From assembly GCF_023347255.1 (NCBI RefSeq), contig NZ_CP094466.1:2418001-2482000 (forward strand): a stretch of DNA of 64,000 nucleotides, read 5' to 3'. A program made the translations under genes and the position numbers. How positions within the stretch are numbered: position 1 is the stretch's first letter; each line of letters begins with the position of its first letter. The notes beneath the pieces were generated by a model. It ran no database searches and was not told the DNA's origin. It saw nothing but the letters and a program-made list of their open reading frames with translations. Below are positions 1-64,000 of this stretch, piece after piece. The stretch is from Faecalibacterium sp. I4-3-84 (GTDB lineage: Bacteria; Bacillota; Clostridia; Oscillospirales; Ruminococcaceae).

Positions 1-2118
1 GGCAGCTTCTGGCACCTGCTGTACCCGGTCAAGGAGACCGGCGAGATGCTGGAGCTGGCTACTACCCGTCCCGAGACCATGCTGGGCGATACCGCTGTTG
101 CCATCAACGGCGATGACCCCCGCTATGCCCATCTGCACGGCTGCCATGTGGTGCTGCCCCTGCTGAACAAGGAGATCCCCATTGTGTGCGACGAGCACGC
201 CGACATGACCAAGGGCACCGGTGTGGTCAAGATCACCCCCGCCCACGACCCTAACGACTTTGAAGTGGGTCTGCGCCACGACCTGCCCATCGTGCGTGTG
301 TTCACCTACGACGGCCACATGACCGGTGCTGCCGACAAGGCTGCTGCCGATGCCCTGTTCGCCGCCGGCAAGAACGCCATCAATGAGCCGGAGGTGCTGG
401 ACTGCGGCAAGTACGCCGGCATGACCACCCTCGAGGCCCGCAAGGCCATTCTGGCCGATCTGGAAGCAGGCGGCTTCCTGAAGGAAATCGAGCCCCTCAA
501 GCACGAGGTGGGCACCTGCTACCGCTGCCACTCCACCATCGAGCCCATGGTGTCCAAACAGTGGTTCGTCAAGATGGAGCCGCTGGCAAAGCCCGCCATC
601 GAGAGCGTGGAAAAGGGCGAGATCAAGTTCGTGCCCGAGCGCTTCACCAAGAACTATATGAACTGGATGAAGAACACCCGCGACTGGTGCATCAGCCGTC
701 AGCTGTGGTGGGGCCATCAGATCCCGGCATGGTACTGCGACGACTGCGGCGAGACCGTGGTGGCAAAGTCCGCTCCCTGCGCCTGCCCCAAGTGCGGCAG
801 CGCAAAGCTCACGCAGGACCCCGATACGCTGGATACCTGGTTCTCCTCCGCTCTGTGGCCCTTCAGCACGCTGGGCTGGCCCAATGAGGAGAGCGAAGAC
901 CTCAAGTATTTCTACCCCACCAACACCCTCGTTACCGGCTACGATATCATCGGCTTCTGGGTCAGCCGCATGATCTTCTCCGGTCTGGCCTACACCGGCA
1001 AGGCACCCTTCAGCACTGTCTGCATCCACGGTATCGTGCGCGACAGTCAGGGCCGCAAGATGTCCAAGAGTCTGGGCAACGGCATCGACCCGCTGGAAGT
1101 CATTGCCCAGTACGGCGCAGATGCCCTGCGCTTTATGCTGGTGGATGGCTCCACCCCGGGCAACGACATGCGTTATATCGAAAAGAAGGTGGAGGCTGCC
1201 CGCAACTTTGCCAATAAGCTGTGGAATGCTACCCGCTTTGTGCTGATGAACCTGCCCGAGGACTTTACCCCGGGCCTGCCCAGTGAGGACAAGCTGGACA
1301 TGAGCGACAAGTGGGTGCTCACCAAGCTGAATCAGGTGGCCGGTGCCATGACCGACAACCTCGACCACTACGAGATGGGTCTGGCCGCCGCCAAGATCAA
1401 CAGCTTTATCTGGGATGTCTACTGTGACTGGTTCATCGAGATCGCAAAGCCCCGCCTGAACTCCGGCGATGCCGAGCAGGCCGACACCGCCCGCCGTGTG
1501 CTGGTGTATGTGCTGGACAAGGCCCTCAAGCTGCTGCATCCCTTCATGCCCTTCATCACCGAGGAACTGTATCAGGCTCTGCCCGGCTCTGCCGAGACCA
1601 TCATGACCCAGAGCTGGCCCACCTTTGACGAAGCTCACAACTGGGCCGACGAAGAGGAAGCTTTTGAAAAGGTTATGGACTACATCAAGGCCGTGCGTAC
1701 CATGCGCACCGAGATGAATGTCCACCCCGCCAAAAAGACCAGCATGATCATTGAGACCGCCGACGCAGCACCCTTCCAGAAGGCACAGGTCTATCTGGCA
1801 AAGTTCGCCTTTGCCACCGACGTGACCTTTACCGAGAAGTACGAGGGCAGCACCGACGGCATGGTGCAGGTGTCCACCCACGCCGCCCGCGGTTTCATCC
1901 CCATGATGGAGCTGATCGACCGCGACAAGGAACTGGCCCGCCTGAACAAGGAAAAGGCCAAGGCCGAAAAGGAAATGGCCATGTTCGCGAACCAGCTGAA
2001 CAACCCCAAGTTCGTGGAGCGCGCCCCGGCGGCACTGGTGGAGGAGATCCGCAATAAGTACGCCAAGAGCCAGGATAAGCTGGCCAACATCGAGCAGAGC
2101 ATCAAGGCTCTGGGCTGA
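1..2118 (+). CDS. valS: Valyl-tRNA synthetase, 3' part
   Basis: Class I aminoacyl-tRNA synthetase that charges tRNA-Val in the cytoplasm. The reading frame is open from base 1, so the N-terminal part (HIGH motif) lies outside the window and the ATG at 46 is internal. Visible are the editing domain, a Cys-rich zinc-like patch (CDDCG...CPKCG), the class I signature KMSKS (in GRKMSKSLGN), the anticodon-binding domain with NKLWNATRF, and the C-terminal coiled-coil arm (about the last 65 residues, rich in Lys/Glu) typical of ValRS. It stops 1 nt before the next gene's TTG start, so it leads a short run of same-strand genes. Confidence 0.97.
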   Translation, partial: GSFWHLLYPVKETGEMLELATTRPETMLGDTAVAINGDDPRYAHLHGCHVVLPLLNKEIPIVCDEHADMTKGTGVVKITPAHDPNDFEVGLRHDLPIVRVFTYDGHMTGAADKAAADALFAAGKNAINEPEVLDCGKYAGMTTLEARKAILADLEAGGFLKEIEPLKHEVGTCYRCHSTIEPMVSKQWFVKMEPLAKPAIESVEKGEIKFVPERFTKNYMNWMKNTRDWCISRQLWWGHQIPAWYCDDCGETVVAKSAPCACPKCGSAKLTQDPDTLDTWFSSALWPFSTLGWPNEESEDLKYFYPTNTLVTGYDIIGFWVSRMIFSGLAYTGKAPFSTVCIHGIVRDSQGRKMSKSLGNGIDPLEVIAQYGADALRFMLVDGSTPGNDMRYIEKKVEAARNFANKLWNATRFVLMNLPEDFTPGLPSEDKLDMSDKWVLTKLNQVAGAMTDNLDHYEMGLAAAKINSFIWDVYCDWFIEIAKPRLNSGDAEQADTARRVLVYVLDKALKLLHPFMPFITEELYQALPGSAETIMTQSWPTFDEAHNWADEEEAFEKVMDYIKAVRTMRTEMNVHPAKKTSMIIETADAAPFQKAQVYLAKFAFATDVTFTEKYEGSTDGMVQVSTHAARGFIPMMELIDRDKELARLNKEKAKAEKEMAMFANQLNNPKFVERAPAALVEEIRNKYAKSQDKLANIEQSIKALG

Positions 2119-2119
2119 T

Positions 2120-2632
2120 TTGAGCGGGGAATATAACAGCAGCGCACAGCGCACTTCGCCGTGGGTGACCGCAGGGCGGGTGATCTTTACCCTTGCTCTC
2201 ATCGGCTGCATCGCGTTCATCTTTTCCAATTCCATGAAGATCGCCTCGGTGTCTACTGTGTCCAGCGGCCGGGTGCTCACTCTGCTGCAGGCGGCTCTGC
2301 GCCGTCTGGGCCATCCGGCCCTTGCCCAGCGCCTGACCGACCACATCGTGCGCAAGCTGGCACACTTCTGCGAGTATATGCTGGAGGGCTTTCTGCTCAT
2401 GCTGTGTATGCGGGCGTATACCCGGCAGTATATCTGGCACATCAGCGTGCCCATGCTGGGCGGCGTGCTCACTGCGCTGACCGATGAGACCATCCAGATC
2501 TTTTCGCCCGGACGCAGCAGTCAGGTCACCGATGTGTGGCTGGATTCAGCCGGTGTTCTGGCGGGCATCCTTACGGCGCTGGTGCTCATGGCGCTGTGCA
2601 GATTGTTGTTCAACTATCGTAATAAGGAGTAA
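2120..2632 (+). CDS. VanZ-family membrane protein
   Basis: A 170-residue integral membrane protein with about four hydrophobic segments. It carries the VanZ family signatures RKLAHFCEY in the middle and DETIQIFSPGRSSQVTDV followed by a final helix. In the family these Glu/Asp/Arg residues sit near the membrane; VanZ of Enterococcus gives low-level teicoplanin resistance, but the function of most chromosomal members is unknown. The only sensible start is TTG at 2120, one base after the valS stop, which suggests coupled translation. The next gene begins 4 nt downstream, so the three genes are probably co-transcribed. Confidence 0.85.
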   Translation: MSGEYNSSAQRTSPWVTAGRVIFTLALIGCIAFIFSNSMKIASVSTVSSGRVLTLLQAALRRLGHPALAQRLTDHIVRKLAHFCEYMLEGFLLMLCMRAYTRQYIWHISVPMLGGVLTALTDETIQIFSPGRSSQVTDVWLDSAGVLAGILTALVLMALCRLLFNYRNKE

Positions 2633-2635
2633 CCA

Positions 2636-3901
2636 ATGACCATCGAACAGGCAAATCAGTATTTTGCCGCCCTGCCGGACGGTTTTGCCTCCACCGAACA
2701 GCTGCGCGCCGCGTTCACCGCGCCGGTGCAGAAGGTGCAGTTCGTGGGCGTGGCAGGCACGGCAGGCAAGACCGTGACGGCCCGCCTGCTGGCGGCCATC
2801 CTGCACGCACAGGGGATCCATGCCGGCCTGTACCATGCCGGGTGCCGCCCGCTGTCGGAGCGCATCTGCATCGATGATGCCCCGGTGGACGAGGGCCTGC
2901 TGGCTCTGACTGCGGATGCCCTTTCCGCAGCCGAAGCCCTGCCGCAGGATGCAGCGGAGCTGGCCGCTGCGGCCAACTGCTTTGGCGCAGCGGGCTGCAC
3001 GCTGGCCGTGGTGGAACTGCCGGATGCGGGCCTTGCGGAAGCGCTGCCCGGCATGCCGGTGTGCGCCGTCACCTCGGTCGGCCCGGACGGTGTGAGCCGC
3101 TCGGTGGAGCGCCTTGCGGCTCTGGCAGCAGGTGTCATGCGCAAGGAAAGCATCTGCGTCACCGCGCCGGAGCAGCCCAAGTCTGTGCTCAGCGAGCTGA
3201 TCGTGGCCGCAGGCAAGTGCGGCTGTGAGCTGGTGGTGCCGGACCCGGAGGATATCACCTTTCTGGAGGCAGAAAAGTTTGCCAGCAAGGTGGACTACGG
3301 CGGATATACCGTGCCGCTGGCTTTTCTGGGCCGTCATGCGGCGGGCAGCGCTGCCATGGCTGTGGAGCTTTCGCTGGCGCTGTGCCGCAAGGGCTTTGAT
3401 ATTACCGACGATGCCATTCTGGAAGGTCTGGCTGCGGTGGAGAACCGCAGCAGCATCCGGGTCATCTCGCAGCGCCCACTCATCATTCTGGATGCCTGCC
3501 GCACCCCGCAGCAGGCAGCAGCCTTGCTGCGGGTGCTCAACATGGCCAAGGTGCGCCATATGAGCGCCATCATCGGTCTGGCAGAGGAGGAGGGAGCCGA
3601 AGCGTTCTTCTCCGCACTGGAGACCGGCCTGACCCCTGAGGAGCAGAAAAAGGATAAGTCCACCATGCCCGGCATGAGTGAGAACCCCTTTGATAAGGTG
3701 TATCTTGTCACCCCGGCAGGCGGCGATGACGAGATGACGGCCCGTTTGACCGAAAAGGCAAAATATCATTTTGATGCCGAGATGTGCACCAGCATTGCCG
3801 AAGCAGTGGAGCTGGCTCATGCCAACACCCGCCGCGGCCTGCTGGTCTGCGGCGGCGAAGCTGCCGCGCTGGAAGCGGCTGAACTGCTGGTGAACAACTG
3901 A
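2636..3901 (+). CDS. Degenerate folylpolyglutamate synthase-like (Mur ligase family) protein
   Basis: A 421-residue protein at the position next to valS where folC lies in many Firmicutes. It keeps the Mur-ligase fold outline: a P-loop (GVAGTAGKTVTA, residues about 38-49), a central-domain region ending in FLGRHAAGSAAMA, and a C-terminal domain with RPLIILDACRTPQQ. In true FolC the P-loop reads GTNGKGS and the last motif reads RP-x-ILDGAHN. Here the Asp-Gly-Ala-His-Asn motif is replaced and the usual glutamate-rich metal-binding motif is not clear. It may be a paralogue with changed activity or a catalytically weak FolC. A terminator follows it. Confidence 0.6.
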   Translation: MTIEQANQYFAALPDGFASTEQLRAAFTAPVQKVQFVGVAGTAGKTVTARLLAAILHAQGIHAGLYHAGCRPLSERICIDDAPVDEGLLALTADALSAAEALPQDAAELAAAANCFGAAGCTLAVVELPDAGLAEALPGMPVCAVTSVGPDGVSRSVERLAALAAGVMRKESICVTAPEQPKSVLSELIVAAGKCGCELVVPDPEDITFLEAEKFASKVDYGGYTVPLAFLGRHAAGSAAMAVELSLALCRKGFDITDDAILEGLAAVENRSSIRVISQRPLIILDACRTPQQAAALLRVLNMAKVRHMSAIIGLAEEEGAEAFFSALETGLTPEEQKKDKSTMPGMSENPFDKVYLVTPAGGDDEMTARLTEKAKYHFDAEMCTSIAEAVELAHANTRRGLLVCGGEAAALEAAELLVNN

Positions 3902-3929
3902 GCCGACACGCTTCCCTAAAAAATAAACG

Positions 3930-3976
3930 AAAGATCCCGTACACTGAAACCATGTGTACGGGATCTTTTTATTTTT
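3930..3976 (+). terminator. Intrinsic terminator after folC-like gene
   Basis: Hairpin with arms AAGATCCCGTACAC and GTGTACGGGATCTT (stem about 14 bp, 9-nt loop) followed by TTTTTATTTTT. It separates the valS-vanZ-folC-like run from the spoIIA operon. Confidence 0.9.
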
Positions 3977-3997
3977 GGCAAAGGAGATGGACAAACC

Positions 3998-4315
3998 ATG
4001 GCAACGGTAAGCTTCAGCCCGGCGGGCGATGTGCTTTATGCCTACCTTGCGGGCGAGATCGATCACGATGCGGCGCAGAGCCTGCGCATCCAGCTGGATG
4101 ATGCACTGGTCAGCCGTGCCCCGCAGACCATGATCCTGGATTTTGGCGGGGTCGGATTTATGGATTCATCTGGTGTAGGGCTGATCCTGGGGCGGCAGCG
4201 CATTGCCCGCACACTGGGCACGGCACTGCGGGTGCAGCACACACCGTCCCAGCTGGCAAAGGTGCTGCAGCTGGCGCGCATCCCCTGCACGGATGCAGGA
4301 CAGAAGGAGGAATAA
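3998..4315 (+). CDS. spoIIAA: Anti-sigma F factor antagonist SpoIIAA (STAS domain)
   Basis: A 105-residue single STAS domain. The family's phosphoacceptor region is present: FMDSSGVGLILGR (residues about 52-64), where SpoIIAB phosphorylates the second Ser of DSSG in the Bacillus model. An AAAGGAG Shine-Dalgarno lies 9 nt upstream of the ATG. It is the first gene of a three-gene operon in the order spoIIAA-spoIIAB-sigF, with 3 nt to the next gene. In spore formers unphosphorylated SpoIIAA frees sigma F in the forespore. Faecalibacterium is regarded as non-sporulating, so the present role is open. Confidence 0.93.
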   Translation: MATVSFSPAGDVLYAYLAGEIDHDAAQSLRIQLDDALVSRAPQTMILDFGGVGFMDSSGVGLILGRQRIARTLGTALRVQHTPSQLAKVLQLARIPCTDAGQKEE

Positions 4316-4318
4316 ACC

Positions 4319-4753
4319 ATGAAAGCGGAAAACACAACAAAGATCCAGTTCGATTCCCTCAGTGTGAACGAAAGCTACGCCCGGGGCGCAGCGGCGGCCT
4401 TTCTTGCCCGGTACGACCCCACCGTGCCGCAGCTGGCCGATATCAAAACGGCAGTGTCTGAGGCGGTGACCAACTGCATCGTCCATGCCTACCCGGACCA
4501 CATCGGGCCGGTGGCCATGAGCATTGCAGTCTATCCCGGGCGGGAGGTGCACATCACGGTGGCAGATAAGGGCATCGGCATCCCGGATATCCCGCAGGCC
4601 ATGGAACCGCTGTTCACCACCGGAAACCCGGAGGAACGCTCCGGGCTGGGCTTTGCGGTGATGCAGAGCTTTATGGATAAGGTCAAGGTCATCTCAAAGC
4701 CCGGCAAGGGTACAAAGGTGCTGCTCATCAAGCGTCTGGCCCAGAGAGAATGA
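4319..4753 (+). CDS. spoIIAB: Anti-sigma F factor / serine kinase SpoIIAB
   Basis: A 144-residue GHKL-type ATPase of normal SpoIIAB length. The N box is visible (AVSEAVTNCIVHAYP, with the Asn that binds Mg), then the G1 box DKGIGIPD and the G2 region ERSGLGFAVMQSFMD. In the family it binds and inhibits sigma F in the ATP form and phosphorylates SpoIIAA. It sits between its two partners; the start is 3 nt after the spoIIAA stop, with AGGAGG overlapping the upstream coding end. Confidence 0.95.
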   Translation: MKAENTTKIQFDSLSVNESYARGAAAAFLARYDPTVPQLADIKTAVSEAVTNCIVHAYPDHIGPVAMSIAVYPGREVHITVADKGIGIPDIPQAMEPLFTTGNPEERSGLGFAVMQSFMDKVKVISKPGKGTKVLLIKRLAQRE

Positions 4754-4780
4754 TACATAACAGGAAAGGCAGGCAGGAGC

Positions 4781-5452
4781 ATGGTATCGGATAAGACCCG
4801 GCGGGACGCATTCATTGAGCAGAATCTGGGGCTGGTGCACGCCTGCGCCGGGCGCTTCCGCGGGCGGGGCATAGAGTACGATGACCTGTACAGTGCCGGA
4901 TGCATGGGACTTGTAAAAGCCTGCGATAATTTTGATGAGAGCCGCGGCGTATGCTTTTCTACCTATGCAGTTCCGGTAATTTTAGGCGAGATCAAAAAGC
5001 TGTTCCGGGACAGCGGCACAGTCAAGGTGAGCCGCTCCTTAAAAGAATTGGGGATGCGCGTACAGGCGGCACGGGAGCATCACATGAAAGTGTGCGGTAC
5101 GGAGCCGACCCTTTCTCAGCTGGCGGAAGAATTGAATGAACCTACAGAGAACATCACACTTGCCATTCAGGCGGCACAGCCCGCCATGAGCCTGACCCCG
5201 GAAAATGAAGAAGAGGACCGGCAGATGGATATTCCAGTAGAATCCCCGGAAGAAGCATTGGCAGAACGTATCAGTCTGGAAGAGGTGCTTCACGCTTTGC
5301 CGGAACAGGACAGGCAATTGATCCGCCTGCGGTTTTATGGCAACAAGACCCAGAGTGAAACTGCAAAGGTGCTGCATACCACACAGGTGCAGATCTCCCG
5401 GCGGGAACGCAAGATACTGGTGCAGCTGCGCCGCCGACTTTTAGAAGATTAG
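4781..5452 (+). CDS. sigF: RNA polymerase sigma-F factor (SpoIIAC)
   Basis: A 223-residue sigma-70 family protein. Region 2 is clear (NLGLVHACAGRF, DDLYSAGCMGLVKACDNFD, FSTYAVPVILGEIKKLFRD), region 3 follows (VSRSLKELGMRVQ), and region 4 ends in a helix-turn-helix with the sigma F-like TQVQISRRERKIL. The gene closes the spoIIA operon, 27 nt after spoIIAB. Length and motif order are normal, with no frameshift. In spore formers it directs early forespore transcription. No good terminator is visible between this gene and the rRNA promoters. Confidence 0.95.
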   Translation: MVSDKTRRDAFIEQNLGLVHACAGRFRGRGIEYDDLYSAGCMGLVKACDNFDESRGVCFSTYAVPVILGEIKKLFRDSGTVKVSRSLKELGMRVQAAREHHMKVCGTEPTLSQLAEELNEPTENITLAIQAAQPAMSLTPENEEEDRQMDIPVESPEEALAERISLEEVLHALPEQDRQLIRLRFYGNKTQSETAKVLHTTQVQISRRERKILVQLRRRLLED

Positions 5453-5534
5453 ATGTCATACTTTCCAGATTAAAAGGAAAAAACTGGGCAAAAAGCCAAA
5501 AGCCAGATTTTTGCGAAAAATATGAAGAAAATGC

Positions 5535-5563
5535 TTGCTTTTTGCAAAAGGCTGTGCTAAAAT
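5535..5563 (+). promoter_or_regulatory. rRNA operon promoter P1
   Basis: TTGCTT (5535-5540), 17-bp spacer, TAAAAT (5558-5563). It lies about 330 bp before the 16S gene in a stretch with no gene. Confidence 0.7.
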
Positions 5564-5674
5564 ACATTACTGTCAGGCGGACGTCCAACAGAATGAAACA
5601 CTTCAGAAGGAACGTCCTAACGTGAAGAATCGATGAGCTTCGACAAGAAACTCAAAAATAATTCAAAAAAGTGC

Positions 5675-5703
5675 TTGACAGCTTATCACGAAAGTGATAA
5701 AAT
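5675..5703 (+). promoter_or_regulatory. rRNA operon promoter P2
   Basis: Consensus TTGACA (5675-5680), 17-bp spacer containing a small inverted repeat (TTATCACGAAAGTGATAA), TAAAAT (5698-5703). It is the stronger of the two upstream promoters. The remaining 5453-5892 stretch is rRNA leader. Confidence 0.85.
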
Positions 5704-5892
5704 AAATAAGCTTTCAGCCGCAAGGCTGAGGCGCACAGGACCTTGAAAATTGAACAATATCGAAAAACTTGTAAGGAACCTTTTAAGTGTTTGGAAAAAC
5801 ACTAAAAACAATTCCAAAAGTAATTCACACAGGACGCAAGCGATTGCGTGCTGAGCGAACAAGATTTAACACTTTAGAAGTGATAAATATCA

Positions 5893-7411
<1,519 letters not shown>

Positions 7412-7524
7412 TCAGGCAAGGACAGGACATCAAAAGATGGACAGTCCTTGGACAGGTAACAAACGAGAAGAGTAGATATTGTTCGATTTTGAGGGCCCTG
7501 AAAAGGGAACTCAATTCCTAATGT

Positions 7525-7600
7525 GGGGGTTTAGCTCAGCTGGGAGAGCACCTGCTTTGCAAGCAGGGGGTCAAGGGTTCGATTCCCTTAATCTCCACCA
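7525..7600 (+). tRNA. tRNA-Ala(TGC)
   Basis: A 76-nt cloverleaf in the 16S-23S spacer with acceptor arms GGGGGTT/AATCTCC, anticodon loop TTTGCAA (anticodon TGC) and an encoded CCA end. Confidence 0.98.
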
Positions 7601-7603
7601 CAT

Positions 7604-7680
7604 GGGCCAATAGCTCAGCTGGCTAGAGCACACGACTGATAATCGTGAGGTCGATGGTTCGAGTCCATTTTGGCCCACCA
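7604..7680 (+). tRNA. tRNA-Ile(GAT)
   Basis: A 77-nt cloverleaf, 3 nt after tRNA-Ala, with anticodon loop CTGATAA (anticodon GAT) and encoded CCA. The Ala-then-Ile spacer order is the reverse of the E. coli order (Ile-Ala). Confidence 0.98.
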
Positions 7681-7887
7681 TGTGATGTTTCTCAAAGTTC
7701 CGGGAGACCGGGCTTTGAGAAACATCACCAAGACGTACCTTGAAAACTGAATAATAACTGCGAAACAAAGATTATAGTAAGTTCTTTTTTAAGAAATATT
7801 ACAATTTCAAAAGGAAGGGTAACAATAATCTTCGTTGGCAAGAGAGAATCAAGAGGATACCAAATGTTCTTGAAAGAACGTTTGAAA

Positions 7888-10720
<2,833 letters not shown>

Positions 10721-10805
10721 ACAATTCGCTTGAGACTCTGAGAGTCAACGAAAAAATGTGAGCAGTGATTATTCAGTTTTGAAGGCACGTCCTTCTAAGA
10801 AACAC

Positions 10806-10834
10806 TGGACAAAGTACAACAAACATGTTATACT
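10806..10834 (+). promoter_or_regulatory. Predicted internal promoter before 5S rRNA
   Basis: TGGACA (10806-10811), 17-bp spacer, TATACT (10829-10834), with the 5S gene starting 16 nt after the -10 box. It sits between 23S and 5S and could drive 5S, tRNA-Glu and tRNA-Lys separately from the main operon. Confidence 0.65.
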
Positions 10835-10849
10835 AGGCCAGTCAGATCG

Positions 10850-10965
<116 letters not shown>

Positions 10966-10973
10966 TTTTATAT

Positions 10974-11045
10974 GGCCCGTTGGTCAAGCGGTTAAGACAG
11001 AGGCCTCTCACGCCTTTAACATCGGTTCGATTCCGGTACGGGTCA
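10974..11045 (+). tRNA. tRNA-Glu(CTC)
   Basis: A 72-nt cloverleaf with acceptor arms GGCCCGT/ACGGGTC and anticodon loop CTCTCAC (anticodon CTC). No CCA is encoded, unlike the neighbouring tRNAs. It follows 5S by 8 nt. Confidence 0.93.
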
Positions 11046-11050
11046 TATTT

Positions 11051-11126
11051 GCACCTCTAGCTCAGTTGGTAGAGCAACTGACTCTTAATCAGTGGGCCCA
11101 GGGTTCGAGTCCCTGGAGGTGCACCA
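11051..11126 (+). tRNA. tRNA-Lys(CTT), integration target
   Basis: A 76-nt cloverleaf with anticodon loop CTCTTAA (anticodon CTT), T-loop GTTCGAGTC and encoded CCA. Its last 45 nt (from the anticodon loop to CCA) recur at 17799-17843 and 39844-39888, which marks it as the attachment site of the following mobile elements. The gene itself is intact. Confidence 0.98.
11082..11126 (+). other. attL core in tRNA-Lys
   Basis: 45-nt direct repeat shared with attR1 (17799-17843, identical) and attR2 (39844-39888, one mismatch). It spans the anticodon loop through CCA of tRNA-Lys, a usual target of tyrosine integrases. Confidence 0.9.
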
Positions 11127-11132
11127 GATATT

Positions 11133-11166
11133 GAACGTCAAATCGTAAGATTTGACGTTCTTTTTT
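11133..11166 (+). terminator. Terminator after tRNA-Lys (element A left end)
   Basis: Perfect 12-bp stem GAACGTCAAATC/GATTTGACGTTC with a GTAA loop, then TTTTTT. It is probably carried by element A and restores termination after the tRNA. A different terminator follows the att cores at 17853 and 39898. Confidence 0.92.
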
Positions 11167-11193
11167 GTTATGTAACCCCGAAAAATCGGGGTT

Positions 11194-11223
11194 TGCACGG
11201 TCAATGCACGGTTTTTGCACGGT
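11194..11223. repeat. Left integrase arm-type repeats of element A
   Basis: Three direct copies of TGCACGGT at 11194, 11205 and 11216, an exact 11-bp period. The same motif and period occur at the right end (17629, 17640, 17651). A small hairpin (AACCCCGA/TCGGGGTT, 11173-11192) precedes them. Confidence 0.75.
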
Positions 11224-11288
11224 CGGCGTTTTCGTGGGAATCCTCTGCATGGGCTGGAATTGCTTTGAAATGCGTGGTAAATTTTGCA

Positions 11289-12677
11289 TCAGGTCAGCAG
11301 AGCCAGACGGAGCTGCGCCTTTACTTCGGGGTCTGCGTCCTTCAGAAGTTCCAGCAGAGCGGTCATGGAGATGGTCGGTTCGCCTGCGGCGGGTACAGCC
11401 TGCGGGCTGGGGCTTTCCTGTTTAGCATAGAACCCTTCCTCAAATTTCCTGCCCAGTTCTACACGAGAGGACTGCTGGATATGAGCGTAGGTGTTCACCA
11501 GCATATCCGCCGTGGCGTGCCCTGTGGTGCCCTGAACGGCTTTCACATCGCCGCCGGAGATCATCAGTTGATAGGTGGCACTGGAATGCCGCAAACCGTG
11601 GAACACAATGCGGGGGAATTCCGGGTGGGCATCCTGCCATTTGAGGAACTTCTTGCGGATCAGCACCGGCTCCACTGCCAGACCATTGGGTAGACGGAAC
11701 AGCATTCCGCTATCATGGTAGCGTGCCGGGTCTTTCATCTCGTCTGCCGCCAACTGATTCAGCCACTTCTTCAATTCCTCTTTCAGTGCAGAGGTCATGA
11801 AGATGGTACGGCAGGAGGATGCGGTTTTGGTGCTTTTCAGGATGAGGGAAGTGGTGCTGCGCTCCAGCTTGTCCGGGAATATCTTGATGATGCAGCCATC
11901 GTCCACTTGGTTCAGGGATTCTTTTCGCACCCGCTGCATGGACTTGTTGATACGGAAGGTTCCGATGCCATCTGCTGCGTCAAAATCGAGATCTTCCGGG
12001 GTCAGACCTACGATCTCGCCCTCTCGCAGTGCGCCCACCAGTGTGAGGTGGACTGCCAGATGCAGGATGGGGTCCTCCATGCTGTCCAGAGCCGCCCTCA
12101 TTTCCTCTACCGTCCAGATGGTGCGCTCCTGCGTAGACTTCTTGGGGCTGTCCACGGGAACAGGGCTTTTGACAAGGATGCCCCACTCTACGGCATACTG
12201 GAAGGCAGTGCCCAGCAGCCGGTGCACCTCATGGATCGTTGTGCCGGAAAGGAAACGCTGCTTCTGCTTTTCGGTCAGTTTCTGCTTCTTGCCCTCGATA
12301 TACGAACCACAGGGCGTTTTGCTCAGGGTCGTGTAGAGGTTCTCCATGTGGTAGGGCTTGAGCTTCTGCATCTCCATGCTACCGATATAGGGGATAATGA
12401 GATTCTGAATGGTGGAAAGGTTGGATTCGTAGGTTTTGGGTGCCCACTTGTGCTTGCTGCACTGTTTCGGCAGCCAGTCCATCAGGAACTCTGCCACCGT
12501 TACCGAGGACGGGATCAGGAAAGTGCCAGCGGCCAGTTCATGCTCGATTTGCTTTTTTCGGTTCGTTGCCTCCTCTTTTGTGGGAAAGCTCTCCCATTTG
12601 TCGCAGCTCTTGCCGTGCTCATCTTCGTAGGTGTAGCGGACGCTGTAAGAGTTGCCGCGCTTCGTAATATATGCCAT
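11289..12677 (-). CDS. Tyrosine recombinase (integrase)
   Basis: A 462-residue site-specific integrase adjoining the tRNA-Lys attachment site. The N-terminal AP2-like arm-binding domain starts AYITKRGNSY and is followed by a SAM-like core-binding domain. The catalytic domain shows GALREGEIVGL (first Arg), HGLRHSSATY (H-x-x-R) and GHATADMLVNTYAH (second His and the Tyr nucleophile). I chose the ATG at 12677 because GGAGGCAAAC precedes it; a longer frame reaches 12740 without a ribosome site. It should integrate and excise element A, and perhaps act on the other att sites nearby. Confidence 0.96.
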   Translation of the reverse strand: MAYITKRGNSYSVRYTYEDEHGKSCDKWESFPTKEEATNRKKQIEHELAAGTFLIPSSVTVAEFLMDWLPKQCSKHKWAPKTYESNLSTIQNLIIPYIGSMEMQKLKPYHMENLYTTLSKTPCGSYIEGKKQKLTEKQKQRFLSGTTIHEVHRLLGTAFQYAVEWGILVKSPVPVDSPKKSTQERTIWTVEEMRAALDSMEDPILHLAVHLTLVGALREGEIVGLTPEDLDFDAADGIGTFRINKSMQRVRKESLNQVDDGCIIKIFPDKLERSTTSLILKSTKTASSCRTIFMTSALKEELKKWLNQLAADEMKDPARYHDSGMLFRLPNGLAVEPVLIRKKFLKWQDAHPEFPRIVFHGLRHSSATYQLMISGGDVKAVQGTTGHATADMLVNTYAHIQQSSRVELGRKFEEGFYAKQESPSPQAVPAAGEPTISMTALLELLKDADPEVKAQLRLALLT

Positions 12678-12693
12678 ACTGTTTGCCTCCTTA

Positions 12694-13008
12694 TCAAGCT
12701 GCCCGGTAGAGCCACGCATCGAAGCTGTCCTTCGGCACACGGATGCTTCCGCCTACTCGCAGGACACGGAATTCGGTGGTGCTGTTGCACAGATTGTAAG
12801 CAGAGCGCAGGCTGATGGCCAGCATTCGTGCGATCTCTTCCACCGTGTACACCAGTTTCGTGGTTGCCGGGCTGTCAGTCGGAGACTTGACGGCATTGGT
12901 TTGAGTGACCACTTCCATTGTAGTGGGATTCGAGTCCTTTTGCAAGAACTTTTTCGTATAATCGGAAGATTGCACAGGGACGGTCATAGAATTACGGTCA
13001 AAATCCAT
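12694..13008 (-). CDS. Excisionase-like helix-turn-helix protein
   Basis: About 104 residues. The C-terminal half is a MerR/Xis-type winged helix (VYTVEEIARMLAISLRSAYNLCN, then VLRVGGSIRVPKDSFDAWL), the usual excisionase form (helix-turn-helix_17). The N-terminal 45 residues are unstructured and Ser/Thr rich. It lies directly upstream of the integrase on the same strand, the usual xis-int order. AAGGAG stands 8 nt before the ATG at 13008 and only 2 nt before the ATG at 13014, so I prefer 13008. It probably biases the integrase to excision. Confidence 0.88.
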   Translation of the reverse strand: MDFDRNSMTVPVQSSDYTKKFLQKDSNPTTMEVVTQTNAVKSPTDSPATTKLVYTVEEIARMLAISLRSAYNLCNSTTEFRVLRVGGSIRVPKDSFDAWLYRAA

Positions 13009-13050
13009 AAGCATTGCTCCTTATATTGTCATATCATCTAAAAATTCAGC

Positions 13051-14316
13051 TTAAAGTTCTACATCTTGCCCACGCTTACGGTTTTGCTGCGGCACATTCA
13101 TGGTGTGCTCCTGCTTGGGGGCAAGAATCTTTTCCAGAAAGCCACGCACCAGTTCGGGCGCACGGTGGAGAGCATCCAGATAGGGTTTCACGTCGTACCA
13201 CAGGTCGTGGTACTTGTTGCTCCAACGAACGGCCTCTTTCTTGGCGGTGGAAAGTTCTTCTTTCAGGCGGCGGTTCTCCACATCCATCATATAGCCGTGG
13301 TCGGCTTGCTTTTTCAGCTTGGAAAACTCTTCTTCGGTCAGCGAATAGTTGCCGAGAAAGGTGCGCTTACCAATATAATCCAGATCGCGCGCATGAATGA
13401 GGGCTTCTTTTGTGAGCGCGACCTTTTTCTGCACAGCGGCAAGTTCCTTTTCGGTCTTGGAGAGGGTTTTGTTGGTTTGGGTGAGGTGCTGCTCTTTCTG
13501 GTCAATCTGGGCGGTCAGAGTGTCCAGTCGCTCCTGCTCCCGCTGGACTTTGAACTGGGTGACGGTCAGGTGTTCTTCAGTGCTGCCACGCTCACCGCGC
13601 TCTACATCCGTATACCCGGCGTTGCGCATATAGTGGAAGAAATCGTTTTGCAGGACACTGTACGACTTCTTCAGGACTGGCTTGCCGTTCTTTTGCAGCA
13701 CAGGCTTTCCGGCATCGTCCAGCAGGGGCTTGGATGCCCACTTCTTGCTCCGGCTGACCTGCATGACGGTCTCCTTGACTGTTCCGACCAGTGCCTTGTC
13801 CTTGCAGCGTTTCGACCACAGGATCTGCTTTTCCACCACAGGTACATAGACCACATGGAGGTGGTAGTGGTAAACTTCGCGGCCTAGTGCTTCGGTCATG
13901 GCACGGTTGATCTCATCGGCGTGCATGACTGCCGAGAGGATATACTGCTCACCGCCCACGATTTGAACGGCAGCTTGGTAGGCATCCTCATAGAACTGCT
14001 TGGCGAACTCGTAGCCGCCGTGGTTGTCAAAGTAGGCCGAGTTGACATCAAAGACAAGTTCGCAGTAGTGGGTGGCATCCGGCTTCAGGCCGCGCGTGGA
14101 AATGGTTCCAGCGGCTTCCAGTTGGGCGAACAGGTCGGTGTAGCTGGCGGTTGGCTTCTTGAAGTGGACGTTCCATGCAGCGCGCTGGGGGATAATATCG
14201 GGGTTCCGATAGCTGTCCTTTTCACGCTCATTGTGCTGCTGAGTGTTGCCAACGGCCTTGTCCGAAACGGCGAGATTTCGGACACTGGTGCGGTCAATAC
14301 CATCATTTCTTGCCAA
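13051..14316 (-). CDS. MobV-family relaxase (plasmid recombination/mobilization protein)
   Basis: A 421-residue Pre/Mob-type relaxase that nicks oriT and starts single-strand transfer. The catalytic region has HADEINRAM then EVYHYHLHVVYVPV, corresponding to the His-rich metal site of MOBV relaxases. A long coiled coil follows (about residues 255-340, QEQERLDTLTAQIDQKEQ onward), then a basic tail. The start is TTG at 14316; AAAGGAGG lies 8 nt upstream and the nearby ATG is out of frame. A matching MOBV-type oriT lies about 70 bp upstream, on the same strand as in pMV158-type plasmids. Confidence 0.9.
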   Translation of the reverse strand: MARNDGIDRTSVRNLAVSDKAVGNTQQHNEREKDSYRNPDIIPQRAAWNVHFKKPTASYTDLFAQLEAAGTISTRGLKPDATHYCELVFDVNSAYFDNHGGYEFAKQFYEDAYQAAVQIVGGEQYILSAVMHADEINRAMTEALGREVYHYHLHVVYVPVVEKQILWSKRCKDKALVGTVKETVMQVSRSKKWASKPLLDDAGKPVLQKNGKPVLKKSYSVLQNDFFHYMRNAGYTDVERGERGSTEEHLTVTQFKVQREQERLDTLTAQIDQKEQHLTQTNKTLSKTEKELAAVQKKVALTKEALIHARDLDYIGKRTFLGNYSLTEEEFSKLKKQADHGYMMDVENRRLKEELSTAKKEAVRWSNKYHDLWYDVKPYLDALHRAPELVRGFLEKILAPKQEHTMNVPQQNRKRGQDVEL

Positions 14317-14386
14317 AGGGCATCCCTCCTTTCAAGGTTCATCGAGAGGTGACGGGGAACGGAGATGCACTTCCGAGGAAGTGTAA

Positions 14387-14437
14387 TAACCCACTATGAC
14401 ACTTTCATCCCTGCGGTCTGCAAAGTGTAGTGGGCTC
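14387..14437 (-). other. MOBV-type origin of transfer (oriT) of element A
   Basis: Read on the minus strand: inverted repeat ACACTTT (14422-14428) / AAAGTGT (14399-14405) with a 16-nt loop, then CATAGTGGGTTAT. TAGTGGGTTA (14387-14396) matches the pMV158-type nick site TAGTGTG/TTA at 9 of 10 positions, and the hairpin-then-nick arrangement is the same. It lies just upstream of the relaxase gene. Closely similar copies lie at 21246-21295 and 32725-32775. Confidence 0.8.
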
Positions 14438-14509
14438 TTCGAGGACTCTCCGAGGGGGAACGTCTCCTGCGGGAGAGCTACGATCAAGTTCGCACAATGC
14501 GAACTTGAT

Positions 14510-14665
14510 CGCTCCGTACGCATCTGAAAAAATTGCGTACGGACTTCAAATAACCTGTACGGCTCGTACGACGTACGGAAATCCGAAATATAAACGATAA
14601 TTCGTTTTAATTTGTTTCAATTCGCCGTACAGATGCGTACAAGTACATACCGTACAGGTTGTACG
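14510..14665. repeat. Cluster of CGTACG/GTACG palindromic motifs
   Basis: At least eight occurrences of GTACG/CGTAC in about 150 bp of AT-rich, gene-free DNA between the relaxase and the regulator. Related, better ordered palindromes stand next to the other two oriT copies (21161-21199 and 32823-32857). They may be binding sites for a replication or recombination protein. The rest of 14317-15002 has no convincing gene. Confidence 0.55.
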
Positions 14666-14775
14666 AACTTCTTCCGTGAAAAAATGCACTTTTTACGGGC
14701 AGGGGTGGACAAGCGGCTCGATGCCCACAAAGCCCCGCACCCTGCGGCCACCGGGCAGGGCGATGTTATGTACTG

Positions 14776-14813
14776 CACCAGAGTACCCCAAAGTGGGAAC
14801 TCTGGTGTTTTTT
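14776..14813 (+). terminator. Intrinsic terminator in element A
   Basis: CACCAGAGT/ACTCTGGTG stem with a 14-nt loop and a TTTTTT tail, upstream of the regulator promoter. Confidence 0.75.
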
Positions 14814-14941
14814 GCTTCCTGCCTGAATATACGGAAAATTTTGCAGGAAAGGCGCAAAAGCGGCAGAACTGCAACGGAAAAAGAAAAATGCCCTCACTGG
14901 TTGCAGGACTGCAACAGCAAGGGCGGAGAGGTAACCGTATA

Positions 14942-14970
14942 TTGAACAAAACGGCAGAGCGTATTATAAT
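14942..14970 (+). promoter_or_regulatory. Promoter of the HTH regulator operon
   Basis: TTGAAC (14942-14947), 17-bp spacer, TATAAT (14965-14970), 32 nt before the ATG at 15003. Confidence 0.8.
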
Positions 14971-15002
14971 GAGGAAAAAGATCAAAAAGGAGGGCCGACC
15001 AC

Positions 15003-15833
15003 ATGGCACAGGAATATCTGCCCGCACCATCCAACGTCCGTCTTGCGGACTTGATGAAAGAGCACAACATAAGCCAACCGGAGCTTGCCAAGGAGATCGG
15101 CTGCTCCAAAAGCACCATCAGCCGCTTCATCAGCGGCGCAAAAGGGACTCTGACCCATGAGCAGGTGCTGAAGATCGCAAGGCTGTTCAACGTGTCCACG
15201 GATTTTTTGCTTGGAGAAACCAACATCCCCGACCGCAAGAACTACGACATTGCCGAACTTGGCCTGTCCGTAGAAGCCGCAAAGAACCTCTACACAGGGC
15301 GTGTCAATACAGAGGTGGTCAATCTGCTGCTGGAAAACGCCCGCTTTGCAGAGCTTACTTACCGCATAGCGCAGTATTTTGACGATACTTTTGCATCCGG
15401 CATCGCAGCACAGAATGCCATGCTCACGACATTGAGCACCCTGCTGCGTACAAGGGTCAAGACCCCGGAAGCAGCCAAAGCCGCAAAGGACATCAGCCTT
15501 CGGAGAAAGCCCGTATATCAAGGCGACCTTGATGACATTGAGATGTATTTCATGGCGGCAATCAAGGAAATCAAAAAGGGTATCGGGAGCCATTATGCCG
15601 AACAGGAAGCCATGAGCAAGAAAGTGGCAGAAAAAATGTTTACAGAACTGACCAAAGGGCAGGATGTGCAGCACCCAACGATTACGGCAGAGCAGTTGAC
15701 GGATGCAATGTTGGACAGCGTTTCGGGCATGGAGGGAGCTACGCCGGAGGCACTGGAACAGCTGCGGAACGGCCTGTTGGGAATCTTGCAGTCTGCCGCA
15801 GAGCAGGAAAACGCCCATGAAGCAGACGAATGA
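15003..15833 (+). CDS. XRE-family HTH regulator with long C-terminal domain
   Basis: A 276-residue DNA-binding protein. Residues about 12-67 form a classic Cro/CI-type helix-turn-helix (ISQPELAKEIGCSKSTISRFISG ... VLKIARLFNVSTDFLLGET). The remaining 200 residues are helical with no known domain that I recognise. AAAGGAGG lies 9 nt before the ATG. It overlaps the next gene by 17 nt, so the two are translated as a unit. It is likely the control gene of element A, setting integrase/mobilization genes or its own operon. Confidence 0.85.
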   Translation: MAQEYLPAPSNVRLADLMKEHNISQPELAKEIGCSKSTISRFISGAKGTLTHEQVLKIARLFNVSTDFLLGETNIPDRKNYDIAELGLSVEAAKNLYTGRVNTEVVNLLLENARFAELTYRIAQYFDDTFASGIAAQNAMLTTLSTLLRTRVKTPEAAKAAKDISLRRKPVYQGDLDDIEMYFMAAIKEIKKGIGSHYAEQEAMSKKVAEKMFTELTKGQDVQHPTITAEQLTDAMLDSVSGMEGATPEALEQLRNGLLGILQSAAEQENAHEADE

Positions 15834-16482
15834 ACGGCTTTGTGCGCTGGCACAGAAAGCCGATGCTGCCGCGCTGGACAGCCTGATCGACAACAACAAG
15901 TCCTTTATTGGCAAGGTGGCAAATGACCTTTTCCGCAGCATGAATCTGGCACAGTCCGGCCTGAACCTTGACACGGACGATTTGAAACAGGCGGGCAATC
16001 TGGGCTTATGGAATGCTGTGCCAAAGTTCGATGCAGCGCGCGGCATGAAGTTCCTGACCTATGCGGCTCCTGCCATCCGCAACGCCATGATGGACATGGT
16101 GCGGGATGCCTTTGCCGCTTTTGAGCAGCGGATGGTAACGGAGGACAAGGACGGCGTCTGCTACCAGCGCGTTTCGCTGGACGATGTTCTGCCGGGAGAG
16201 GAACAACTGCGGCGCATTGAAGCCATAGCCGACCCCTACGCCATGCAGCCGCAGAGTATTATGGAAGAGCAGGAATCGCGCCGGGAACTGTACGATGGCC
16301 TGAAACGGCTGACCCAACGGGAGCAGACCTATCTGCTGTACCGCTATGGCTTTACCGATGGCGAGGAACATCCGCTGATCGGCACGGCGATATACTTTCG
16401 CCTGACAAAAGGCCGCGCCAAAAAGACCGAGGAACAGACCATGGATAACCTGTGGCTGGAACTGCCGTGGTGGTTTGATTGA
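15817..16482 (+). CDS. Sigma-70-like protein with region 2 but no clear region 4
   Basis: A 221-residue protein starting at the ATG at 15817 inside the end of the regulator gene. Residues about 48-90 match sigma region 2 (DDLKQAGNLGLWNAVPKFD, GMKFLTYAAPAIRNAMMD). The C-terminal part has a region-4-like first helix (YDGLKRLTQREQTYLLYRYGF) but then runs into HPLIGTAIYFRLTKGRAKK without a normal recognition helix. It could be a mobile-element sigma factor or a DNA-binding relic. The pairing with a HTH regulator suggests a dedicated control pair for element A. Confidence 0.75.
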   Translation: MKQTNERLCALAQKADAAALDSLIDNNKSFIGKVANDLFRSMNLAQSGLNLDTDDLKQAGNLGLWNAVPKFDAARGMKFLTYAAPAIRNAMMDMVRDAFAAFEQRMVTEDKDGVCYQRVSLDDVLPGEEQLRRIEAIADPYAMQPQSIMEEQESRRELYDGLKRLTQREQTYLLYRYGFTDGEEHPLIGTAIYFRLTKGRAKKTEEQTMDNLWLELPWWFD

Positions 16483-16494
16483 ATGAAAAGAAAA

Positions 16495-16563
16495 ATCGTG
16501 ATTGTGCTACAAGTTTTCTGGAAATTTATGTGCAGCTATACGATTTTGAAAAATTTTGTGGAC
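16495..16563 (+). repeat. Block shared with 59723-59790, upstream of a lipoprotein gene
   Basis: About 69 nt beginning ATCGTGATTGTG and containing CTATACGATTTTGA, clearly related to 59723-59790. Each copy lies about 90-120 nt before a gene for a small lipoprotein. Nothing else in 16483-16683 looks like a gene. Confidence 0.7.
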
Positions 16564-16683
16564 AAACGAAATAAAATAGGCTTGAAGTTCGTTGTTTAAA
16601 CAGAAAAGTTAATAATTATGGTATGATAAAATGCGATAACAAATAAATCGACAAAAATAGATTGAATAAAGGAGAAGAATGCT

Positions 16684-17160
16684 ATGAAAAAAGTAATTTA
16701 CCTGTTTGTGCTATGCATGGTTTTGGGGTTAGCTGGATGTGGGCAATCTCAGGAAAATAAAGAATCATCGACTGAAAGCACTTCAGTACAAGTAGAAAAC
16801 AAAAATGTTAGTGATATAGTATCAAACGAGCATTTAACCAATAATGATACTGCGAATTTTCAAATGCCAGAGGAAGTCTATTATAGTAATGATTTTGATG
16901 AAATTCTGAATATCACTAAAGAAGATGATGGCACATATAGGATCGAGTATAGCGTTACCCATTTGCTTTATGTCGAAAACGCGATTGGAACTTACGATTC
17001 TGAAACAGGGATTCTTAGCTTTAGCGGCAAAGACGACAGAGGAAATGATATAAAAGCAGAAATTGAAAATAAGGGAGATCATCTGGAAGTCACAGTAACT
17101 CAGAGCAACTATGAAGATATTATCGGGACGAAGCAGGAATTTTTTCAAGCAGAGGAGTAA
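16684..17160 (+). CDS. Small secreted lipoprotein, unknown function
   Basis: 158 residues with a lipoprotein signal peptide (KKVIYLFVLCMVLGLAGC; lipobox LAGC, Cys 19). The mature part begins with a Ser/Glu/Asn-rich linker and is followed by a compact beta-rich domain of alternating short strands. AAAGGAGAAG precedes the ATG. Base composition is AT-richer than the core genes, in keeping with cargo acquired by transfer. I do not recognise the domain. It is the cargo gene nearest the right end of element A. Confidence 0.8.
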   Translation: MKKVIYLFVLCMVLGLAGCGQSQENKESSTESTSVQVENKNVSDIVSNEHLTNNDTANFQMPEEVYYSNDFDEILNITKEDDGTYRIEYSVTHLLYVENAIGTYDSETGILSFSGKDDRGNDIKAEIENKGDHLEVTVTQSNYEDIIGTKQEFFQAEE

Positions 17161-17215
17161 GAACAAATAGGCGACAAAAGTTGTGGAAAAACTTGATAAC
17201 TATTAACAAACCGAT

Positions 17216-17250
17216 AGCCCTCTATTTGCAATGATCGCAAGTAGAGGGCT
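17216..17250. terminator. Hairpin terminator between convergent genes
   Basis: Stem AGCCCTCTATTTGC/GCAAGTAGAGGGCT (one bulge) between the lipoprotein (+) and the right-end gene (-). The T-tract is weak on both sides. Confidence 0.6.
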
Positions 17251-17281
17251 GTTGGTCTGTTTGGAATATTCTAATTAAAGG

Positions 17282-17530
17282 TCAATCTTCTAATCTGCCA
17301 TGGTCGCGGCCGAGCGAGAGATAATGTTCAATCTCACCACCCAGTACAAGCTGGGCGTACTCCAATGGTTTATTGTAGAGCAGCCAGTCCAGTTCTGCCC
17401 GCTGTGCCGGGGTGTTGCCGTACTCGTCCTCAATGGCAATGCAGTCGATGGCAACAGCAGAGCCGTCCGCAAACTGGGCTTCCACCCGGTTGGTGTCCAT
17501 ATTGTAGTGGCAAGAAAGCAGTTTGTTCAT
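17282..17530 (-). CDS. Small conserved right-end protein (DUF6061-like)
   Basis: 82 residues, one of four related small proteins in this window (also 18012, 39228, 40059). Shared features: FNMD or YNMDT near residue 10, a string leading to IDC, an acidic IED, then AQRAELDWLLYN and a Tyr/Leu-rich end. The family name is from memory and the function is unknown. The start at 17530 is set by GGAGG and by the paralogue at 39482. It lies about 270 bp inside attR1, the same position as its paralogue next to attR2. Confidence 0.75.
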   Translation of the reverse strand: MNKLLSCHYNMDTNRVEAQFADGSAVAIDCIAIEDEYGNTPAQRAELDWLLYNKPLEYAQLVLGGEIEHYLSLGRDHGRLED

Positions 17531-17628
17531 AGTCGTGTCCTCCATGACTTGATTTTGATGTTCGGCCACTCAAACCAATGCCGTCAAGCCGGTGGGGGAT
17601 AGAGCGATTTTATTTGTCGGGGAGTAAG

Positions 17629-17658
17629 TGCACGGTTTCTGCACGGATTTTGCACGGT
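17629..17658. repeat. Right integrase arm-type repeats of element A
   Basis: TGCACGGT, TGCACGGA, TGCACGGT at 17629, 17640, 17651 (11-bp period), 141 bp before the attR1 core. They match the left-end triplet. Confidence 0.75.
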
Positions 17659-17798
17659 TTCAAAACGTGCAGAAGGTGCTTTTCGTTGCAAAATCCGACA
17701 AAGGGTGCAGAAATTACTGGGTGAAAAATCACGTTGTCTTGATTAAAAATAACGATGACTCGAAACTTCCATAAATTGAGACGAACCGGCGGCTTGCT

Positions 17799-17843
17799 CT
17801 CTTAATCAGTGGGCCCAGGGTTCGAGTCCCTGGAGGTGCACCA
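17799..17843 (+). other. attR1 / att junction (tRNA-Lys 3' fragment)
   Basis: 45 nt identical to tRNA-Lys bases 32-76. The 5' half of a tRNA is missing, so this is an attachment-site remnant, not a tRNA gene. It separates element A from segment B. Confidence 0.92.
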
Positions 17844-17852
17844 CAACAACAA

Positions 17853-17896
17853 AATCCGAACTTTTTTCCAATAGGAGAAGGGTTCGGATTTTTTGT
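17853..17896 (+). terminator. Terminator next to att core (segment B left end)
   Basis: AATCCGAAC/GTTCGGATT stem followed by TTTTTG. A near copy lies at 39898-39941 after attR2. It may be the original chromosomal terminator of tRNA-Lys. Confidence 0.85.
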
Positions 17897-18011
17897 ATTC
17901 TTTGGAAAACAGAACGAATCCCTTGCTTCCATCGAAAAACGTCCTAGACCTTATCATAAGAAAGCACGACAGACCACTGTGAGAGTGCCGTAAGGCGGAA
18001 AGGACACAAAC

Positions 18012-18263
18012 ATGAAGTACGATGAAAGAGCCTGCAAATTCAACATGGACACCGGCTGCGTGGAACTGCTGCTCCGGGATGGGAGAATGATCTCCATTGA
18101 CTGCACCGGGATCGAGGATGCACTGGATGTGACCATTGCACAGAGGTCAGAACTGGACTACCTTATCTATAACGACCCGCTGAGTTATGCCGATTTGATT
18201 TTGAATGGTGACCCGGAGGAATATTTGAAGAATGTGGCCGGGAGCCATGGGTTAGAAGATTAA
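18012..18263 (+). CDS. Small conserved att-adjacent protein (DUF6061-like)
   Basis: 83 residues, paralogous to the product at 17282-17530 but on the other strand, on the outer side of the att core. Shared pattern: FNMDTGCVELLL, IDCTGIEDALD, AQRSELDYLIYNDPLSYADL. GGAAAGGACAC precedes the ATG. An almost identical 5' part is found after attR2 (40059). I infer that this gene belongs to the conserved module around the attachment site. Function unknown. Confidence 0.78.
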   Translation: MKYDERACKFNMDTGCVELLLRDGRMISIDCTGIEDALDVTIAQRSELDYLIYNDPLSYADLILNGDPEEYLKNVAGSHGLED

Positions 18264-18271
18264 GGGCAAAA

Positions 18272-18309
18272 CAAAAAACAGGGTGCGTCCCTGAATAGGA
18301 CGCACCCTG
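18272..18309 (-). terminator. Minus-strand terminator outside transposon copy 1
   Basis: CAGGGTGCGTCC/GGACGCACCCTG stem followed by TTTTTTG on the minus strand. It lies beyond the transposon end at 18357 and probably ended the gene that the transposon interrupted. Confidence 0.88.
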
Positions 18310-18423
18310 CCAAAAGCCACAGACAATAGCGATATGTACAACAGGGAGTTCCCCAGAGCAGAGTTCCCATAAAACAGTATTTGCAAAAGTTCCCTAAATG
18401 GGGAAGATTTGGCGTGACTTCGG

Positions 18424-20061
18424 TCACGCCTTTTCTTTTGCTTCCAGTTCATCCAGAGGGATGTACCCCAGCCCGTCGTACTTGATATGGATGTGCTGCA
18501 CCCGCTTTCCGCTGGACTTATCCGGGGCATCTACATAGATAGCCGACACCAGTTCACGGAGAGCATAGGGAGTGAGTTCTTCAATATGAACGTACTTGTG
18601 CGCTTTCTGGACGAATTTTTCAATATTCTCGATTTGCTGTTCCTGTACTTCGATTTCCTGTTGGATAGAGAGGGATTCCTCTTCCAGCTGCTTCTGTTCG
18701 GCATCGTAGCTCTGGCTCATCATGTCGAAGCGGTCATCGCTCAGCTTTCCATTGGCGTTGTCCTCGTAGATTTTCATGAACAGCCGTTTGAGGTCTACAA
18801 TCCGCTTCTCATTCCGGGCAAGCTGCTTCTTCAGGACGGTCAGCTTTTCGCTGCTTTCCACACGAAGCTGCTCCTCCATGACCTTGCGGAAGTAGTTTTC
18901 ATGACGGAGAATGTAGTCCGTCACCCGCTGAACATGACTCAGCACACGTCCTTCCAGAACCTTTACCCGGATGAAATGTCCCTTGCACTTGCTCCCGTTC
19001 TTCTTGTGCAGAGAGCAATCAAAGAAGTCTTGACTGAAGTCCCTGTTATTGGACGAACCATATTGCATCTTGGAACCGCAGTCAGCGCAGTAGACCATAC
19101 CGGAGAAAATGCTGCTCTTGCCTGTTCGGGTCATACGGTGACGCTGGCTGCGAATCTCCTGAACCTTTTCAAACACATCATCGTCAATAATGCGCTCATG
19201 TGTATCCGGGAAGATAGCCTGATTTTCCACAGGATTCAGATGTCTCTTTTTATCCCAGATAGAGTTAGTATAGGTCTTGAAGTTGACTGTGCAGCCAGTG
19301 TACTCCCGGCGTTCCAGAATCAAACTTACTGCTCTTTTATCCCAGCGATAAGGGTCTTCCGGGGCAGGTGCGTTTGTGCTCCGGCCATGGCTCAACTTGT
19401 AGGCGGTAGGAGTCAGAACTTTATCTGCCCACAGTTGGTTCGCAATTTGGGTCGGCCCACGTCCCTCCATGCACATGGAGAAGATGCGCTTCACAATCGC
19501 AGCCGCTTCCGGGTCAACAAGCCAATGTTTCGGGTTCTCCGGGTCTTTCACATAGCCGTACGGCACATTGACCGTCAGCGGTACTCCACGCTCTCCCTTG
19601 GCCTTCTGAACAGCCCGAATCTTGCGGCTGGTATCGCGAGCGTAAAACTCGTTGAACCAGTTCTTAATGCCCGCAAAATCGTTGTTTACGCTGTTCGGGT
19701 CAATGGTGTCGTAGTTGTCGTTAATGGCAATGTAGCGAACGCCATACTGGGGAAAGGTGAAGTTGGTGTACAGACCTGTCAAGGCAGAATTACGCCCCAG
19801 TCGGGACAGGTCTTTCGTAATAACGATTCCTACACGTCCTGCTTCGATCTCGGCCAGCATACTCTGAAAGCCGGGACGGTCATAGTTCGTGCCGGAGTAG
19901 CCATCATCCACAAAGAATACCGGGTTCGGGAAGTGGTTCTTTTTGGCGTATTCCAGAAGGATGGCCTTCTGGTTCTCAATGGACAGGCTTTCGCCGAGCC
20001 GTGCGTCCTCTTGCGACAGCCGGCAGTAAAGTGCGGTGATCTTATTCGTTGCTCCAGACAT
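18424..20061 (-). CDS. Large serine recombinase (TnpX/TndX-like), copy 1
   Basis: 545 residues from the ATG at 20061, which has a perfect TAAGGAGG; a longer form could begin at 20148. The N-terminal resolvase domain has the catalytic Ser in ALYCRLSQED, and SIENQK, DDGYSGTNYDRPGFQ and TKDLSRLGRN follow. A recombinase domain (VPYGYVKDPEN) and a zinc ribbon (CADCGSKM ... CSLHKKNGSKC) come next, then a coiled coil. Such enzymes excise and insert Tn4451/Tn5397-type transposons through circular intermediates. A hairpin GGCGTGAC/GTCACGCC follows the stop. Confidence 0.95.
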   Translation of the reverse strand: MSGATNKITALYCRLSQEDARLGESLSIENQKAILLEYAKKNHFPNPVFFVDDGYSGTNYDRPGFQSMLAEIEAGRVGIVITKDLSRLGRNSALTGLYTNFTFPQYGVRYIAINDNYDTIDPNSVNNDFAGIKNWFNEFYARDTSRKIRAVQKAKGERGVPLTVNVPYGYVKDPENPKHWLVDPEAAAIVKRIFSMCMEGRGPTQIANQLWADKVLTPTAYKLSHGRSTNAPAPEDPYRWDKRAVSLILERREYTGCTVNFKTYTNSIWDKKRHLNPVENQAIFPDTHERIIDDDVFEKVQEIRSQRHRMTRTGKSSIFSGMVYCADCGSKMQYGSSNNRDFSQDFFDCSLHKKNGSKCKGHFIRVKVLEGRVLSHVQRVTDYILRHENYFRKVMEEQLRVESSEKLTVLKKQLARNEKRIVDLKRLFMKIYEDNANGKLSDDRFDMMSQSYDAEQKQLEEESLSIQQEIEVQEQQIENIEKFVQKAHKYVHIEELTPYALRELVSAIYVDAPDKSSGKRVQHIHIKYDGLGYIPLDELEAKEKA

Positions 20062-20166
20062 TGTTGTGTCCTCCTTACTCTGTGGAGCAACTGTCAGTAC
20101 AGGATTGGTTACCGGGTCAAGTATAGCAGAATTGGGCGCAGTTGTCATTCGTCTGCACCCTCATCT

Positions 20167-20610
20167 TCAAATTTTTTGCTGGGCGTTCTTGGCAACAATG
20201 CGCTCCAGCTTCTTCAAAAAGGATTCCTTGCCCTCATAGCTGCCGGTCACGGTGTAGGTGGTGTGACCGACTTTCTCCGTGGTGGTCAGTTCCGGAATCC
20301 AGAAAGCGGACAGGTTCTTGACATGGAGGTTGCCGTTCTCGTCCACATAAGAGCCGTGTTTCTTCTGCTCTTCGGTCAAGGGCTTCCGCTTGAAGTAGAT
20401 TTCATTTTCGGAGATGCTCACAGTCTCGCTGGTCTGCTCTTTCGGGGCATCGTCATACAGCTGGGCGAAAAATGCCAGTGCATCTTCGGGTGAGTCTTCC
20501 TCCATGAGTTGCTCGAAAACTCGCTGTTCCTCTGCCGAGAGGTTGTTCCATGCGGCTTCCAACTCCTGCTCGTTGGCTGCGTTGACAAAGGCTTCGATCT
20601 CTTTTTTCAT
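20167..20610 (-). CDS. TnpW-like transposon protein, copy 1
   Basis: 147 residues, identical to the copy at 33888-34331. The N-terminal half is acidic and helical (EAFVNAANEQELEAAWNNLS). The C-terminal part (EKVGHTTYTVTGSYEGKESFLKKLERIV) resembles the short TnpW family found beside serine recombinases in Firmicutes transposons. GGAGG lies 7 nt before the ATG at 20610; the longer open frame to 20691 has no ribosome site. It may regulate or assist the recombinase encoded just downstream. Confidence 0.75.
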   Translation of the reverse strand: MKKEIEAFVNAANEQELEAAWNNLSAEEQRVFEQLMEEDSPEDALAFFAQLYDDAPKEQTSETVSISENEIYFKRKPLTEEQKKHGSYVDENGNLHVKNLSAFWIPELTTTEKVGHTTYTVTGSYEGKESFLKKLERIVAKNAQQKI

Positions 20611-20639
20611 GGTGCATCCTCCTTTGGCTGCGGAAAGCG

Positions 20640-20710
20640 TTTTTTCAAAAAATATGGGTTTTCGTGAGAGCAAGAATCGTCCCGTGGCCACAAATTTTCA
20701 ATACTCGAAA
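20640..20710 (-). repeat. Conserved leader block upstream of TnpW-like gene (copy 1)
   Basis: Read on the minus strand: GGAAATTTTCGAGTATTGAA then AATTTGTGGCCACGGGACGATT. The same block occurs at 33782-33830 and, slightly diverged, at 22719-22770. It holds the partial hairpin GGAAATTTTC/GAAAATTTG and lies just before the coding start in both transposons. Confidence 0.7.
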
Positions 20711-20776
20711 ATTTCCTGTCCCCTTTGGGACAGCTTCTTGTTGGGGCGTGCCTGCCCCAAACCCTGCTAGGTGATT

Positions 20777-21061
20777 TCATTCTTGGTGGTTGCTATATTG
20801 CTTATATGCCTTTTCAAATCCTGATTTGTTATATATGATAAATTTATAACATTCTCCATCTTTCATGGAAATTGCTGCAACAGGAACGACCATCTGACTC
20901 CATGAAAGCTCCCTTATCTCGTTCATGGGTAATACAAGGTTGCGATACAGTGGACTGACTGTGAGCTTTTGAGTTGAATATGTAATGCTCTGTTCATCAA
21001 TGTACAAACCACCGCCAATGATTCCATTACGGCATAAGCTACACACAAAAGTTTTTCCCAT
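20777..21061 (-). CDS. Transposon cargo protein, unknown (copy 1 only)
   Basis: 94 residues with an N-terminal CSLCRNG motif, then a small beta-rich domain (GGGLYIDEQSITYSTQKLTVSP, LPMNEIRELSWSQ, FIIYNKSGFEKAYKQY) reminiscent of GRAM/PH-like domains; that likeness is only an impression. GGAGG stands 10 nt before the ATG. It is absent from transposon copy 2, where two unrelated genes occupy the same site. The gene is AT-richer than its surroundings, which fits recent capture. Confidence 0.7.
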   Translation of the reverse strand: MGKTFVCSLCRNGIIGGGLYIDEQSITYSTQKLTVSPLYRNLVLPMNEIRELSWSQMVVPVAAISMKDGECYKFIIYNKSGFEKAYKQYSNHQE

Positions 21062-21160
21062 AATATTACCGCCTCCTATTAGTTGATGGTTGGTTAAGTT
21101 GAGTATATCATATTGATTTCCAGAAGAACACCCCTATATAGGAGATTTTAGCCGTTTTAC

Positions 21161-21199
21161 TGCGTACGTGCGTACGAGAGATTGGTACGCACGTACGCA
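21161..21199. repeat. GTACG palindrome of transposon copy 1
   Basis: Perfect 15-bp inverted repeat TGCGTACGTGCGTAC (21161-21175) / GTACGCACGTACGCA (21185-21199) with a 9-nt spacer. Copy 2 carries a 12-bp-arm version at 32823-32857. Confidence 0.85.
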
Positions 21200-21245
21200 G
21201 CGATTTGCCCGAAGCGCACCCTATATAGCCGTTTCCCCCTCGGAG

Positions 21246-21295
21246 AGCCCACTACACTTTGCAGACCGCAGGGCTGAAAGCGTCATAGTGGGTTA
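21246..21295 (+). other. MOBV-type oriT in transposon copy 1
   Basis: Inverted repeat ACACTTT (21254-21260) / AAAGCGT (21277-21283, one change) followed by CATAGTGGGTTAT; TAGTGGGTTA lies at 21286-21295. Layout is the same as in element A, but no relaxase gene is in this transposon. Confidence 0.75.
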
Positions 21296-21450
21296 TTACA
21301 CTTCCGCAGAAGTGCCTTTTCCTCGCCGCAGACAGCCCGGTGCACCTTTGTGAGAGCTTTCTGTCCGGCGAATCCACATCGCCCACAGGCGATGTGAGCA
21401 GGGATTCCAAAGGGGCGCAGCACCCTTGGCACACGACTTTGGTACAAAGT

Positions 21451-21822
21451 CTAGTGTGTTACACCTTTCCAGAGGTGTATACGTTCCTGAAATGCAAAAA
21501 GCCCCATACCCAACACCTTAACGGTGCGGACATGGGACTTGATGCTTCCTCGGCCTAGCCGGGTACTCCGTAACCAATCCTGACAGGCAGTTGCCGTGTC
21601 ATTTTTCGAAAACTGTTTTACGGATACCCAGCAGTCGGGAACGCTCTGCTTTTCTTTGCTGGGGGCATGATGAGCCTGCTCCGCCTGCCATGCAGCAAAC
21701 TCCCGCTGGCCTTCCTCACTGTTCCAGCAGGCAAGGATGGCCGGGTAGAATGCTCGTGCCAGACGGTCAATGACTTCATCAGGGTAAGGGGAAGTGTTTG
21801 TGGACTTTTTCTTTTTGTTCAA
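21451..21822 (-). pseudogene. Mobile-element gene interrupted by transposon copy 1 (chimeric ORF)
   Basis: Open frame of 123 residues from TTG at 21822 (AAAGGAG upstream). The first about 60 residues (YPDEVIDRLARAFYPAILAC, then EEGQREFAAWQAEQAHH) look like a real helical protein. From about 21635 downward the sequence is transposon DNA shared with copy 2, so the C-terminal about 60 residues come from the transposon end. The original 3' part is not identified on the far side at 18310-18357. Function unknown. Confidence 0.55.
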
Positions 21823-21964
21823 ACGCACGCTCCTTTGATCGTCCCACCGCAGCAAAGCCGGGCGAGAAAATCAAAGTTCCATTTTTATCAGGCGCAAGGG
21901 CGCAGAAGTTTTCTGCCCTGCACTTGCGGCTGGTGGCTCGTTGATGTCTTACAAGTGCCTGTCG

Positions 21965-22312
21965 TTATGCGACTTTTTCGTCGTTCAGCAGTTCTTCAAA
22001 CTGTGCCATATACGCCTTATGCTGTTTCAGAATCTTCGTGATTTCCACTTTCACATAGGCATCATCAGGCACCTTGGGGAGATACTTCATCAGGAAATCA
22101 ACATCCTGCTGGATTCGCCGGACGGCAGCTTCCAGTGCAGAATAGTTGATTCCGTAGATGCGTTTCTGCGGAGCAGAGCGGTCCTCCGGGTGCAGAATCT
22201 CGTGCACGATCTGCTTGCGGTTCGGAAAATCTGCCCTGGCAAGACGGTGCATATCGGCATCACGGACTTTGAACTGCCCGGACAGGATCTTCTCTTTCGT
22301 ACCGGGCATCAT
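21965..22312 (-). CDS. Hypothetical helical protein of segment B
   Basis: 115 residues, charged and helical (FPNRKQIVHEILHPED, NYSALEAAVRRIQQDVDFL, VKVEITKILKQHKAYMAQFEELL). No family recognised. It overlaps the end of the small frame at 22260-22448 and no ribosome site is evident before the ATG at 22312. It could be the downstream part of the same gene after a frameshift. Its place next to a MobC-like start suggests a mobilization accessory protein, by inference only. Confidence 0.55.
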   Translation of the reverse strand: MMPGTKEKILSGQFKVRDADMHRLARADFPNRKQIVHEILHPEDRSAPQKRIYGINYSALEAAVRRIQQDVDFLMKYLPKVPDDAYVKVEITKILKQHKAYMAQFEELLNDEKVA

Positions 22313-22448
22313 TTAGGAGTTTGCAAGTGAGTTCCAGTGACGCTTTTTCCTCCGCTGTCACACGGAACTTGATGATGTGCGTTTTGTTGTTCGGCGTGTC
22401 GTGGTGCTGAAAATTGCTAGGAATCGGTTGAACATTCGTTTTGGTCAT
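22260..22448 (-). CDS. MobC/ribbon-helix-helix-like protein, possibly frameshifted
   Basis: 62-residue frame. The segment THIIKFRVTAEEKASLELTCKLLN resembles the ribbon-helix-helix start of MobC relaxosome proteins (FRVTAEEK). After that the frame reads DARYEREDPVRAVQSP and stops, unlike the family, and the neighbouring frame at 22312 stays open. A frameshift near 22310 would join the two into one product. GGAGG stands 7 nt before the ATG at 22448. Confidence 0.5.
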   Translation of the reverse strand: MTKTNVQPIPSNFQHHDTPNNKTHIIKFRVTAEEKASLELTCKLLNDARYEREDPVRAVQSP

Positions 22449-23298
22449 TGTACCTCCTGTCTGTTCGATAACTCCTCGGTGAAGCTATGTAAGCACGACA
22501 CGCCGTTGCTGTTCGCACCGTCAGGTGCGAACCATGAGCAGGGTTTGGGGGTGGGACCGCGTTTGCGAAGCGCAGCGCAGCAATGAAAGCCCCAGTGGGG
22601 CTTTTAAGCGGCAGCGCGGTCTGCGATAGCAGATGGAGGGGCGTTGCCCCGACAAGCGCTACCCCAACAAGATCACTTCGGAAATGCAGATGCATTGAAG
22701 AAGTGAAGTCCCGGATGGGCAGGAAATTTTCAAGAATTGAAAATTTGTGGCCACGGGACGGTTCTTGCCCTCTACCGCTGCGCTCAAAACGCATTTTCAA
22801 CAAATGTTTCCAAATTGTTAAGACGCAAAAAATAAGTAGCGGGGCTCTGCTCATGTAATGGGGCCACCGTTTGCTCCGAACGAAGTTCCTGCCCCTGTTT
22901 GTGCAGCGGCGTTGACTGGAAAGCCGGTATCACGTTCGGGCGGCTCATGAAATTTTCAAGGTGCAATCTTCCCCGGAAAAGAAAAATACCGCCCAAGCAG
23001 CGCAGCGATGATTTTGTCGGGTGAATCGGCGGCAAAATGAATCGGGTGTGTTGCGGGGCGGTTGATCTTTCAGGGATAATCCACGGAGAGGCCGTGTTCA
23101 AAATGAACACGACCGCATCTTGTGGAGAGATTCAGGTTACTCCACAAAATCAGTGGAATTTACAAGAAAAATACCACGGTATGTAGATTGCGTCAAGAGG
23201 ATTTTGAAAAATTCGTTATGCAAAATCGAAAAAAGTACGACGCATTCAATCTTTCTGCTACCTTTATAGGCTGCGTTTGCGAATTTCCGCAAGTGAGC
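22449..23298. repeat. Gene-free repeat-rich stretch
   Basis: No convincing gene. It holds the diverged leader block at 22719-22770, a palindrome GTGTTCA/TGAACAC (23093-23109), and a block at about 22975-23080 (from AAAAATACCGCCC) that recurs at 40596-40672 in the relic beyond attR2. A longer frame reaching back to 23122 from the next gene has no ribosome site. Confidence 0.6.
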
Positions 23299-23541
23299 AT
23301 GACCAAAATGATTCTCCGTATCAAGCTGCCACTAACAATGTTAAAAGTCATTGCCAACGCCCTGCAAAAGCGGGTGGGCAGCAATTACCGCTTTGTGCTC
23401 AGCTTCAACTCAGCGCTCATCCTTCTGGGAGCACTGGGCATCCTGCCCCCGGCTACCAGCGCCATGCTGCATAACCTTTCCACCCTTGGCATCAGCCTGC
23501 GCAGCATGACAGATCTGTTGGAGCAGAAGCCTTCCCTGTAA
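23299..23541 (+). CDS. Small hypothetical protein, possibly truncated
   Basis: 80 residues from the ATG at 23299: basic N-terminus (TKMILRIKLPLTMLKVIANAL), a hydrophobic stretch (FVLSFNSALILLGALGILPP), then a helical end. No family recognised. The frame is open upstream to 23122 without a start signal, where element repeat DNA lies, so the gene may have lost its 5' end. A strong bidirectional terminator separates it from the convergent redox genes. Confidence 0.5.
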   Translation: MTKMILRIKLPLTMLKVIANALQKRVGSNYRFVLSFNSALILLGALGILPPATSAMLHNLSTLGISLRSMTDLLEQKPSL

Positions 23542-23562
23542 AAATGACAAATCGTCCCAGCC

Positions 23563-23605
23563 AAAAGGAGGCTGCTGCACAAATGTTGTGCGGCGGCCTC
23601 CTTTT
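23563..23605. terminator. Bidirectional terminator
   Basis: AAAAGGAGGCTGCTGCAC/GTGCGGCGGCCTCCTTTT stem with a short loop; A- and T-tracts serve both the upstream plus-strand gene and the minus-strand redox operon. A relative of this hairpin lies at 61039-61075. Confidence 0.92.
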
Positions 23606-23609
23606 AGGT

Positions 23610-24509
23610 TCAGATAAACCGGCAGAAACCCAGCCAGCAGCCCAGCAGGAAGAAGAGCAGCGCCTTCGCCAGTACCGGCAGCCACAGGTGCTTGCACAGA
23701 GCCGTATCCCACCGGTGGATGTTCTGCTTGGGACAGGTGCCCACGCAGGCTTCACAGGCGATGCACTCCCCGCTGCGCAGGCTGCTTTCCTCCAGCTTCA
23801 GGCACACCGGGCACTGCTGCTTGCAGGCATTGCACCCCGGGATGCAGCCATCGCTCTGCCGGTGCAGCCGCGCAAAGGGCAGCACCGGCAGCAGGGCGAA
23901 CACCGCTCCCATAGGGCAGAGGAACTGACAAAAGAACCGGGGCTGCACTGCCATGCCCAGCAAGATGAGCACAAACAGCGCAATGCCTACGCCGAAGCCC
24001 TCCGGCGGCAGACGCAGAGCCGTCAGGCGGGAAAACACTTCCCACGGGTTTGCGCCGGTCAGCAGCTTTTCCTGCCGGGTCACATACAGCGCCACCAGCC
24101 CCGCCAGCAGCAGATATTTGACCTTCTGCCCCCAAAGCACCGCCCGCTCCGGCAGACGGAGTGGCTTTTTGCGGTGGAACAGCTTTTTCTGGATAAGCCC
24201 GGACAGTGCCCAGACGGCATCACCCAAGCTGCCAAAGGCGCAGGCGTATCCGCAGAAAAAACGGTCGAACAGCAAAGTGAAGCCGCACAGCCCCAGCAGA
24301 GAAAGCGTGAAGCTGTCCGCTGTGAGCACCTCGCCCGCACCGATGTGCAGAAAGATCTGCTTTACCCCGGAAAACCCGGCCACGAACGCGCCCGGCATGG
24401 ACACAAAGAAGAACAACTGCACCCCGGTGCGCAGCCATGTACGGCGCTTTTTGTCCCGCTGACGCTGCTGCGCCGCTGTTAAAGGCTTTGCCTGTGTTTT
24501 TTCCGTCAT
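23610..24509 (-). CDS. Membrane polyferredoxin (NapH/NosR-C-like 4Fe-4S protein)
   Basis: 299 residues with about five membrane helices. Two cysteine motifs typical of the NapH/NosR/RdxA group lie in loops (FFCGYACAFGSLGD, about 84-97, and FFCQFLCPMGAVF, about 192-204). Two [4Fe-4S] sites follow (CNACKQQCPVC and CIACEACVGTCPKQ). It should carry electrons across or along the cytoplasmic membrane. Its start overlaps the stop of the FMN-domain gene upstream (ATGA type), so the three redox genes form one operon and probably one electron path from the membrane to extracytosolic flavin domains. Confidence 0.88.
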   Translation of the reverse strand: MTEKTQAKPLTAAQQRQRDKKRRTWLRTGVQLFFFVSMPGAFVAGFSGVKQIFLHIGAGEVLTADSFTLSLLGLCGFTLLFDRFFCGYACAFGSLGDAVWALSGLIQKKLFHRKKPLRLPERAVLWGQKVKYLLLAGLVALYVTRQEKLLTGANPWEVFSRLTALRLPPEGFGVGIALFVLILLGMAVQPRFFCQFLCPMGAVFALLPVLPFARLHRQSDGCIPGCNACKQQCPVCLKLEESSLRSGECIACEACVGTCPKQNIHRWDTALCKHLWLPVLAKALLFFLLGCWLGFCRFI

Positions 24510-24970
24510 CCTGCCGCCTTTCCCAGTGCGTCCTCGACTGCACCGATGAGACCTTCTGCCGTGAGGGTAGCGCCGGAAACGGTATCCACCCCGGCAGACT
24601 GTACTGACAGCATCTCATCCAGCAAAGGCAGCGCCTGCTTATAGTAGGGCTTATCCTCGCCGGAGGCATCCAGCACCGCAATATCGGTCATTTTTCCGTT
24701 CTGGATGGTCACCGACACCCGGATGACATCGCCAAAACCAAAGGCGCTGCCCTCATAGGTGCCGTCCCGGTAGCCGCTTTGAGTCTGCTCTGCCTGCGCT
24801 GCGCTCTGCGCCTGCAAAACGGAAGCGTTGTAGGCTTCCACCTCAGCGATCTCCTGCTTGCGCTGGCTCACCGCTGCTGCCCGGACCAGCGCCACCTGCT
24901 GGTATTGCCATAGTGCCCCCAGAATCAGCAGCAGGTTCACCGCCCGGAGAAGAAAATTCTTGTATTTCAT
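24506..24970 (-). CDS. Membrane-anchored FMN-binding domain protein
   Basis: 154 residues: one N-terminal transmembrane anchor, a helical linker (residues 35-65, Gln/Ala rich), then one FMN-binding domain (DGTYEGSAFGFGDVIRVSV ... GVDTVSGATLTAEGLIGAV). The Thr of SGATLT matches the residue that ApbE joins to FMN in RnfG/NqrC-type domains. The domain should lie outside the membrane. It overlaps both neighbours by 4 nt. No apbE gene is in the window, so the flavin transferase would be supplied from elsewhere. Confidence 0.9.
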   Translation of the reverse strand: MKYKNFLLRAVNLLLILGALWQYQQVALVRAAAVSQRKQEIAEVEAYNASVLQAQSAAQAEQTQSGYRDGTYEGSAFGFGDVIRVSVTIQNGKMTDIAVLDASGEDKPYYKQALPLLDEMLSVQSAGVDTVSGATLTAEGLIGAVEDALGKAAG

Positions 24971-26094
24971 TCCACTGCTCCTTCCGTTTCAGGTTCGGCT
25001 TCGGTCTCTTCCGGCGGCAGTACCGCTTCGGGTGCCGGCAGCACTTCCTCAGAAGATGCCGGTTCCGGTTCAGAGGATGCCGGTGCATCTGCCGGGAAAA
25101 GCTGCTGCCATATTTCTTTGAGCCATGCGGGAACGACGCTCTTTTCTTCCGGCTGCACCACCTCCACGGTGGGCGCAGCGACCGGCGTTTCCTCGGATCC
25201 TTCTGCTTCAGATGGTGCCGCGGCTTCTGCCGCTTCTTCCGATGCTGCCTGCTCCGGTTCGGCTTCCTCTGCCGGGGCAACCGCCGCCTTTGCCAGTGCC
25301 AGCTTGACCGCGTTCAGGATGCCGGTGGAGGAGTAGGTCGCGCCGGAAACGGCATCCACGTTGGGACTCTGCCCTTCCAGAATGGCGGGGATGACTTGTT
25401 TTGCCTGAGAGAGATATTCCTCCTCGTCCTCGGCGCTCAGAAGGGTGATATCGGTGATCTTATCCTCTGCCACCGTGACCTGCACCGTGATCTCGCCCTC
25501 AAAACCCATAGCTTCGGCAGTGTAGATGCCGTCCAGATAGGTAGAGGGCGCGGTAAATTTCTCCACCACCAGCGGTGCGGCGGGCTCCGGCTGCGGCGGC
25601 AGGGGGTTGTTGACTACCTCGCCGGTCAGAGCGTTCTGCACCGCGCCCAGAATGCCCCGGCTGGTGTAGGTGGCCTCGGAAACGGCATCCACTTCCCAGC
25701 TCTGGGCTTCCACCACGGTGGTCAGAAGCCGCTTGGCGCGCCGCAGAAACTGCCTGGTCTCGTGGGAAGCGTCCAAGATCTCGACCTCCGTGATGCTGCC
25801 GTTTTCCATGGTGACCTGCACCCGGACGGCACCGCCGTAGCCCCGGGAAGAGCCGACGTAAACGCCGTCGGCATAGGGCAGTTTGGGCAGTACTTCTTCC
25901 TCCGCTTCGGAGGAAGCGGCTTCCACCGGCTGCTCCACCACCGTTGTCAGCCTTTCCGGCACAGCAGCCAGCACCGGCACGGTGCGGGGTAAGGCAAACA
26001 GCACGGCAGCTGCTGCCGCCACCGCCGGGAGCAGCTGCACCAGCGGCAGCAGCGCTTTGCATCGTTTTTTGTTCATTCCATCTTCTCCTGACAC
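24967..26094 (-). CDS. Extracytosolic protein with two FMN-binding domains
   Basis: 375 residues. After an N-terminal membrane segment there are two FMN-binding domains: the first (DGVYVGSSRGYGGAVRV ... VDAVSEATYTSRGIL) has SEAT in place of SGAT, the second (DGIYTAEAMGFEGEITV ... VDAVSGATYSSTGIL) is canonical. The C-terminal 110 residues are low-complexity Glu/Ala/Pro/Ser. One or two covalent flavins are likely, feeding electrons from the polyferredoxin to an outside acceptor. First gene of the three-gene redox operon; no metal box is evident directly before it, so it may be read through from the gene upstream. Confidence 0.88.
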   Translation of the reverse strand: MSGEDGMNKKRCKALLPLVQLLPAVAAAAAVLFALPRTVPVLAAVPERLTTVVEQPVEAASSEAEEEVLPKLPYADGVYVGSSRGYGGAVRVQVTMENGSITEVEILDASHETRQFLRRAKRLLTTVVEAQSWEVDAVSEATYTSRGILGAVQNALTGEVVNNPLPPQPEPAAPLVVEKFTAPSTYLDGIYTAEAMGFEGEITVQVTVAEDKITDITLLSAEDEEEYLSQAKQVIPAILEGQSPNVDAVSGATYSSTGILNAVKLALAKAAVAPAEEAEPEQAASEEAAEAAAPSEAEGSEETPVAAPTVEVVQPEEKSVVPAWLKEIWQQLFPADAPASSEPEPASSEEVLPAPEAVLPPEETEAEPETEGAVE

Positions 26095-26101
26095 GGAAAA
26101 G

Positions 26102-26128
26102 CAAGGCCGCCTGCTTCAAGCGACCTTG
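26102..26128. terminator. Hairpin between Tp47-like gene and redox operon
   Basis: CAAGGCCGC/GCGACCTTG stem with short T-tracts on both sides. The T-tract is weak, so partial readthrough into the redox operon is possible. A copy lies at 27766-27790. Confidence 0.65.
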
Positions 26129-26153
26129 CCGTTTTGTACTGTATTTTGCTGGA

Positions 26154-27488
26154 TCAGGCAGCCTTCAGGTTCTGCACAGCATCGGTCAGGTGGGTCACCT
26201 GTTCCAGTGCAGCAGCCTTATACAGGGTATCCCGGCTCAGCAGCTCCACGCTTTCGGCGAGCTCAGTCTCCAGATCAACGTAGCTGGCTGCGGTGTAAGC
26301 GGCCTTTGCCTTGCTCTGTGCCGTGGCGACCACAGCCTGCAGGGCGGCGCGGTCTGCATCGCTTGCCAGCTCGTGCTTGGCAAGGTTCTCGGCAGTGGTC
26401 TGGAACTTCACCACCGTGTCGGCATAGCCCAGTGCGCGGATGGTGATAGTCCAGTAGCCGGTGCCATCGGTGCCCTCCGGCAGCTGGCAGCGGGCGGAAT
26501 CGCTCAGACCCATCTGGATGCCCATGGACTTGTGCATCCAGTTGTCGGCTGCAAACTTAGTGCCGTAGGAGGCCTTGGCGTGGGTATAGGTGCTGTCATC
26601 GCCGTAGTAGGTCCACACCACAGACTGCATCCGGGAGCCCAGCTCGCCGTAATTGCCGTTCAAATCCACACGGATGAACTCGCCAAAGCTGCCTACATCG
26701 CTACCGCTGCGCAGGTTCACGGTAAGACCATCAGCAGCCTTCTGGGCGGCTTCTGCCACGCCGGAACCGGTGCCGGTATGTGCGGCAGAGAAAGTGTAGC
26801 CATCGCCGCTCTTGGTTGCGTACTTCAGGCCGTTGGTGTTTTCGTCCACCGTAGCCGTCAGGGTATAGGCGGTCAGTTCCTTTTCAGAGTAGCCACCCAC
26901 CAGCTGACCGCCGTTTTCCACCACGGTGTACTTGGAGCAGAAATCTGCAAGGTCGCTGGTGGCCACGCGCACCGGCACATACTTGGTGCCCAGCACCTCG
27001 TAGTGATCCATCTGCACGGTAGAACCGTCGGCCTTGGTAATGGTGCCCCGGTTCCAGCCCACGGAGGTGCCATCGGCCAGATAGATGGTCTTGCCATCGT
27101 CCGACCAGTGGGAAACGGTGTAGCTGCTGCCGTCCTTGGCGTAGATCACAGCAGTGCTCTGGAAGCTGCCGCGGTGCAGGCCGTGGTTGACGGTAGCGCG
27201 GGAGACTGCATCAAATGCGCCAAGGTCGTGCTCCTCGTGGCTGTCCAGCTGTGCAGAGGCGGCAGCGTTGCCGGCAGCATAGACCTTCTCGTTTGCCCAG
27301 TACTCATCCCAAGTCAGGGCAGCATAGAGGTAGGTGTACTTTTCGCCCAGCAGAAAATCGAAAAAGCCGTTCTCCTCCTCGGCGGGGGCTGCTGCAAAGG
27401 CGGTAGCGGTCAACAGACTGAACGCCATAGCCGCCGACAGCAGCAGGGAAAGAAATTTCTTCAGTTTCATGAAAAATTCTCCTTTCAT
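26154..27488 (-). CDS. Secreted Tp47-like protein (large)
   Basis: 444 residues with a Sec signal peptide (MKLKKFLSLLLSAAMAFSLL, cleavage near ATAFAAAPA). Its body (YAALTWDEYWANEKVY, FDAVSRATVNHGLHRGSFQS, VGWNRGTI, YGELGSRMQSVVWTYYGDD) recalls proteins annotated with Treponema Tp47-type domains. A C-terminal helical repeat (ALQAVVATAQSKAKAA) may bind the cell wall. Real function in Firmicutes is unknown. AAAGGAG precedes the ATG. Two metal-box motifs and tandem promoters lie upstream, and the whole unit is duplicated in shorter form at 27836-28687. Confidence 0.7.
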   Translation of the reverse strand: MKGEFFMKLKKFLSLLLSAAMAFSLLTATAFAAAPAEEENGFFDFLLGEKYTYLYAALTWDEYWANEKVYAAGNAAASAQLDSHEEHDLGAFDAVSRATVNHGLHRGSFQSTAVIYAKDGSSYTVSHWSDDGKTIYLADGTSVGWNRGTITKADGSTVQMDHYEVLGTKYVPVRVATSDLADFCSKYTVVENGGQLVGGYSEKELTAYTLTATVDENTNGLKYATKSGDGYTFSAAHTGTGSGVAEAAQKAADGLTVNLRSGSDVGSFGEFIRVDLNGNYGELGSRMQSVVWTYYGDDSTYTHAKASYGTKFAADNWMHKSMGIQMGLSDSARCQLPEGTDGTGYWTITIRALGYADTVVKFQTTAENLAKHELASDADRAALQAVVATAQSKAKAAYTAASYVDLETELAESVELLSRDTLYKAAALEQVTHLTDAVQNLKAA

Positions 27489-27516
27489 CGCAATGGCAGA
27501 AAATTGCGGCCATATA

Positions 27517-27532
27517 GTTAGCTCAGCCTAAC
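27517..27532. promoter_or_regulatory. DtxR-like metal box in promoter P2 of the large Tp47-like gene
   Basis: GTTAGCTCAGCCTAAC, an inverted repeat GTTAG-N6-CTAAC. It overlaps the spacer and -10 of a minus-strand promoter (TTGAGC 27543-27538, 17 bp, TAACTA). The same arrangement precedes the gene at 28687. Confidence 0.75.
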
Positions 27533-27545
27533 ATTTCGCTCAAAG

Positions 27546-27574
27546 AAAAACCTGCGGGGCGAGGCCCCTCAGAT
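27546..27574 (-). terminator. Leader terminator/attenuator hairpin
   Basis: Minus strand: CTGAGGGGC/GCCCCGCAG stem with a 3-nt loop and TTTTTCTTT tail. It lies between promoter P1 and promoter P2 of the large Tp47-like gene; an equivalent hairpin lies at 28738-28766. Confidence 0.75.
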
Positions 27575-27575
27575 G

Positions 27576-27631
27576 GTTAGACTTGGCTAATTGACGAAAC
27601 CTAAAATAGCACTCCTGTAGAGCCTTGTCAA
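27576..27631 (-). promoter_or_regulatory. Promoter P1 and second metal box of the large Tp47-like gene
   Basis: Minus strand: TTGACA (27631-27626), 17 bp, TATTTT (27608-27603), followed by a second box (27576-27591, forward GTTAGACTTGGCTAAT). A transcript from P1 would meet the terminator hairpin at once, giving a roughly 50-nt leader RNA. Confidence 0.7.
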
Positions 27632-27716
27632 GAAAAAGCGGGGATGTTTATGGAGGCTAATTTTTCGGCAGAAGGTGCCGACATCAGGATGAAGTTTGCT
27701 GGTTCCGGCCATGGAG

Positions 27717-27754
27717 CTGGACTGCGGCTGCGGCGGCGGGGCGAACATCAAAAC
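27717..27754 (+). pseudogene. Methyltransferase motif I fragment (recombination scar)
   Basis: 38 nt almost identical to 30165-30202 inside the methyltransferase gene, encoding LDCGCGGGANIK. There is no frame around it. It marks a past duplication or deletion joining the methyltransferase region to the Tp47-like region. Confidence 0.75.
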
Positions 27755-27765
27755 AGAGAAAAGAA

Positions 27766-27790
27766 AGGCCGCCTGTTTCAAGCGACCTTG
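27766..27790 (-). terminator. Terminator after the small Tp47-like gene
   Basis: Minus strand: AAGGTCGC/GCGGCCTT stem followed by TCTTTTCTCT. About 60 nt around it are duplicated at 26098-26160. Confidence 0.7.
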
Positions 27791-27835
27791 CCGTTTTGTA
27801 CTGTATTTTGCTGGATCAGGCAGTTTTCCGCAGCC

Positions 27836-28687
27836 TCACAGTGCCACGCTGACCGGCAGGACATACACACCGTCGGCGGCGTAGAAGGTGATCTGAGTAA
27901 TCGTCTTGCCGATGATGGATGCAAAGTAAGGATCATCGGCATTGAGGCCCAGCTTGGTACCATGCCAGATGTTGGCCACATGACGCAGGCCGTACTCACT
28001 GCCATCGGCGGTGGTCAGAACTACGCCGTAGACCTTGTTGGCCTTGTAGTCCAGATCAAAACCGGAGATTTTCATCTCGTAGGTGGCGTGGTGACCGTTG
28101 GTATTCAGTTCCACAGTGGTACCCTCTACGGTGGTCTCGGCGGCGCGGACCTTGCCGAACTCCCACTTGCCGCTCAGCAGGTCATACCAGGCGGTAATGT
28201 AGCAGGCAGGGGTCTCACTGAGCTTGTAGTAAGCGTAGCTCTCGTTCTCAAACAGGGCATCCACACCGGTATAGGTGGTAGTGGATTCCTTGCCCTTCAG
28301 GGTAACGGTGATGTCGCAACTGTCGGCATCGGTGACCTGCTTTGCATTCTTCAGCGCCCACGGGGTCAGTACCTTGACCGGGAAGGAAACACCGGTGATG
28401 TCGGTGCCGTCCGCGTTGACATGGTAGGAACCGGCAGCAAGCTTGCCTGCACGGGTCTTGTTTTTGGTGGCGCTGGTAACAGCATCGATCTCAGATGCGT
28501 TGTCCACACCGGCAGCTTTGTAGAAATCGGCGTAAGGGATGTTCATCTGGACATAGCTGGAGGACAGGCAGTTCTCCTGCTCCACCTCTTCCGCAGCGAA
28601 GGCCGGGACTGCCACAGCGCACACCAGCATAGCAGCAGCAAGTGCACCTGCAAATACTTTTTTCAATCTCATTGTAACACACCTCAA
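27836..28687 (-). CDS. Secreted Tp47-like protein (small)
   Basis: 283 residues with a Sec signal peptide (basic start, then FAGALAAAMLVCAVAVPAFA). The body (SYVQMNIPYADFYKAAGVDN, EIDAVTSATKNK, SYHVNADGTD, WYDLLSGKWEFGKVRAAE) is distantly like the large Tp47-like product and has the same DAVTSAT/DAVSRAT element. GTGT-type leader with AGGTG before the ATG. Both upstream promoters and both metal boxes are conserved with those of the large gene, so the two are paralogous units under one control. Confidence 0.7.
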   Translation of the reverse strand: MRCVTMRLKKVFAGALAAAMLVCAVAVPAFAAEEVEQENCLSSSYVQMNIPYADFYKAAGVDNASEIDAVTSATKNKTRAGKLAAGSYHVNADGTDITGVSFPVKVLTPWALKNAKQVTDADSCDITVTLKGKESTTTYTGVDALFENESYAYYKLSETPACYITAWYDLLSGKWEFGKVRAAETTVEGTTVELNTNGHHATYEMKISGFDLDYKANKVYGVVLTTADGSEYGLRHVANIWHGTKLGLNADDPYFASIIGKTITQITFYAADGVYVLPVSVAL

Positions 28688-28708
28688 TCACTGGTTTGAA
28701 AATATATG

Positions 28709-28823
28709 GTTAGCTTAGTCTAACATTTCGCGCAAAGAAAAACCCGCGGGGCGAGACCCCTCAGATGGTTAGAATAAGCTAATTACTGGAAATTAAAATA
28801 GCACGTCCACGGGGTGTTGTCAA
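28709..28823 (-). promoter_or_regulatory. Tandem promoters, two metal boxes and leader hairpin of the small Tp47-like gene
   Basis: Box 1 GTTAGCTTAGTCTAAC (28709-28724) overlaps P2 (minus strand TTGCGC, 17 bp, TAACCA). Hairpin with T-tail at 28738-28766. Box 2 (28768-28783, GTTAGAATAAGCTAAT). P1 is TTGACA (28823-28818), 17 bp, TATTTT (28800-28795). Same order and spacing as at 27517-27631. Confidence 0.75.
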
Positions 28824-28882
28824 GAAAAAGCGGGGATGTTTATGAAGGTTAATTTTTTGGCAGAAGGTGCCGCAAAGCCCTT

Positions 28883-28963
28883 GGGCAACACCGCACAATT
28901 CCCGCCTGACGGCTTGAGCACCGTTCCGGCGGCTGTGGCGCTTAGAATTATGCGGGATTGCCC
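28883..28963. repeat. MITE-like element with 19-bp terminal inverted repeats
   Basis: 81 nt with ends GGGCAACACCGCACAATTC and GAATTATGCGGGATTGCCC; 16 of 19 bases pair. The middle has a further GC-rich fold. No coding capacity. It sits just upstream of the ZIP-gene promoter. Confidence 0.7.
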
Positions 28964-29020
28964 TTGACCTTTTTGCCGGAGCGCAGTATACTTTTTATGT
29001 GGTTAGTTATATTTAACCAC
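28964..29020 (+). promoter_or_regulatory. Promoter and metal box of the ZIP gene
   Basis: TTGACC (28964-28969), 17 bp, TATACT (28987-28992). Directly downstream is the inverted repeat GTGGTTA/TAACCAC (28999-29020) over the expected start of transcription, a good repressor site. Confidence 0.8.
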
Positions 29021-29033
29021 AAGGAGGTTCGAC

Positions 29034-29816
29034 ATGATACAAGACGCATTCTGGGGGATCCTGATCCCCTTTCTGGGCACGAGTCTTGGGGCAGGCTGTG
29101 TATTCTTTTTGAAAAAGTCCCTGAGCGACGGCATCCAGCGTGCCCTCACCGGCTTTGCAGCCGGGGTCATGGTGGCGGCATCGGTTTGGAGTTTGCTGAT
29201 CCCGGCCATGGAGCAGGCTGCAGATCTGGGCAGGCTGGCATTTTTCCCGGCGGCGGTGGGTTTCTGGCTTGGGATCCTGTTTTTACTGCTGCTGGATCAT
29301 CTCATCCCCCATCTGCACCAGAACAGTTTGCAGGCCGAAGGCCCCAAAAGCCAGCTCCAGCGCACCACCATGATGGTTCTGGCGGTGACGCTGCACAACA
29401 TCCCGGAGGGCATGGCAGTGGGCGTAGTCTATGCCGGATACCTTGCCGGGACGGCTCAGATCACTGCCGCCGGGGCGCTGGCGCTTTCTCTTGGCATTGC
29501 TATCCAGAACTTCCCGGAGGGTGCCATCATCTCCATGCCCCTGCGGGCGGAAGGAATGAAAAAAGGCCGGGCGTTCTGGGGCGGCGTACTGTCCGGCGTC
29601 GTAGAGCCCATCGGGGCAGTGCTGACGGTTCTGGCGGCAGGCATCGTGGTGCCCGCTTTGCCCTATCTGCTCAGCTTTGCCGCCGGAGCCATGCTGTATG
29701 TTGTGGTGGAGGAACTGATCCCGGAAATGTCGCAGGGGCAGCACTCCAACGTTGGCACCGTGTTTTTTGCGGTAGGCTTCAGCGTGATGATGGTGCTGGA
29801 TGTGGCATTGGGGTGA
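29034..29816 (+). CDS. ZIP-family divalent metal transporter
   Basis: 260 residues, about eight membrane helices. ZIP signatures: the His-containing helix IV TLHNIPEGMAVGVVYAG (about 121-137) and helix V AIQNFPEGAIISMPL (about 159-173), whose His/Asn/Glu residues form the binuclear metal site. A cytoplasmic loop with LDHLIPHLHQN follows helix III. It imports Zn2+, Fe2+ or Mn2+. AAGGAGG lies 8 nt before the ATG. The metal box in its promoter supports metal-dependent repression. Confidence 0.93.
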   Translation: MIQDAFWGILIPFLGTSLGAGCVFFLKKSLSDGIQRALTGFAAGVMVAASVWSLLIPAMEQAADLGRLAFFPAAVGFWLGILFLLLLDHLIPHLHQNSLQAEGPKSQLQRTTMMVLAVTLHNIPEGMAVGVVYAGYLAGTAQITAAGALALSLGIAIQNFPEGAIISMPLRAEGMKKGRAFWGGVLSGVVEPIGAVLTVLAAGIVVPALPYLLSFAAGAMLYVVVEELIPEMSQGQHSNVGTVFFAVGFSVMMVLDVALG

Positions 29817-29874
29817 CGGTTGGGGGTCTTGAAAACGAAATCTATTTCGGAATCTCCGAAAATACCTGAACTTC

Positions 29875-29964
29875 TTGACAGCGACAACAGCAGGGCGTAT
29901 TATTTTGGCAGAAGGGCCGCTGAGATGCGGCTTTTTATAGAACAAAAAGTTAGCTTTTACTAAC
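29875..29964 (+). promoter_or_regulatory. Promoter, leader hairpin and metal box of the methyltransferase gene
   Basis: TTGACA (29875-29880), 17 bp, TATTAT (29898-29903); then hairpin GCCGC/GCGGC with TTTTT (29916-29936); then box GTTAGCTTTTACTAAC (29949-29964). The order promoter, terminator, box repeats what is seen at the Tp47-like genes. Confidence 0.72.
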
Positions 29965-30029
29965 TACAGCGCGAGGAACTGCGTGAAAAGCATTGCATTG
30001 TGAACTGTAAATAGAAAGAGGGTGGCGTT

Positions 30030-30641
30030 ATGTCCTTTTTTGAAAACACCCGCAAGCCCGTAGGTCTTGGCGGGAAGATCATGGTTACCATGATGAACTT
30101 TGGCCACAGCGCAATGGCAGCGTGGGGGCTGCGTTTTTTGCAGCCTGCCCCGGATGCCAGGGTGCTGGACTGCGGCTGCGGTGGCGGGGCGAACATCAAA
30201 ACGCTGTTGAAACTGTGCCCTAAAGGCAAGGTGCAGGGCATCGATTATTCGGCTGTCAGCGTAGAAAAAGCGCGTAAGGTCAATGCGGGCGCCATTGCGG
30301 CAGGACGGTGTACCGTGCAGCAGGCAAGTGTGGCAGAACTGCCGTTTGAAGCGGAGCAGTTTGAGGTAGTGACCGCCTTTGAAACGGTCTATTTCTGGCC
30401 GGAACTTGTGCAGAATTTCAGAGAGGTCTATCGGGTGCTGAAGCCCGGCGGGGTCTTTTTCATCTGCAATGAAGCAAACGGCGAAACAGCAAAAGACGAC
30501 AAATGGACACAGATCATCAATGGCATGACCATCTACACGGATACTGCCCTGAAAACATATCTGGAGCAAGCAGGCTTCTGTAAGATTCAGAGCCACAAAA
30601 ATAAAAAGGGCTGGCTGTGCGTTACGGCGCAAAAGCGGTGA
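30030..30641 (+). CDS. Class I SAM-dependent methyltransferase
   Basis: 203 residues. Motif I DARVLDCGCGGGANIKTLL (about 43-61) binds SAM; acidic D after GKVQGIDYSAVSVEKA; later motifs FEVVTAFETVYFWPEL and VYRVLKPGGVFFICNE are typical of small-molecule methyltransferases of the UbiE/COQ5 type. Substrate unknown. AAGAGGGTGGCG precedes the ATG. The metal box upstream puts it with the ZIP and Tp47-like genes, so a role linked to metal or metallophore handling is possible, by inference. Confidence 0.85.
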   Translation: MSFFENTRKPVGLGGKIMVTMMNFGHSAMAAWGLRFLQPAPDARVLDCGCGGGANIKTLLKLCPKGKVQGIDYSAVSVEKARKVNAGAIAAGRCTVQQASVAELPFEAEQFEVVTAFETVYFWPELVQNFREVYRVLKPGGVFFICNEANGETAKDDKWTQIINGMTIYTDTALKTYLEQAGFCKIQSHKNKKGWLCVTAQKR

Positions 30642-30663
30642 AATAGTGTAAGGAGAACGAAGT

Positions 30664-30762
30664 ATGGAGCGAAAAGAAGCAATCCGCAGCGCCTATCGTA
30701 CGGTAGGTATGGCGGTCATAGCGGCTGTACTGGCGGCAATTATGACAGTTTTTATTCACTGA
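30664..30762 (+). CDS. 32-residue single-span membrane peptide
   Basis: Starts at ATG 30664 (AAGGAGAACGAAGT upstream), 20 nt after the methyltransferase stop. Sequence begins MERKEAIRSAYRTVGMA and has one hydrophobic helix (VIAAVLAAIMTVFIH). Too short for firm assignment, but the good ribosome site and operon position support it as a real small membrane protein. Confidence 0.6.
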   Translation: MERKEAIRSAYRTVGMAVIAAVLAAIMTVFIH

Positions 30763-30773
30763 GGAAGGAACCT

Positions 30774-31015
30774 ATGAAATACAAAATCGAGAAAAACACC
30801 GTGCAGGAGACGCTGATCCTCCCGCTGTATTCCCGGAAGCTGTGTACCGAGCTGTATCCGAACCTTTACCAAGACGAAACAGCGGTGCATCTGATCGACC
30901 AGATCGACTACGATTTTTCAGGGGCGGAGAAAAGCTCCCGCAGTCTGATGCGGCGGTTCGGTGCGCTGGAGGTGGCCATGCGGCAGAATGACCTTGCCTT
31001 TGAGGTGCGGGAATG
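30774..31015 (+). pseudogene. Truncated TcmP/O-methyltransferase-like gene
   Basis: The first about 80 residues (KNTVQETLILPLYSRKLCTELYPNLY, DFSGAEKSSRSLMRRFGALEVAMRQ) match the N-terminus of leucine carboxyl/TcmP-type O-methyltransferases. At about 31015 homology ends where the convergent zinc-ribbon gene is joined, so the SAM-binding domain is lost. The frame runs on to 31160 through unrelated DNA. GGAAGGAACCT precedes the ATG. A deletion or insertion at this junction broke both genes. Confidence 0.7.
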
Positions 31016-31394
31016 CGTTACGCTTAAACAAGTGCTCATTTTGAGCACTTGCAGCATCCGTAACACGTTTTCGATAGTCTTTTTGCCGACAGGCATTGCT
31101 GCAATAACGGGCACCTGCGCGTTTGGGCGTGAATTTTTCGCCGCAGCACTGGCAGACTAAATCTTGACGGCGCATTTGGCGGTATTCCCGCTGCCGCCGA
31201 TTGTTGGCCTGATTGCCGCACCAGTAGCTGTGACAGTATTTCTTGGTGTAGATGGTGGTGTAGAACACCCGACCGCAGCCGCCGCAGATAAGTTTGCGGA
31301 TAGCGTATCCTCCGGTGGTAAAACCCGTTTCCTCATACGATTCTTTCAAATAATCCTGATTGTTCTGCTCCCATTCTTCGTTTGTCACATACAT
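30918..31394 (-). CDS. Zinc-ribbon protein with readthrough 3' end
   Basis: From ATG 31394 (AAGGAGGG upstream). The first about 125 residues hold three cysteine pairs: CGGCGRVF with CHSYWCGNQ, CQCCGEKF, and YCSNACRQKDYRKR, typical of small element-borne zinc-finger proteins. At about 31015 the frame enters the antisense of the truncated methyltransferase and continues for about 30 residues to 30918, so its own stop codon was lost at the junction. Likely DNA- or RNA-binding; no better assignment. Confidence 0.65.
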   Translation of the reverse strand: MYVTNEEWEQNNQDYLKESYEETGFTTGGYAIRKLICGGCGRVFYTTIYTKKYCHSYWCGNQANNRRQREYRQMRRQDLVCQCCGEKFTPKRAGARYCSNACRQKDYRKRVTDAASAQNEHLFKRNAFPHLKGKVILPHGHLQRTEPPHQTAGAFLRP

Positions 31395-31426
31395 GGAGAG
31401 GACCCTCCTTTCACTGGCGTTACAGA

Positions 31427-31459
31427 AAAACAATGTGGTCAATTTGACCACATTGTTTT
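31427..31459. repeat. Near-perfect 16-bp inverted repeat
   Basis: AAAACAATGTGGTCAA / TTGACCACATTGTTTT separated by a single T. It could be a bidirectional terminator (A- and T-tracts outside the stem) or an operator for the zinc-ribbon gene, whose ribosome site begins about 20 nt away. Confidence 0.85.
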
Positions 31460-31474
31460 CTGGTAACTGAAGAA

Positions 31475-31582
31475 TCAACGTTTAGCCGTTCTCTCTGCAT
31501 GGATTTCCTGCCCCCTTCCGGCGGCGTTTTCCGGCTCTCCCTCGTGAGGGGTCATCGCCGGGTATCCCATGCAGACGGTCAT
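31475..31582 (-). CDS. Possible 35-residue ORF
   Basis: Starts MTVCMGYPAMTPHEGEPENA and ends AERTAKR. No clear ribosome site; the frame stays open further upstream (LLPNLAPNLDNR). It may be the 3' end of a lost gene. The remaining gene-free DNA at 31583-31867 shows inverted GGTTCGGGTT/AACCTGAACC-type pairs but nothing I can name. Confidence 0.3.
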   Translation of the reverse strand: MTVCMGYPAMTPHEGEPENAAGRGQEIHAERTAKR

Positions 31583-31867
31583 GCGGTTGTCAAGGTTCGG
31601 TGCCAGATTTGGCAATAAAAAATCGCCACACAACAACCTGAACCTGACCATCCCTTCCGGGGTGGCCTTGGTTCGGGTTCGTTATGTAGCGATAAGAAAG
31701 TCAAAAACTTGCTCCGGCTCCTTCGGGAGCCGAGCTGGAACTCTAAGTAAATATGTTATATTAAATTGTTGGAATAGATTACCACAAAAAACGAGCTTTG
31801 TCAACAAAAAAATCCGAGAATACGTTGCTTTCGGCAGAATGCAAGAAAATGTATCAAAAACTTTGGC

Positions 31868-31901
31868 AAAAAGAGAGAGGGCTGGACGATGCCAGCCCTC
31901 T
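31868..31901 (-). terminator. Terminator of the sirtuin operon
   Basis: Minus strand: AGAGGGCTGG/CCAGCCCTCT stem, then CTCTTTTTG. It lies 7 nt after the sirtuin stop codon at 31908. Confidence 0.92.
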
Positions 31902-31907
31902 TGTGGG

Positions 31908-32383
31908 TCACAACTGCGCTATAATAGCGCCAATATCTGCATGAATGCAGACAGACTGCCGCTCGATCTCCGGCGGGCAAACGGACTGCCCTTGATTGAT
32001 GCAGACGTAGAATGCGTTTGGATTTTTAGCGGTCATCCGCCAGAACGGATACTTGATGATGACCGGGGTGTTGTAGCCAACACCCAATTCCAGAAAGAGG
32101 ATGCGCTGCCCCTCGTGGCGGCGCAGAAATTCGCTGTACCGGTCGGCAGCAGTGTGCCAACCCACGTCCTCCACAAAGGTATCGTCTGCACGAAGGTTCA
32201 TGCTCATGGGTCTGCCGCAGTGCGGGCAGTGGGGAACAAGCTCGGACGGGATATAAGTTTTCAGGATGGTATTCTCCGGCACGGTCAGCTGACCATCCGG
32301 TGCAATGATATACCCTTGCGCTTCCACCATCTGCCGGATAAGCTTATCATTGTCATACGTTTCCTGACAGCAGGGCTCACTGC
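31908..32383 (-). pseudogene. SirTM-type sirtuin, 3' fragment (split by transposon copy 2)
   Basis: C-terminal half of the sirtuin whose N-terminal half is at 36142-36583. It has the zinc-site cysteines CSEPCCQETYDN and CPHCGRPMSMNLR, then GWHTAADRYSEFL and the NAD-binding end LFLELGVGYNTPVIIKYPF and SVCIHADIG. The gap between the halves (32384-36141) is transposon copy 2. The open frame seems to begin in transposon DNA at 32423, but no natural start exists there, so the protein is inactive unless the transposon excises precisely. Confidence 0.88.
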
Positions 32384-32724
32384 ACTGCTGTGTATCCGTA
32401 AAACAGTTTTCGAAAAATGACACGGCAACTGCCTGTCAGGATTGGTTACGGAGTACCCGGCTAGGCCGAGGAAGCATCAAGTCCCATGTCCGCACCGTTA
32501 AGGTGTTGGGTATGGGGCTTTTTGCATTTCAGGAACGTATACACCTCTGGAAAGGTGTAACACACTAGACTTTGTACCAAAGTCGTGTGCCAAGGGTGCT
32601 GCGCCCCTTTGGAATCCCTGCTCACATCGCCTGTGGGCGATGTGGATTCGCCGGACAGAAAGCTCTCACAAAAGGCATACCCGGTTGTCTGCGGCGAGAA
32701 AAAGGCACTTCTGCGGAAGTGTAA

Positions 32725-32775
32725 TAACCCACTATGACACTTTCATCCCTGCGGTCTGCAAAGTGTAGTGGGCTC
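32725..32775 (-). other. MOBV-type oriT in transposon copy 2
   Basis: Minus strand: ACACTTT (32766-32760) / AAAGTGT (32743-32737) inverted repeat, then CATAGTGGGTTAT with TAGTGGGTTA at 32734-32725. The core matches element A's oriT exactly; there is no relaxase gene in the transposon. Confidence 0.78.
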
Positions 32776-32822
32776 TCCGAGGGGGAACGGCTGTATAGGG
32801 TGCGTTTCGAGCAAATCGCTGT

Positions 32823-32857
32823 GTACGTGCGTACGGGAGAAGTTGGTACGCACGTAC
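32823..32857. repeat. GTACG palindrome of transposon copy 2
   Basis: GTACGTGCGTAC (32823-32834) / GTACGCACGTAC (32846-32857), 11-nt spacer. Counterpart of 21161-21199. Confidence 0.85.
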
Positions 32858-32960
32858 GCAATAAAACGGCCAAGTTCTCCTATATAGGGGTGTTCTTTCA
32901 TCGGAGAGTATGGTATACTCGGCTTAGCCCAGTAAATCGAAATTTTCGGAGGCAAAGATT

Positions 32961-33395
32961 ATGAAGAAAAAAGCAACAATAGTGTCTGTTATCATTGGGA
33001 TTCTTGCTGTAGCTGCAATTATTGTATTTTCTGCATACCGGTCTTCGGAATCCTATAGAAAGGCAAAGGCAGCAATACAGTGGGACTGCTCTGTGACCTG
33101 TACAGAAGAATCAACTTCTGCTAAGTATGTAATCACATACTCTGATGTAAAAGTTTTATCCAAAACAGGTACACTAACAATTCAAAATAAAAATGATTTT
33201 GACATTGTAGTTCATTTGCTTTGCGAAGGTGAACAGGAAGTCGTATCTGACAATATTCCGGCGAACAGTTTTTATTCTTTTACGAATGTTACGGATAAAG
33301 AATATACGGTGGGTATTCATGCGGATGTTGGTGTAGCTGCTGACATTAGGGTCGTTGTATATGATGGAAAAGACACAGAGCCATATACCAAATAG
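32961..33395 (+). CDS. Transposon cargo: membrane-anchored protein, unknown
   Basis: 144 residues. One N-terminal membrane helix (IVSVIIGILAVAAIIVFSAY) and an outside beta-rich domain with a Cys pair (WDCSVTCTEE) and GTLTIQNKNDFDIVVHLLC, which suggests a small immunoglobulin-like or lipocalin-like fold; no family named. GGAGG lies 11 nt before the ATG. AT-rich. Found only in copy 2, in the place where copy 1 has the 94-residue gene. Confidence 0.72.
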   Translation: MKKKATIVSVIIGILAVAAIIVFSAYRSSESYRKAKAAIQWDCSVTCTEESTSAKYVITYSDVKVLSKTGTLTIQNKNDFDIVVHLLCEGEQEVVSDNIPANSFYSFTNVTDKEYTVGIHADVGVAADIRVVVYDGKDTEPYTK

Positions 33396-33443
33396 CGCGA
33401 CTAGCTAAACTCGATAAAATAGTACTTGCAGAGGTGAGCATAT

Positions 33444-33698
33444 TTGAAAAAACATCAATGTCCATGTTGTGGGCATTTTACCTATACTGTTCCACCGGAA
33501 GAAGACTGCGGGTATATTTGCCCCGTTTGCTTTTGGGAAAACGATCCATTTATTGCTTCTGATGATGACCCCAGCGACTCAAACCACGGAATAACTCTAA
33601 ACGAAGCAAAAGCCAATTATTTGGAATTTGGCGCCTGTGAAGAAGAAATGTTGCGTTATGTTCGTCCGCCCGAAAGCGATGAGAATGGACACTCGTAA
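33444..33698 (+). CDS. Transposon cargo: CPCC-family cysteine-rich protein
   Basis: 84 residues from TTG 33444 (GAGGTGAGC upstream). Signature CPCCGHFTYTVPPEEDCGYICPVCFWEND, the CPCC zinc-finger family, followed by SNHGITLNEAKANYLEFGACEEEM, also typical of the family. Function is unknown; such genes often lie in toxin-immunity or mobile contexts. It forms a two-gene cargo set with the upstream membrane protein. Confidence 0.85.
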   Translation: MKKHQCPCCGHFTYTVPPEEDCGYICPVCFWENDPFIASDDDPSDSNHGITLNEAKANYLEFGACEEEMLRYVRPPESDENGHS

Positions 33699-33781
33699 CC
33701 CAAACTTCTAGTTTGCCGTACTCGCTCTAAGCAGGGTTTGGGGCAGGCACGCCCCAACAAGAAACAGTCCCAAAGGGGACA

Positions 33782-33830
33782 GGAAATTTTCGAGTATTGA
33801 AAATTTGTGGCCACGGGACGATTCTTGCTC
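33782..33830 (+). repeat. Conserved leader block upstream of TnpW-like gene (copy 2)
   Basis: Same block as 20640-20710: GGAAATTTTCGAGTATTGAA followed by GGCCACGGGACGATTCTTGC. Identity between the transposons resumes shortly before, at about 33730, after the cargo genes. Confidence 0.7.
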
Positions 33831-33887
33831 TCACGAAAACCCATATTTTTTGAAAAAACGCTTTCCGCAGCCAAAGGAGGATGCACC

Positions 33888-34331
33888 ATGAAAAAAGAGA
33901 TCGAAGCCTTTGTCAACGCAGCCAACGAGCAGGAGTTGGAAGCCGCATGGAACAACCTCTCGGCAGAGGAACAGCGAGTTTTCGAGCAACTCATGGAGGA
34001 AGACTCACCCGAAGATGCACTGGCATTTTTCGCCCAGCTGTATGACGATGCCCCGAAAGAGCAGACCAGCGAGACTGTGAGCATCTCCGAAAATGAAATC
34101 TACTTCAAGCGGAAGCCCTTGACCGAAGAGCAGAAGAAACACGGCTCTTATGTGGACGAGAACGGCAACCTCCATGTCAAGAACCTGTCCGCTTTCTGGA
34201 TTCCGGAACTGACCACCACGGAGAAAGTCGGTCACACCACCTACACCGTGACCGGCAGCTATGAGGGCAAGGAATCCTTTTTGAAGAAGCTGGAGCGCAT
34301 TGTTGCCAAGAACGCCCAGCAAAAAATTTGA
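33888..34331 (+). CDS. TnpW-like transposon protein, copy 2
   Basis: 147 residues, identical in sequence to the product of 20167-20610. AAAGGAGG lies 7 nt before the ATG at 33888. The C-terminal VGHTTYTVTGSYEGKESFLKKL segment is the TnpW-like part. It ends 18 nt before the alternative recombinase start at 34350 and is probably co-transcribed with it. Confidence 0.75.
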   Translation: MKKEIEAFVNAANEQELEAAWNNLSAEEQRVFEQLMEEDSPEDALAFFAQLYDDAPKEQTSETVSISENEIYFKRKPLTEEQKKHGSYVDENGNLHVKNLSAFWIPELTTTEKVGHTTYTVTGSYEGKESFLKKLERIVAKNAQQKI

Positions 34332-34436
34332 AGATGAGGGTGCAGACGAATGACAACTGCGCCCAATTCTGCTATACTTGACCCGGTAACCAATCCTGTA
34401 CTGACAGTTGCTCCACAGAGTAAGGAGGACACAACA

Positions 34437-36074
34437 ATGTCTGGAGCAACGAATAAGATCACCGCACTTTACTGCCGGCTGTCGCAAGAGGACGCACGGC
34501 TCGGCGAAAGCCTGTCCATTGAGAACCAGAAGGCCATCCTTCTGGAATACGCCAAAAAGAACCACTTCCCGAACCCGGTATTCTTTGTGGATGATGGCTA
34601 CTCCGGCACGAACTATGACCGTCCCGGCTTTCAGAGTATGCTGGCCGAGATCGAAGCAGGACGTGTAGGAATCGTTATTACGAAAGACCTGTCCCGACTG
34701 GGGCGTAATTCTGCCTTGACAGGTCTGTACACCAACTTCACCTTTCCCCAGTATGGCGTTCGCTACATTGCCATTAACGACAACTACGACACCATTGACC
34801 CGAACAGCGTAAACAACGATTTTGCGGGCATTAAGAACTGGTTCAACGAGTTTTACGCTCGCGATACCAGCCGCAAGATTCGGGCTGTTCAGAAGGCCAA
34901 GGGAGAGCGTGGAGTACCGCTGACGGTCAATGTGCCGTACGGCTATGTGAAAGACCCGGAGAACCCGAAACATTGGCTTGTTGATTCAGAAGCGGCTGCA
35001 ATCGTGAAGCGCATCTTCTCCATGTGCATGGAAGGCCGTGGCCCGACCCAAATTGCAAACCAACTGTGGGTGGACAAAGTTCTGACTCCCACCGCCTATA
35101 AGTTGAGCCATGGCCTGAGTACGAACTCACCCGCCCCGGAAGACCCTTATCGCTGGGATAAAAGAGCAGTAAGTTCGATTCTGGAACGCCGGGAGTACAC
35201 TGGCTGCACAGTCAACTTTAAGACCTATACTAACTCTATCTGGGATAAAAAGAGACATCTGAATCCCGTGGAAAATCAGGCTATCTTTCCGGATACACAT
35301 GAGCGCATTATTGACGATGATGTGTTTGAAAAGGTTCAGGAGATTCGTAGCCAGCGTCACCGCATGACCCGGACAGGCAAGAGCAGCATTTTCTCCGGTA
35401 TGGTCTACTGCGCTGACTGCGGTTCCAAGATGCAATATGGTTCGTCCAATCACAGGGACTTCAGTCAAGACTTCTTTGATTGCTCTCTGCACAAGAAGAA
35501 CGGGAGCAAGTGCAAGGGACACTTCATCCGGGTAAAGGTTTTGGAGGGCCGTGTGCTAAGCCATGTTCAGCGGGTGACGGACTACATCCTCTGTCATGAG
35601 GACTACTTCCGCAAGGTCATGGAGGAGCAGCTTCGGGTGGAAAGCACCGAAAAGCTGACTGTCCTGAAGAAGCAGCTTGCCCGGAATGAGAAGCGGATCG
35701 CAGACCTCAAACGGCTGTTCATGAAGATTTACGAGGACAATGTTAACGGAAAGCTTAGCGATGACCGCTTCGACATGATGAGTCAGAGCTACGATGCCGA
35801 ACAGAAGCAGCTGGAAGAGGAAGTTCTCTCCATCCAGCAGGAAATTGAAGTACAGGAACAGCAGATCGAGAATATTGAAAAGTTCGTCCAGAAAGCGCAC
35901 AAGTACGTTCATATTGAAGAACTCACCCCTTATGCTCTCCGTGAACTGGTGTCGGCCATCTATGTGGATGCCCCGGATAAGTCCAGCGGAAAGCGGGTGC
36001 AGCACATCCATATCAAGTACGATGGGCTGGGGTACATCCCTCTGGATGAACTGGAAGCGAAAGAAAAGGCGTGA
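34437..36074 (+). CDS. Large serine recombinase (TnpX/TndX-like), copy 2
   Basis: 545 residues from the ATG with TAAGGAGG at 34437 (a longer form may begin at 34350). Same domains as copy 1: catalytic Ser in YCRLSQ, zinc ribbon CADCGSKM/CSLHKKNGSKC, C-terminal coiled coil. The first about 200 residues are identical to copy 1, while about a dozen substitutions lie in the rest (for example DSEAAAI for DPEAAAI, NHRDFS for NNRDFS, CHEDYF for RHENYF). All motifs are intact, so both enzymes may be active. Confidence 0.95.
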   Translation: MSGATNKITALYCRLSQEDARLGESLSIENQKAILLEYAKKNHFPNPVFFVDDGYSGTNYDRPGFQSMLAEIEAGRVGIVITKDLSRLGRNSALTGLYTNFTFPQYGVRYIAINDNYDTIDPNSVNNDFAGIKNWFNEFYARDTSRKIRAVQKAKGERGVPLTVNVPYGYVKDPENPKHWLVDSEAAAIVKRIFSMCMEGRGPTQIANQLWVDKVLTPTAYKLSHGLSTNSPAPEDPYRWDKRAVSSILERREYTGCTVNFKTYTNSIWDKKRHLNPVENQAIFPDTHERIIDDDVFEKVQEIRSQRHRMTRTGKSSIFSGMVYCADCGSKMQYGSSNHRDFSQDFFDCSLHKKNGSKCKGHFIRVKVLEGRVLSHVQRVTDYILCHEDYFRKVMEEQLRVESTEKLTVLKKQLARNEKRIADLKRLFMKIYEDNVNGKLSDDRFDMMSQSYDAEQKQLEEEVLSIQQEIEVQEQQIENIEKFVQKAHKYVHIEELTPYALRELVSAIYVDAPDKSSGKRVQHIHIKYDGLGYIPLDELEAKEKA

Positions 36075-36141
36075 CCGAAGTCACGCCAAATCTTCCCCAT
36101 TTAGGGAACTTTTGCAAATACTGTTTTATGGGAACTCTGCT

Positions 36142-36583
36142 ACGGGAACAGACCGTAATCCCCCTGCGTGTAGAACAACCGCTTTTTGTCGAACCCTACT
36201 TTCTGGAAGCAGTGGTCCACGTTGGTGGTCAGTACAAAGTAGTCCTTGTCTTTCACAAGAGAAAACAGACCTTGATACACCGGCTTGGGTGCATCCTGAT
36301 AGCGATTGATGTAAATATAGCGGCTCCAGTATGCCCAGTATTCCTCCATGGTGGGGTAGGGGTAAAAGCCGCCGGAGTACATATCCGTAAAGCCGTACTT
36401 GCTGGCAAAATCGGAGAAATATTCCCGGAACCGCTCCCCGTCATAGGTAAAACCTGCCGAGGTAGAAAGCCCTGCACCTGCACCGATGACCACTGCATCG
36501 GCATGGCTCAGAACCTGCCGCAGCGTATCAATCGGTCCGGAGCAGTCGTTCGTAGATTTTTTTGTCCATATCTTTGAAAACAT
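36142..36583 (-). pseudogene. SirTM-type sirtuin, 5' fragment (split by transposon copy 2)
   Basis: N-terminal half: Rossmann NAD site ADAVVIGAGAGLSTSAGFTY, then REYFSDFASKYGFTDMYSGGFYPYP and TTNVDHCFQKVGFDKKRLFYTQGDYGLF, where homology is cut by the transposon end. The pattern fits macrodomain-linked SirTM sirtuins, which ADP-ribosylate a partner protein in the oxidative-stress systems of staphylococci and streptococci. AAGGTGA lies 6 nt before the ATG; the start overlaps the macrodomain gene by 56 nt. The 3' part is at 31908-32383. Confidence 0.88.
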
Positions 36584-37307
36584 TGAAGATCACCTTCTTC
36601 ACACTGGTTTGCTTTTTGAGAAATTCTTTCACAGTCTGCACCGCAATCTCTGCTGCAAGCTGGTTTGGAAAGTGAAACTCTCCCGTGGAAATGCAGCAGA
36701 ACGCCATGCTTTCCAGCCTGTTCTCTGCCGCCAGCTCCAGACAGGACCGGTAGCAGGAAGCCAGCAATGCCCGGTTCTGCTGAGTCACCCGACCATGGAT
36801 GATGGGGCCAACCGTGTGCAGCACATAGCGGCAGGGCAGATTAAATGCGGTCGTGAGCTTTGCCTGTCCGGTGGGTTCCGGGTGTCCCTGCCTGTCCATG
36901 ATCTCTGCACAGGCAAGACGCAGCTGCACCCCGGCATAGGTGTGGATGGCGTTGTCGATACAGCCGTGGTTCGGGCAGTAGCAGCCGGTCATGTCGCTGT
37001 TGGCAGCGTTGACGATGGCATCACATTTCAGGGTGGTAATGTCCCCCTGCCAGAGGTACAGCCCCGGCTGCAGGGGCGTCAGGTCAGCCGCATCGGTGAT
37101 GCCTTTTGCGGCGATTTCCTCTTGCAGGTACGCATCCTGTATTTGCAGAAAGTCTGTGCCGATACGCCGTGGTTCACGGATATTCAGCAAGCCCCGCAGA
37201 AGCTGCCACTGGGTGTCTGCGTCTGCCGGTATCCGCAGTCCCCGATACTCCGGGTGTTCTTTCAAAAGCACCTGAATAAGGATCGTTCGCCGCTCACTCT
37301 GGTTCAT
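36528..37307 (-). CDS. Protein-ADP-ribose hydrolase (zinc-containing macrodomain)
   Basis: 259 residues. Macrodomain motifs: CDAIVNAANSDMTGCYCPNHGCIDNAIH (about 100-127, with Cys/His ligands of the zinc-type macrodomains), GQAKLTTAFNLPCRYVLHTVGP, and ISTGEFHFP. It removes ADP-ribose from proteins, the counterpart of the linked sirtuin. ATG at 37307 follows the upstream stop by 2 nt (GAGGG 7 nt before). The gene itself is intact although the sirtuin downstream is broken. Confidence 0.92.
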   Translation of the reverse strand: MNQSERRTILIQVLLKEHPEYRGLRIPADADTQWQLLRGLLNIREPRRIGTDFLQIQDAYLQEEIAAKGITDAADLTPLQPGLYLWQGDITTLKCDAIVNAANSDMTGCYCPNHGCIDNAIHTYAGVQLRLACAEIMDRQGHPEPTGQAKLTTAFNLPCRYVLHTVGPIIHGRVTQQNRALLASCYRSCLELAAENRLESMAFCCISTGEFHFPNQLAAEIAVQTVKEFLKKQTSVKKVIFNVFKDMDKKIYERLLRTD

Positions 37308-37309
37308 AG

Positions 37310-37918
37310 TCAAACCCTCTTTTCGATTGTCTGCTTAGGGCAGGCTTCCGCACACCGCCCGCAGTGGAGACAGTGGTGCTGGTCAATGACCACCGGCTTC
37401 TTGGTAATGTCGATGCACTTCTGCGGACAGACAGAGTAGCACAGCTTACAGCCGATGCAGCTTTCGCCTACATAGTAACCCGGTGCTTCCTGTGTTGCTT
37501 TGCCAATGGTGAAGCTGTCCCGGACAATGTGCGCCGGAACGCTGATGTCAAAATATTCGCCGTCCGCCTCATACAGGCAGAACACCTCTAGGGCACTGCG
37601 GGTATCGCCGGGATAGATGGACTGCATATAGGTGTTTTTCTCGAAAATCTCATCTAGTTTCTCTCTGCCGATATTTTTGATTTTTCCGCGCAGAGAAATC
37701 GAGACTTTTTCTCTGGTGGCGGACAGAGCAATGTAGCCCTGCGCCATGAGCTGGGTATAGAATGCTTTGCCCCTTGCAGTAAGGAAATACACACCTTGTT
37801 TGTCATAGAGCATCATGTCGATCACACGGGTCTGGGGATGACCGTCTGCTCCGATGGTGGCCACGGTGGTGGAATGGATATTTTTCACCAGTAATTCCAA
37901 ATAATCTTGTTTCGTCAT
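37310..37918 (-). CDS. Pyridoxamine-phosphate-oxidase-like flavin protein fused to 2x[4Fe-4S] ferredoxin
   Basis: 202 residues. Residues 1-130 are a split-barrel FMN-binding domain (HSTTVATIGADGHPQTRVID ... EKVSISLRGKIKN). The C-terminal 55 residues hold two ferredoxin sites (CIGCKLCYSVCPQKC and CLHCGRCAEACPKQ). Likely an FMN/Fe-S reductase for a small substrate or for the macrodomain-sirtuin system. Directly followed by the macrodomain gene. An FMN riboswitch stands upstream on the same strand. Confidence 0.88.
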   Translation of the reverse strand: MTKQDYLELLVKNIHSTTVATIGADGHPQTRVIDMMLYDKQGVYFLTARGKAFYTQLMAQGYIALSATREKVSISLRGKIKNIGREKLDEIFEKNTYMQSIYPGDTRSALEVFCLYEADGEYFDISVPAHIVRDSFTIGKATQEAPGYYVGESCIGCKLCYSVCPQKCIDITKKPVVIDQHHCLHCGRCAEACPKQTIEKRV

Positions 37919-37922
37919 ACCG

Positions 37923-37997
37923 TCAACGACCTTTCAGAATCGGCGCAAGCCGCTTGTACATCAGCATGGCAAAGCTGCCAATGATAAGCTTGGATTT
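37923..37997 (-). pseudogene. 3' remnant of a membrane gene, possibly ribU
   Basis: The frame before the oxidoreductase reads KLIIGSFAMLMYKRLAPILKGR then stop, like the last helix and basic tail of a transporter S-component such as riboflavin transporter RibU. It lies right after the FMN riboswitch and terminator, where ribU is usual. Most of the gene seems deleted. Low certainty because only about 22 residues remain. Confidence 0.35.
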
Positions 37998-38001
37998 GAA
38001 A

Positions 38002-38034
38002 CAGCCCCACAGGACGGGTTTTCCTGCGGGGCTG
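38002..38034 (-). terminator. Riboswitch-controlled terminator
   Basis: Minus strand: CAGCCCC/GGGGCTG with an inner CAGGA/TCCTG extension, then TTTCAAAT. It follows the FMN aptamer and may be its expression platform. Confidence 0.7.
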
Positions 38035-38041
38035 CTTCCTC

Positions 38042-38154
38042 ATATCTTCTTTCATCCGGACTATACCGTCGGTTACGGAATCTCACCGTATCGGGCGCTT
38101 TTGCGCTTCGCAGACTTTACTGCCGGTCAGGGATTTCACCTTGCCCCGAAGATG
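38042..38154 (-). promoter_or_regulatory. FMN riboswitch (RFN element)
   Basis: Minus strand shows the RFN landmarks in order: CTTCGGGGCAAGGTGAAATC, CTGACCGGCAGTAAAG, the variable hairpin GCGAAGCGCAAAAGCGCC, CGGTGAGATTCCG, ACCGACGGTATAGTCC, GGATGAAAGAAGAT. P1 closes CATCTTC with GAAGATATG. It should repress downstream flavin genes (37918 onward) when FMN is high. Confidence 0.95.
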
Positions 38155-38172
38155 TTGAATTGAGAGAGTTTC

Positions 38173-38568
38173 TTAGAACTCGTAGGGAGGGTTGCCGGAG
38201 AAGTCTGCAATGATGCCGTGGGCATCCTCCAGATAGAACACCTCAAAGATGGGGTTGGTAGCCTCGCCGTACTGGCTCTTCACGATGGGGTTTGCGATGC
38301 ACATCTCCTTGGCGGTCATGTTGTTTTCAAACACAGCCTTGCCATGCAGACGGAGCCATGCGTACTCCGGGCTGGAAACGGAGATCTCGATGTTGGGGTT
38401 TGCCTGCAGGTCCTTGTAAACATCCTTCTGGTTGTTGGTGCAGAACCACAGCTTGCCGTCCAGCTCACCGGCAAACATGAAGGGGCGGCACTTGGCCTTG
38501 CCGTCACGGCCTACGGTGGCCAGATACTGCACCGGGTTTGTGTTCAGAAATTCTACGACTTTATTCAT
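38173..38568 (-). CDS. Pyridoxamine 5'-phosphate oxidase-family flavin protein
   Basis: 131 residues, split-barrel flavin-binding fold: VVEFLNTNPVQYLATVGRDGKAKCRPFMF, KLWFCTNNQKDVYKDLQANPNIEIS, WLRLHGKAVFENN. Members reduce or bind small molecules with FMN, F420 or heme; the substrate is unknown. GAGGTACATCCC gives the start at 38568. It ends about 20 nt before the FMN riboswitch. It is divergent from an HxlR regulator gene with a shared palindrome, so it is probably its target. Confidence 0.88.
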   Translation of the reverse strand: MNKVVEFLNTNPVQYLATVGRDGKAKCRPFMFAGELDGKLWFCTNNQKDVYKDLQANPNIEISVSSPEYAWLRLHGKAVFENNMTAKEMCIANPIVKSQYGEATNPIFEVFYLEDAHGIIADFSGNPPYEF

Positions 38569-38621
38569 GGGATGTACCTCCATACATTGTTTTTTTTCTG
38601 ACAGCTTTATTGTAGTGCGCT

Positions 38622-38647
38622 TTGTGCGGCTTGTGAAGTACGCACAA
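38622..38647. promoter_or_regulatory. Putative HxlR operator
   Basis: TTGTGCG (38622-38628) / CGCACAA (38641-38647), a perfect 7-bp inverted repeat with a 12-nt spacer, in the divergent promoter region between the flavin protein and the HxlR gene. Confidence 0.65.
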
Positions 38648-38790
38648 TATTGTGGTGTAGTTACCGGAAAGATACTATTGCGATGCTGCTTGCTTTTTTT
38701 GCTGTTGAAAGCTATAATGATGCCGTAAAGCGGTGTGTGGTATCCGTGCATCCGGCACGATGACCACTTGAAATTCCCTTGGAGGTAATT

Positions 38791-39135
38791 ATGGAAAAGG
38801 AAATCCTCAAAGAACTCCCGGCCTGCCCGGTGGAGACCACCCTGACCCTCATCAGCGATAAATGGAAGGTGCTGATCCTCCGGGATCTGATGCTGGGCAC
38901 AAAGCGTTTTGGAGAACTGAAAAAGTCCATCGGCCATGTGACCCAGAAGGTTTTGACCGCTCAGCTGCGGCAGATGGAGGAAAGCGGATTGCTGACCCGG
39001 AAGGTCTATGCTGAAGTGCCGCCCCGGGTGGAATATACTCTGACCGAATTGGGATATAGTTTGAAACCGGTTCTGGATGCCATGCGGGCATGGGGCGAAG
39101 GGTATAAAAACAGGCTGGAAGGGAAGGCGGAATAA
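38791..39135 (+). CDS. HxlR-family transcriptional regulator
   Basis: 114 residues from ATG 38791 (GGAGG 5 nt upstream; the longer TTG start at 38779 lacks one). HxlR winged helix: PVETTLTLISDKWKVLILRDL, GTKRFGELKKSIGHVTQKVLTAQLRQMEESGLL, VPPRVEYTLTELGYSL. The CP motif near the N-terminus (ELPACPVE) has the single Cys that senses reactive species in many members. It probably controls the divergent flavin protein gene. Confidence 0.92.
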   Translation: MEKEILKELPACPVETTLTLISDKWKVLILRDLMLGTKRFGELKKSIGHVTQKVLTAQLRQMEESGLLTRKVYAEVPPRVEYTLTELGYSLKPVLDAMRAWGEGYKNRLEGKAE

Positions 39136-39172
39136 GCGTATTTGCTTGCGCAGTTGTGATATGCATAAAACA

Positions 39173-39222
39173 GAAACAACTGCTAACCCGTATCAAAAGA
39201 AATACGGATCAGCAGTTGTTTG
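39173..39222. terminator. Bidirectional terminator
   Basis: AAACAACTGCT..CCGTAT / ATACGG..AGCAGTTGTTT stem between the HxlR gene (+) and the right-end gene (-). Confidence 0.82.
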
Positions 39223-39227
39223 GTTCA

Positions 39228-39482
39228 TTAGACTTGATCTTTTGGTCTGCCATGCTCACATCCCAGTGACAGATAGTGCGCAATCTTCCCACTCAGTACA
39301 AGCTGTGCATACTCCAACGGCTTATTGTACAGCAGCCAGTCCAGCTCTGCCCTCTGTGCTGGGGTATTGCCGTACTCGTCCTCGATGACGATGCAGTCGA
39401 TGGCAATGGCAGAGGCGTCAGAAAACCGGGCTTCTACCCGGTTGGTGTCCATGTTGTGGCGGCAGGAAAGCAGTTTGTTCAT
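39228..39482 (-). CDS. Small conserved right-end protein (DUF6061-like), segment B
   Basis: 84 residues from ATG 39482 (AAAGGAG 8 nt before), close paralogue of 17282-17530 (NKLLSCRHNMDTNRVEARF, then IDCIVIEDEYGNTPAQRAEL, then LDWLLYNKPLEYAQL). The C-terminal 15 residues differ. Same strand and about the same distance from the att core as its paralogue, so it is a fixed part of the right-end module. Function unknown. Confidence 0.78.
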   Translation of the reverse strand: MNKLLSCRHNMDTNRVEARFSDASAIAIDCIVIEDEYGNTPAQRAELDWLLYNKPLEYAQLVLSGKIAHYLSLGCEHGRPKDQV

Positions 39483-39675
39483 GGTAAAACTCCTTTTATA
39501 TAGGGTGATGTCAGTTCGATTGTCCATATCCCTGCCAAGAATCAAATTGTTGATGTACATTTGATGTGTGGTATAAATTGGTAATATCGGGTACGCTATT
39601 CGCCGGGCGAAACCGGCTCATTTTCACCCCATTGCATAAAAATCAGGTGCGCTTTTCAGGGGCTGATTTTGGCTC

Positions 39676-39702
39676 TGCACATTTTTGCACACTTTTTGCA
39701 CA
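39676..39702. repeat. Right integrase arm-type repeats of segment B
   Basis: TGCACA at 39676, 39686 and 39697 (10-11 bp period), 142 bp before the attR2 core. The matching triplet of element A lies 141 bp before attR1. Confidence 0.72.
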
Positions 39703-39843
39703 CCGGAATAGCTGGATAACAGATGCAAGACAGAACATTGTGTGCAGACAATGCAAAGGATGCAAAGTATAAAATCACGACAAAACGCCAAAAACAACGA
39801 AACTGCGTGATTCGGAAAATTGACGAATGTTGCACATCGGTTT

Positions 39844-39888
39844 CTCTTAATCAGTGGGTCCAGGGTTCGAGTCCCTGGAGGTGCACCA
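39844..39888 (+). other. attR2 (tRNA-Lys 3' fragment)
   Basis: 45 nt matching the tRNA-Lys 3' end with one change (GGGTCC for GGGCCC). No tRNA 5' half is present. Confidence 0.9.
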
Positions 39889-39897
39889 CAACAACAA

Positions 39898-39941
39898 AAT
39901 CCGAACTTTTTTCCGATAGGGGAAGGGTTCGGATTTTTTGT
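39898..39941 (+). terminator. Terminator next to attR2
   Basis: AATCCGAAC/GTTCGGATT stem with TTTTTTG, near copy of 17853-17896. Confidence 0.85.
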
Positions 39942-40058
39942 GTTCTTCGGAAAACAGAACGAATCCATTGCTTCCCACGAAAAACGTCCCAGACCTTATC
40001 ATAAGAAAGCACGACAGACCACTGTAAGAGTGCCGTAAGGCAGAAAGGACGCAAGATT

Positions 40059-40220
40059 ATGAAGTACGATGCAAGAGCCTGTCAGTTTAACATGGACACC
40101 GGCTGCGTGGAGCTGCTGCTCCGGGATGGGAGGAAAATCTTTATCGACTGTACCGGGGTCGAGGATGCGCTGGATGTGACCATGTCGCAGAGGGCTGAAC
40201 TGGACTACCTCATCTACAAT
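40059..40220 (+). pseudogene. Truncated DUF6061-like gene
   Basis: First 54 codons match 18012-18173 (KYDARACQFNMDTGCVELLL ... AQ/SQRAELDYLIYN), after which homology is lost; the frame runs on to 40517 through unrelated DNA. Another short open stretch at 40220-40414 (HEFLREILKAHCGV, TQNLGKTGVQFMSGEVSF) looks like a remnant of a different gene. Confidence 0.75.
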
Positions 40221-40879
40221 TGCATGAGTTTCTCCGAGAAATCCTCAAAGCTCATTGCGGTGTCCAGCACATCCAAAATAGCTGTTTGGACTTTACACAA
40301 AATTTGGGAAAGACTGGGGTGCAGTTCATGTCTGGGGAGGTTTCTTTTATATCTGCATACCACTTCATATCAGGCAGTAGGGATCTATGCGAGAGGTCCG
40401 ACAGAAGTGGATGATGATATCACGTTCAGACGGGTTATGAAGGATTCAAGGTTCAGTATGAAGAAAGTCGGGCGCAGTGCAGACACTACGTCTTGCTTCT
40501 TTCAAACGCAAGAATAGCACTTAAAGTTGTGCATCTGACAACCAAAAACAATTTTTTGAAGATTGAACGACTACATGAGGGTTTATTTGTGAAAAAGAAA
40601 AATACCGCCCACGCAGCGCAGCGATGATTTTGTCGGGGTGAATCGGCGGCAAAATGATCGGGTGTGTTGCGGGGCGGTACATTCTTTCCGGGGTGATTAT
40701 CCGCTGAAAGTGGTGGTTATCACGGTGAGAACCACCACTTTTTCAGCAGGATCTGGAATAAAGGGTATCATGGAAGTGTAGGTGCGTCAAGATGGTTTTG
40801 GGGAATTCATTGCGGTAAAGCGGTAGCAGTAAGACTTATGATGCCATGGAGAACCGATTGTCTGGTATTAACAATTGAA

Positions 40880-42277
40880 TCAAGAGCTCAAAGAACGCCA
40901 TAAACGATCTTCCCTGTCAAAAATCGCAATTTTACAGCCAGCAAAACAGCTTTGTACAGCAATGCGCTGGCTACCATCGGTAGTGGTGTTATAACTTCCA
41001 AGATCGAGAGCGGAAAGTACCGGCTGCTCGTCCCAGTCGATCAGCTGTCCGGCCCAGTCGGCACCCAGCTTTTCGCTCAGCGCCCCATAAGCCTGCTCAA
41101 AGCCCTCTGGGTCTTCGAGGATCCAGATTGTACTTTCGTCGTTGGCAAGATCGGTGTTCAGTTGGGTGGCACCAGCCATCTGGCCGTTCATGTCGGTCAG
41201 GGCGGCGTTGGCGCTCCATGTGTAGTTGTTCACCTGCACCACCACAGCCCCGTCGCCGTTGGCATCGTCCGCATAGTCCGCCAGTGCAGTCTGCAGACGC
41301 TGCACCGCATCGTCCGGCAGGGCTTCTGCCGTGACCACCGCCACGGTGTAATCGGGGTCTACGGCGGTCAGCAGGCCGTGTGCCACATACGCTGCACCTA
41401 CAATGACCATAGCCGCCACAGCTACGATGCCCCAGTTGTAGTACCACCAGTTGACGTGGGAACGCCTTTTTTGCTCCTGCGCGGTCAGGATCTTATCGGG
41501 CGCTGCCGGGTGCGAAATGGTGCGCACCTGTACGCCGTATTCTTGCCGCAAAACGGGAAACAGGGTCTGCATGGCTGCAAGCCCGGGCAACCAGAAACCG
41601 AACAGCACCGCCCAGAATACGCTGACCGGGAACAGCAAAAGCATGCCGCCGATGCCTGCCAGCATCACGATACCTGCCGCCACGCAGCGAATCGGTGTGT
41701 TAAGCAGCAGTCTGCCCGCGCGGCGCAGCAGGCTGTCCGGGGCTTGCAGCGGCAGTACAGCGGCGCACAGGGTGCTGAAAACCGCCAGCACCAGGAAATC
41801 CAGCGCCAGAAATACCAGCACGGCAAGGCCGGGGTAGTAGCCCTGCTGTGCGGCGGCCTCAAATACAAAGGCCGATACAAAGCACAGCAGCCCCAGCACC
41901 AGTGTGCCAATGCAGCCAAAGCCGCAGGCAGATTTCCAGTGGGCGGTAAGGGTCTGTTTTGCCCGGGGCAGCCACTGGGAGGGGTCGTTCTGCAAGCTGC
42001 GCAGGGCGCAATCTGCCAGCAACAGCATGGCAGGGCCGACCAGCAGACCGGTGAGGAGACTGCACACCACCGTGACCGGCAGGGAAAACAGGGTCACGCC
42101 CAGCGAGATCCCCAGCGCGGCGGGCAGACAAAGCATGCAGACGATCAGGTTTGTGCCTAGCAGCTGACCAAGGTCGCGGCCGACCATCTGGCAGAAGCGC
42201 GCAAAGCCCTTTTTCTCCGGCTCGTTGGGGCTGATGCCATGCCCTTCCCGCTCATAGAGAGAATTGTATAGGCTCAT
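40880..42277 (-). CDS. YesL-like (DUF624) membrane protein with long C-terminal domain
   Basis: 465 residues. The N-terminal 220 residues are a YesL-type membrane region (five to six helices; FCQMVGRDLGQLLGTNLIVCML at the start), usual in Firmicutes sugar-use operons. One more membrane helix (about 290-312) leads to an outside domain (DPDYTVAVVTAEALPDDAVQ, VVVQVNNYTWS). Typical YesL proteins are about 210 residues, so the extension is notable. The C-terminus lies within 60 bp of the relic element, so the last residues may not be original. Last gene of the minus arm, 1 nt after the upstream stop. Confidence 0.7.
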   Translation of the reverse strand: MSLYNSLYEREGHGISPNEPEKKGFARFCQMVGRDLGQLLGTNLIVCMLCLPAALGISLGVTLFSLPVTVVCSLLTGLLVGPAMLLLADCALRSLQNDPSQWLPRAKQTLTAHWKSACGFGCIGTLVLGLLCFVSAFVFEAAAQQGYYPGLAVLVFLALDFLVLAVFSTLCAAVLPLQAPDSLLRRAGRLLLNTPIRCVAAGIVMLAGIGGMLLLFPVSVFWAVLFGFWLPGLAAMQTLFPVLRQEYGVQVRTISHPAAPDKILTAQEQKRRSHVNWWYYNWGIVAVAAMVIVGAAYVAHGLLTAVDPDYTVAVVTAEALPDDAVQRLQTALADYADDANGDGAVVVQVNNYTWSANAALTDMNGQMAGATQLNTDLANDESTIWILEDPEGFEQAYGALSEKLGADWAGQLIDWDEQPVLSALDLGSYNTTTDGSQRIAVQSCFAGCKIAIFDREDRLWRSLSS

Positions 42278-42278
42278 T

Positions 42279-43073
42279 TTATTTCACCTCGGTGCCAAAG
42301 GCTTCGATTTGGGTCAGGGCAGGGAAGGGTGAGGTACCCTCGGCCTGAATGAGGTCTTTCAGCACAAGGCTGCGCACCCGCTTGGGCTCAAAGGCAACGC
42401 TCTGGGGCTTGGCGCTTTTTACCAGCGGAATGTCCAGCTGACTGCCATCAGAAAATTCTACCGTAGCCTTTACCCAGTAGCTGTCGTGCGGAAAATCTGC
42501 CCGCTCGGTGATGCGCAGCTCCTCCAATAATACCTCGCGGCCAAAATCCAGGGTCAGGGCGGCGTTGGGGTCCCGGTTGATGCCCCAGCTCTGGTAGGGG
42601 TATTCCCCATGGGCGCTGTTTTCAAAGATGCCGTCGATGGCGTTGCGGGCGGCAAACACCGCCTCACCGCGCGTTTCCACGTTGGCACTGGCGTGGGGAT
42701 AAAAGCCGGTGTCGCCGTGCTCATCGTAGCAGTTGAAGGCTAAGTTCCGCCGTGCAGCAATTTCTTCCGGCAGCGCAAGGCGTGCGCGGACGACATGGCG
42801 GCTGCCCACAAAGCTTTTGGGCGAGTAGGTGATGGCCTGCTCCCCGAAGGGAATATGGAAATTGATCTCCCGTTTTACCACATACACAAGGGCTTCGGGC
42901 ATGGTGTCCTCAAACTGAATGACGCAGTATTGCCCGGGATGGTCGATTTCCAGCGCCACCCGGTCACCGGGCTTGTAGGAGTTGGTGTAAACAAGGGATA
43001 CGTTGGTGTCGGCATCGCAGGTCATCAGGGTGTGACCCACTTCGTCCAGAATTTTCAGCTTGATGGTCTCCAT
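42279..43073 (-). CDS. F5/8-type (discoidin-like) carbohydrate-binding protein
   Basis: 264 residues without a signal peptide. The C-terminal half has a galactose-binding-like jelly roll (ASANVETRGEAVFAARNAIDG, HGEYPYQSWGINRDPNAALTLDFGREVLLEELRI, DSYWVKATVEFSDGSQ), as in F5/8 type C domains. The N-terminal half is a beta-rich region of unknown kind. AAGGAG gives the start at 43073. Between the lyase and YesL-like genes, so an accessory protein of glycan breakdown. Confidence 0.75.
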   Translation of the reverse strand: METIKLKILDEVGHTLMTCDADTNVSLVYTNSYKPGDRVALEIDHPGQYCVIQFEDTMPEALVYVVKREINFHIPFGEQAITYSPKSFVGSRHVVRARLALPEEIAARRNLAFNCYDEHGDTGFYPHASANVETRGEAVFAARNAIDGIFENSAHGEYPYQSWGINRDPNAALTLDFGREVLLEELRITERADFPHDSYWVKATVEFSDGSQLDIPLVKSAKPQSVAFEPKRVRSLVLKDLIQAEGTSPFPALTQIEAFGTEVK

Positions 43074-43084
43074 GGCGGTTCTCC

Positions 43085-44881
43085 TTAATATAGCACGACA
43101 TTCAGTGATTTTTTGAAATGCAGGGTGATCCTATAGATCGTTTCCGGCCATGCGGTGCGCAGGCGCGGGTCGGTGATGGGTACCGGTGTGACCTTGGCAG
43201 CGACCTTTTCCGGGTCAAACCGGATACCGCCCAGCGTGCCCACCGCAAAGCCATCTGCGGTGGCGGCAGGCTGCTGCTCGGTGAGCAGGGTCAGATCCAC
43301 CGTGCCGGGATAGTCTGTTTCGTCCCGCAGGGTGATGCCCTGTTCACTGACCGATACACAGCGGCGGTAGGTGGTAAGCCCTGGGATAGGCGGGTACGCG
43401 CCTGCCAGCTCGGCGGTGATGCTGTTTTCCGTGGTGTGCACCTCCCGGGCGGCGTATTCCGCGCCGGGCAGCTGCTGGATGCCGTCAAAGGTTGGCAGGT
43501 TGTGCCATGCGCTCTGCATCGTCCAAATTTCGTACCGCTGGGGGCTGAAGGTCTTTTTGGTGTAGCTCTCCACCCCGATATCGATCAGGAACGGCCTCCC
43601 GTCTTTGTATACAGTAATGCTGCCGGTATCGTTGTGGTTGTGGCTGTCGCCGTTGGAGCCAAACTTTGCCCCTAACACCCAGCGACCCTGCCGTGCGGCG
43701 TAAATGCCCACACTGGGGTACCACACCGTGGGTAGATGCTGGGGAATTGCAGCGCATTCCATCAGCTCCTGCTCTGCAAAGGCGGTGATGAGCCGGTACC
43801 ACAGGTTGATGTGGGTGCTGCCGTCCGGGTTCTGCAGGTGGTCGGGGTCGGCATCGGCACGGAAGTCTGCCGCCGCAAGTGCCTGCAAAGCATCGCTGCC
43901 AACGGCCTGCCCAAAGCGGTATTCCCGCGCACCGCACCGCCCGGCAAGGGGACTGCAATCGCCAAAGTTCAGGTAGTAAGGCCCTTCTACATGGACATTG
44001 CAGATGTACTCCGCAATATTTTTGATTTTAGGCTCATGGAACAGGGCGCAGAAGGCCTGCGGTGCTACGGCAGATAAAATTTCAAGGCAGCCCCACAGGG
44101 TCAGCCCGGCGTGGCGATAATACTGTGCGCCCTCGTTGCAGCAGCCGTCCGCGCCGTAGTCCTTCAAAAAGCAGTCCAGGCTATACGCGGCCTGTTTTAC
44201 CGCTGCGCAGCGCTGTTCCTGCGAGGTGGGCAGCAGAAAAACCGTGAGCAGCACGTTCTGGGAACACCAGCTCGTCCAGTTGCACATGGCTTCCGCACCG
44301 TTTCCCATCCACCAGAAGTGGCCTGTAAAATAGGGCGTCAGGATGCGGGCGTTCAGCTCCCGCTCCATCCGCGCTGCAATGCCCGGCGCGGTGGTATCCA
44401 GTTCGTCGTGCAGCAGGTAGCGGGTCAGCGCCAGCAGCGCCCCGGTCTCGGCGGCAAAAAGCTCTACAATAGGCTTCGAAGTGTCCGGCAGGGGCAGCTG
44501 CGGGGTGTCCCGCACATAGCTGTTGTGGGCAGGCAGCTGCCATGCGCTTTCCTCGCAGAGCGCCCATACGGTATCCGCAATGGCATCCAGAAAGCGCCCG
44601 CTGTGCTCTACGCACTCGGCGCATACCAGTGCGCACAGCCGCGCCCGGCGGGAAAAATAAGCCGCCTCCCATGCGGCACGCTGCCCGGTGCGGGTGAAAT
44701 CCAGCCAGAGGGAGAGCGGCAGGGGCGCAAGGGGTGTTTGCAGCGCGGCTTCTCCGGCTTTCAAAAAGCGGTGCTTTGCCCGCGGGGGTAAAGCCAGCCA
44801 TGCGGGGCGCTCTTTGGCAGGGGGAAAGGGGCGGTAGTCGGGAAGAAATTCCGGCAGAAAGGCAAGCTGTTCCTGTATCAT
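43085..44881 (-). CDS. Heparinase II/III-like polysaccharide lyase, cytoplasmic
   Basis: 598 residues, alpha toroid then beta-sandwich. Toroid motifs: NWTSWCSQNVLLTVFLL, YGADGCCNEGAQYYRHAGL (with the Tyr expected in catalysis), NFGDCSPLAGRCG. The heparinase_II_III C-terminal domain begins GAKFGSNGDSHNHNDTGSITVYKDGRPFLIDIGVESY. Such enzymes cut uronic-acid-containing glycans by beta-elimination. ATG 44881 has GGAGG 5 nt upstream. No signal peptide, so it acts on imported oligosaccharides. Products would suit the GH88 enzyme of the other arm. Confidence 0.85.
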   Translation of the reverse strand: MIQEQLAFLPEFLPDYRPFPPAKERPAWLALPPRAKHRFLKAGEAALQTPLAPLPLSLWLDFTRTGQRAAWEAAYFSRRARLCALVCAECVEHSGRFLDAIADTVWALCEESAWQLPAHNSYVRDTPQLPLPDTSKPIVELFAAETGALLALTRYLLHDELDTTAPGIAARMERELNARILTPYFTGHFWWMGNGAEAMCNWTSWCSQNVLLTVFLLPTSQEQRCAAVKQAAYSLDCFLKDYGADGCCNEGAQYYRHAGLTLWGCLEILSAVAPQAFCALFHEPKIKNIAEYICNVHVEGPYYLNFGDCSPLAGRCGAREYRFGQAVGSDALQALAAADFRADADPDHLQNPDGSTHINLWYRLITAFAEQELMECAAIPQHLPTVWYPSVGIYAARQGRWVLGAKFGSNGDSHNHNDTGSITVYKDGRPFLIDIGVESYTKKTFSPQRYEIWTMQSAWHNLPTFDGIQQLPGAEYAAREVHTTENSITAELAGAYPPIPGLTTYRRCVSVSEQGITLRDETDYPGTVDLTLLTEQQPAATADGFAVGTLGGIRFDPEKVAAKVTPVPITDPRLRTAWPETIYRITLHFKKSLNVVLY

Positions 44882-44895
44882 AAAAGCCTCCGACT

Positions 44896-46158
44896 TCAAA
44901 TACTTTGCTGATATTCCCGCGGGCTGAGCCCGGTGACCTTTTTGAACACCTTGGAAAAATAGAAGGCGCTTTCGTAGCCCAGTTTTTCCGCAATTTCGTA
45001 GACCTTCAAATCACCCTGTTCCAGCATCTCCTTGGCCGCAGCAATGCGGGTCTCGGTGATGTACTCCACAAAGCCGCTGTCGCCGTATTTGCCAAACAGC
45101 TGACTGAGGTAGTTGGGCGAAAAATTGAACACCGCAGCCACATCTGCCAGCGTCAGCTTTTCCGAAAGGTGATTCTTGATATACTCCTGCACCTGTGCCA
45201 CCACCTGTATCTTCCCGGCGGTGGCGTCGCCCTCGTTGACCTCCACGAACTGGATGGGCTGCTCCACCGTGAGCAGGGGCTGTAGGTGGGCGTTTTCCCG
45301 GCAGCGGCGCGCCAGCCCCAGCAGGGAGCCGGTGGGGCGTCCTACCGCCCAGAGCAGCCGTACCGTGAAATAGTTGTATAGAATTTGGCTGGCGCGTTCC
45401 AGCAGCGGGCGCAGTACCGTCCGGTATTTTTGGCACTGGGCATCGGTCAGGCAGAAAAGCACATTGCAGCGCATGGCATCCGCCCCGGTCACATAGCAGG
45501 GCAGGTAGTTTTGCAGGGTGGTCTCCAGCATCCGCCCGCAGGAAAAACTCAGCTTCAGCTGCTGGGCGGGGGTAAGGGCGGTGTTGGCGATGATCTCGCA
45601 GCTGGCTACAAGGTAGGCGTCGCTTGCAAGGTTCAGCTCCATGTGCTGCAAAGGCTGCTCCAATGCGGCTTCGTCCGGGAACAGCCCGGCGTACAACCGC
45701 ACGAAAAAACGCTCCTGATAGCTGCGCACACTCTCGGCAAGATTTTCCTGTGCTGACAATTCGCCCAGCAAAGCACGCTCCTTTTTTACCTTTTCGGCGG
45801 CCTTGGCAAGGGCGGTTTGCAGGTTTTCGGGGGTCAGGTCCAGCTTGACCAGATAATCCACCACTCCGGCACCCATGGCCTGCTTGATGTAATCAAATTC
45901 TTCAAAGCTGGTCAGCATGATAAAGGCGGGCAGGGCGTTGCGCTCCCGGCAGGTGCGGGCAAGGGTAAGCCCGTCCATCACCGGCATTTTTACGTCGGCA
46001 ATGACGATATCCGGCTTCTCCCGCTCAATGAGTTCCAGCGCCAGCTTTCCGTTGCGGGCGGTGCCGCAGACGGTATAGCCCAGCTTTTCCCATTCCAGCA
46101 TCCCCTGCAGGCCGATGAGCACCAGCGGCTCGTCATCCACCAGTAATATCCGCAGCAT
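44896..46158 (-). CDS. YesN-type response regulator (REC + AraC HTH)
   Basis: 420 residues. Receiver domain 1-120 (LRILLVDDEPLVLIGLQG; phosphoacceptor Asp in PDIVIADVKMPVMDG; Thr/Lys switch in AFIMLTSFEEFDYIKQAMGAG). Middle region of unknown fold. C-terminal 100 residues are an AraC double helix-turn-helix (LTLADVAAVFNFSPNYLSQLF ... VYEIAEKLGYESAFYFSKVFKKVTGLSPREY). Overlaps the kinase gene by 26 nt. It probably activates both arms of the locus; direct repeats at 48098-48130 are a candidate site. Confidence 0.95.
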   Translation of the reverse strand: MLRILLVDDEPLVLIGLQGMLEWEKLGYTVCGTARNGKLALELIEREKPDIVIADVKMPVMDGLTLARTCRERNALPAFIMLTSFEEFDYIKQAMGAGVVDYLVKLDLTPENLQTALAKAAEKVKKERALLGELSAQENLAESVRSYQERFFVRLYAGLFPDEAALEQPLQHMELNLASDAYLVASCEIIANTALTPAQQLKLSFSCGRMLETTLQNYLPCYVTGADAMRCNVLFCLTDAQCQKYRTVLRPLLERASQILYNYFTVRLLWAVGRPTGSLLGLARRCRENAHLQPLLTVEQPIQFVEVNEGDATAGKIQVVAQVQEYIKNHLSEKLTLADVAAVFNFSPNYLSQLFGKYGDSGFVEYITETRIAAAKEMLEQGDLKVYEIAEKLGYESAFYFSKVFKKVTGLSPREYQQSI

Positions 46159-47950
46159 GGGTGTCTCCTTTCTGTTGATAGGGCAGCCGGATGGTGACCT
46201 CGGTGCCCACGTCCTCTTCACTTTCAATGGTCAGGCCGTAACCCTCGCCAAAGGAATACCGGATGCGGCGGTTCACGTTCCACAGGCCGACATGACGGAA
46301 CTTTTCAGCCTTTTCGGCACCCTCGGCGGGCTCGTCCAGAAGGTGAGCTACCTGCTCCGGCGGCATGCCCACGCCGTCATCGGTAATGCGCAGCAATACG
46401 TCCCCGGTATCCGGGTCGGTGGAGATATCCAGCAGCACGCTGCCGTGGCCGCCCTTGGGTTCCAGCCCGTGGAAGATGGCGTTTTCCACCAGCGGCTGCA
46501 AGGTGAACCGGGGAATCATGCAGTCCCGGCAAAGGGTCTCGCTTTCAATGCGGGAGACCTCAATCTCCAGGTCGCCGCCGTAGCGGTACTGCTGGATGGT
46601 AAAGTAATCGTTGAGCAATGCCAGCTCCTCCTGCAAAGGCACCAGCTTCTGGGTGCCTTTGGAGATGCTTTTGGTCAGCCGTGCAAAGGCGGTGACCATC
46701 TCGGCAATGCCGGGCGCGTGCTGGATGGTAGCCATCCAGCGGATGCTGTTGAGGGTGTTGTAGATAAAGTGCGGGTTCACCTCGTTTTGCAGCATCCGGT
46801 ATTCCAGCTCCTGCTTGCGACGTTCGTCCTCCACGCGGCGGGTCATCAGGCTGTCTACGTTTTCGGCAAGCTGGTTGATGCCGCGGCCAATGTCGCCCAG
46901 CTCGTTGTTCCACTCCACCGCGCGGTCCGGGGCAAAGTTGCCGCTGCCCACGGTCTCGATGCGCTTTTGCAGCGCCTCCACCGGGCGGGTGATGACCAAT
47001 TCCAGCCAATACTGTATAAAAAAGCTTAGTCCCCAGATGATGGCTATGCCAAGGGCGATGAGCCACAGGTACACGCCGTAGTGCTGCAAAAAGGTGCTTG
47101 CGGGCAAAAGCTGCACCAGCGCCGCGCTGCGGCCGTTCAGCGTAACCTTGACAACATAGTAGCTCTGGCCGTTCAGCTGCACCTTGCCCTGCCACGCGGT
47201 CTGCTCGGTCATGCCGTTATTGCTTTCGGTGCGCAGGGTGTAGGCTACCTCCCGCAGCCGGTTTTCGGTCTCGGTCAGGCTGCCATTTTCGATCTGCCAC
47301 AGGCGGCTGCCCGTCTCCCAGTACAGCGCGCTGCCGTCGGTCAGGCTGTAACCCGCCGCCGGGTCGGTGACGATGGCGGTATCCAGTGCAAGGTAGGTGC
47401 TGCCCCGGTGCAGAGTGCCCTTGCCGCAGCGGATAGGCTGACTGATGGCAATGCAATCCGGGTTGCCGGGCAGCAGCGGGTCGGTGGTGAACTGCATCCC
47501 GTACCCCTTGGAGAAAAACTGCTTTACGCTGGTGCGGTTGAGCGCCGCCGAGGCGTTCAGCGTGCCGAACTGCAAATGCCGGTCATTCTCGTTGGTAATA
47601 AAGAAGCGGAGGATGTGGCTGTACAGGGTGCTGGAATAGTATTTTTCCTGCACAGCTTTGTAGGCGGCAATGGTCTGGGCGCCATTGACATCCTCCTGCG
47701 AGATGTACCGCCGCACGGTGCTGTTGATGGAAGCCCAGTTCAAAAGGTCATCGGCGCTGTCCAGACTGGTCTCGATGGAGGTAGCCACCAGCCGCAGGTT
47801 GAACTCCGCCGCCTGCAGAGAGTTGGCGCGCACATACTGGTTGGAGAGGGTGAACAGTGCTGCGCCCACAGCCAGCGAGGTAAGGAGGGTAAAAAAACGC
47901 ATCCCCCACATGATCTGCCGCCGCAGAGGGAAACGATGACTGCTTTTCAT
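46133..47950 (-). CDS. YesM-type sensor histidine kinase
   Basis: 605 residues: membrane helix 1 (about 20-40), outside sensor domain of about 250 residues, helix 2 (about 290-312), HAMP, then the His_kinase domain with phosphoacceptor His in EVNPHFIYNTLNSIRWM and ATPase boxes LQPLVENAIFHGLEPKG and ITDDGVGMPPEQV. AGGAGG precedes the ATG. It likely senses an outside oligosaccharide and phosphorylates the regulator encoded next to it. First gene of the minus arm. Confidence 0.95.
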   Translation of the reverse strand: MKSSHRFPLRRQIMWGMRFFTLLTSLAVGAALFTLSNQYVRANSLQAAEFNLRLVATSIETSLDSADDLLNWASINSTVRRYISQEDVNGAQTIAAYKAVQEKYYSSTLYSHILRFFITNENDRHLQFGTLNASAALNRTSVKQFFSKGYGMQFTTDPLLPGNPDCIAISQPIRCGKGTLHRGSTYLALDTAIVTDPAAGYSLTDGSALYWETGSRLWQIENGSLTETENRLREVAYTLRTESNNGMTEQTAWQGKVQLNGQSYYVVKVTLNGRSAALVQLLPASTFLQHYGVYLWLIALGIAIIWGLSFFIQYWLELVITRPVEALQKRIETVGSGNFAPDRAVEWNNELGDIGRGINQLAENVDSLMTRRVEDERRKQELEYRMLQNEVNPHFIYNTLNSIRWMATIQHAPGIAEMVTAFARLTKSISKGTQKLVPLQEELALLNDYFTIQQYRYGGDLEIEVSRIESETLCRDCMIPRFTLQPLVENAIFHGLEPKGGHGSVLLDISTDPDTGDVLLRITDDGVGMPPEQVAHLLDEPAEGAEKAEKFRHVGLWNVNRRIRYSFGEGYGLTIESEEDVGTEVTIRLPYQQKGDTHAADITGG

Positions 47951-48097
47951 GACGGAACCTCCTTTCCGGTAATATTTTGTATTCTTTCCTTTATACAGTA
48001 CTGATTCCGACGCTGTTTGTCAACGGCTTTTTGCATGAAAATTGTGCGCTTTATACGCTTTTTTCTTTCGGTGAGAATGTAAACTGTGCAAGAAAGC

Positions 48098-48130
48098 AAG
48101 AAAGTGCAGACCCCAGTGTAAGAAAGTGCA
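48098..48130. promoter_or_regulatory. Direct repeats, candidate YesN-type operator
   Basis: AAGAAAGTGCA at 48098-48108 and 48120-48130, 22 bp apart (about two helical turns), in the divergent region between the kinase and the sugar-binding lipoprotein genes. The spacing suits AraC-type dimers. The rest of 47951-48292 is AT-rich control DNA with no gene. Confidence 0.6.
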
Positions 48131-48292
48131 TCTTTTTCAAAAAGACGCAGAAAAACTGCAACAGTTCCAGAATTTTTTCCATTCCGTTTTTTGCGCCTGT
48201 GCGGTATCCTAGTGTCAACAAAAGCAAGCGGCTCCCAAGCACGGGGGACACCGCCGTACGAAACACACACTGCCCTGAAGGAGGACACACTT

Positions 48293-49612
48293 ATGAAAAA
48301 GATTTCTCGCCGTTCGTTCCTTACCGCTGCCGCCGCCTGTGGCGCAGCTGCTGCCCTGAGCGCCTGCGGCGGCTCTTCCGCCAGCTCCACGGCTGCTTCC
48401 TCCGCTGCCAGTTCCACCGCTGCATCCGCAGCCGCAGGCCCTGTTACCCTGCAGTGGTCGGTGTGGGATAAGGAGTCCACCCCCTACTGGCAGGCCATGG
48501 CCGACGGCTACATGGCAAGCCACAAGGATGTTACCATCGAGATGGTGGACCTTGGCTCCAGCGATTACATGACCGTTCTGGCTACCCAGCTGGCCGGCAG
48601 CGCCGATCTGGATGTCGTGACCGTCAAGGATATCCCCGGCTACGCAAACCTGATCAATCTGGACTACCTCAAGCCCCTGAACGAGGTGCTGACCCGCGAT
48701 GCCGGCGATTTCAACGGCACCATCGAGCAGCTGACCACCGACGACGGCAACTTCTACGCCGTGCCCTTCCGCAGCGACTTCTGGGTGGTGTACTACAACA
48801 AGGACCTGTTCGATAAGGCCGGTGTGGAGTATCCCTCCAACGACATGACGCTGGAAGATTACGATGCTCTGGCTCGCAAGATGACCAGCGGCTCCGGCGA
48901 TACCAAGGTCTATGGCTGCCACTACCACACCTGGCGCTCCGCCGCTTCTCTGTTCTCCATTCTGGACGGCAAGAACACCATCATCGACGGCACCTACGAC
49001 TTCATGAAGCCCACCTACGATATGGTCATTGCCCAGCAGAAGGACGGCATCTGCATGGACTACGGCTACCTCAAGACATCCTCTCTGCACTACTCCGCAG
49101 CCTTTGAGAACCAGCAGTGCGCAATGGTCAACATGGGAAGCTGGTTCATCTCCACGCTGGAAGCCTACATGAAGGATGCTGAGACCAAGTTCAACTGGGG
49201 CATCGTCAAGTACCCGCACCCCGCCGGTGCAGCTGCCGGTTCTACGCTGGGCACTGTGACCAGCCTGGCCATCAACGCCGATTCTCCCAAGGCTGAGGCC
49301 GCTGCCGACTTCATCAACTGGTGTGTCTCCGAGGAGGGCGCACAGGCCATTGCCAAGACCGGCACCTTCCCGGCTTGCGGCTCCGATGCTACCGCCGAGA
49401 TCATCAAGTCCACCGAGGGCTTCCCTGAGGACAGCAATTCCGTGGATGCACTGACCACCAGCAATGTCTATCTGGAAATGCCCTACACCCAGTATGCATC
49501 TGATATCGAGACCATCCTGAACGCCGAGCACGATGCCATTATGACCATGAGCGAGACCGTGGACGAGGGCATCCAGAACATGAACGATCAGGTTCCCGCA
49601 GTTCTCGGCTGA
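48293..49612 (+). CDS. ABC sugar transporter substrate-binding lipoprotein
   Basis: 439 residues. Lipoprotein signal with RR motif (KKISRRSFLTAAAACGAAAALSACG; lipobox LSAC), a Ser/Ala linker, then a solute-binding domain of the carbohydrate type 1 family (VTLQWSVWDKESTPYWQAMADGY, DLDVVTVKDIPGYANLINL, AVPFRSDFWVVYYNKDLFDKAG, WGIVKYPHPAGAAAGSTLGT). It captures the oligosaccharide for the two permeases downstream. Start at 48293 by GAAGGAGG; the frame is open further upstream without a signal. Confidence 0.95.
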   Translation: MKKISRRSFLTAAAACGAAAALSACGGSSASSTAASSAASSTAASAAAGPVTLQWSVWDKESTPYWQAMADGYMASHKDVTIEMVDLGSSDYMTVLATQLAGSADLDVVTVKDIPGYANLINLDYLKPLNEVLTRDAGDFNGTIEQLTTDDGNFYAVPFRSDFWVVYYNKDLFDKAGVEYPSNDMTLEDYDALARKMTSGSGDTKVYGCHYHTWRSAASLFSILDGKNTIIDGTYDFMKPTYDMVIAQQKDGICMDYGYLKTSSLHYSAAFENQQCAMVNMGSWFISTLEAYMKDAETKFNWGIVKYPHPAGAAAGSTLGTVTSLAINADSPKAEAAADFINWCVSEEGAQAIAKTGTFPACGSDATAEIIKSTEGFPEDSNSVDALTTSNVYLEMPYTQYASDIETILNAEHDAIMTMSETVDEGIQNMNDQVPAVLG

Positions 49613-49708
49613 TAAAGCGTTTCTCGCATTGCTTAGCGTTTCTCCTTCTTCATCATTTTCATTCCCCATTTATTTTCCAATAAACACACATTGGAAAAAG
49701 CCCTGTCC

Positions 49709-49750
49709 GAGCGGGGCGGGTATGCACAGCGCCCGCCCCGCTCATTTTTT
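49709..49750 (+). terminator. Strong hairpin between binding protein and permease genes
   Basis: GAGCGGGGCGGG/CCCGCCCCGCTC stem, then ATTTTTT. In binding-protein operons such a hairpin lets the lipoprotein be made in excess over the permeases, by partial termination or mRNA protection. Confidence 0.85.
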
Positions 49751-49787
49751 GGTAAGCTGTTATACTTCCTGGAAAGGAGGCTCTTTT

Positions 49788-50714
49788 ATGGCGAGTGCTG
49801 CTGTCCAGAATAAAACTCCCCGTAAAGTGCTAAAAAAATCGACCCGCGATTCTCTCATCGCGTATTCCTTTATTGCGCCAAACTTCATCGGTTTCTGCGT
49901 GTTTACGCTGGTGCCCATGGTGTTTGCCATTGCGCTGGCCTTCTGCGCATGGGACGGCCGCCACGCCATCGAATTTATCGGCCTGAAGAACTTTGTAAAG
50001 CTCTTCACCACCGATAAGATCTTTCAGGCGGCGCTGAAAAACACCATCGTCTATGTCATCGGCACTGTGCCGCTGACGCTGGCCTGCTCACTGGCGATGG
50101 CCGTGCTGCTGAACCAGAATGTGAAGCTGCGCAACTTCTTCCGCACCGTGGCGTTCTTCCCCTACGTTGCCTCGCTGGTTGCGGTGGCAGCGGTGTGGAA
50201 CATGATCTTCAACCCCTCCATGGGCCCCATCAACATGCTCCTGAACCAGTTCTTCGGCGTGGCAGTGGAAAACCTGCCCCGCTGGGCTGCCGGCAAGGAT
50301 ACCGCCATGCTGACGGTCATCCTGTTCAGCGTGTGGAAGAACATGGGCTACTACATGGTCATCTATCTGGCCGGCCTGCAGGGCTGCAACCCGGATCTGA
50401 ACGAAGCCGCTGAGCTGGACGGTGCAAACCGCTGGCAGCAGTTCTGGCATATCACCCTGCCGCAGCTGCGCCCCACCACCTTTTTTGTGGTCATCATGCT
50501 CACCATCTCCGGCTTCAAGGTCTACGACCAGATGTACATGATCACGCAGGGCGGCCCCGGTACCGCTACCATGACGCTGGTGTACTACATCTACAATGTA
50601 GCCTTCGTAAATACCCCGAAATACGGCTACGCAAGTGCTATTGCCATGGTGTTGTTCGTACTGGTGCTGATCGTTACCATCATCCAGTTCCGCGGCTCCA
50701 AGGGCGATAACTGA
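49788..50714 (+). CDS. ABC sugar transporter permease 1
   Basis: 308 residues, six membrane helices, MalF/UgpA type. The permease signature EAAELDGANRWQQFWHITLPQLRP (about 207-230) contacts the ATPase. GGAAAGGAGG lies 8 nt before the ATG at 49788. The frame is open to 49629 but without a start signal. Confidence 0.95.
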   Translation: MASAAVQNKTPRKVLKKSTRDSLIAYSFIAPNFIGFCVFTLVPMVFAIALAFCAWDGRHAIEFIGLKNFVKLFTTDKIFQAALKNTIVYVIGTVPLTLACSLAMAVLLNQNVKLRNFFRTVAFFPYVASLVAVAAVWNMIFNPSMGPINMLLNQFFGVAVENLPRWAAGKDTAMLTVILFSVWKNMGYYMVIYLAGLQGCNPDLNEAAELDGANRWQQFWHITLPQLRPTTFFVVIMLTISGFKVYDQMYMITQGGPGTATMTLVYYIYNVAFVNTPKYGYASAIAMVLFVLVLIVTIIQFRGSKGDN

Positions 50715-50731
50715 GAAAGGAGGAAGAAGCT

Positions 50732-51592
50732 ATGGCAACCGCTGTTATTAAAGACCACGCTTCCCAGAAGCGCCGCAACTTCATCTCCAAGTTCCTGATC
50801 TATTTCTTCCTCATCGTCATCACAGCCTGTATGCTGCTGCCCTTTTTGTGGATGTTGTCCTCCTCCTTTAAGCTGAATAAGGACGTGTTCGGCTTCCCCA
50901 TCCAGTGGATCCCCAAAAATCCGCGCTGGCAGAACTATGTGGACATCTGGACCCAGATCCCGCTGCTCACCTTTGTGAAGAACACGGTCAAGATCACCGT
51001 GGTGGTCACCCTGCTGCAGCTGTTCACCTCCTCCTTTGCGGCCTACGCCTTTGCCAAGATGCAGTTCAAGGGCAAGAATGTGCTCTTCCTCGGCTACATT
51101 GCCACCATTGCCGTACCTTGGCAGGCCTACATGGTGCCGCAGTTCATGATGATGAGCTCGTGGCACCTGAACAACACCCATCTGGCCATCATGTGCCTGC
51201 AGGCCTTCAGTGCCTTTGGTGTGTTCCTGATGAAGCAGTTTTACGAGGGCGTGCCCACCGAGCTGTGTGAGGCTGCCCGTATCGATGGCCTGAGCGAGTA
51301 CGGCATCTGGTGGCACATCATGCTGCCCCTCAGCCTGCCCGCGCTGTCCACCCTGACCATCTTCACCTTCGTGAACACCTGGAACGACTTCCTTGGCCCC
51401 CTGATCTATCTGACCAAGACCGAGCTCAAGACCATCCAGATCGGTCTGCGCATGTTCATCACCCAGTATTCCGCAGAGTACGGCTTGATCATGGCAGCCT
51501 CTGTGGTGGCACTGATCCCGGTGCTGATCGTGTTCCTCTCCCTGCAGAAATACTTTGTGCAGGGCGTGGCATCCACCGGCATCAAGGGTTAA
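50732..51592 (+). CDS. ABC sugar transporter permease 2
   Basis: 286 residues, six helices, MalG/UgpE type. Signature CEAARIDGLSEYGIWWHIMLPLSLP. AAAGGAGGAAG lies before the ATG, 17 nt after permease 1. No ATP-binding gene follows, so a shared MsmX-type ATPase encoded elsewhere is expected to power the importer. Confidence 0.95.
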   Translation: MATAVIKDHASQKRRNFISKFLIYFFLIVITACMLLPFLWMLSSSFKLNKDVFGFPIQWIPKNPRWQNYVDIWTQIPLLTFVKNTVKITVVVTLLQLFTSSFAAYAFAKMQFKGKNVLFLGYIATIAVPWQAYMVPQFMMMSSWHLNNTHLAIMCLQAFSAFGVFLMKQFYEGVPTELCEAARIDGLSEYGIWWHIMLPLSLPALSTLTIFTFVNTWNDFLGPLIYLTKTELKTIQIGLRMFITQYSAEYGLIMAASVVALIPVLIVFLSLQKYFVQGVASTGIKG

Positions 51593-51607
51593 ACAAATCA
51601 CCCGTAA

Positions 51608-51643
51608 GCGGGGCGTGGGCAGTACCTGCGCCCCGCAGTTTTG
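51608..51643 (+). terminator. Hairpin between permease 2 and beta-glucuronidase genes
   Basis: GCGGGGCG/CGCCCCGC stem with a 13-nt loop, then AGTTTTGTTT. The T-tract is modest, so readthrough into the enzyme genes is likely. Confidence 0.7.
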
Positions 51644-51664
51644 TTTGAATAGAGGAAATGCGTT

Positions 51665-53461
51665 ATGTTATATCCTGAACAGAATGAAGCTCGCCTGAAG
51701 CTGAGTCTTGACGGTACATGGGAGTTTATGCTGGGCAACTGCGAGGAAAATCGGTTCGACCCCGCAAAGCCGCTGCCGGATGCCCAGCCCATCGCCGTGC
51801 CTGCCAGCTACAACGACCAGAACGACCAGACCACCGCCCTGCGCCGCCACTACGGCTGGGCGTGGTATCAGCGGCAGGTCACCCTGCCCGCCTTCTGCAC
51901 CGGGCAGCGGGTGGTGCTGCGGTTTGGCTCGGTGACCCACACCGCAAAGGTCTGGCTGAACGGCCGGCTCATTGCGCAGCACAAGGGCGGCTTTACTCCC
52001 TTTGAAGCAGATGTTACCGCCCTGCTGCGCCCCGGCGAGACTGCACTGCTGACCGTAGCCTGCGACAACCGGGTGAACCACAGCACCCTGCCGGTGGGCA
52101 ACGAGGACGGGCAGCTGGCCTTCTTTGGCTCGGACAATGCGGGCATTCCCAGTGTGGAGGCTGCAAAGCGTGCCGCCGCACCCCAGAACCGCCCCAACTT
52201 TGATTTCTTCAACTATGCCGGCATCCACCGCTCGGTGGTGCTCTACACTACCCCTAAAGAGTACATTGAGGATGTGACCGTAGTGCCCGCCGTGGACGGC
52301 ACGGTGCAGTACACGGTAAAAACCACCGGCGGCGCACCTGTCCATGTCACCGTGCTGGACGCTGACGGCAACGCCGTAGCACAGGCAGAGGGCGCAGCGG
52401 GCACGATCACCATCCCGGAAGTGCACCTTTGGGAGCCAAGACCCGGCACGCCCTACCTGTACACCCTCCACATCACCTGTGGGGCAGACGTCTACGACCA
52501 GACCTTTGGGGTTCGCAGCATTGAGGTGAAGGGCACCCGGGTGCTTTTGAACGGCAAGCCGTTTTACTTCAAGGGCTTTTGCAAGCACGAGGACTTTACC
52601 GCCCACGGCCGCGGCTTTGACCCGGTGCTGAACGTAAAGGACGTGAACCTGATCCACTGGGCAAACGCCAACGCTGTGCGCACCAGCCACTATCCCTATG
52701 CCGAGGAGTTTTACGACCTGTGCGACCGGGAGGGCATTCTGGTCATGGACGAGACCCCGGCGGTGGGCATCGGCGGCGGAGCTGCGCTGAACCCCTACAA
52801 GGAATACCCCCTTGCGGAGCATCACCGGCAGGTGCTTGCCGAGATGATCCAACGGGACAAAAACCACCCCTGCGTGGTGCTGTGGAGCCTTGGCAACGAG
52901 CCGGATCTGGAGCACTTCCCGCAGGATGCCTACGACTACTGGCACCCGCTGTATGAGCTGGCGCATCAGCTGGACCCGCAGGATCGCCCGGTCACCCTCG
53001 TCTGCTGCCAGAACGACTATACCAGGGATATCACCACCCGCACCATGGATATCGTCTGCATCAACCGCTACTACGGCTGGTACAACCTTTCCGGAGACAT
53101 GGACGCTGCCTGCTATGGCTTGAATCAGGAGCTGGATTTCTGGGGATCTCAGCACAAGCCCGTGATGATGAGCGAATACGGCGCGGACACCGTAGCAGGC
53201 TTGCACACCGCCGGAGCAGAGATGTTCAGCGAGGAGTTTCAGGTGGAGTTTTACCGCCGTCTGGATGCAGAGTTTGACAAGCGCCCGTGGTTTGTGGGAG
53301 AATTTGTCTGGAACTTTGCAGACTACGACACCGTGCAGGGCCCCATGCGGGTGGACGGCAACAAAAAGGGTCTGTTCACCCGGGATCGCCGCCCCAAGCT
53401 GGGAATGCACTTTTTGCGCCAACGATGGCACGATATTCCGACCTTTGGATTTAAGGAGTGA
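51665..53461 (+). CDS. uidA: Beta-glucuronidase (GH2)
   Basis: 598 residues, three-domain GH2 enzyme without a signal peptide. Acid/base Glu in WSLGNEPD, nucleophile Glu in MMSEYGADT, and the N-x-K motif of glucuronidases in DGNKKGLFTRDRRPK, which holds the uronate carboxylate. The segment after DETPAVG is about 13 residues shorter than in E. coli GusA, so the active-site loop 1 is short or missing, as in enzymes suited to larger oligosaccharides. Removes terminal GlcA. First enzyme gene of the plus arm. Confidence 0.95.
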   Translation: MLYPEQNEARLKLSLDGTWEFMLGNCEENRFDPAKPLPDAQPIAVPASYNDQNDQTTALRRHYGWAWYQRQVTLPAFCTGQRVVLRFGSVTHTAKVWLNGRLIAQHKGGFTPFEADVTALLRPGETALLTVACDNRVNHSTLPVGNEDGQLAFFGSDNAGIPSVEAAKRAAAPQNRPNFDFFNYAGIHRSVVLYTTPKEYIEDVTVVPAVDGTVQYTVKTTGGAPVHVTVLDADGNAVAQAEGAAGTITIPEVHLWEPRPGTPYLYTLHITCGADVYDQTFGVRSIEVKGTRVLLNGKPFYFKGFCKHEDFTAHGRGFDPVLNVKDVNLIHWANANAVRTSHYPYAEEFYDLCDREGILVMDETPAVGIGGGAALNPYKEYPLAEHHRQVLAEMIQRDKNHPCVVLWSLGNEPDLEHFPQDAYDYWHPLYELAHQLDPQDRPVTLVCCQNDYTRDITTRTMDIVCINRYYGWYNLSGDMDAACYGLNQELDFWGSQHKPVMMSEYGADTVAGLHTAGAEMFSEEFQVEFYRRLDAEFDKRPWFVGEFVWNFADYDTVQGPMRVDGNKKGLFTRDRRPKLGMHFLRQRWHDIPTFGFKE

Positions 53462-53466
53462 TCACG

Positions 53467-54627
53467 ATGAAAACCTACCAAAACCACGCTATGACCGATG
53501 CCGAGGCAAGGCAGGCTCTGGCCGATGCCTGCAAGCAGGTGGAGACCAATCTGCCGCTGTACACCTACCAGTGTCAGAACCATTCCAGCGTGAACAATAT
53601 CTACCCCGGCTGCGCTAACGATCAGTGGACCTGCGGCTTCTGGCCGGGGGAGATCTGGCTGGCCTACGAGGCCACCGGCGACGAGAAATTCAAGACCGCC
53701 GCCCTCATTCAGGTGGACAGCTTTGCCGACCGCATTGCCCGCAAGGTGGAGGTAGACCACCACGACATGGGCTTTTTGTACAGCCCCACCTGCGTGGCAG
53801 CGTGGAAGCTGGTGGGCAGCGAAAAAGGCAAAAATGCCGCCATCGCTGCCGCCGACCAGCTGCTGACCCGTTACCAGCCCAGCGGAAAGTTTTTGCAGGC
53901 CTGGGGCACCATGGATGACCCCGACAATTACCGCTATATTATCGACTGTATGCTGAATGTTCCGCTGCTGTACTGGGCCGGCGAGACCACCGGAAACGAC
54001 CACTACCGGGAGATCGCGGCAGCGCATACAGCAACCACACTGGCAAATTCCTTCCGGCCGGATGGCAGCACCTACCACACCTTCTTCATGAATCCGGACG
54101 GCACCCCCAAGGGTGGCCGCACCTGTCAGGGCTACAAGGATGACAGCTTTTGGGCCAGAGGGCAGGCATGGGGCGTGTACGGCAGCGCCATCGGCTACAC
54201 CTACACCCATGATGAAAAGTTCCTCGAGGTGTTCCGCAAGGCGCTGGAGTTTTATCTCTCCCGCCTGCCGGAGGATCTGGTGCCCTGCTGGGATATGGTC
54301 TTTGCCCCGGAAAGCGGCGAGCCGAGGGACAGTTCCTCGGCGGCTATCGTGGCCTGCGGCCTGCTGGAGGCTGCAAAATATGTGGACGAAACAGAAGCTG
54401 CCCAGTGGCGCACTCTGGCCCGGCAGATGCTGGGCAGCCTTGCGGCACACTATGCCGTCAAGCCCGGCACTCTGGGCTCCGGCCAACTGCTCCACGGCAC
54501 TTACAGCAAAAAAAGCCCCTACAACACCTGCACCCCGGAGGGCGTGGATGAATGCACGAGCTGGGGCGATTATTTCTACATGGAGGCGCTGACCCGCCTG
54601 ACCAAAGACTGGGAGATGTACTGGTGA
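53467..54627 (+). CDS. GH88 unsaturated glucuronyl hydrolase
   Basis: 386 residues, alpha6/alpha6 barrel of the GH88 family. Motifs: WTCGFWPGEIWLAYE, HHDMGFLYSPT, MDDPDNYRYIIDCMLNVPLLYW (the Asp region that hydrates the double bond), RGQAWGVYGSAIGYTYT, EPRDSSSAAIVACG. It hydrolyses the delta-4,5 unsaturated uronates that polysaccharide lyases leave. AAGGAG is 9 nt before ATG 53467 (GTG 53458 is the alternative). Follows uidA closely and matches the lyase on the other arm. Confidence 0.93.
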   Translation: MKTYQNHAMTDAEARQALADACKQVETNLPLYTYQCQNHSSVNNIYPGCANDQWTCGFWPGEIWLAYEATGDEKFKTAALIQVDSFADRIARKVEVDHHDMGFLYSPTCVAAWKLVGSEKGKNAAIAAADQLLTRYQPSGKFLQAWGTMDDPDNYRYIIDCMLNVPLLYWAGETTGNDHYREIAAAHTATTLANSFRPDGSTYHTFFMNPDGTPKGGRTCQGYKDDSFWARGQAWGVYGSAIGYTYTHDEKFLEVFRKALEFYLSRLPEDLVPCWDMVFAPESGEPRDSSSAAIVACGLLEAAKYVDETEAAQWRTLARQMLGSLAAHYAVKPGTLGSGQLLHGTYSKKSPYNTCTPEGVDECTSWGDYFYMEALTRLTKDWEMYW

Positions 54628-56315
54628 TGAACTTGCAGACCAAAGCGGATTTTACCGCGCTGATGCACAAATTTCTCGACCCGCTCAAACCGTATTATTC
54701 CGCAGGCTGTGCCCGGCTGCATCTGGGCGAGACCGGCGTGACCTACAACCGGAGCGCCATTGAGCTGGAAGCCTTCAGCCGCCCGCTGTGGGCACTGGTA
54801 CCCTTCTGGGTGGGCGGTGGCTCTGACCCGCAATTTGAAGAAATCTACCGCAAGGGTCTTGCCGCCGGTGCCGACCCGGAAAACCCCGAATACTGGGGCA
54901 CTACTGGGGAGTACGACCAGTGCTATGTGGAAATGGCTGCCATTGCCTGCGGCATCCTCACCGCGCCGGAAAAGCTCTGGACACCGCTTTCGGACACCGA
55001 AAAGCAGAACCTTGCCGCATGGCTGGGGCAGATCAATGTCCACACCATCCCGGACTGCAATTGGCAGTTCTTCCGCATTCTGGTAAACCTTGCCCTCAAG
55101 AGTGTGGGGATGTCCTACAGCCCGGAGCTGCTGGAGGATGGCCTTTGCAAAATTGACAGCTATTACAGCGGCGACGGCTGGTCTACCGATGGTGCCAGCA
55201 TCCAGAAGGATTACTACATTCCTTGGGCCATCCAGTATTACGGGCTGCTGTACTCTAAGCTTGCCGCCGACACCGACCCCCGGCGCGCAGAACTCTACCG
55301 TCGGCGCGCCCAGCTGTTTGCACAGCAGTTCGTCTATTGGTTCGATGCCAACGGTGCAGCGCTGCCCTTTGGCCGCAGCCTGACCTACCGGTTTGCCCAG
55401 AACAGCTTCTGGGCAGCCTGCATCTGGGCTGGGGTGGAACCGCTGCCTCTGCCGGTAATGAAGGGGATCATCGTCCGCAACTTCAACTGGTGGCTGGAAC
55501 AGAAGATGTTCGACCGGGACGGCATTCTGACCATCGGCTACTGCTACCCGCAGATGTATATGGCCGAGCGGTACAACGCCCCGGGCAGCCCTTACTGGGG
55601 CATGAAGAGCTTTTTGCTGCTTGCTCTGCCGGACGACCACCCCTTCTGGTCTGCAGAGGCCGCTCCCATGCCCGCATTAGAATGGCTCAAACCCATGCCC
55701 TATGCCAATATGCTGGTGCAGCGCCGTGCAGGCCGGGTGACGGCCTACGCCGCCGGTGTCAACGAGGGACACGGGCATGGGCAGTTCCCGGAAAAGTACG
55801 CAAAATTTGCCTACGATACCCGCTTTGGCTTCTGCGCCTCCCGCAGCCGTGAGGTGCTCAATCAGGCTGCACCGGACAGTATGCTGGCCTTTGTCATCGA
55901 CGACAATGTGTTTGTGCGCAAGGTGAGCAAAACGTGGAAAATTGAAGCAGGGGCTGTGACTGCGCAGTGGTCACCTTTCCCCGGTATTGAGGTGACCACC
56001 ACCATTACCCCCACTTCCACCGGCCACCGCCGCCACCACGAAATTGACAGCATATACGAATGCGATGCCTACGACTGCGGCTTTGCCGTGCCTAATTTTG
56101 CGCCGGACTACAAGGAATGCGCCGAGGATGGCCTTGCCACCGCCAGCTGCGATACCTTGCGCAGTGCCGTGGCAGGCAGGGGAGAGGCCGTTGTCATTGG
56201 CTGTGACCCCAACACCAGCCTGTATTTTACCAACGTCCACCTGCCTGCCGTAAAGTACCACATCCCCAAGGGGCATACAGAGCTGGATACCGAGATTTTT
56301 GACGAAGCATACTGA
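54627..56315 (+). CDS. DUF2264-family protein
   Basis: 562 residues; the ATG overlaps the GH88 stop (TGATG). N-terminal barrel part: NRSAIELEAFSRPLWALVPFWVGGG, TTGEYDQCYVEMAAIACGI, DCNWQFFRILVNLALKSVG, GDGWSTDGASIQKDYYIPWAIQYYGLLY. C-terminal beta domain: VNEGHGHGQFPEKYAKFAYDTRFGFC. DUF2264 proteins are found in glycan loci and resemble polysaccharide lyases/hydrolases; activity unproven. Cytoplasmic. It may be a second oligosaccharide-processing enzyme. Confidence 0.85.
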   Translation: MNLQTKADFTALMHKFLDPLKPYYSAGCARLHLGETGVTYNRSAIELEAFSRPLWALVPFWVGGGSDPQFEEIYRKGLAAGADPENPEYWGTTGEYDQCYVEMAAIACGILTAPEKLWTPLSDTEKQNLAAWLGQINVHTIPDCNWQFFRILVNLALKSVGMSYSPELLEDGLCKIDSYYSGDGWSTDGASIQKDYYIPWAIQYYGLLYSKLAADTDPRRAELYRRRAQLFAQQFVYWFDANGAALPFGRSLTYRFAQNSFWAACIWAGVEPLPLPVMKGIIVRNFNWWLEQKMFDRDGILTIGYCYPQMYMAERYNAPGSPYWGMKSFLLLALPDDHPFWSAEAAPMPALEWLKPMPYANMLVQRRAGRVTAYAAGVNEGHGHGQFPEKYAKFAYDTRFGFCASRSREVLNQAAPDSMLAFVIDDNVFVRKVSKTWKIEAGAVTAQWSPFPGIEVTTTITPTSTGHRRHHEIDSIYECDAYDCGFAVPNFAPDYKECAEDGLATASCDTLRSAVAGRGEAVVIGCDPNTSLYFTNVHLPAVKYHIPKGHTELDTEIFDEAY

Positions 56316-59420
<3,105 letters not shown>

Positions 59421-59582
59421 AAATTCACTTTGGTCTTATTGCAAAACCGTCACAAGATAAAAATTAACGCAACATACAAATAGTATATTTGCGATACATT
59501 GACCGTGCCGTCTCTGCCAAGACCGATAACCGTTTGCAGTTCCGCTCTTGATTTTTTACATTTCGCCGCTCCGGCGGCATAC

Positions 59583-59629
59583 AAAATTCCCCTTCGCTGA
59601 CTTCATCGGCCAGTGTAGGGGGATTTTTT
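59583..59629 (+). terminator. Terminator downstream of beta-galactosidase gene
   Basis: AAATTCCCC / GGGGGATTT outer arms with an inner CGCTGAC/GCCAGTG stem, then TTTTTTG. The rest of 59421-59722 is gene-free. Confidence 0.75.
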
Positions 59630-59722
59630 GTTTGTAGATTTCTTTGTGCAAATTGCTATCGCATTTTTATTTTGCAACAGCCCCTTTTTTGTTATATAAA
59701 CCTGAGAATCATTGCGCGGGGT

Positions 59723-59790
59723 ATCGTGATTGTGTTACAAATTTTTATGAAATTATATGCAACTATACGATTTTGAGAAATTTTGTAGAC
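59723..59790 (+). repeat. Block shared with 16495-16563, upstream of a lipoprotein gene
   Basis: Begins ATCGTGATTGTGTTACAA and contains CTATACGATTTTGAGAAATT, clearly related to the block before the element A lipoprotein. Confidence 0.7.
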
Positions 59791-59876
59791 GAGTGAACAA
59801 ACTTGGATTAAATTTAAGCTACAGTAGATAGTGTTCTGAAATTCGCGGACTTCTTCTCTTCAATGGAGGAAACAGT

Positions 59877-60386
59877 ATGAAAAAGATGATTGCAGGGATT
59901 CTCTGTCTTGTGCTGGCACTTTCATTATCTGGCTGCGGAACAAATGCTCAAAGTTCAGATACATGTAATGCGAACTACGAAGAGGGATACACTGCTGGCT
60001 ACGAAGCAGGGTATCATGATGGAAAACAGCAAGTGACCGGAAATGAAAAGCGATTTGCGCAGTTTTCGGGTTCTTTTACAGCTACTGTTGAGCAGCTCCT
60101 GCCTGATTATTACGCACTTCCGGGAAAAACGATTGCCGTTGTTCACTTCTTTCAGGACAGGCCATTTTTGCTTCATTTCCAGAAGGACTTGACAGGCGAA
60201 CTGATTGAAGGAACATCTTATGTGTTTGAGTTTGAGACTTTTCAAGTTGAACTTCCCGAGGATGAAGAAGATCTGGATATTTTAGATTATATGTATTCAA
60301 TAAATGTTACCGGTTATAGAGCTGCAGAAGATGATGAACTCGGAACGGATAGCAAGCTGCCAACGGTTGAAATCGTATTGAAGTAA
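59877..60386 (+). CDS. Small secreted lipoprotein, unknown function
   Basis: 169 residues. Lipoprotein signal KKMIAGILCLVLALSLSGC (lipobox LSGC). The mature part has a short Tyr/Gly repeat (NYEEGYTAGYEAGYHDGK), then a beta-rich domain (GKTIAVVHFFQDRPFLLHFQK, GTSYVFEFETFQVELPEDEED). ATGGAGGAAACAGT precedes the ATG. Related in plan, though not clearly in sequence, to the element A lipoprotein at 16684, and it has the same upstream block. Function unknown. Confidence 0.82.
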   Translation: MKKMIAGILCLVLALSLSGCGTNAQSSDTCNANYEEGYTAGYEAGYHDGKQQVTGNEKRFAQFSGSFTATVEQLLPDYYALPGKTIAVVHFFQDRPFLLHFQKDLTGELIEGTSYVFEFETFQVELPEDEEDLDILDYMYSINVTGYRAAEDDELGTDSKLPTVEIVLK

Positions 60387-60456
60387 GCTGCCAAGCTGCT
60401 TTACAAGAAAACGCGGAGATGAGCAGTATACATTGCAGATAGGATTCAAACGTCGT

Positions 60457-60657
60457 ATGAAGAACACATTTTCAAAAAATAAAACTTGCTCCGGATTTTT
60501 GCTGATCGTATTTTCAGCATATATGCTATGCTATCTTCTCTCTCAAACAGTGCTTCGTGAGATTTATCTGTTTATAGCAGTTTGCGTTTTTAATGCACAA
60601 GCAACATCCGCAAACTGCATATCGCAAATATGCCGTTTTAATAGGCACTATTTTTGA
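60457..60657 (+). pseudogene. Possible decayed membrane protein gene, part 1
   Basis: 66-residue frame with a hydrophobic stretch (CSGFLLIVFSAYMLCYLLSQTVL, then EIYLFIAVCVF). No ribosome site. The overlapping frame at 60593-60871 continues with further hydrophobic stretches, so this may be one gene broken by a frameshift. Confidence 0.3.
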
Positions 60658-60871
60658 AAATTGCGATAAATGGACAGCAGACCATTATTATTTGTGTCTA
60701 TGGGCTGCATCTGGCATTTTCTGTTTTCCGGAAATGTATAATGCAGCTCTGATCACAACAGTTGGAAACGGGGCAGGAATTCTGCTTGGCCAGTTGTTGG
60801 GTGATTTCATCATCAAAATAAATGCAGCAAAAATCACGCCGGATCTGTACATAAATATCGGAGAAGAGTAA
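60593..60871 (+). pseudogene. Possible decayed membrane protein gene, part 2
   Basis: 92-residue frame. The second half (ALITTVGNGAGILLGQLLGDFIIKIN) looks like a membrane segment with a glycine pattern. Start and upstream part are not convincing. Not assigned to a family. Confidence 0.3.
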
Positions 60872-60874
60872 TAT

Positions 60875-60997
60875 ATGGGAAGCTTCGGAAAGATATCGGT
60901 AAAATATGTGTTCAAGGCAGAGGAGTTCCAGAAGGCGTTCGATACCCTTGCAGACCGCAACAGCGGCGCTGGCAAGGTGGTGCTGACCTTCGCCTGA
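60875..60997 (+). pseudogene. 3' remnant of a zinc-dependent alcohol dehydrogenase
   Basis: 40-residue frame ending FKAEEFQKAFDTLADRNSGA then GKVVLTFA, which matches the C-terminus of medium-chain (sorbitol/idonate-type) dehydrogenases. The catalytic and NAD-binding parts are absent, so only the gene end remains. Confidence 0.7.
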
Positions 60998-61038
60998 GAG
61001 CAAGTGCCCTTTACATTATAAAAAGATAAACAAAAAGG

Positions 61039-61075
61039 AGCTGCTGCACAGTGTTTGTGCGGCGGCTCTTTTTTT
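61039..61075 (+). terminator. Intrinsic terminator
   Basis: AGCTGCTGCACA/TGTGCGGCGGCT stem, 5-nt loop, T8 tail. Sequence resembles the terminator at 23563-23605. Confidence 0.92.
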
Positions 61076-61088
61076 GCCTGCGGAGGAC

Positions 61089-61117
61089 TTGACAAGAATG
61101 ATATAAAGTGATATGAT
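61089..61117 (+). promoter_or_regulatory. Promoter of the SPFH-protein operon
   Basis: TTGACA (61089-61094), 17 bp, TATGAT (61112-61117). Confidence 0.85.
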
Positions 61118-61167
61118 TTTGATATCACAAAGAAACGCTTCCACACCTTGTGAAGGAGGGAACTGTT

Positions 61168-62199
61168 ATGGAAGAGAAAATTCTGCAGACGAAAAAGAAC
61201 GGCATGGTCATGCTGCTGCTCACCCTGCTGGGCTATGCTGTTACCGTCCCGCTGTTTTTCTACAGCATCATTCTGCTGGACGAAAGCCTGTTTCCGGGCA
61301 TCCTGCTCACGATCTTGTCCATCGCATACTGGGTGGCGGGCATCTTCCTGTTCTGCGGCCTGAAGGTGTTAAAGCCCCAGGAAGCACTGGTGCTCACCCT
61401 GTTCGGCGATTACATCGGCACTCTGAAGGGACAGGGCTTTTACTGGGTGAATCCGTTCTGCACTGCAGTCAACCCGGCAGCTGGCACCAAACTGAGCCAG
61501 AGCGGCGATGTGAACAGTGGTGAAACCGGCATGGCGGTCCTGCTTAAGGCAGGTAACAGCAGTTCCCAGACCGCAGAATTGACCAGCAAGAAGATCTCGC
61601 TAAAAATGATGACCCTCAACAACTCCCGCCAGAAGATCAACGATTGTCTGGGCAACCCGGTGGAGATCGGCATTGCGGTCATCTGGCGCGTGACCGATAC
61701 CGCAAAGGCCGTGTTCAATGTGGACAACTACAAGGAGTACCTCTCCCTGCAGTGCGACAGCGCTCTGCGCAATGTGGTGCGCGTTTACCCCTATGATGTG
61801 GCTCCCAATGTGGACACCACCGGCGACGGCGTAGCCGATGAGGGCAGTCTGCGCGGCTCCTCGGAGGTGGTAGCCGCCCGCATCCGGGACGAGATCCAGA
61901 AGAATGTAGCCGAGGCCGGCATCGAGGTAGTGGAAGCCCGCATCACCTATCTGGCCTATGCGCCGGAGATCGCGGCCGTGATGCTGCAGCGCCAGCAGGC
62001 AAGCGCCATCATCGATGCCCGCAAGATGATCGTGGACGGTGCTGTGGGCATGGTGGAAATGGCCCTTGAACGCCTGAATGAGAACAAGGTAGTGGAGCTG
62101 GACGACGAGCGCAAGGCGGCAATGGTCTCCAACCTGCTGGTGGTGCTGTGCGGCAACCGTGATGCCCAGCCCATCGTGAACAGCGGCAGCCTGTACTGA
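61168..62199 (+). CDS. SPFH/Band-7 domain membrane protein
   Basis: 343 residues. Two N-terminal membrane helices ([20 protein letters not shown], then [20 protein letters not shown]), then an SPFH domain ([75 protein letters not shown]) and a helical tail ([31 protein letters not shown]). Prokaryotic flotillin/slipin-type scaffold proteins organise membrane zones. AAGGAGGG gives the ATG at 61168. Its stop overlaps the start of the Arc-like gene, a common pair. Confidence 0.92.
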
Positions 62200-62399
62200 T
62201 GGCAGAACCAAAAAAGCAGGTGCCCCTGCGCCTGAACGCGAAGCTCTACGATGCCCTTGCCGCCTGGGCCGAAGATGACTTCCGCTCGGTGAACGGGCAG
62301 ATCGAATATCTGCTGACGGAGTGCGTGCGGCAGCGCAAAAAGAACGGCAAGTATGTCTCGGACCAGATCGATGTGCCGCCTGAACTGGATATCAAATAA
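62199..62399 (+). CDS. Arc-like ribbon-helix-helix protein
   Basis: 66 residues. [32 protein letters not shown] is an Arc/MetJ-type ribbon-helix-helix. Start overlaps the SPFH stop (TGATGG), so both proteins are made together. In related genomes such small proteins often follow SPFH genes; here it may regulate the operon or interact with the scaffold. Confidence 0.85.
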
Positions 62400-62410
62400 A
62401 TACCAATTGG

Positions 62411-62449
62411 CCCCGGCTGTGCGGATGAACTTTGCATGGCCGGGGGTTT
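62411..62449 (+). terminator. Terminator of the SPFH operon
   Basis: CCCCGGC/GCCGGGG stem with a 21-nt loop, then GTTTGTGTTT. Confidence 0.75.
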
Positions 62450-62516
62450 GTGTTTATCGGTGGCTCCCTAAAGGCTGAAAATGCGAAATTTCCTGCCGGA
62501 AAATAACGAAAATGCA

Positions 62517-62546
62517 TTGACAGTTGCACACCTGTGACGCTATAAT
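62517..62546 (+). promoter_or_regulatory. Promoter of the LCP-family gene
   Basis: TTGACA (62517-62522), 18 bp, TATAAT (62541-62546). Confidence 0.88.
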
Positions 62547-62630
62547 AAGCCAAGGAATATCTTTCTGTGGCAATGGAAAGACCTTCCCGCAGAAAACTAT
62601 ATTCCGAAGAAAAGAGGGAAGCTTACCCGC

Positions 62631-63626
62631 TTGAACAGACAAAAACAACATCGTGGTGCCGCTGCTGCGCTGGCTGTGCTGGTGCTGGCAGCTGTACTGT
62701 TTTTTGTGGGCGGAAGCTGGCTGGAAAAGCGCAGCCAAAAGCCGGAGACCCGGACGGAGCTGCCGCAGGAGACCGCTGAGACCATGGAAGTGGACGGCGT
62801 GACCTACCGCAGGCGCACAGACCTGACCACCATTCTTGTTATGGGCATCGATCATGACAGCGAGATCGAGGCAGAAGGCTCCTATCAGGGCGGTCAGGCG
62901 GATTTCCAGCGGCTGATCGTGATAGACAGCAAAAACAAGACTGTCCGTCAGCTCAAGATCGACCGCGACACCATGGCAGGGGTTACGGTGCTGGGTATGC
63001 TGGGCAACCCGGTAGGCACCACCCAAATGCAGATCAGCCTTGCCCATGGCTTTGGCGATGGCAGGGAAGAAAGCTGCGGTTACGCCCGCGACGCAGTCTC
63101 GCGCCTGCTGCAGGGCAAGAGCATCGATTTTTACCTTGCCATGAGTCTGGACGGCATCTCGGTGCTGAACGACCTTGCAGGCGGTGTGACCGTGACGCTG
63201 GAGGACGACTTCTCCGCAGCAGACCCGGCCATGACCAAGGGAGCTACCCTGACGCTGCAGGGCGATCAGGCTGAGATTTTTGTGCGCAGGCGCATGGATA
63301 TTGGCGAAGGCACCAACGAAGCCCGCATGGTGCGGCAGGAGGAGTATCTTGCACAGCTTTCCGCACAGCTGGAAAGCAGGGTGCAGCAGGATCAGCAGTT
63401 CACCGCACAGGTGTACGATGCGCTGCAACCTTATCTGGTCACCGACCTTGCAAAGGGTCAGCTGGTCAATGAGGTGTGGGCCGCAAAGGACGATACTGTG
63501 GAACCTGCCATTGCACTGGAGGGCGAGCACAAGGTGGCAGAGGACGGATTCACCGAATTCTATCCGACCGAAGCTTCCATCCAGAAAGCGGTTCTGACGC
63601 TGTTCTGGGAGCCTGTTGAAGAATGA
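62631..63626 (+). CDS. LCP-family (LytR-CpsA-Psr) cell-wall protein
   Basis: 331 residues from TTG 62631 (GAGGGAAGC upstream). One N-terminal membrane helix, then an outside LCP domain: TTILVMGIDHDSE, ADFQRLIVIDSKNKTVRQLKIDRDTM, YARDAVSRLLQGKSIDFYLAMSLDGISVLNDLAGGVTV, and an Arg-rich FVRRRMDIGEGTNEARMVRQEEYL. The Asp/Arg residues fit the pyrophosphate-binding pocket. The family transfers polymers from a lipid carrier to peptidoglycan. The FVRRR sequence is typical, so it is likely active. Confidence 0.88.
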   Translation: MNRQKQHRGAAAALAVLVLAAVLFFVGGSWLEKRSQKPETRTELPQETAETMEVDGVTYRRRTDLTTILVMGIDHDSEIEAEGSYQGGQADFQRLIVIDSKNKTVRQLKIDRDTMAGVTVLGMLGNPVGTTQMQISLAHGFGDGREESCGYARDAVSRLLQGKSIDFYLAMSLDGISVLNDLAGGVTVTLEDDFSAADPAMTKGATLTLQGDQAEIFVRRRMDIGEGTNEARMVRQEEYLAQLSAQLESRVQQDQQFTAQVYDALQPYLVTDLAKGQLVNEVWAAKDDTVEPAIALEGEHKVAEDGFTEFYPTEASIQKAVLTLFWEPVEE

Positions 63627-63703
63627 TGTAAATGTTGAAAAGCATTTGCGATAGAAAGCAGCATCTTGGGGAGTGCGGCTTGAAGTGAAAGGAGATCTTC
63701 ATT

Positions 63704-64000
63704 ATGAAGAAAGTTATCAGCGCTGTTCTGACCGCTGCTATGGTCGTGGGCATGGGTGTGTCTGTTCTGGCAGCAACGCCCAGCAAGACTGTGGCAGATG
63801 AGGTCAAGGCCAGCGGTTCTGCTACCGTCACCGGTGTTCTGGGCATTGTCAGCGATGTGAAGGTCACTGCCAAGGAGGATACCGCTCAGGTCGAGGAAGT
63901 CCTGCAGGACATCACTTCTGATGCAGACCTGCAGAAGGCTGCGGGCGCTTCGAAAAAAAAGAAGACGACGATAGATGTTACTGTAACGCAGGCCTTTGAG
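63704..64000 (+). CDS. Small secreted protein, 5' part
   Basis: Runs off the window after 99 codons. Signal peptide KKVISAVLTAAMVVGMGVSVLA with cleavage near LAATPS. The mature part (KTVADEVKASGSATVTGVLGIVSDVKVTAKED) is Val/Thr/Lys rich, followed by ADLQKAAGASKKKKTTIDV. An A8 run at 63953-63960 lies in the coding region. AAAGGAG is 10 nt before the ATG. Function unknown. Confidence 0.75.
   Translation, partial: MKKVISAVLTAAMVVGMGVSVLAATPSKTVADEVKASGSATVTGVLGIVSDVKVTAKEDTAQVEEVLQDITSDADLQKAAGASKKKKTTIDVTVTQAFE

Follow-up and report, generated by a model that had tools for sequence, protein, structure and literature searches.

Transposons with paired origins of transfer

In the stretch of Faecalibacterium DNA analysed here (64,000 nt, referred to as the window) we encountered two transposons, B and C, which, judged from their sequences, probably represent a single 3.3-3.8-kb relaxase-less integrative family (iOriT hitchers) that has two adjacent MOBV-type origins of transfer (oriT1 and oriT2) and is moved by resident helpers. 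Because B and C contain oriT copies of two relaxase kinds and lack a relaxase of their own, they probably hitch rides between cells. The relevant features are as follows.

11051-11126: tRNA-Lys, target of element A
11127-17843: element A, an IME in tRNA-Lys(CTT), with identical 45-nt att direct repeats (11082-11126 and 17799-17843)
11289-12740 (-): tyrosine integrase of element A (Pfam Phage_integrase, 2.1e-10)
13051-14316 (-): MOB1, the MOBV relaxase of element A and a candidate helper (Pfam Mob_Pre, 9.6e-30)
14368-14434 (-): oriT1 of A, with IR3/IR1 hairpin, nick TAGTGGG/TTA, IR2 and downstream hairpin
18357-21633: transposon B, relaxase-less, 3277 bp; TIRs 18357-18384 and 21602-21633; differing flanking dinucleotides, AC and CT
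18424-20148 (-): 574-aa large serine recombinase of B, TnpX-like (Resolvase, Recombinase, Zn_ribbon and DUF4368)
20167-20691 (-): 174-aa protein of B, C-terminus weakly TnpW-like (Pfam TnpW, E 0.0036, 17.5 bits, cut-off 25)
20777-21061 (-): cargo protein of B, 94 aa, with no family match at E 0.001
21248-21314 (+): oriT1 of B, with one IR1 mismatch (AAAGCGT)
21430-21478 (+): oriT2 of B, with 12-bp hairpin, 2-nt bulge, nick TAGTGTG/TTA and downstream hairpin (pattern match 21436-21461)
32386-36141: transposon C, relaxase-less, 3756 bp; TIRs 32386-32417 and 36114-36141; flanks AC and AC
32541-32589 (-): oriT2 of C (pattern match 32558-32583)
32706-32772 (-): oriT1 of C
32961-33395 (+): 144-aa cargo protein of C (no confident family)
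33444-33698 (+): Cys-rich CPCC cargo protein of C (Pfam Cys_rich_CPCC, 2.1e-25)
33807-34331 (+): 174-aa protein of C, 100% identical to the weakly TnpW-like B copy
34350-36074 (+): TnpX-like serine recombinase of C (97.9% identical to that of B at the aa level)

A preliminary description of this DNA had proposed two serine-recombinase transposons without a relaxase, and this was borne out: each has defined boundaries and a TnpX-type recombinase (that of B matches TnpX, PDB 2mhc, over residues 33-148 with E 4.9e-35), and the insertion of C splits a sirtuin-like gene. None of the eight ORFs of B and C scanned against Pfam matched a relaxase, no replication gene was present among the scanned transposon ORFs, and tblastn queries with MOB1, two MOB2, CHC2 and D5 sequences had no match inside 17 two-ended transposon copies. 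The same description had placed a relaxase gene beside the A copy of oriT1 only, where the single relaxase-family match among the scanned window ORFs is indeed located. This protein aligns with MobM (PDB 4lvi, E 3.2e-5) including the HNER and HxDE stretches, and is represented by a 100% copy at G000:1556167 and a 92% copy at 767326.

Anatomy and distribution of oriT1

The oriT1 sites of A, B and C have in common an identical 20-mer, CATAGTGGGTTATTACACTT, at 14379 (-), 21284 (+) and 32717 (-), which in A ends 63 nt upstream of the relaxase start. The block shared by element A and the transposons extends over ~80-110 nt (A and C align without gaps over 78 nt at 96% identity), and the flanks beyond it are unalignable. 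Each site consists of an IR1 hairpin within a longer bulged stem that ends at the nick TAGTGGG/TTA; CCCACTA and TAGTGGG also pair, leaving a 3-nt bulge like that of IR3 in pMV158. The MOBV-type, pMV158-like plan of a hairpin before the nick was recognised correctly in the preliminary description, and the bulged stem, IR1 and IR2 are all found. Its coordinates for three ACACTTT-loop-AAAGTGT sites were also right, but the stem is longer than described and the B copy (21248-21303) has AAAGCGT in place of AAAGTGT, so that one IR1 pair is mismatched. In addition, two oriT2 sites had been missed, as had the second possible type of helper, and the window contains five hairpin-plus-nick sites in all. 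These are the five matches to the pattern ACTTTN{2,26}AAAGN{2,7}TAGTGNGTTA, for which 100 dinucleotide shuffles yielded a mean of 0.00; a chance origin, with 0 matches across the shuffles, was ruled out. By sequence, the sites at A, B and C are real MOBV-type oriTs. Among 48 distinct sites the IR1 pair lying outside the search pattern is changed from C-G to T-A in four.

Conservation of the block at positions unconnected with mobilization had been named as the outcome that would count against this assignment, and it is not what we observe. In 31 Faecalibacterium genomes there are 65 oriT1 sites, 42 of them at a MOBV relaxase gene (40 lie 53-64 nt upstream of its start), 22 in one TnpX-like relaxase-less transposon family and one alone; recombinase matches below ~90% identity (36-62%) were not counted here, and in a separate step sites too near a locus edge were set aside. 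A block unrelated to mobilization is ruled out for 64/65 genus sites. Conversely, 41 of 43 MOB1 relaxase matches in the genus have an oriT1 site. Elsewhere in the family, outside the genus, all 19 sites are located 61-123 nt before a MOBV gene; on 6/6 IMG/VR contigs the site likewise accompanies a MOBV relaxase gene, and the one examined of two places in plasmids belongs either to such a gene or to the TnpX-like transposon family. The lone genus site (L180, G408:2103430) has no IR1 hairpin and showed no match to any query; we treat it as a chance occurrence or relic, and it was set aside when site sequences were compared.

A second MOBV-type origin

The second origin, oriT2, lies ~166 nt (165-169) from oriT1 on the same strand, and both oriTs are present in 22/22 transposons. 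Its nick, TAGTGTG/TTA, is exactly that of pMV158, and its hairpin has a z-score of -4.25. We classified 86 oriT2 sites, leaving out seven MOB2 matches at 50-52% and SR2 matches at 49-59% and covering two MOB1 places: 22 belong to the TnpX-like transposon family, 21 to MOB2, 20 to SR2, two to MOB1 with D5, and 21 were left unassigned in this count (six of these were placed by a further analysis). When the 50-52% MOB2 matches and all 43 MOB1 matches are included, a same-strand oriT2 lies no more than 9 kb upstream of 21/33 MOB2 matches versus 3/43 MOB1 matches; among MOB2 matches at least 64% identical the proportion is 21/26. The link to a MOBV relaxase is weaker than for oriT1, and oriT2 is also found in a second relaxase-less family, located at tRNA ends.

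Genes for a CHC2 primase and a D5-like helicase often follow oriT2 at a distance of 1.3-3 kb, which raises the question of whether these blocks serve in regulation or replication (as sites of relaxase autoregulation, single-strand origins or primase sites) and not as oriTs for transfer of the transposons. At three such CHC2/D5 loci, L254, L302 and L304, the only relaxase match above 26% identity is MOB1, which in L304 is cut by the contig end, and MobM is described as repressing its own promoter through IR2 (PMC5863519). This explanation seems quite improbable to us, as the hairpin and nick are kept in transposons with no detected relaxase, CHC2 or D5 gene, and in L262 and L292 oriT2 precedes MOB2 by 519-559 nt where no CHC2/D5 match is present.

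Movement between sites and species

In 15 of the 17 two-ended copies the flanking dinucleotides are identical. The core dinucleotide of the family varies (AC, CT, AG, GG). The empty site was examined for C, and its target is present without interruption in G407 at 95% identity. The recombinase genes of B and C share 92.7-98.0% identity with their counterparts in six other species, for which chromosomal DNA is 80-84% identical over a 5.4-kb stretch present in 8/8 genomes and compared with G000 only. This stretch replaced beta-glucuronidase as the yardstick, the latter being patchy (full-length in 5/8 genomes, 89-93% identity). On these identities the B/C family has evidently moved between species.

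Spread could have relied on another vehicle, namely transduction, transformation or carriage as passengers of conjugative elements, with the oriTs incidental, for example scattered through relaxase-mediated site recombination. Coupling-protein genes are plentiful, and Pfam names the MOBV family plasmid recombination enzyme. We nevertheless rate this alternative as unlikely: both oriT types occur in every copy, and the recombinase genes of G367 and G418 are 99.8% identical at different sites with different flanks, hence these transposons moved as discrete units.

Conservation of the origins and presence of candidate helpers

Within the transposon, the oriT block is not clearly better conserved than the left arm around it: of 266 stretches of the same size taken outside the block, 94 are less diverse. 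Two transposon copies have changed nicks (TAATGGG in L053 and TAGTGAG in L117), and one IR1 pair is broken in copies of the B type. Both the altered nicks and a block no better conserved than its arm would fit a relic: a Tn4451-like ancestor (oriT, MOBV relaxase, TnpX) would have shed the relaxase gene and left a non-functional oriT behind. oriT1-MOBV-TnpX-like elements are indeed found in the bacterial family (L036, L037, L040, L041, L043 and L068). Descent of this kind has a small probability in our estimation. The Tn4451-like order has all three components on one strand, whereas the oriT of B and C faces away from the recombinase, which makes loss of a relaxase from that order less likely. 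Moreover, two distinct oriTs are kept in all 22 copies across three cargo arrangements, and the spread between species is recent.

Candidate helpers are available to the transposons. MOB1 is present in all eight host genomes, with 2-5 matches each, as are T4SS coupling-protein matches, although the coupling-protein family is matched only partly in G367 and G171, where a working T4SS is therefore putative. Co-occurrence with MOB1 (8/8 hosts versus 11/23 other genomes, p 0.0096) is weak after restriction to the 22 better assemblies (p 0.076). For MOB2 there is no association with transposon presence (6/8 hosts, p 0.24 and 0.63), and at E 1e-50 it has no match in host genomes G417 and G171. The altered nicks, the broken IR1 pair, the unremarkable conservation of the block and the weak helper co-occurrence were counted against the hitchhiking reading.

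A proposed layered route of transfer

Under the favoured reading of B and C as hitchers, which supports the borrowed relaxase suggested in the preliminary description, the recombinase would cut out the transposon as a circle; a resident MOB1 relaxase of the element A type would nick oriT1, or a resident MOB2 relaxase oriT2; a conjugative element residing in the cell would supply the coupling protein and T4SS that deliver the strand into another cell; and the recombinase would re-insert the transposon in the recipient, mostly at the centre of a palindrome. Three tiers would result, in which the transposon depends on the relaxase of an IME and the IME on the T4SS of an ICE. More broadly, and with somewhat less assurance, we consider it rather likely that Faecalibacterium harbours a layered hitchhiking network, in which at least two unrelated minimal relaxase-less serine-recombinase families are moved between species by the MOBV relaxases of resident IMEs. 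One would be the family that mostly targets palindromes, with two different oriTs (one per helper group), and the other a ~2.4-kb family at many tRNA 3' ends, with oriT2 only. Dual oriTs may permit the use of whichever helper is present; in G417 and G171 this would be only MOB1.

F. prausnitzii genomes are described as having low synteny and many ICEs and IMEs (PMC6295017), and the arrangement proposed here offers a concrete route of DNA exchange among them. It provides a chromosomal example, from a prominent gut commensal, in which helper and hitcher can be read from shared conserved nick hairpins, and it makes relaxase-in-trans transfer directly testable with a pair of short oriT fragments and two relaxases.

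Comparison with known systems

Tn4451 and Tn4453 have the genes for TnpX, TnpW and TnpZ, the last being the name of the MobV relaxase. Tn4451 is reported to encode a MobV relaxase and to have 2-bp identical sequences and low site specificity, and Tn4453-like IMEs occur in 2-6 copies (PMC5704250). B and C resemble these elements, as far as that account describes them, in their TnpX-type recombinase, 2-bp crossover site, low specificity and several copies per genome, and perhaps in a TnpW-like protein, for which the match lies below the Pfam cut-off, but differ in their variable core dinucleotide, two oriTs, oriT facing away from the recombinase and lack of a relaxase; because no MOBV relaxase is present, we class them as TnpX-type only and not as members of Tn4451.

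The MOBV oriT of pMV158 and IMESag-rpsI has the hairpin plan and the nick TAGTGNG/TTA (PMC5090054, PMC5863519). Judged from the descriptions in these two papers, oriT1 is alike in having IR1, an IR2 that spans the nick, and an IR3-like stem that is bulged in its right arm and ends at the nick, and oriT2 in its identical nick; oriT1 differs in TAGTGGG and a longer loop, and B and C in having no cognate relaxase in cis.

Relaxase-less elements that carry an oriT are already known, and what appears to be new is the pairing of MOBV oriTs on a TnpX-type transposon; among the matches listed, no literature title or abstract described dual-MOBV-oriT transposons in Faecalibacterium. In iOriT elements and MGIs (SXT-mobilized MGIs, SGI1, MTnSag1) an own integrase is combined with an oriT matching that of the helper, and the relaxase is absent (PMC11389934, PMC5704250). 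B and C likewise have their own recombinase, defined ends, no relaxase and an oriT resembling that of a candidate helper. The Firmicutes iOriT cases named in the relevant part of PMC5704250 are DDE elements with an oriT lacking significant similarity to the helper's, whereas the oriTs of B and C are of MOBV type and are similar to ones that go with two relaxase groups of the same genus. The staphylococcal oriT-mimic plasmids mobilized by the helper pWBG749 are relaxase-less and have two or three oriTs, which mostly differ in subtype and match different helpers (PMC4652767). B and C are also relaxase-less DNA with different oriTs matching different candidate helpers; by that account, however, the former are replicating plasmids in which paired oriTs use opposite strands, while B and C are integrated and have their oriTs on one strand, ~166 nt apart.

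Structure of the oriT1 sites

All three MOBV-type sites that the preliminary description had placed at 14387-14437, 21246-21295 and 32725-32775 (oriT1; nick TAGTGGG/TTA) were recovered, in element A (an IME with its own MOBV relaxase of the MOB1 group, 13051-14316) and in transposons B and C, respectively, and they have the identical 20-mer CATAGTGGGTTATTACACTT in common. The hairpin described before the nick (IR1) is intact in the A and C copies, but the right arm of the B copy is AAAGCGT, which breaks one pair. The 78-nt block around the 20-mer is 96% identical between A and C. A pattern scan returned five hairpin-plus-nick places in the window rather than the three originally claimed (mean 0.00 across 100 shuffles), the additional sites being:

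21436-21461, + strand, hairpin-plus-nick site
32558-32583, - strand, hairpin-plus-nick site

In the single-stranded fold of oriT1, the partner of CCCACTACACTTT is AAAGTG-(3-nt bulge)-TAGTGGG, so that the stem ends at the predicted nick; the fold energy is -11.4 kcal/mol (z -4.08) for the A/C sequence and -9.9 (z -2.83) for the B sequence. The oriT of pMV158 is described as having IR1 8 nt 5' of the nick, an IR3 that contains a 3-nt bulge and ends at the nick, and IR2 spanning the nick (PMC5863519), which is also the plan of oriT1, in agreement with the pMV158-like arrangement initially proposed. Reported nicks are TAGTGTG/TTA for MobM and TAGTGCG/TTA for MobSag (PMC5090054). We compared the 48 distinct oriT1 sites from the loci then in hand, excluding L180 and locus-edge sites. 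Conservation to the right of the nick is there by construction, because the sites were found using the 20-mer; the IR1 arms are outside the search pattern and pair in 46-48 of the 48 at every position. One IR1 pair switches from C-G to T-A in four sites, and the loss of the corresponding IR2 pair in these same four favours IR1/IR3, rather than IR2, as the constrained fold.

Transposons B and C

Comparison of copies defined the ends of both transposons:

18357-21633, transposon B
32386-36141, transposon C

The ends are sharp (left TGCTGGGTATCCGTAAAACAG, right GGGAACTCTGCT) and make up terminal inverted repeats that are imperfect, matching in C at 17 of the first 24 positions. The best PDB match of the recombinase is TnpX (2mhc, E 4.9e-35), and a 174-aa protein encoded beside it shows a weak match to TnpW, under the cut-off (E 0.0036). 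As cargo, B encodes a 94-aa protein and C a 144-aa protein plus a CPCC protein; a third arrangement is found in other genomes. The proposal that B and C lack a relaxase was upheld, as none was present among the eight ORFs scanned in B and C, and tblastn with queries from both MOBV relaxase groups, MOB1 and MOB2, found none inside the 17 two-ended copies of this family (B/C-type).

The same dinucleotide (AC, CT, AG or GG) occurs on both flanks in 15 of these 17 copies; the flanks of B and L053 are unequal (AC/CT), which suggests past recombination between copies. In 13 copies the insertion point is the centre of a palindrome (12 or more of the 16 arm positions are complementary), a threshold reached by 0 of 2000 shuffled flanks, although these 13 are not independent because several of the palindromes represent one repeat family. 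C is one of the four non-palindrome insertions and interrupts a sirtuin-like gene; from inspection of the translations, we take this gene to resemble a sirtuin and the neighbouring reading frame a macrodomain protein. G407 has the uninterrupted target, with 95% identity over the junction, and five further genomes have it at 70-79%.

In two species the recombinase gene of a B/C-type transposon is broken near codon 57-63 (L057/L123 in G171, L185/L116 in G418) by an insertion of ~18-20 kb that carries another serine recombinase. The transposon in F. prausnitzii ATCC 27768 (L105) is a 3118-bp contig, with a coverage of 705 in the record title, and may represent either a collapsed repeat or a circle formed by excision. 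Within the window, a tRNA-Lys 3' end and DUF6061 genes are duplicated ~22 kb apart (17285-18172 and 39237-40219).

Distribution of oriT1

With up to 2 mismatches allowed, 31 genomes of the genus yielded 65 oriT1 sites, which lie in 19 of them. When paired by coordinates with all 43 MOB1 matches and with recombinase matches at ~90% identity or above, 41 sites adjoined a MOBV relaxase, 18 lay in a B/C-type transposon and 6 remained unassigned. Spacing to the relaxase start is 53-64 nt upstream for 40 of the 41 sites and 921 nt for the other, and 41 of the 43 MOB1 relaxases possess a site. Among these six, L181 and L182 are transposons truncated at a contig end, L057 and L185 are transposons interrupted within the recombinase gene, and L058 is a relaxase likewise truncated; the sixth, in L180 (6433-6450; G408:2103430), is a lone copy of the 18-mer core with neither hairpin nor mobile element. 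The final tally is 42 relaxase, 22 transposon and 1 neither.

The suggested link to mobilization is thus borne out for 64 of the 65 genus sites. It extends beyond the genus: at family level, where 22 of 396 genomes matched with at most 1 mismatch, each of the 19 sites that fall outside the genus, in 16 genomes, is 61-123 nt 5' of a MOBV relaxase gene. It likewise extends to 6/6 contigs from an exact-match scan of IMG/VR, where the site precedes a MOBV gene. Among plasmids, a single Subdoligranulum record matched, at two places, and the one examined precedes a MOBV gene. In this S. variabile record (L204, 6052-9913) oriT1 and the MOBV relaxase are directly upstream of tet(W); MOB-suite types the record as non-mobilizable.

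A second origin and a second relaxase-less family

A second MOBV-type site, oriT2 (CACACGACTTTGGTACAAAGTC-TAGTGTG/TTA), shares the strand of oriT1 and lies ~166 nt away from it. Its nick is exactly that of pMV158, and its hairpin has a stem of 12 bp interrupted by a 2-nt bulge (z -4.25). It is present in 22 of 22 B/C-type transposons, 165-169 nt from oriT1. When the genus was searched for oriT2 with up to 3 mismatches, 86 sites emerged in 19 genomes. Coordinates assigned them to B/C-type transposons (22), positions upstream of MOB2 (21), a second recombinase family, SR2 (20), and CHC2/D5 with MOB1 (2), and left 21 unassigned. Locus-by-locus placing of these 21 assigned four to SR2 elements (L279, L282, L288, L290), L304 to MOB1 with D5 and L281 to CHC2/D5 only, leaving 15. 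In three elements (L254, L302, L304), oriT2 and genes for a CHC2 primase and a D5-like helicase occupy one end, and a MOB1 relaxase gene the other.

The two MOB2 proteins that were tested match Mob_Pre with 168 and 181 bits. On the same strand and no more than 9 kb upstream, oriT2 accompanies 21 of 33 MOB2 matches, compared with 3 of 43 MOB1 matches, and 21 of the 26 MOB2 matches that are at least 64% identical. This distribution suggests that oriT2 pairs with MOB2, albeit less certainly than oriT1 with MOB1, since the distance varies from 0.55 to 8.3 kb, unlike the tight oriT1-MOB1 spacing. No oriT-like motif was seen directly 5' of the two MOB2 starts inspected, and in 17 loci chosen for holding both oriT2 and MOB2 no second hairpin-plus-nick site was recognisable by eye besides oriT2, the scan giving four stray short nick-like matches.

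The SR2 elements, as judged from their sequences, are a second family of relaxase-less serine-recombinase elements, with oriT2 only, at numerous tRNA 3' ends; L242 and 23 further oriT2 sites are of this type:

~5349-7719 of L242 (2.4 kb), SR2 element with serine recombinase and oriT2

The SR2 and B/C recombinases share ~24% identity, and in SR2 elements, as in B/C, oriT2 points away from the recombinase. Neither MOB1 nor MOB2 was found in six elements checked. Ten loci, one of them (L246) without a recombinase match, start directly 3' of a tRNA CCACCA end; ARAGORN identifies a tRNA (Val, Met or Ala) there in eight, and the other two retain a 3' part only. Among the 32 SR2 recombinase genes of at least 78% identity, 12 lack an oriT2 site in reach, several of them lying at contig ends.

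Movement between species and candidate helpers

Over a 5.4-kb stretch of the chromosome, identity to this genome is 99% in G417, which belongs to the same species, and 80-84% in six other species (G367, G408, G418, G400, G406 and G171). The B and C recombinase genes are 92.7-98.0% identical to copies in those six, and the copies of G367, G406 and G418 are 99.7-99.9% identical among themselves; two of the three copies in G417 are no closer to B/C (94.6-95.8%). Near-identical transposon copies in G367 and G418 occupy different sites with different flanks. This, together with recombinase identity above that of the chromosome, indicates that the B/C-type transposon moves between species as a unit.

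MOB1 relaxases are encoded in all eight transposon-bearing genomes (2-5 matches each), and the T4SS coupling-protein family is matched above the Pfam cut-off in 8/8, with partial matches only in G367 and G171. MOB2 was not found at E 1e-50 in two of the eight, G417 and G171. The transposon co-occurs with MOB1 in 8/8 hosts versus 11/23 other genomes (p 0.0096; p 0.076 when restricted to 22 better assemblies); the same comparison revealed no association with MOB2.

Comparison with known mobilizable elements

The ends, mobility, missing relaxase, matching oriTs and interspecies spread of B and C can be read from the DNA itself, and the simplest account is that both are iOriT elements, a term taken from PMC11389934. 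The recombinase would excise the transposon as a circle, a borrowed relaxase, of element A type for oriT1 or MOB2 type for oriT2, would nick it, and the T4SS of an ICE would serve its transfer. Counting against the iOriT account are the lack of a selection signal that would set the oriT block apart from the rest of the transposon, the altered nicks in L053 and L117 and the mismatched IR1 in B-type copies.

Relaxase-less oriT elements are already known (PMC11389934, PMC4652767), as are plasmids with several oriT mimics (PMC4652767). In those plasmids the oriTs occupy opposite strands, for which the authors suspect deletion of same-strand pairs as the reason, whereas B and C carry both on one strand. 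A limited literature search yielded, in the titles, abstracts and passages covered, no description of a transposon of TnpX type that bears two distinct MOBV oriTs on the same strand and is present in numerous copies and species; this combination appears to be new.
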